A stretch of DNA of 24,460 bases from NCBI GenBank assembly GCA_032358255.1, contig JAULBX010029058.1, positions 1 to 24,460 on the forward strand, given 5' to 3'. The notes under the pieces are model-generated. The model worked only from the letters and a program-made list of their open reading frames with translations, had not been told where the DNA came from and ran no database searches. Of this stretch, positions 1 through 24,460 are shown piece after piece. This stretch comes from Heterotrichella gracilis (lineage: Eukaryota; Sar; Xanthophyceae; Tribonematales; Xanthonemataceae). Position 1 is the first letter of the stretch; every line of letters begins with the position of its first letter. A program made the translations under genes and the position numbers.

Positions 1-39
1 CTGGCGAAAGCAATGCTACACAGGTTATCTTTTGGTTCC

Positions 40-560
40 TTCACTTGCATATGAGGTAAATTAATTGCTGCACATATTTATGTGGTTCAAGCCAGTACAC
101 AGCTGTGCGGCACAATACCCCCGCCACCCTCCCCTACCCCCTTTCACGCTCTATATGTACAAGCTGTTCAACAGCCTGGTTTTGCTGCACGTGGCCATGG
201 CTGCAGCGCAGGGCTGCACAGATTGTATTCTTCTGCAACCGCCTGTGGGTTTCAAACCAGTGCTGCTTATAATAAAATGGTTCCAGGTCGGTACACAGCA
301 GCATAATAACTCCTCCCCCCTCCCCCACCCCCTTTCACGCTGTCCATTTTGCAACCTATTGTCCACGCCTTGGGGCATGCCGCGCTTAGGATGAATGTGG
401 CGGCGAATTGTTGCACAAATTACAAATTCCTTTTTTGCACTTCTATATGAGATAATATCACCTGCTGCACATACTTTATGTATGTTCAAGGCAGGTACAC
501 AGCAGCACAATACCTCCTCCCCCCACCCCCCCATCCATTTTCACACTATGCATTTCAAAT
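40..560. repeat. three tandem copies of a ~200-bp non-coding unit
   Basis: Three diverged copies of one unit follow each other. The shared landmark GTACACAGC falls at about 95, 291 and 495, giving periods of 196 and 204 bp. Each landmark is followed by a C-rich CCTCCCCCCACCC-like tract and a TTTCACnCT motif. Copies 1 and 3 also share the preceding block (a TATATGAG-like word, then GCTGCACAT and TATGT). Long pyrimidine runs and stops in all frames argue against coding. The array may continue to the left of the window. Confidence 0.7.
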
Positions 561-745
561 GCGCCGCCTATATGCAGCAAATTTCGCATGCTGCAACGCG
601 CCACACCCACCCCACTGGCAAATTGATTTTTAATTCAGTGCCAATACTAAACCACCACTCCGCTTTCTGAAAAGGTCCCACATTACTGTACTCCCCCGTG
701 TGACGGACACCTACAGGGAAACCCTTTCTCTGTTCTTTTCTGCCT

Positions 746-754
746 TATAAATAG
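746..754 (+). promoter_or_regulatory. possible TATA box of the first gene
   Basis: TATAAATAG, a canonical plant-type TATA box, lies 252 bp before the ATG at 1006 on the same strand. An AT-rich stretch follows it (755-785). No transcript start can be seen, so this is a position-based guess. Apart from this, the stretch 561-1005 shows no gene. Confidence 0.35.
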
Positions 755-1005
755 ATTTTTAAATTTGTTTTTTTGTGGATAAAAGCCAGTAGATTATCAG
801 CTCGGGCGACGTGCTCCTTTCACTCTTTGTTGCTCTATAATACTGGACAAAGCTGTTCTTCAACGCATCAGAATACACTCTTCAAGTGTAAAACCTTTGT
901 TTGACGGCAGGCATCCTGGTGGGCACCCTAAGAGGCGAACCCCCCTCAATCGCACCCACTCCACGCATCCCTCGTGGTTGGCTTTGACGCCTGTCCCTGT
1001 GAAAG

Positions 1006-3177
1006 ATGTTTTCCACACGGTTGCTCAGCTCCTCGTTGTCGCTGCACGTGCCTGCCTGTACCAGCCGTGGGAGGAGGGCTGCAGCAGCCATCAGGGTGCA
1101 TGCAGAGTACAATGGCACCGAGTACAACGGCAACACGTATGACTCTCCACTCCCAGGTATGCACCACTGGTTCTTTCAGACTTCCTTCAGCACTGTGACA
1201 TGATCGAGGCATAGAGCTCTTCACGGTACTTGATTACACCTCCGAACATGTGGGTGTGTTGGCTGGTGGTGACTAACAGATTGTTATTGGGCGGCAGTGG
1301 GTGAGAGGCTTCAAAAGCTGTTCAGGAGCCCGTTCGACGTGGTAGCCCTGGGGCCAAGGGCGACAGCCGGGGTCATGCAGGTGTTTCCAGAGCTCATGGA
1401 GAACATGTAAGCGCTCATACATGGAGAGCATGCATGCATACTGCCTCTTGAATTGCACCCACATGGGCAACCCTTACACGCCATCCTTGGTGCTGCAGGC
1501 AAGCTGACTTTGACAAGCTGAGCATGCTGGTGCAAGACCCAAGACCGCTGGAAGAGAAGCAGAAAGTCGTTGCAGAGGCAGGGGACGCATGAAAGCCAAT
1601 CTGTTCACCTGTAGTCTGTGTTGGTTATTTGGTCACCCACTCAATCAGCCACATACACCGTTCCTAAGGCGACTCTGGAATACTTTGTCGCAAAATGTTT
1701 GTGGATCTTAACAGTCCAGGCCTCGGTTGGCGACTTTGAAACATGCGCCTGTACCCAACAAGGCTGCGCAGCGTGTGCCAAGTGTAATACCCCCCTGCAG
1801 GAGATCGAAACCAGGCTGGTGGACATCCTGGAGCGCGGTGTCAAGGTGGAGCGCGACCTGTTTGCACAGATCAAGCCCTTCATCCCGGCTGACCTGCAGC
1901 CCCTCATCCCACAAGAGCTCCAAGAAGCAATCGACGCAGCCAGCGTGGCGGCAGCCGAGGAGGAGTGGCGGGTGCAGGAGGAGGAGGACAAGGCGGTGTA
2001 CACCAACTTCTCCAGCTCAGCCATTGCTGCCAGCCAAGCGGGTGCGTGCGCATGTCTGGGCATTAGCTATGGCACGCACAGTGTGAATAGGGTTTAGAGT
2101 TAGGAACATGGCGGCATGATTAGGTTTTTAGATTTAGGCAGATGGCGCCGCCGAAGAGAAGTGGCAGTTGCAGGAGGAGGAGATTGATCCCTTCCATCAT
2201 CACAGGGCGGTGTGCACAAACTTCTCCAGCCCAGCTATTGCTGCCAGCCAAGCGGGTACGCGCAGATTGCTGTGCAACACAGTGGTGACCACGGCATTCA
2301 CGGTGGATTAGGGTTTAGGGTTTAGGTAAGGGTAGCAGCAGTGGGGGACTTGCAAAAGCATATAGAAGAGGACAAGGCGGTGACGCAAAAACCCTTTTAG
2401 ATATGCAATCGCAATCGCATGTAGTCAAGCGGCAGGTGACGGTTTCTCATGGGGTAACGCATTGTAAGCCATGCTTGGGCATTGGAGGGCATTTTGTCAC
2501 CGCGTACGCCAGTTGCAGACCTATCCTCATGCCCTCAACCCATTTTGCAGCTGCTGAGATGGTAGAGATCAAGGAGCGGGTCACCATCCTCACTGAGGCA
2601 ATCACCTCGCTGCGCACAAATGTGGATACCTCCCAGGTGGCTATGCTGCGCCTGAACCTCAAGGTGCGTGGGGTATCCATGTTAGCACATGCACCTAGCT
2701 CATGTGATACACCTGCTCATCAGATGCATGCAGCCATATGAGCTGGATGGGTGCAAAACAACAGGGGCACTTCTTTCTGGTGCTGTCAGCTCTGCATGAG
2801 TTTGTTGATCACGGATGCCAGCATCAATGAAGCTGCACATTGCACGGCGTTGGCATGTGCGTGTACCCATACATGCGCGCATACATTGGCGTTTCCTGCC
2901 CATTGCACTGTCATGCTCGCACAGTCCTCTGGCCAACCCATCCTGATCATGGACATCATCAATGACCCATCAGCCGATCCCTTCCGATCACAAAGGTACA
3001 GAGATGCATCACATGTGTGTTGGCTTGCAGGAGTCCAAGGATGGCCTTGTCCGGATACTGAACCAAATCAACCCCAGCACGATGGATGTGAGCGACGTGC
3101 CGCTGCAGGCAGCGATTGATGAAGCTGTCCAACTAGTTGTTGAAGTGGACACCATGCTTGCTGCCAAGTCAACCTAG
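1006..3177 (+). CDS. unrecognised helical protein, probably chloroplast-targeted (6 exons)
   Basis: Model: 1006-1156, 1298-1406, 1499-1577, 1801-2041, 2551-2663, 3031-3177; 279 residues, all phases closing, stop TAG. I do not recognise the family. The first ~33 residues (MFSTRLLSSSLSLHVPACTS..., rich in S, R and A, no acidic residues, ending VHA before an acidic stretch) look like a plastid transit peptide. The rest is highly charged and probably mostly helical: exon 2 contains FRSPFDVVALGPRATAGVM, exon 4 contains EIETRLVDILERGVKVERDL and then a P/L-rich turn (PFIPADLQPLIPQEL), and exons 5-6 (AAEMVEIKERVTIL, ESKDGLVRILNQINP) could form a coiled coil. No enzyme motif or membrane span is evident. 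The junction after exon 3 is the weakest: the best in-frame donor is a GC (GAG|GCAGGG), with AAA|GTCGTT at 1565 as the GT alternative that would remove four residues. Intron 4 carries a copy of the end of exon 4. Confidence 0.72.
2088..2140 (+). repeat. interstitial telomere-like motifs near the donor of intron 4
   Basis: TAGGGTTTAGAG begins 46 nt after the exon 4 donor and is followed by degenerate TAGG and TTTAGG words to about 2140. The G-rich strand is the sense strand. It lies between exon 4 and the decoy copy of its 3' edge. Confidence 0.6.
2144..2260 (+). repeat. decoy copy of the 3' end of exon 4, inside intron 4
   Basis: This stretch resembles 1949-2048, the end of exon 4 plus its donor. 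The last ~55 bases, from GGCGGTGT to the donor, differ at only about five positions. The donor GTGCGT is preserved as GTACGC. The copy has a ~23-bp insertion (ending in CAG at 2205) in place of the GGACAA before the conserved block. A third fragment (GAAGAGGACAAGGCGGTG) lies at 2365-2382. Used as a 50-nt exon from 2206 it would shift the frame, so it is probably not a productive exon. Confidence 0.8.
2307..2332 (+). repeat. interstitial telomeric repeat in intron 4
   Basis: GATTAGGGTTTAGGGTTTAGG is three near-perfect units of the plant-type telomere repeat. It lies directly between the decoy exon copy (2144-2260) and a shorter third fragment at 2365-2382. Confidence 0.85.
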
Positions 3178-3592
3178 ATGCGTCTACATGGCTGATACAG
3201 CAGCCTTGATGCTCGATTGAAGGGATTTTTTGTGTCTGTTCCTGCCCTTTCCCACTGTGGTATTACTTGCAATTGCTGGTTCAGAATGATCACTCATTGC
3301 AAGTTGTTGCAACCTCCATCTATGACTGCCACGGCACCCTTGCGCAAGTACTTGTCAACATTGATTGCGCCACTGAGGCACACAGCCAGCCTGCCCTTTG
3401 ATGGATTGAAAATGGCTTCTTCAAAGTAGTAATACACGCATCAAAACTAATACACACGTCGCGATCAAGGTGGCAAACTTGAAGGGAAATGGTGCATCAT
3501 TGAGCTCCGAAACCCTGGGCCAATTGGGCCAACTGTATTGCAGGCACATTAAACGTTAAACGTGCAATGTTTGCACCATGCATGGGCACTCT

Positions 3593-3597
3593 TGTAA
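3593..3597 (+). terminator. candidate poly(A) signal TGTAA of the first gene
   Basis: This is the first TGTAA after the stop at 3177, 416 nt downstream. A second one at 3686-3690 sits inside a hairpin. TGTAA is the typical chlorophyte polyadenylation signal; the distance matches that seen for other genes in the window. Confidence 0.45.
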
Positions 3598-3630
3598 GAA
3601 AATTGGCTAGTATATGATCTTCCTATTTAG

Positions 3631-3710
3631 TTGCATATATATGCAAGCCCAGCCTGGCACCGTATATTATTGCTGCAACAATCGTTGTAATAAGCAATAA
3701 GCCAGCTGGG
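3631..3710. other. perfect palindrome followed by a multi-tier hairpin
   Basis: TTGCATATATATGCAA (3631-3646) is a perfect 16-bp palindrome. Immediately after it, 3648-3710 can fold in tiers: CCCAGC-TGGC with GCCAGCTGGG (one bulged C), then TTATTGCT with AGCAATAA, then CAAC-AATC-GTTG at the tip. A TGTAA lies on the right side of the tip. The position is beyond the probable 3' end of the + strand gene, so it may be an RNA structure near the end or a MITE remnant. Confidence 0.5.
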
Positions 3711-3831
3711 GTCCCATCATGATGATCAGGTCGAGCTACGGATCTTCAAGACATTGTCAGGTTGTCCATAAATTAACTTTGGGTCCACGATCCACATCGA
3801 CGCTGCACATTGTACAGCTGGGGATAATCCT

Positions 3832-3836
3832 TTACA
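3832..3836 (-). terminator. candidate poly(A) signal TGTAA of the DNAJC21 gene
   Basis: This is the first TGTAA on the - strand after the stop at 4316, 480 nt downstream. It lies beyond the + strand gene's candidate signals at 3593 and 3686, so the two transcripts would nearly meet but not overlap. Confidence 0.4.
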
Positions 3837-4315
3837 CTAGGGTCATGCTGTCATAGTAGCAGACCAAGTGCAAATCCACGCTCACAAAATCTGCATTTAA
3901 TGACTCGCTGCAATCACTTATTAATTAATCACCTAGAAATGCAATAGCTGCTGTCTGAGACTCAGTGATTCATCTATCTGCAATATCAACGCGGCAACTC
4001 AGGTAATGCAATCCTCCCAGGACCGAGGGGAGCAGACGGGGTTGCATTGGGAGGTCCCTCCGAGACTGGGAGGTCCAGGAATGTATTGAATCAATTTCAA
4101 ATTAATGCTGGCACTGCCAAGTTAGTAAATCCTGGCAACTTGAAGTTTGCCGGCAGTCTGACTGTGCGTGTTCAAACTGCATGCCACGCAGCATTCTATT
4201 AGCAATATTCCTGATTGCTGCCCATCAATTGTGCACATGGTTGCCTTGCCATGGCATGCCACGTCACAGCCCCTCAGATACCCCAGGCTGCCAGGGCAAT
4301 TGCAACACTGGGTGA

Positions 4316-7300
4316 CTAAGACTTGAGCACGGCGTGGCCTGTTTCAGCCACGTGTTTAAACAGCTTGGTGCGTGACGGGAAGGCCTGGCCACACACACCG
4401 CACGAGGTGGACTTGGGATCCACCTCAACCCCAGCGGCTGCTGCCTTGCCAGCCTGCCTCTGCTTGCGCTTGTCGCGCTTGCTGCTGCCAGCTGGTGCTG
4501 GTGGTTGTACAGGTGCGGGTGTGGGTGCAGGCTGTGGTTTCCGCTTGGCCTCCGCTCCTTGGGGTTTCCGCTTGGCATCTGGCTGGGGTTTCCGCTTCGC
4601 CTTGGAGCCCCGTTTGGTGTTCCCCCAGTCTTCATCGCTATCTGCACGACAGGGAACAACAGTTTTGATGATAGGCATGGTCAGGAGGGTCATGCCATTC
4701 CCTTTGCTAGAACACAGGCCGCGTAGCTACTTTGAAACTTTGTTAAAGAACATACGTCATCCAGGGTAGAGATTTTCCGCTCTGCTGGGTGTATGCATCC
4801 GAGCGCTGAAAGCTCACGACACACTGCCTGCCATGATTTTCAATGCAACAATGTGTGGCTCCAGCGCTGCAGCAAGCATGCCATGTACCTTACACAGTGT
4901 ATGACATGCATCACCAGCGGGCACGTCCATGTGTTGCACAGGCAATAAAAACGTGTGCACCGCCTGCATTACCTTCTGACAGCTGCAGCCCCGCCACCGC
5001 TGCCGCAGCCTCACTGGCACTCGGCTGGGCGTCCCCTTGGCTCTGCAACTCCTCATCCCCGTCCCCAACTCTATCCCCATCCCCAACGCTGTCCCCTTCC
5101 CCAGCAGTGCTGCCTGGCTCATCATCGCTGTTGCCCTCCTCCCCACTCCCATCTGCTGCATCGCCTTCCCCATCATCCCCGTCACCAGCACCACCAGGGC
5201 CATCTCCACCCTCCTGCCGAGGTGAAACCTCGTCATCTGACGTGGACGCCGCATGATTGGCTGCCGCACGCGAGGCCATGAGCCGCGCCAGCATCTCCTC
5301 GTCGTCAAGCTCGCCACCATTATCTGAAGCAACACCAAGAGAAGTAAAATTAGATGATTGAACATTATATTATCTATCTAGATTAATTTATAATGATTAT
5401 TATAGTAATCTGGCTGTATTGCTGAAATGCATGTAACTAACTAACTAACTAAATAACGATAATAGTGATACCAATCAAGTAAGGGATGGACACGTAGCAA
5501 GTTGAAAGGCGCATTTAAAAGAGGAGCTAATCACTAGGGGGGCACTACCCTCCTGTTCACTGTGTCCCTTACCATCTGACTCATCATCACTGCTGGCTCC
5601 TCCTTCATTGCCTGCTGCATGCGTTCTTTCTTCTGCACGGGATAATGACTCCCTTCCTTCCTGTCCATCGCCACTGACAGAAACATCGTCCCCAGATTCC
5701 ACCCCACTGATGCCATGCTCGCCATCCACACTGACAGAATCATCACTGGCATCTGCCTGCAGGTGCGCAAAGGACCCCCTCCCCTGCTCGGGGATGGCCT
5801 CCTCCTCACTCTCCGAGTCTGACACAGCAGCTGGTACCGCCACTGGTACCGCATGCGCCTGCCTCCCCTTGCCCTTCTTTTTCTTCTTCCCCTTGGACCG
5901 TGGCGCAGGCGAAACCTCCTCCTCCTGGCCGCTGCTACTGGGCTGCTGGTGGGTGGGCGAGGCAAGGGCAGCCTCCTCCTCCTCTAACATTGCCCTCAGA
6001 GCAGCGACAGCCTCCAGGTGCTTTTTCGACCTGGGTTTAGGGTCCAGGTTCAGGTTTTGACGACATCAACGATTTGGGCAGGGTGGCAGTGGAAATTGAG
6101 CAATATTATTGGATCTGAGGTGGCATGGCAACAATGTAATGAAATGGATGGCCACGCCTAACGCTTCGCCCCGCCAGAATGATGCGCAATGAGCAGTAAC
6201 CACAATGCACCCAGGGGGACGTTGGGTATTAACAATTTGGATACGCAGGGCCTGAGAAGGTACTGCTTACTTACATGCATACAGCATGGCAGCCAGATGG
6301 GCAGTAGGCCCTGGTCAAGGCCTTGCACATCTGGATGTGATGCTGAATGCATGTAATTGACTACAAGTTCAACAAGTGAATGCACTGGAAGGCATGTGCT
6401 GCAGGCATCAGCACACAGCTGCCACACCCCGCCGCGCACCTCTCGTGGTTTGCCAGCGCCTTGTCGCTCTTGAACACCTTGTCGCACAGCTCACAGCTGT
6501 ACAGGGGCACCTCCGCCACCTCCTCCTCCTCCGATTCTTCACTTTCGTTCCCCCCCTGCACTATCCACGCAGCCTCCTTGTACTGAAGCGCCTTGGCAAT
6601 GAGCTCCTGGCGAACCCGCTCGCGCCTGCAAGGGGCGGAAATGGATGCGGTAATGGTGGTGGTGTATTAAAAATGGGTCGGTGGTGGCGTGTGGGGGGGG
6701 CGGGGGCAATGGGGTGGATGGGGTGCAATGTGCTCCCGGCAGTCCTGTACGGCCTGCAAGGTTGGGAAACGTGGCGGAGGCAGATGCGCACTGTATGGTG
6801 GCAGTGGGTGGAACCATGGGTTGCAATGAGCTCCCGGCAAGTCCGGTCGCGCCTGCAAGGGTTGACAAATGGTGGTGGGAGACAGTATTGAAGGACCCAT
6901 GTGCACACTACAGGTGCAATCAATTGCCCTGCTCATCCCAGGTTTGGAAAAACCACTCTGCGCAATCAACATGAGAAGCCCTAGGCCCTAAACCCTAAGC
7001 AGCCCCTCCCGAACCCCACCTCTCCATCTCCTCCCGCTCCTTCACCGCCCGCTTGTGCGCCTCCTCCGCCTGGTGCGCAGCCACACGCTTGTCGCGCTTC
7101 TTCAGGAAGGCAACCAGCGCACGCACCCCGTCGTTGTACTCGCGCTTGGCAGCCTTGCGAGCCTTCTTGTTCTCGTCCTCCATGGCGCGGCGCACCTGGA
7201 GACAGAAAAGGTGGATCTTTCTGAAAACCTTTCTTGCAGTTTTGCTTGCTTTGTGACCCTTACCAGCACTAAACATTGCAAATCTTACAAAAGAGTAAAC

Positions 7301-9571
7301 AGCAACAGCAGCCAAAGCAGCACCAGTGGGGGCATGCATCCCACAGAGGCTTTGCAATTGATCCCAGTCCCAGGCATCAGGCTGGAACCCTGATCAGGTG
7401 CACATGGGGTGCATGTGGTCCCGCTTGTTTTAGAGTATGGGCTTCACATGGCCGCATACGGCTCACCTGGCAATTCAGGCCTGAAACGGGTTCAGGTTTT
7501 AGGATTTTAGGGTGGTGGGCATCATGTGGCTGCATGTGACTCACCTGGCGGTTAGGTGCAGAAGCTGGGTTGTACTTGTCTGCCCAGGCAAACTCCTTGT
7601 AGGTGGTGAAATCGATCCAATAGGAATAGAAGGCAGCCACCTCGGGCCACGGAGAGGTGCTGCTGCCTGTGCAGGGGGGATTGTGCAGGCGGTGGGTGCA
7701 CCAGGGATGTGACATGGCATGGCATGGCATGACATGGGTGTAAGGATCAACTATAGCTCCATGTAGCAGGTCTAAGTCTGAACACTACACTGCATTCATG
7801 TCCGCTAATTATGTCAATGAGTGAGTTAAGCAGTTCGTTATCCACTGTTATTTGCGACACATGCTGTGCTTAACAAATGCACTCCACATTCTGCAAGCAT
7901 GGACCCGCAACATGCATATCGTGCGTGCATGCACCTCTCAAGGACGCGATCCTTCTGCACCAGAGCCCACGCCATGGATCATGCAAAACGGCCATGCCGT
8001 GCAGCCATGCACCTCCAAATAGCCATGCGGTGCAACGCAGGCAGCGGCCTTCCACGCACCCCAACCTACACAGCCTTGCAGGGCCATGGGTCTGCCAAAA
8101 AACCTAAACCCTAAAACAGTCATGTGCTAAGCAGGCACCTCTCCTGCATGTTAAACCCTAAATCTGAGACATCTATGCAGTGCAAAGCCAGGGTCTTGCC
8201 ACGCACCAAAGCTGGGTATGCTAGGCGCATGGCGGCCAGTGCCCGTCCGCTCCCACGCTGCCCGCTCCTGCCTGCCCATGGTCTCAAACAGCTGGTGGTA
8301 CACAGTGTAGAAGCCCTGGGATGTGCCACAGTGGATTTATCCAAATACTTGAGCATTAACACCAGGGATGTGCCGCGCTCATGCACCACAGATTTAGGCA
8401 CCACAGCCAAATGTACTAAATAATGACACTAGTTGATTTATAACATGAATTGAAATAAAATGTCATGTGAAACTGAAATGGAGTGAAATGCTTGAGATGA
8501 AGGCAGCAGGTACCAGGAGCAGTTGCAGGTTTACCTTGGGCCCATCATTGTATCCCGAGAAGGCGCTTGGGGTGAAGTAGGCGTACAGGTCTGGCTCGTC
8601 CGCTGGTTTCTGTGGGGTGTCGTATCCTGAGCTGCCTGCCTGGTGCCGCTCATCGGAGCGCAGGATGGACTCCCGGTGCGAGTCATACCTGACAGCGTGA
8701 GAACAGGGCTTGAGCACCCCAGACATAGTAGTGCCAGAAAAGTGTTGAGTAGCATATGCCGGTGCGCACCGCACGCTGGCGGAAGCCTGGCTGTATTGCT
8801 GCAACTGTCTGACTAGGTTTTGCACACCAACCCGTCACGTCAATGGACCGTATGGCAAGCTATGGCAGGTGGGTGTTGATACAGGTAGTATGGTGGGTGG
8901 TGCATTCCCGGTGGACCGACGCTGGGAGCTGTTATGACCCACAGCCAGTATTCCAGTTGTAGGATCCCACTCACCAGGCTCGCTCCTGCTGGTCACTGAG
9001 CACCTCGTATGCGTTTTGAATCTCCTTGAACCGCGTGTCTGCCTCCTCCTTGCGGTGCTGGTTCTTGTCTACAACGGGGGCAATGACTCAGCACCAGCCA
9101 TATCGTCGACGGTGACACTAGGGTACGGTGTGAACCAGAAATAGTTGCTGTTTACAAAGCCAGTGGCAGTACTGTTGTCTATAGTTGGGCACAAGAACGA
9201 TACATCGCCACAAGCACCTGTTGTGTGTGTGCATTGCTGCAAGTAGACAAGACTACTGCAACCAGCTGGTTCTAGTACACAGTGAGGCGACAAAAGCAAA
9301 CACCAGAAACAACGGTTGTCAACAAGCCAGTGGCCCTGGTCTACAGTGGCGGCAACAGGGCACTGCCAGAGCAAAGGTTGTATCCACATGGGGTCCCTAT
9401 ACTTACTCACCACCACCAGCACGGGACCACTACCTTCAGCACAGGTTAGGTGAGAGATTGGTACTCACCTGGATGCCATTCGAGAGCAGCCTTTCTGTAC
9501 GCCCGTTTGATGTCAGACTCCTCGAGGGCAGCCTCCCTTTCCAGCCCCAGCACCTCGTACAGACACCTCAT
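4316..9571 (-). CDS. DNAJC21: DNAJC21/JJJ1-type J-domain zinc-finger protein (10 exons)
   Basis: Model on the - strand: 9571-9469, 9068-8975, 8688-8535, 8315-8207, 7666-7545, 7195-7020, 6625-6440, 6030-5573, 5323-4973, 4641-4316; 692 residues, all phases closing, stop TAG. In yeast and man this family (Jjj1, DNAJC21) stimulates Hsp70 to release export and maturation factors from cytosolic pre-60S ribosomes. The N-terminus ([10 protein letters not shown]...) is a J domain with HPD at 33-35. Then come the family blocks [32 protein letters not shown] and the basic helix [20 protein letters not shown]...[12 protein letters not shown]. Two C2H2 fingers of identical spacing (C-x2-C-x12-H-x5-H) follow: C297/C300/H313/H319 and C665/C668/H681/H687. 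Between them is a long acidic, Ser/Glu/Asp/Gly-rich linker (exons 8 and 9), which makes the protein longer than human DNAJC21 (531). The C-terminus HAVLKS closes the second finger, as in the family. It is convergent with the gene before it and divergent from the one after. Confidence 0.93.
5434..5452. repeat. TAAC microsatellite in DNAJC21 intron 8
   Basis: About four and a half units of TAAC (CTAACTAACTAACTAA) lie in the intron between exons 9 and 8. No other structure is evident in this intron. Confidence 0.75.
6033..6042 (-). repeat. telomere-like motif at the acceptor of intron 7
   Basis: The + strand reads GGGTTTAGGG. On the sense strand this is CCCTAAACCC followed by AG, so the telomere word runs directly into the splice acceptor of exon 8 (exon starts at 6030). 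Confidence 0.6.
6727..6875 (-). repeat. two decoy copies of the 5' edge of exon 7, inside intron 6
   Basis: The acceptor and start of exon 7 (about 6598-6650) recur at 6727-6777 and 6825-6875. All three share AATGnGCTCCnGGC, then a CGC-or-similar triplet, GCCTGCAAGG and a trailing AAATGG or AAACGTGG. On the sense strand each copy keeps a CTTGCAGG acceptor-like site. The nearer copy is the more diverged. They lie about 100-130 bp apart in G/T-rich intron sequence. Confidence 0.72.
6979..6999 (-). repeat. telomere-like motif near the donor of intron 6
   Basis: The + strand reads CCCTAGGCCCTAAACCCTAA, so the G-rich strand is sense. It begins about 21 nt inside the intron from the donor at 7019. 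Confidence 0.75.
7445..7512 (-). repeat. decoy copy of the exon 5 donor edge with telomere-like spacer, in intron 5
   Basis: 7445-7480 resembles 7520-7560, which spans the end of exon 5 and its donor. Both have CATnTGGCnGCAT, then CTCACCTGGC and a related tail. Between copy and source lies TTTTAGGATTTTAGGG (7496-7512), a degenerate telomere motif. Identity is only about 70 percent, so this is one of the weaker cases. Confidence 0.5.
8103..8163 (-). repeat. two telomere-like motifs near the donor of intron 4
   Basis: CCTAAACCCTAAAA at 8103-8116 and TAAACCCTAAAT at 8152-8163 lie 40-105 nt inside the intron from the exon 4 donor (exon ends at 8207). The G-rich strand is sense. A weak copy of the exon 4 donor edge (CTTCCACGCACC against CTTGCCACGCACC) sits on the far side at about 8050. 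Confidence 0.6.
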
Positions 9572-10122
9572 TGCAAAGCAACTGCTGGAGCTCCACCAGA
9601 CACTTCAACGATATGCGTCGAATTTCAGTACACAACGGTGCGAGTGGAAAGTCACTTTTGGGAGCCTCTTCGTCTCTGGAAAGCCGCTTGTCATATGCAT
9701 GCATGCATGACCGCACTAAATCAAATTGGCCAAACACCATGCTCTGGTAGGAAGCAGTGCGACCTGGTCGCGCTCAGGGAAATTCTTGTCAAACTGCAAC
9801 AGATTTAACTTCTTGTTCGCTCCTGGTGTGTATACAGTGTGTATACAGTTGCTGCCAGTGCGCGCTGCTTTATTATATTAAGTGCCAGCGTTCTTGTATT
9901 GAGTGACAAATTCACCACCATAACTGGTTCCAAAACAGGTCTAAAAGCGATATCGTCGTTCACTACGCTTACATATATTTGGCACGAATTCTTCATAGAC
10001 AAATCACAATAGCACTTGCGTTGGCCCAAGTTTTGGTTTGTTCTTCGTCGCACTGGTCTAGCTCCTACCACTTCTGCACTCTTCCTCAAACACGGGTATC
10101 ATATTGGAACAGCTGAAGCATA
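9572..10122. promoter_or_regulatory. shared upstream region of two divergent genes
   Basis: DNAJC21 starts at 9571 going left and the UPF0729-like gene starts at 10123 going right, so this 551-bp gap must hold both promoters. I see no coding signal in it. There is no clear TATA box on either strand at the expected distance; a TATAAAAG at 10222 lies inside the first intron of the right-hand gene. Confidence 0.4.
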
Positions 10123-10799
10123 ATGTTGGTAAGTTACAGCTTACAGCTCACAACACAGATCATTCCATATGCATGCATATTGTGTCCGTGTGAACTGTTG
10201 CTACCCTGAAGTGCAACCGTTATAAAAGTGACTGCCTTCAAGTGTGTATACCTTGTTGTTGACCTTGAAATTCCGTTTGAGCAGTTTTCACGTGGTGGGT
10301 TTCTGTTGCAGCTCTGTTTGGGACCCGTGTGTGTTCCCCTCAACCTGCTGCTCCCGTTCCTAGTGGGCCTGCTCCACCACTATGGCCTGCTCACCTGGTT
10401 CAAAAAGGACTGGGTGGACTACCGCTACTGGCTGCGGCGCTTTAGGAGGTGGGCATTCCTTTCTCTACACTGGCTAGCCCAGCAGCCTGCATGTGATATG
10501 CATTGGTCTACGCTGTTATGGAGTGCAGTGGTGTGTGTGTTGTGCTGTTTCACTCCTTTCCTGGGCGTGCAAAACTCCCACTGTTGCACTGAAGATTGCT
10601 CCTCCGCGTTCTTGGCAGGTGGCGAGGGCAGGAAACGACCCCCGTCGGCGTGTCAACACAACCTGGACCAAACACAACATCATGTTGCGCTCCAAGCCCC
10701 AAGGCAAGCATAGAAGGCACATCTGGGCACAGTACTGGAGTACAGGATTCAGCCGCCGTCAAACGGAAAGCTCCAGCTGCTCCAGTACCAGCATCATAG
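10123..10799 (+). CDS. UPF0729 (C18orf32)-like small membrane protein (3 exons)
   Basis: Model: 10123-10128, 10312-10448, 10619-10799; 107 residues, stop TAG. The first coding exon is only ATG TTG followed by a perfect GTAAGT donor; the second starts after TTCTGTTGCAG. The product begins MLLCLGPVCVPLNLLLPFLV, a Cys-containing hydrophobic N-terminus like the MVCxxC...LPxxL start of UPF0729 proteins in plants and animals. One membrane segment (about 8-30) is followed by WFKKDWVDYRYWLRRFRRW, a basic aromatic stretch probably lying at the cytosolic face. The rest is a disordered P/S/T tail ending KRKAPAAPVPAS. Members are known as small ER and lipid-droplet membrane proteins in animals; here both function and location are inferred. 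Without the micro-exon the frame stays open upstream to an ATG at 10228, which gives an alternative, less family-like N-terminus; that ATG is just after TATAAAAG. Confidence 0.62.
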
Positions 10800-11257
10800 G
10801 TGGCATTTTTGTATGATGACATTGCAAGCACAGCATGGAGCAGTCAGCGGCTGTCACGACCACCAGCAACCCGCCGGCATAGGCCTGGACAAAGGTGCCT
10901 GTCTAGCGGTGTGGCAATCATCGCTCCAGGGTATGCCAGCACAGGATTTGACACTGCAGGCAGGATAGGAGGAGAGGGAGGAGTGCTCTGCAATGCTGCA
11001 CGCTGTAGCACCAGCACCCGTTGGGGTAGCCAGCCAGGCTTGGGTAGCCATGCTAGCAGGTGCTTTGATGCAAGCTGCTGCAATGTTCACAAACTTCCAA
11101 CAAGTACATCCACATTAGAGGCCAGCCTTACACACTTGTTTTACCCCCGCTTGCAAGCGACTGATTTCGGCATCCGTCTTGCAGACCAATTAAATTCCAT
11201 GTCTTTCATCAGTGTGACTGGCCGTCCACTTGTTGGGTCCACATGCTCTATCAATAC

Positions 11258-11262
11258 TTACA
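11258..11262 (-). terminator. candidate poly(A) signal TGTAA of the PRC-barrel gene
   Basis: This is the first TGTAA on the - strand after the stop at 11674, 412 nt downstream, close to the distance seen for the other genes. Confidence 0.45.
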
Positions 11263-11347
11263 GCCGTGTTATGCTCATCTGCTATACCAGATACAACAAC
11301 TTGAAGTATTCATCTCCGTTTCAGACAATTTGTTGCCTGTGAAAGTT

Positions 11348-11352
11348 TGTAA
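11348..11352 (+). terminator. candidate poly(A) signal TGTAA of the UPF0729-like gene
   Basis: This is the first TGTAA on the + strand after the stop at 10799, about 550 nt downstream. It lies beyond the opposite gene's signal at 11258-11262. Confidence 0.4.
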
Positions 11353-11673
11353 GCGTCAACGCATTAGGCTCTCAGAGGCTCTCAGACTGCCACCTGATGA
11401 TTGGTTCAACAAATTTGCAATTTGAAACCCGACAGACATGTATCCAACTACAAATAATCCAAAAGTACTTTAAACAGGCGCGCCAATTTCAAGCAACAGC
11501 CTGTACCATGTTCCACGCTGTCAATGTGCAATGCTTACTCCCTATAAAAATCCCTCCATAATCCAGGCAGACCTTAAGGCTTGTGCAAGCTTGCAACTTG
11601 CACAAGGGCATGCTTGTCGACTCTCACCCCCCAAAAACGACAACATGGCGCCACAAGAGCATCTCAAATGCAT

Positions 11674-14600
11674 TCATACATCAAAATTGTCAGACAGTGG
11701 GCGCTTGGCCCCCGGCCGGTACCCCTGCCCTTCCCTAGCCTGCGGCGGGGGACCACGCGCATCCCCAACAGGCCTCGCCCCTTCCCTGGGGCCCGCACCA
11801 CCTTGGTTCACATCCCAGCCGCTGCCGCCATCCCGAGGCCCCACTCGACCACGAGCATCCACAGACCTGGGAGGTTGCCGGTTCAATCCACCTGCCCCCG
11901 ACGCCCCCCTCAACTGCGCCTCATCCCCACCTCCCCGCGCACCACCCCCTTGCATGCCCCCTTGACTCTCCCTCTCCCTGCCACCCGGCTGGGCAGACCG
12001 GCTAACATTAACCCTGCCCTCCACCCCCGTACCCCCCCCTCGGGGGTCCCCCACCCCACCCCGCTGCCCAGGCCCGCCCCGCGCATCCCCCCACCGCCCC
12101 TCAAGATCCGCCTCGTAGCTGGTTCGGTCAAAATTGAGAGACTCCGGCCCAGTCTGCCCTGCGGGCTGGTATGCCATGGCATCGTAGCGTGTGCTGGCGG
12201 GTTCAGAGGCGTACATGGGCTGCCTGGCCTGTTCCTGCTCGACTATCCATTGGTCAAAGCTGACCCCCTGCGGCTGTTGCTGCTGCTGGGGCTGCTGGGA
12301 GGCGGCTGGGGGGGGCCTTTCGCCAAACTGGCCGTCGGCGTCTTTTCGCCTGCGGTGGGATGATGGGGGTGGGTGGGGCAATGGGTGCAAGGGGTGGCTG
12401 GCAGCTAGCACCACCAGCATTCCATGGATGGGACGATGCGGTCTGGCCTTGCAAATTGCAAAGGTCATCTGCACAGGTCATAGTGCCATGCATGGTGGTT
12501 TGTTGCCAACCGGCATGCCATACATGGCATGCCAGAGTTCGGTATGCCAGATGGCCAGTGCATGTGAAATTTGGGATTGCATTGTCCGAAATGAGCAGTT
12601 GAGGATCGATAACATTCAGGCCCTCCAACCAATCTGTGCACCCCTTGTTCTACCACAACTATCTGGTTATCAAACACAGATGTGAATTTGAGTGAGCAGG
12701 CTATTCCGCCTTACTGACATGCATGCAGCACAAAAGCACAAGCCACACACCTGTAGGGCGGCTGCGGCTGGCGGTTGATAATAGGGATGCCAGATGTGCC
12801 CGGCTGTCCCTCCATCGGTGCCTGGTCCCGATTAGCCCTGCACCGCATCCCAGGATTGTCAAATGCTGTGCCACATTTTCAAGGACAAGCTGCACGTGCA
12901 TGCACCCCAGCCAGGATGGGATGACACAGCTCTATCAAGCCAGCCAGTGCCTTGCCGGGCATTGACACAGCCGCGCACCCAACTTGGTCACTAGACGTGT
13001 AGGGGTATCCCAACGGGGGGGCCTCCATCCCGCACAACCCACACAGCCATGAATGCCGCCATGCACCAATGCACCATTTCATGATTGCTGGCGATGAAAT
13101 GCACCTGCCCAGCTCGGGGTATTAATATTTCCCGGGTTATGCACGCATGGACCCTCCCACGCACCTGAAGCGAGGGTCCCGCATGGCCTCAGGCCGGCGC
13201 ACGCGCTGCTGGCGGGGCGGCTCCCCCGCGACAGGCCCCTGGCGCTGGTCCACGCGCGCCGAGAAGTCCCTGTCGCGGGGAGGGGGCAGCTCCCTTTGCT
13301 GCTGCTGCTGCTGTGGCTTCATGGCTGCAACGCTCGGCGGGTCCTGACGGCAGCAGGGGAAATGTATCACAATCATGCTTCCTGTGCCATCCTGACGATG
13401 CGCCTTGCATGGCGTGCGAACGCCAACTCAGCCGCGCCGGTGGTAAGGGGTCCCCCGTTTTAATCCAGCCAACGTACAGCCGCGGGTGCATGGGTGGTAG
13501 GAATGCACCATACTGCAACGTGATGCACTCCTCCCCACACACCTACCACAGGAGCCAAAAAGACCACGCGCTAGTTGTGCACATGCGCTCCATCCACTCT
13601 CGCCCCCCAGCCCCGCACCCTGCCACAGCAAAAACGCCTCTCCACTCCATACCCATGCACGTGTGCTCAATCCTCCCCCACCTCTCTCCAAGCCACCCTA
13701 CCCCACACCAAACCCCGCACCTGGCCATAGAATGAGCGCCACTCTTCGCCATACTGGCGCTCCCAGTCCTCCAGCTTCTGCTTGTACTCCTGCATGTAGG
13801 GGTCGTTCTCCTCCACGAGGTCGGCGCCGGTCACTATCCCGGACAGCGCGTCCCAGGCGGTGTCGATGATGCCGTCGCTCTCCTTCACAATGCGCCTGAG
13901 GGAAGTGGCGCACACCTTGATTTGGGATTTAAGGTGTAGAGTTTAGGGTTTGTAAACCCCCCAAATTACCCACACGTTTTGCGGCATGGCGCAGACTGTT
14001 GTGTAGGATTAAGGCAGCAGGGGTTGGTGATCAGCGAGATCAAATGGAATTTTGTTCGTTCTTTATAATCCCCATGCACCACCCCACCACCACCACCACC
14101 ACCGCCGCCACCATCATTGTCACCGCCACCACCACCACCGCGACCACCATTACCACCACGCCCACCTGTCTGCCTCCGCGCGCAGCACCACCTTTGAGCT
14201 TGATGCAGAGCGCACAAGGTCGGTGCGCACCGAGTAGACACTGACCAAGCGATCGGGGATGGAGGGTATGCCGTACTTGTCGTACTTGATGGTAGCGATG
14301 CGGCCGCTGTCGGGGCTGAACTCAAAGTCTCGCACCTGCGGTTACAATGTAGGGTCTGAGGGATGGGTGTTAGGGTTTAGGGTTTGCGTGTAGGGTGGGT
14401 GGCTGTCGAGGCTGAGCTCACAGTCATGCACCTCTGTTGCGGCACCTTAGGGTGGGAGACTGGTGGGGGTGTTGAGTGGGGTTTAGCCACCAAGGTGGTG
14501 GGTGGCTGTGGTAGAGGGCATGGCATGTTTTCCTGGCCGTTTCGCGGGGCAGCGAGTGGTGCAACGCATGCAGGAAGATGAAGACATAGATGATTATGGT

Positions 14601-15943
14601 CATGAATGCAAATATGTGAAATGTGAAGGGTATGGAGGGCATGGAGTATAGAAGAGGGTCTACAACCCTAAAACCCTACAATGCCCACTCGCTGCTCATG
14701 CCCTGTCTCCAGCACCGCCCCCATCAGCTTGCAGAACTCAGCGCATGCATGCATACAAAACTGACAATGATCATGACTGTGAATAAGACATGGACATTAG
14801 ATGATACTGGGCAAGGAGTCAAGGGTCTGAGTTAGGGTTTCCTACCCTTTACCCTGGCGCTGTCCATACTCCGTCTCCACCGCCGCCCCCACCAGCTTGC
14901 AGTACCCCAGCGCATGCATGGATACTAAGCTGACAATGATCATGACTATGACTATACATGGACAGTAGAAGACACTTGGCAAGAAGTTGAGGGTCTGAAT
15001 TAGGGTTACTCTATACCCTACACCCTACACCCTACACCCTACACCCTACACCCTACCTTGCCCAGGCGCTGCCCATACTCCGTCTCCACCACCGCCCCCA
15101 CCAACTTGCAGTACCCCAGCGCCTCGTTGGCATCCTCATCAAACAGCGCATTGTCATCGTGCACAAGCACCACGTCACCGATCTGGCGCAGGCTGCTGAG
15201 CAGGATGTTTTCATCGGCGCTGGTGGCAAGCTGGCTGCCCTTGAGGTCCAGGGAGACCACGTCTAGGGTTCGCGGGTCCACAAAGAGCTGGCACACGTAG
15301 CCTAGGGACTTGCCGTCGGTGCGGGTGACCACCTGGGGATGGGTGGGTGGGATGGGTTAGATGAGAGGTGCATTGCATGACGGGTTGGATGAGAGGGGCA
15401 GTGCGTTGTGCAAAGCACTAAGGGTTTCTAACGTTTTAGATACGTGCCTCCGGTGCTCCTGACAATGATGCGGGTGACTTCTTGTTGAGGGGTGGGCGGC
15501 CGGATGGTGACTGGGTGGTTTGAACGAGCACCAGGCCTCTGGACACTCCTGAGTCAACCATGCATATAGACGACTCGGTTTCCAGTTGTTGGCCCCACCC
15601 TTACCTGCTTGTTCATCAGGATGGAGCGTGGCACGTACACCTCATCGGGGGGTTGCTGTGGCTGTGGCTGCGGTACCCTCTGTAAGGGGGCTGGGCCCCT
15701 GCTGCTGCTGGGGAGGGGGCTCCTGTTGCTGATGGGCGGTTGCTGCTGTTGTTGAGGGCTGCTGCTGTTGCTGTACCTACTGCTGCACACAAGGCTGTGG
15801 CGCTGGGTGACTACCCTCTGACGGACGAGGAAAGGCAGACGAGTTGGCCTGCTGAGCAACGGTGCAGGGATGCCTGTGGTTTGTTGTAGAGTAGGGTGGC
15901 TGCATGCTGCAGCGCATGTGAGGGACATGGCTGCAGGGGACAT
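11674..15943 (-). CDS. chloroplast double PRC-barrel protein with disordered tail (7 exons)
   Basis: Model on the - strand: 15943-15605, 15332-15057, 14335-14166, 13895-13721, 13343-13165, 12837-12751, 12349-11674; 633 residues, all phases closing, stop TGA. Residues 1 to ~75 (MSPAAMSLTCAAACSHPTLQ..., rich in S, T, R and P and almost without acidic residues) form a likely transit peptide; ATG 15928 is the alternative start. Two PRC-barrel repeats follow: about 100-175 (SILMNKQVVTRTDGKSLGYV ... LLSSLRQIGDVVLVHDD) and about 190-262 (LVGAVVETEYGQRLGKVRDF ... SIPDRLVSVYSV). The same two-barrel order, with the blocks SSxRQIGDV and IPDxxxSxY, occurs in a cyanobacterial family, so a plastid-endosymbiont origin is likely. 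Exon 4 adds a helical segment (RIVKESDGIIDTAWDALSGI ... YKQKLEDWERQYGEEWRSFY). From about residue 322 the protein is low complexity: poly-Q, then G/R/P/Q-rich with RGGG repeats. PRC-barrels occur in photosynthetic reaction-centre subunit H and the RNA-processing factor RimM; the role here is unknown. Confidence 0.85.
13941..13951 (-). repeat. telomere-like motif near the acceptor of intron 3
   Basis: The + strand GTTTAGGGTTT gives AAACCCTAAAC on the sense strand, about 45 nt upstream of the exon 4 acceptor (exon starts at 13895). This is a usual branch-point distance. Confidence 0.6.
14077..14165 (-). repeat. CCA/TGG microsatellite abutting the intron 3 donor
   Basis: About 90 bp of imperfect CCA (sense TGG) triplets, with GCC and ATT interruptions, run directly up to the donor of exon 3 (exon ends at 14166). 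The sense strand of the intron therefore starts GTGGGCGTGGTGG and continues G-rich. Confidence 0.85.
14370..14385 (-). repeat. telomeric repeat near the acceptor of intron 2
   Basis: The + strand TTAGGGTTTAGGGTTT gives CCCTAAACCCTAA on the sense strand, about 35-50 nt upstream of the exon 3 acceptor (exon starts at 14335). It contains a CTAAC branch-point-like word and separates exon 3 from the decoy copy at 14401-14442. Confidence 0.75.
14401..14442 (-). repeat. decoy copy of the 5' edge of exon 3, inside intron 2
   Basis: 14401-14442 resembles 14306-14341, the start of exon 3 with its acceptor. The best 32 bases (GCTGTCGnGGCTGAnCTCA...GCACCT) differ at about five positions. It lies ~95 bp upstream of the real acceptor in transcript terms, with telomere repeats between. 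Confidence 0.72.
14701..14913 (-). repeat. two decoy copies of the 3' edge of exon 2, in tandem inside intron 2
   Basis: 14852-14913 matches 15061-15122 (the last ~62 bases of exon 2) with about four mismatches. A shorter, more diverged copy lies at 14701-14744. The landmark CAGCTTGCAG/CAACTTGCAG is at 14725, 14893 and 15102. The two intronic units also share the intervening ~90 bp (CTGACAATGATCATGACT and GGGTCTGAnTTAGGGTT), so the repeat unit is exon edge plus spacer plus telomere motif, period 168 bp. Confidence 0.88.
15016..15057 (-). repeat. six-unit telomere-like array forming the intron 2 donor
   Basis: Six consecutive 7-mers (CCCTACA five times, then CCCTACC) end exactly at the exon 2 border. 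On the sense strand the intron begins GTAGGGTGTAGGGTGTAGGG, so the first unit supplies the donor GTAGGG and the last base of the exon. Confidence 0.85.
15467..15509 (-). repeat. possible decoy copy of the 5' edge of exon 2, inside intron 1
   Basis: 15467-15509 resembles 15320-15360 (start of exon 2 with its acceptor): GnTGCGGGTGAC, then TGnnGAGGGGTGGG-like sequence and GGATGG. The real site is followed by a small tandem duplication (GGGTTnGATGAGAGG at about 15354 and 15382) and a degenerate TAAGGGTTT at about 15419. Similarity is modest. Confidence 0.4.
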
Positions 15944-16191
15944 GGCTGTGGCGTGTCTTGCTGGTGATTGTTTGAGATGAGGAGCCAGTTTGGTATGGCC
16001 AAAGGAAAAGGTTTGAGCTGATGGACCGGGTACCAGTTTGAAGTGCCCACTGTCCACTTCGAGAAAGACAAAGAAACACTGGAAGCCGTACAACTGCAGG
16101 GGCCAGCAGCCTACTTCAAAAATACTTTAATTGCCTCCGTTTCTTTTACCAAGGGTGAAATACTGTCAGGTGTCTGGCTGGTGCAGCAATC

Positions 16192-16217
16192 AGCGAGTGT
16201 CACACCATACACTCGCT
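16192..16217. other. 9-bp perfect inverted repeat at the edge of the dispersed repeat
   Basis: AGCGAGTGT (16192-16200) and ACACTCGCT (16209-16217) are perfect inverted arms around an 8-nt loop. They lie just before the region shared with 19428-19916. The same AGCGAGTG word recurs at about 16249, next to the conserved CCGCCCTGTACGCG. Confidence 0.55.
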
Positions 16218-16220
16218 CAA

Positions 16221-16735
16221 GCTGAAAAGCTGCATGCACATAACCACCAGCGAGTGCCGCCCTGTACGCGAACGAAGCAAAAGCAGAAGGTGAAACTACT
16301 GTTCAAGCATGAATGTGGTTGGTGTGCCTTCACTGGCTGAGCTTAGATGGGCTTTCTGCAGCAGCCACGCAAAAGAGGGCAACGGAGAAACACGAGACTT
16401 TGTGTCCACTCAGCTTTGCAGTGTAGCCTTGTTGTTCACTACTTTGTGCATTTTTGCTCTTGTGTCGAGCTTCCCCGCAGTTTCGTCTGCAGCTGCGCCC
16501 CATGGCGCAGTGCGCCCCAGCCTTACAATGCATGCATACAGCACCGTTCACACATATACGGCCAAATACTGTCGCGCGCGTGCAAACTGTGCCTGTAAGC
16601 CACTGGAACAACTGTTGACGCATAAGACGCCGTGCGTAGAGCATTGCTACTACTACCACTTTGGGCTGGTGACACAAACCCACACCACACCCTTGCATTT
16701 CAGCGCAGTTCAGTTGGCGCTGCTTCTTGGGTTTG
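16221..16735 (+). repeat. dispersed repeat, copy 1 (~0.5 kb)
   Basis: This copy is collinear with 19428-19916. Shared blocks in the same order and orientation are GCTGAAAAGC, GCCGCCCTGTACGCGA, AAAAGAGGGCAA, GAGAAACACG, TTTGCAGTGT, CCCCAGCCTTACAATGCATG, AGACGCCGTGC and GGCGCTGCTTCTTG. It is interrupted by small indels in both copies, so it is old. No open frame is conserved between copies. It could be a non-autonomous mobile element or a segmental duplication; no terminal repeat or target duplication is clear. Confidence 0.8.
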
Positions 16736-17258
16736 TTGATCAGTATCTAGCACTAGTGGTGCTAGTCTATGTTGCGCTTCTCCGTCTGGAACAAGCTCTG
16801 AGATTGAAGACGGCGCTGCAGGAGCGATGGCGGGAGGGGTTATACACAGCGGCACCCCATTGCGGTATGGCTTGATGTGCAATTGCATAGTGGAGGTCTC
16901 ACTGTTGGTAGGGGTGCCCAGTGTGTTTAATTAAGTTTTGACAGGACCATGCCGGGGTACACACAGCAAGCTACAGTGAAACAGTGCTTCCAGTGTTGTT
17001 GAGCCACCTTCTGATGTATAAAGTCGCAAACAACCTAGTTGACCTTGTGAAAGTACTGTACCCACACTTAGCCTGAGAGGAGGGAGTTTACCACAGTTAC
17101 AGGTCAAATCCAAAATAAACTCTTGTCCACACTACCTTGCACAACGGCAAATTCAGCGGCAACTTCAGCTTCAGTCCATATCCTAAGGGTATCTACACAC
17201 TAAATAAAGGTGGGTGCTACCTAGTGTGCTACATCGTTATTTCAATAAGGCATTGCGT

Positions 17259-17370
17259 CTTACAGGATCAAAAGGTGCTGTACTTGGAAGTGAGCTACAG
17301 CCTAGCAACACTAAAAAGCACTACAGGCTGTGGCTCACTTCCAGGTACAGCACCGATTAAAATTTGTAAG
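17259..17370 (+). ncRNA. candidate hairpin RNA (miRNA-precursor-like foldback)
   Basis: 17274-17303 pairs with 17325-17354 in an uninterrupted 30-bp stem around a ~21-nt loop. Of the 30 pairs, 28 are Watson-Crick and the other two (17284:17344 and 17296:17332) are T/G, that is G-U pairs if the + strand is transcribed and A/C mismatches on the other strand. Outside the stem, a 9/10-nt internal loop is flanked by a second short pairing, CTTACA (17259-17264) with TGTAAG (17365-17370). No coding context is evident. The shape fits an algal miRNA precursor, but a small MITE-like element with inverted arms is a real alternative. Confidence 0.45.
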
Positions 17371-17652
17371 GGGCCAACGGTGTAGCACACTGAATACCAC
17401 CCATCCACCTTCATGTGTAGGTTTCCGAAAGGCTATGGCAGAATGTATATTATGTAATACAGGTCTGAACGACGGTCTTGGTCACACCGGAACTAGACCT
17501 TTGGTTCTCGGACCTGGCTGTGCCCAGAACGATCGAGTCAAAGGTCTTTTTCATGCAAAAGAATACAGACCAATCTAAGACGATCCCCTATCCCCGGATC
17601 TAGAAGTGCCTACCTAAGGTCTAATTCCCAAAACTGTGTCCAAACCCCAGAA

Positions 17653-17740
17653 TCTATACAGGAGGGGTAAAAAGCTTGATGCAGCTGCTCAAACAGTCTA
17701 TACAGGAGGGGTAAAAAGCTTCAGACAGCTGCTCAAATTA
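17653..17740. repeat. 44-bp direct tandem repeat, two copies
   Basis: Two adjacent 44-bp units begin at 17653 and 17697. The first 25 bases (from TCTATACAGGAGGGGTAAAA on) are identical and CAGCTGCTCAAA is also kept; four bases in between differ. The period is not a multiple of three, which argues against a coding repeat. Confidence 0.85.
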
Positions 17741-18462
17741 CGAGAAAAAAAGTGCAGGAAGCAAGAAGAACTGGGACTGTATGTTATGGGTACTACTGCG
17801 TATGCTCAGGGTGTCGTCGGTGACTTCAAGTCCTCCTCTTCGCTTTCAAACACGGTTGAAAGCATGCTGAGACTCCCGACAGCCTTGCCCTTCAGCTTCT
17901 TGCTGCCTCTTGTCAGGGTGCCCCTGGTGAGACACACAGCCACACATTCAATATCACTGGTCCATCGGCACAACGGGCACAAGGGTTCTGTGTGGGGTAT
18001 CAAGGTTAGCGCACACCCCTATTTCTGATCTTCTTAACAGACGTGGGCAACAGAGCTAAAGTGACAAAGTAAGGGACATTGGGCTCAGCTCAATTGGGAC
18101 ATATAGGACGTTTGCAGAACGCCCAGCGTCCTAAATGTATGCTGTTTGTTAGAGTAGAGGGGGCAAACAGAGTAGGTAAGCCAAGGGCCACGTGGGCAGT
18201 CGCCTTATCCAGCAGGACCTCAAGTCGCATAGGATCAATACGGTAGGTGGTATATACAGTGCCAGGAAACACCTGCTTGGCGCCGCACGTGCAAGACTGA
18301 TTGCTTCCGGCGGTATTGCGAGAATGCATGTACCAACTAACTACTGGCACAAACTCGGCCGAGCTCCCAGGCAAAAAAGCAGATCTTGCCCTTGAATGTG
18401 GCGTGCTCAAGTACTACTGACCTGTTGCTGGAGGATGTCAACTTGGAAATCTCCGCCGCCAC

Positions 18463-19002
18463 CTAGTCCAAAGCTCCTGGTGGACCGTTGACCGTTGCCG
18501 CTGCCAAGGCCTGAACCAGCGCATCATGGGACCCTGCAATACAGAGATACGTAAGCAGGCACTTTGCAGGGAAAGGAATTGTCATGTTCAGCAACGAGTG
18601 TTTTGATACAGTGGAGTCTTGAGGGAAAGCACTCTAGACAGCAGGGCCGATACTTTTTTTAATAGCACCGCTGAGAACAACTGCTCTCAAAGGGGCAAGG
18701 GGCGGTGTTGCGCGGTGCTGTGCATAGGTGATATGCAACCTGGACAGTTACTCACCAGGAGTGTCCGCTCTGCTAGTTGCCAGATCCACTATCTCCAGTC
18801 TCAAGTCATTGGGGAGCGCTGCATAGTACAGTTGCCACTGGGTTGGGGTCAGCTCCCCCACCTCCTTATCAAACAGCCCAAGGCGAACCTTTTGCTTCGT
18901 GGTAAACGTGTCATCGGCCAGCAAGCTGTCGACATAGGCCCTAACGACGGGGTCCTTTGGCACCGAGGAACCACTGTCTTTCCTATTAAGCGTCCAATTC
19001 AT
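18463..19002 (-). CDS. unrecognised small protein (2 exons)
   Basis: Model on the - strand: 19002-18756, 18533-18463; 105 residues, stop TAG, with a GTGAGT donor and an ATTGCAG acceptor. I do not recognise it. The core KDPVVRAYVDSLLADDTF ... QKVRLGLFDKEVGELTPTQW ... YYAALPNDLRLEIVDLATSR reads as compact soluble helical protein with normal composition, unlike the surrounding junk frames. The short second exon (DALVQALAAATVNGPPGALD) closes it. The start is uncertain: an in-frame ATG at 19080 would add 26 residues, or the coding part may begin after an acceptor-like AG near 18983 as an exon of a longer gene. No TGTAA occurs within about 1 kb downstream, unlike the other genes, which lowers confidence. 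Confidence 0.5.
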
Positions 19003-20036
19003 ACCGGTGGTGATCCCACTGTGCCTGGGTAGGGTGCAGTGCCCACCCAGTGGAGGAGACTGGATGGCGTTTGTAAGCACAGATGCAATGCCCGGGTTGG
19101 AAGAAGGGGGTTTGCACGCTCAGTAGGGGCGAAACCTGGCAAGGACGCTGTGGAGCCTGTATCAAGTGGGCCTAACGCTGAGGGGAGCACTCACAAGTGG
19201 GGTCACGGCAAGACACTTCAAGGCAGTAATTACCAGCTCCTAAGTGATGATAAAACATATTATGCATCACTGGCTGTTGAACTGGTATCACGGTACAGAT
19301 TTTTGGCACACTGTATGCATGCATTAACTTGTGCGGCATGCATTCACTTGTAATGCATGCATGCATGCACTGTACAGGATGACGCGTAACGAGCTGTGGG
19401 GCACTTGCTCATGCAGCATGATATGCTGAAAAGCAACAAAATCACCGGGCCGCCCTGTACGCGAGTGAAGCAAGCCTTGTAGCTGGTATCTCTGACAGGG
19501 TGTTTGCTCTTTCCACCCAAAAGAGGGCAAGGGAGAAACACGCGAGTATGGATGAAAACACCCTACTTTGTCCACTCCGCTTTGCAGTGTACGCCCTGCT
19601 GGTCTCACTTTGTGCCCTGGTGTCCTCGTCGCGAGTGTCCGCGGCAGGCTAGTCTGCAGTTGCGCCCCAGTCGCGTTGCGCCCCAGCCTTACAATGCATG
19701 CAAACAGCAGCGTTCACACAGGCACAGCCCACCACTATTGCGTTCCGTGGAAACTATACCTGCAGAAGGCTGACCACTGAAGGCTGGCCACTAACTGTTG
19801 GAACACAAGACGCCGTGCATACAGTGGTTTCTAGTATTACCACATTGGACTGGTGAAAAGGTGGCTACACCATGCGTCTCGGCGCAAACCAGGCAGCAAG
19901 TGGCGCTGCTTCTTGCAGTTACAAAGGGCCATGCTTTCGACGTAAAACCAGTGCAACACACCACCATTGCCCTCACAAGCACCAGCTTCGCCACAGCCAG
20001 CAGCAGTGGTGCTGCCCAAAAGCACCTCCACCCGCC
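19003..20036. other. upstream region between divergent genes
   Basis: This ~1 kb separates the small - strand gene from the cis-prenyltransferase. It contains a cluster of TGCATGCA words (19314-19370) and the second copy of the dispersed repeat. No separate gene is visible. Frames on the - strand at 19791-20159 are shadows of the prenyltransferase N-terminus. Confidence 0.4.
19428..19916 (+). repeat. dispersed repeat, copy 2 (~0.5 kb)
   Basis: This copy is collinear with 16221-16735 (shared blocks listed there). Its right end, GGCGCTGCTTCTTG, lies inside the open frame upstream of the cis-prenyltransferase, so the most upstream in-frame ATG of that gene (19872) is repeat-derived. Confidence 0.8.
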
Positions 20037-22479
20037 ATGCCACCCACCACCGCTTGCAGCAGCAGCCAGAGCAACAGCGCCACCACCTCCACTACTTCTC
20101 GCACACAACAAAGAAGCAGAAGGGGAACGACACCCAGCACCACCATCAATCACAGCCACAGCAGCAGACCCACACGCACCACCACCACCTCCTGTAGCAG
20201 CAACAGCAGTGGCAGCACAGCCACTTTGAGGAGCGAACCCCTAGGCCTACACCCTAGCAAGCTGCCCAAGCATGTGGCTATCATCATGGATGGCAACGCC
20301 CGCTGGGCAAAGCAGCAAGGGAGGGACTTTACATATGGTCACCACAAGGGGGTGGAATCGCTCAAGGCAACGGTGCAATGCTGCCTGGACTGGGGCATAC
20401 CATGCCTAACGGTGAGTGCCATGCTCAGATATGCAGCACGCATGCACAGCTTGACACTGAGACCGTGGCACCAAGTCACGTCTCCATGCTACTTGGATGC
20501 ACCCCCATGATCCCACCGCCCTCATTGCGCAACTGGGTTCCTGTTGAACACACCTCGACCTGCCTGCAAACCCCCTTATAACCTGCAAAAATGTGGCTCC
20601 ATCTTGCCTCCTTGCCAATCCTTCCCAGTGTGATACCCCACCAACAACCCCACAACCCCACCTACAATGACGCCCTACCTGGCCACCACCCCACCAACAA
20701 CTCCACCCCACCCCACCCATACCGCCGCCCCCACCAACCCACCCCTGGCCCAGGTGTTTGCCTTCTCTACGGAGAACTGGTCCCGCCCACGCCCCGAGGT
20801 TGACTTCCTGCTGTCGCTCATCGAGCGGGTGGTGGCGGATGAGGTGCGGGAGCTGCACCGCAAGGGGGTGGCGCTGCACTTTATAGGCAATTTGGCGGAC
20901 CTGCCCCCCTCGCTGCGACACACCATGCTGAGGTGCGGGATTCGGAACCACTTTGGCTGGGGGGTGGGTGTGTGGCCATGCAACGGGGGGTTTGGGGTGT
21001 AGCGCTTTGGGGAGAGTGTGTAGGGCGGTGGCCGAGGAGGAGGGGGAGCTGCTGGTAGGGTTTAGGGTTAGGGTGGTGGCTGAGGAGGAGGAAAGCTGCT
21101 GTTAAGGGTTTAGGGTTTAGGGTGGTGGCTGAGGAGGAGGGGAGCTGCACAGCCAGTGGGTGGCACTGCGTCTTACAGGCAATCTGCCCTCTTCACTGCG
21201 ACACACCATGCTCAGGTGTGCGTTTGTGCATGGTGGACATGGGCATGTGGTGTAGCATGGAGTTGTGCATGTGACACCACATGCAGCACGCAGGATGGTG
21301 GTGGGCATGGCGTGAGATCGTGATTTGCCGGGGTGGGCACATGCACTAGGCATGGGAGATGTGGCTGGGGATTGGGGTGGGCAGGTGATAGGTGTGATGC
21401 ACGTGGTTTGGGTCAGGGGCAGCGACTATGCCAACAAATAATGTTAGTATATCCCTGCGTGGGTAAAGGGTGTGCACATGCAGTGGGCGTATGCATAGGG
21501 ATCAGGATGGTATTGGGCATGGAAATCCTTGATCGGGATGCAATATGCAGTGGGCAAGTGGCTTGGATTGGGGGGCCAGGCATGTGGTATGGGGTGGGGA
21601 GGGCACATGCGGTAGAGGAGGACAGCGGTCGAGCATGTAGCCCCCATCCATCTGCCTGCATTTGCCCCAACACATGATGCACCATGCGACGCCGGCAAAC
21701 CCTAATTTGCAGGCCCAGCAACATGACCCTAAACCCTAACCGCTGAACCCTCCCCGCTCCCGTGCAGCGCCGGGCAGCTGACCGCCGTCAACAGCGCCCT
21801 GCACCTGACGCTTGCGGTGAACTACTCTGGTCGCCAGGACCTGACCCGGGTTGCGCAGCTCATTGCACAGCTGGCGGCACAGGGGGAGCTGCACCCATCA
21901 GAGGTGGGTGGGCTGAGCTGCTTGGGTATACTGCCAGTGTGTCCACGGGTGATTACTAGTATGGGCACGGGTGATCACTAGCTTGGGCACGATTGATCAC
22001 CATCATGAGCTCTGTTGATCATCAACATGCGCACTGCCGATCACCGCCGATCATCGCATGGGCACGGATGATTAATGCATCTCCCCGACCATAGCACACG
22101 GCCATGCGTAGGTCGCCCAGGAGCTCCTCCCCAACCCTAGACCCTAAACCCTGGTATGAAAAGCCTAAATGTGCCCCCGCCACAGGTGTCCCAGGAGCTC
22201 GTCTCGGACCTCCTGTCCACCTGCTGCCTACCACACGACTGGCGGGACCCAGACCTACTCATTCGCACCAGCGGGGAACAGCGAGTCAGCAACTTCCTGC
22301 TGTGGGAGGCCGCATACGCAGAGATGTACTTCACACCCACCTGCTGGCCTGAGTTTGGCGAGGAGCATTTGAGGCAGGCGCTGGCGCACTATGCAGCCCG
22401 CAGCCGCAGGTTTGGGGGCCGGCCGGAAGGGGCGGGGCAGTGGGTGGGGGCGGGGGTGGGGGCGCTGCGTGGGGAGTGA
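20037..22479 (+). CDS. UPPS: cis-prenyltransferase, undecaprenyl diphosphate synthase type (4 exons)
   Basis: Model: 20037-20411, 20754-20932, 21768-21903, 22186-22479; 327 residues, all phases closing, stop TGA. The family adds isopentenyl diphosphate to an allylic diphosphate in cis to make polyprenyl diphosphates (dolichol, plastid or short-chain cis-prenyls). Conserved regions are complete: [16 protein letters not shown] with the diphosphate-binding Asp85, GHHKG (101-105), [22 protein letters not shown], and [20 protein letters not shown] (256-275) followed by [10 protein letters not shown]. This is the bacterial/plastid homodimeric type, with the catalytic RxSGEQR motif in the same chain, not the NgBR partner type. 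The first ~65 residues are Ser/Thr/Arg/His-rich with no acidic residue, a likely plastid transit peptide. The ATG at 20037 has a good context (CCCGCCATG). An in-frame ATG at 19872 would add 55 residues, but lies in a dispersed repeat. The last ~25 residues are a G-rich low-complexity tail. Introns 2 and 3 hold decoy exon copies. Confidence 0.93.
21021..21218 (+). repeat. three decoy copies of the 3' part of exon 2, inside intron 2
   Basis: Exon 2 sequence 20828-20936 recurs in pieces. The block GTGGTGGCnGAnGAGGnG...GAGCTGC appears at 21021-21055, 21071-21102 and 21121-21152, each pair separated by TTTAGGG repeats at a ~48-bp spacing. The third copy continues (with a short deletion) through CACTGCGACACACCATGCTnAG to a donor-like GTGTGC at 21218. 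Its TATAGGCAAT has become TACAGGCAAT, which makes an acceptor-like CAG; the 37-nt exon so formed would shift the frame. Confidence 0.85.
21056..21122 (+). repeat. telomeric repeat blocks in intron 2 (G-rich sense)
   Basis: TAGGGTTTAGGGTTAGGG (21056-21073) and AAGGGTTTAGGGTTTAGGG (21103-21122) are separated by one decoy exon copy. Both are in the donor half of the intron and both have the G-rich strand as sense. Confidence 0.85.
21697..21742 (+). repeat. telomeric repeats and decoy exon 3 edge near the acceptor of intron 2
   Basis: AAACCCTAA (21697-21705) and CCCTAAACCCTAACC (21728-21742) flank 21706-21727, whose TTTGCAGGCCC...GACC resembles the acceptor and start of exon 3 (GTGCAGCGCC...GACC). 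The C-rich strand is sense. CTAAC lies ~30 nt before the real acceptor of exon 3 (21768), a good branch-point distance. The exon-edge resemblance is short and could be chance. Confidence 0.6.
21939..22079 (+). repeat. degenerate ~22-bp minisatellite in intron 3
   Basis: About six degenerate units of the form TGGGCACGGGTGATCACTAG run through the intron. The recurring core is GATCAC or GATCATC preceded by GCAC. The units are not coding; one is elongated by an internal GCCGATCA duplication. Confidence 0.75.
22107..22153 (+). repeat. decoy copy of the exon 4 acceptor edge plus telomeric motif, in intron 3
   Basis: 22107-22134 (GTAGGTCGCCCAGGAGCTCC...) resembles 22182-22209 (ACAGGTGTCCCAGGAGCTCG...), the acceptor and first bases of exon 4. 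It is followed by CCCTAGACCCTAAACCC (22135-22151), which lies ~35-50 nt before the real acceptor. Confidence 0.7.
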
Positions 22480-22878
22480 GGCGGGGGTTGGGTTGCTCGG
22501 AGAGTGGTTCCAGTATCGTGATTTATGAACAGGAAGGAGAGGTGATTGAGGCTACAAACAAGTACAGTAATAGAAGTACAACCCCATGCTGGCCAAGGTG
22601 GACCTAATGGGGCTTTTTAGCATAATTAAAATAGTGACAGGTTGCCCAATGTGCACAACACTGTCATTCAGCCTCGTCCGGCTTTGTTACCGCAGCATGC
22701 ATGTCCTTCAATGGTGGCTAGCAAATCATACTCTTTAGGTTAGCGCTCAGCGCCCTGGCTGAAAACAACATGCACGTGCTGCATCGTCAATGGCATCCAA
22801 TTTGAAGGCCAGATTCGTGTCGGAACGGTGTTGCTCCGAGGCAGGTTGTGCAAGCAGTACTGATGAAGCAAGCCTGAC

Positions 22879-22883
22879 TGTAA
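22879..22883 (+). terminator. candidate poly(A) signal TGTAA of the prenyltransferase gene
   Basis: This is the first TGTAA after the stop at 22479, 400 nt downstream, in line with the other genes. Confidence 0.45.
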
Positions 22884-23350
22884 CAGGTGAACACTGTCAG
22901 TACACTTTTCATTGACAATGCAGAATGTTCCCCGGAACTTTTGGGACCTTGAACGCCGCAGCAGGCATTTCATGCGAGGTTGGCATTGGGCCAGCAGGGG
23001 GGTTCTTTCATGCTAACCCGGATCTTTGCCGCTGCGACACCCCCCCTCGGATGCGTTCTTGTGAACCCGGACCTGCCTGCTAAATTCTGCTAGGTTTCAC
23101 CTTCGCCAGCGGCTGGCACTGTGGTCACCCGGTACTCGTGGCGTACCCCAGCGCATGCCGCGTGGTCACGACCGTTGCTGCAGCTTGATCACCTCGAGGT
23201 CTTACTAGTTGGGGCCAACGCAACGCAACGGGAACTGGTGATGATTACCTTGCTCCGAGTTCTGATACACCTGGAAAGACACGCTAAGAGTAAGGGGACG
23301 TTCCACTCGGTGGCCCAGGGCTTTCAGGCAACACATCGTGTAGGTGGGTG

Positions 23351-23359
23351 TATATAAAG
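23351..23359 (+). promoter_or_regulatory. possible TATA box of the secreted-protein gene
   Basis: TATATAAAG lies 335 bp before the ATG at 23686, on the same strand. If used, it would give a 5' UTR of about 300 nt. This is motif and position only. Confidence 0.3.
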
Positions 23360-23685
23360 CGACCCTGCAGTTTCTAAACCCCAACAAACTTCTCGAATCA
23401 TTGCCCTGTCGATTAATCTAGCCACAGCGCTGCTTTTCCGCCAGGTCCTGTTGGCCAGACTCTGCCTACAGTGTAAACTTTCCCTGACCTGACAGTGTTC
23501 TGAACCCATATCCGTCGCTGCAAAGTCAATCACTTTGGCAGTACCTACTATAATAATTAGTACAAACAGCAAATTTTAATACCTAAGGCATTATCCAATC
23601 AACCCCTGCACTTCAGCGCTGCTACTAGCCCTTGCCCTGCTAGTAGCACCTATACCAGAGTATTACCTTTGGTCAGTATTGCGCC

Positions 23686-24281
23686 ATGGCAAGGCTTAGG
23701 GTTCAGAGCAAGGGCGGGCTGCTAGCCACCATGTGCATTGCCCTGCTGCTGGCATGTGCAGCGGCTAGTGCAGCGCAGGAGCATACCAGCACACTCGCCA
23801 AGGTACAGTAATGCCGCATCAAAGCAGATAGGGATAGCGTGCCCATGCTGACAAGCAATGGTTCCATCCAACAGTCATGTGCCTTGATGCGTACTGTTGT
23901 TGACATATATATTCATGTTGAGGGCAGTGCATGCTGACGCGGGGTGGTCAGTCACCACCCTGCACATTTGCATATCATGGCAGCCATGCAGAGTCAATCC
24001 TGGGGTTAAGGCTGGCCATGCATGGGCACACGCTGGCAGCATGCATGATTGACAATCATGGTCCGTTGAGTTTCAGAAACTGACAGGTGACAGGCCACTA
24101 CTTATTCAAAATCTACATCATGCAGTGGAAGGTGACCGGTCACAGATAGTACCAATGTTATAGTATTATATGTAAATAATATTATATACCTTTTTTCAAA
24201 GAAAAAAAGTTTTATCCCAAATTCCTGTTTGCAGGCACGGCAGCTGCTTGCGAGTGCCCCCCTCACCAAAGTGCCAGTCAG
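23686..24281 (+). CDS. N-terminal part of a secreted or ER-targeted protein (2 exons seen, gene continues)
   Basis: Exons 23686-23802 and 24235-24281 code 54 residues; the gene continues past the window. The product starts MARLRVQSKGGLLATMCIAL with a classic signal peptide: basic n-region (residues 1-9), hydrophobic core LLATMCIALLLACAAA (12-27) and a small-residue cleavage site near ASAA (27-30). The mature part begins QEHTSTLAKARQLLASAPLT and shows no domain yet. The ATG context GCGCCATGG is strong. Donors are GTACAG and GTGCGG; the acceptor TTTGCAG follows a pyrimidine-rich tract. The remaining 177 bp hold no further exon I can place. Destination (secretion, vacuole, or ER) cannot be told from this piece. 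Confidence 0.65.
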
Positions 24282-24460
24282 GTGCGGCCCATGATGGATT
24301 GCATCATGCAAGACTCAGTATGCCCATACTCAGTATGCCCATATTATTTGACTTAAATAACAGCAATGAAAACTGCTGTAAAATCTTGGATACTTTACCA
24401 AACCATGATCTTGCACCTAGTGCACAATGTGCCACACAGCCCTGCACAAAATCTAAGCCA

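Follow-up and report, generated by a model that had tools for sequence, protein, structure and literature searches.

The window analysed here, a stretch of 24,460 nucleotides that is one complete contig (C653) of the 68.5-Mb assembly of the xanthophycean alga Heterotrichella gracilis, contains predicted genes for a zuotin-like protein and a PRC-barrel protein on the minus strand and for a prenyltransferase on the plus strand, with short blocks of the telomere-type words TTTAGGG and CCCTAAA in their introns. When ten reading frames of the window were compared with Pfam, three scored above the cut-off (PRC, and prenyltransferase twice), one lay below it (the zuotin domain) and six gave no match; the PRC-barrel exon, used as a protein query, found no homologue, and a plasmid search returned no match.

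The gene models were computed, without RNA, by a gene finder self-trained on 200 kb of contig C2 (the sample) together with the window, and some of the copies described below may be called exons. Starting from generic GTRAG and CAG profiles, training led to the donor CAG/GTGAGT and the acceptor YYGCAG/G, and at the setting used afterwards the models comprise 297 introns with a median of 293 bp; the block results agree at three gene-start penalties. Given that the noncoding model is identical for both strands and that the splice profiles cover only six intron bases, the finder was not built to favour either orientation of a telomeric word. Its errors include a false exon piece at about 16802-16951 of contig C2, in a predicted ABC1 kinase gene, and the models probably also call intergenic stretches intron. 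Of ten sample exons compared with Pfam, six had no match and four exceeded the cut-off (ABC1, two decarboxylase domains and a LysR substrate domain), and the best named homologues of the ABC1 kinase are green algal (Micractinium, Sanguina, Tetradesmus). The LysR substrate-binding domain (PF03466, E 1.5e-14), which is usually bacterial or plastid, lies in a predicted minus-strand exon of an intron-bearing gene (C2 165811-166107; L047:5811-6107), and two adjacent predicted genes at C2 318-12989 (L031-L032) appear by eye, from their translations, to be F-box/leucine-rich-repeat-like with internal duplications.

A preliminary description of the window had reported that the G-rich strand of the blocks is sense near donors (G-sense) and the C-rich strand near acceptors (C-sense). 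The blocks and the associated copies are as follows.

2088..2095, plus strand: G-sense block between exon copies 1946-2062 and 2143-2276, flank homology score 97
2308..2326, plus strand: G-sense block, absent from the preliminary description; the donor of the second exon copy lies 60 nt away
6036..6043, minus strand: C-sense block 9 nt from a predicted acceptor of the zuotin-like gene
6986..6998, minus strand: G-sense block 28 nt from a donor
7506..7513, minus strand: C-sense block 35 nt from a donor, an exception to the polarity
8106..8162, minus strand: two G-sense blocks, one 49 nt and the other 96 nt from a donor
13942..13951, minus strand: C-sense block 51 nt from an acceptor
14370..14385, minus strand: C-sense block lying between the direct copies 14306-14337 and 14402-14433, 42 nt from an acceptor
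14690..14998, minus strand: two 141-bp copies, 14690-14830 and 14858-14998, 82% identical
14849..15122, minus strand: exon-edge copy, the edge 15058-15122 being copied at 14849-14913 (92%)
20831..21218, plus strand: exon-end copy, the prenyltransferase exon end 20831-20935 being copied into the intron at 21124-21218
21056..21123, plus strand: 48-bp units of exon-like sequence with two G-sense blocks, 21056-21074 and 21105-21123, between them
21697..21739, plus strand: two C-sense blocks, 35-67 nt from an acceptor
22133..22152, plus strand: C-sense block 43 nt from an acceptor

Likewise new are a C-sense block at 15421 (91 nt from an acceptor), interior intronic blocks at 2389, 14447 and 14832 (C-sense) and at 14664 (G-sense), and a word at 23696 inside a doubtful predicted intron of 1759 bp. 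The block at 14832-14840 sits at the seam of the 141-bp copies, 1 bp off the left copy, and the spacer of the 14849..15122 copies holds the block 15000-15007 and a TACACCC array at 15011-15056. This array is a telomere-like variant (GGGTGTA) of 6.6 copies, which abuts the donor of the PRC-barrel exon. The minus-strand intron 6626-7019, which holds the block 6986..6998, also has a weak copy of the start of the next exon. Outside introns, words occur at 719, 925 and 3510 (predicted intergenic) and at 15264 (exon).

The window has 14 TTTAGGG against 2.24 expected, a number that none of 100 shuffles reaches; in the 200-kb sample, TAGGGTTT/AAACCCTA is the most over-represented among octamers with at least 40 occurrences (108 against 3.9 expected); and in the whole genome the 14-mer TTTAGGGTTTAGGG has 5629 places in 68.5 Mb against five for the reversed control. 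These are telomere-type repeats at internal sites, as in short interstitial telomeric sequences. Telomeric heptamers are concentrated in predicted introns (506 against 42 expected, 12 times chance), with a smaller excess in predicted exons (55 against 10, 5.4 times) and in predicted intergenic DNA (71 against 26, 2.7 times), so that the near-absence from intergenic DNA claimed for the window fails beyond it. Across C2:1-200000 (L031-L050), the octamers GCATGCAT/ATGCATGC, CATGCATG and TGCATGCA are also over-represented, 4.1-5.7-fold.

TTTAGGG is described as ancestral in green algae in the part of PMC8226300 drawn on here. The word AAACCCTA is identical to the plant telo box (Gaspin 2010, PMC3022908), which is similarly a scattered short motif without long arrays. 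According to the portion of that study used here, telo boxes reach their highest density in 5' UTRs (680 per Mb in Arabidopsis, 312 in rice) and show no enrichment in introns (151 against 155 per Mb for the genome in Arabidopsis, 72 against 81 in rice), whereas the alga has 540 per Mb on both strands (108 in 200 kb), with an intronic excess, a comparison in which the strand basis of the plant counts may differ.

Exon-edge copies and telomeric seams

Direct copies flank 25 of 175 intronic blocks, compared with 34 of 667 control points, and often represent the adjoining exon end including its splice site. On contig C2, for example, copies of 73-74 bp (181168-181241 and 181278-181350) lie around TAGGGTTTGGGGTTTAGGG and 47-bp copies (189609-189655 and 189692-189738) around AAACCCTAAACCTTAAACCCT, and at another locus (L028) about three telomeric units are flanked by 26-bp copies.

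With telomeric words masked, a search for direct duplications (copies of 25 bp or more, identity of 70% or more, spacers of up to 150 bp) yielded 44 pairs in 224 kb, of which 40 are in introns, and 39 of the 44 touch a predicted exon, an upper figure because the gene models may call some copies exons. Once the four pairs whose spacer midpoint falls outside an intron had been set aside, the remaining 40 intronic spacers included 21 with a telomeric word. A null drawn at matched splice-site distances from other introns, of up to 1500 bp, gave 6.4 +/- 2.3, and none of 1000 draws reached 21. In the sample only, without the window in which the idea of a telomeric seam arose, 17 of 35 spacers have a telomeric word against 5.5 +/- 2.1 (the highest of 1000 draws being 13). 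The nine 6-mers with the largest spacer excess consist of seven telomeric words and two near variants (CAAACC and AACCCC). The offsets of the duplications are uneven, with 22 of 44 between 76 and 122 bp (C2:1-200000 and the window), and several units of donor plus telomeric word recur about 87-110 bp apart in the genome matches inspected by eye.

Copies of an intron's own exon edge were found in 38 of 253 introns of 100 to 1200 bp, and in none of 3036 mismatched tests that used the edges of other genes. They are more frequent in introns with telomeric words (27/102) than in those without (11/151; p=0.0014 within length deciles), and the sample without the window gives 24/90 and 11/140. By length class, only the longest introns show a clear association (12/33 against 4/37, p=0.02), the figures being 13/56 against 5/55 at 250-400 bp (p=0.07) and 2/13 against 2/59 at 100-250 bp (p=0.15). 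The majority of the block-bearing introns (75/102) have no detectable copy.

In the anatomy of the pairs, 24 of 33 copy-block-copy structures have at most 12 bp between the block and a copy edge, nine of them at both edges. With a duplicated target and a filler, such structures show junction changes typical of end joining. This set includes 13 extra loci, also used in the direction test below, which were chosen for holding the telomeric 14-mer and therefore bear on anatomy, not on rates. In ten of the 24 tight pairs, the 30 bp beyond the copies are free of telomeric words; in the other 14 they are not, which suggests that in those cases the block may have belonged to the duplicated unit.

Evidence of such seams also comes from outside the sample. 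Pairs of AGGTRAG 55-85 nt apart number 350 genome-wide, about 2.3-fold more than independence predicts, but this excess was discarded as evidence of tandem duplication, given that the reversed control (103 pairs) exceeds independence about 2.2-fold itself, and it is the telomeric content of the spacer that counts. Among the matches listed (41 of the 350, on contigs C2 to C47), a telomeric word is found in the first 80 nt of 27 of 41, compared with 14 of 92 AGGTRAG sites of the sample and window; the 41 pairs are not all independent, as one locus is counted twice, once per strand, and certain pairs are adjacent units of an array.

The copies appear to leave the protein unchanged where this can be followed. 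The introns of the ABC1 gene at 17324, 17867, 18407 and 20780 carry exon-edge copies and have junctions that are gap-free against P0001 and P0006, so that the copies at four of the five copy-bearing introns are untranslated, and the fifth (20265) falls within a variable stretch of the alignment.

Proposed break repair and the order of events

Tandem duplication by break repair occurs in plants. On a slightly better than even estimate, the alga's blocks represent short interstitial telomeric sequences that served as filler in the repair of DNA breaks. A break with long staggered ends would be filled in, the joint would acquire telomeric sequence by addition or capture, perhaps through telomerase or by copying from telomeres, and sealing of the ends would leave an arrangement of copy, telomeric block and copy, in which the starts of the two copies are 56-291 bp from each other. 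Events within coding exons would mostly be purged by selection, and events that span an exon-intron edge would persist because one copy retains the exon and its splice site while the other is silent in the intron. Survival at exon-intron edges would explain both the intron excess and why blocks of either orientation crowd near splice sites, and the ordinary composition of introns would then account for the sense-strand polarity. Against this account stand the lack of a detectable copy in most block-bearing introns, the restriction of the clear association to the longest introns, the crowding of blocks near donors also where there is no copy, the excess of telomeric words in predicted exons, and the telomeric words beyond the copies in 14 of the 24 tight pairs.

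Both the repair mechanism and the role given to selection are inferences, the events being taken as of the same class as those at certain loci in the horse. Short interstitial telomeric sequences of primates, rodents and horse (PMC7215372) are, as here, short telomeric stretches at internal sites, and, in the part of that account drawn on here, a few horse loci have a direct target duplication ascribed to staggered breaks, with duplication alone marking three of 66 loci and two more found among the complex ones. Telomeric insertions with duplication are thus known but rare in the horse, and the events in the alga would be much commoner and would be seen mainly at exon-intron junctions, where the protein need not change. 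In the same part of that source, introns contain 31% of the human sequences, the share expected of random insertion; the algal blocks differ from these mammalian sequences in being concentrated in introns, clustered at splice sites and often flanked by exon-edge copies. Among the literature matches listed, in which subscription journals are thinly covered, no titles or abstract openings describe telomeric seams in exon-edge duplications.

The order of events might, on the other hand, be the reverse, with intronic telomeric words already in place and fragile (through G-quadruplex formation, replication stalling or microhomology), so that tandem duplications and small arrays arising later would take their breakpoints from them. 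The telomeric words outside the copies in 14 of the 24 tight pairs would fit this, as would arrays with one block per unit (L015, L017 and C2 59119-59373). It would also fit the absence of a preferred side in the direction test: telomerase priming should leave the block abutting one particular side, yet the primer side is nearer in 14 pairs and the other side in 16, with one tie, in a test which left out three of 34 pairs (gaps over 100) and in which copy edges are blurred by decay. We nonetheless hold this order to be rather unlikely, since the block is at the seam only in 10 of the 24 tight pairs and the 12-fold intron excess is left unexplained.

Strand polarity of the intronic blocks

Nine of the ten sites on which the polarity had been proposed lie within predicted introns with the sense described. 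At 15016-15057 there is a variant array of the TGTAGGG type, which is indeed on the sense strand and adjoins a donor but contains no block in the block count, and 7494-7512 stands as an exception to the polarity without being the only one, as the C-sense block 15000-15007 near a donor had gone unlisted. Counted to a distance of 100 nt, the donors of the window have seven G-sense and two C-sense blocks (7506 and 15000-15007), and its acceptors have seven C-sense blocks together with the G-sense block 2088, situated 50 nt from either end of its intron.

The asymmetry persists beyond the window, in the sample and genome-wide, although it is weaker there. Block distances were counted in introns of up to 1200 bp. 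The sample and window together have 57 G-sense and 38 C-sense blocks on the donor side and 25 and 51 on the acceptor side (p=7e-4), and the 200-kb sample without the window has 50 and 34 in donor halves and 22 and 43 in acceptor halves (p=0.003). In the whole genome, telomeric matches within 30 nt after AGGTRAG are 1430 G-sense and 958 C-sense, and those within 30 nt before YYGCAGG are 3055 C-sense and 1569 G-sense, all of these being counts of matches, in which a site with several words is counted repeatedly.

This polarity is a general property of the introns of this genome, which have a G-rich start and a C-rich end, because runs of three or more G or C in introns devoid of telomeric words give the same ratios. 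For introns of 80 to 1200 bp, such runs have a G:C ratio of 380:257 on the donor side and a C:G ratio of 431:213 on the acceptor side, against 54:38 and 51:24 for the telomeric blocks (p=0.91 and 0.90). Six comparisons reveal no orientation bias beyond generic intron composition (p=0.21 to 0.91), including those restricted to 8-100 nt (p=0.59 for donors and 0.49 for acceptors) and to 8-40 nt (p=0.29 and 0.21), and the sample without the window agrees (p=0.72 and 0.89). Orientation is thereby rejected as a telomere-specific signal, and the strand polarity of a motif in introns needs the general G-rich start and C-rich end as its baseline.

G-runs after donors are splicing enhancers in other eukaryotes, and it had been proposed that telomeric DNA is retained in the orientation that helps splicing, with G-runs after donors and CTAAC branch points before acceptors. 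The polarity is real in the sample and the genome, G- and C-runs in general may be under splicing selection, and no hexamer is more enriched downstream of donors than TAGGGT in the word profiles (introns of 80 to 1200 bp, and at least 160 bp in the k-mer part). Given that the polarity is indistinguishable from that of non-telomeric runs, and that C-sense blocks are also enriched near donors (19 of the 43 blocks within 40 nt, the other 24 being G-sense), such retention appears improbable. The words CTAAC, CTGAC, CTAAT and CTGAT peak 20-29 nt before acceptors, as do CTCAC and CTCAT, and the base after CCCTAA differs little between acceptor-proximal sites (A 13, C 9, T 5, G 1) and elsewhere (A 30, C 9, G 7, T 5); on these profiles the blocks may or may not supply branch points.

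Block density reaches 3.4-4.4 per kb in the first 40 intron nucleotides and 2.4-2.7 per kb at 20-60 nt upstream of acceptors, compared with values deep within introns of about 1.2 per kb (donor side) and 1.1-1.8 per kb (acceptor side). It had also been suggested that the G-rich and C-rich repeats at the two ends of an intron pair and bring the splice sites together. G-sense blocks do precede C-sense blocks in 26 pairs against 12 in the reverse order, but this fraction (26/38, or 0.684) is near the 0.670 expected from the separate position biases, and the two orientations share an intron in 16 of 276 cases against 12.8 expected, so a hairpin joining the ends is not supported and is very improbable. 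It is just as improbable that the blocks are the ends of a mobile intron-forming element, despite their abundance in introns and a resemblance to introners (PMC9860276, as far as the part drawn on here goes) in a repeated sequence concentrated there, since the flanking copies are local exon sequence and no element body is shared across loci (0 cross-locus matches among the flanks of 117 intronic blocks against 3 among 117 control points in the 224 kb).

Proposed growth of intron edges

The suggestion that introns arose together with telomeric DNA may be recast, under the break-repair reading, as a growth of intron edges with telomeric blocks, which is preferred because many blocks mark the seams where sequence across an exon edge has been duplicated. 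A published tandem duplication of an intron-exon boundary likewise crosses the boundary and copies splice signals; in that case a new intron was formed, and the part of its abstract drawn on here has no telomeric seam, whereas in the alga existing introns appear to grow. In introns without copies, blocks still number 2.86 per kb within 60 nt of the donor, against 1.03-1.31 further in, and old, decayed events could be the source of this clustering.

More tentatively, as a possibility that falls well short of probable, break repair with telomeric filler that duplicates exon edges may be a main engine of intron growth and turnover in this genome, with the splice site copied and a datable seam left by each event, so that much intron sequence, and perhaps some new introns, would be derived in this way. 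The origin of intron sequence is an open question, and telomeric seams would mark past repairs of breaks. About one in seven of the sample introns retains a copy of its own exon edge and, if this account is true, the growth of introns would be readable event by event.
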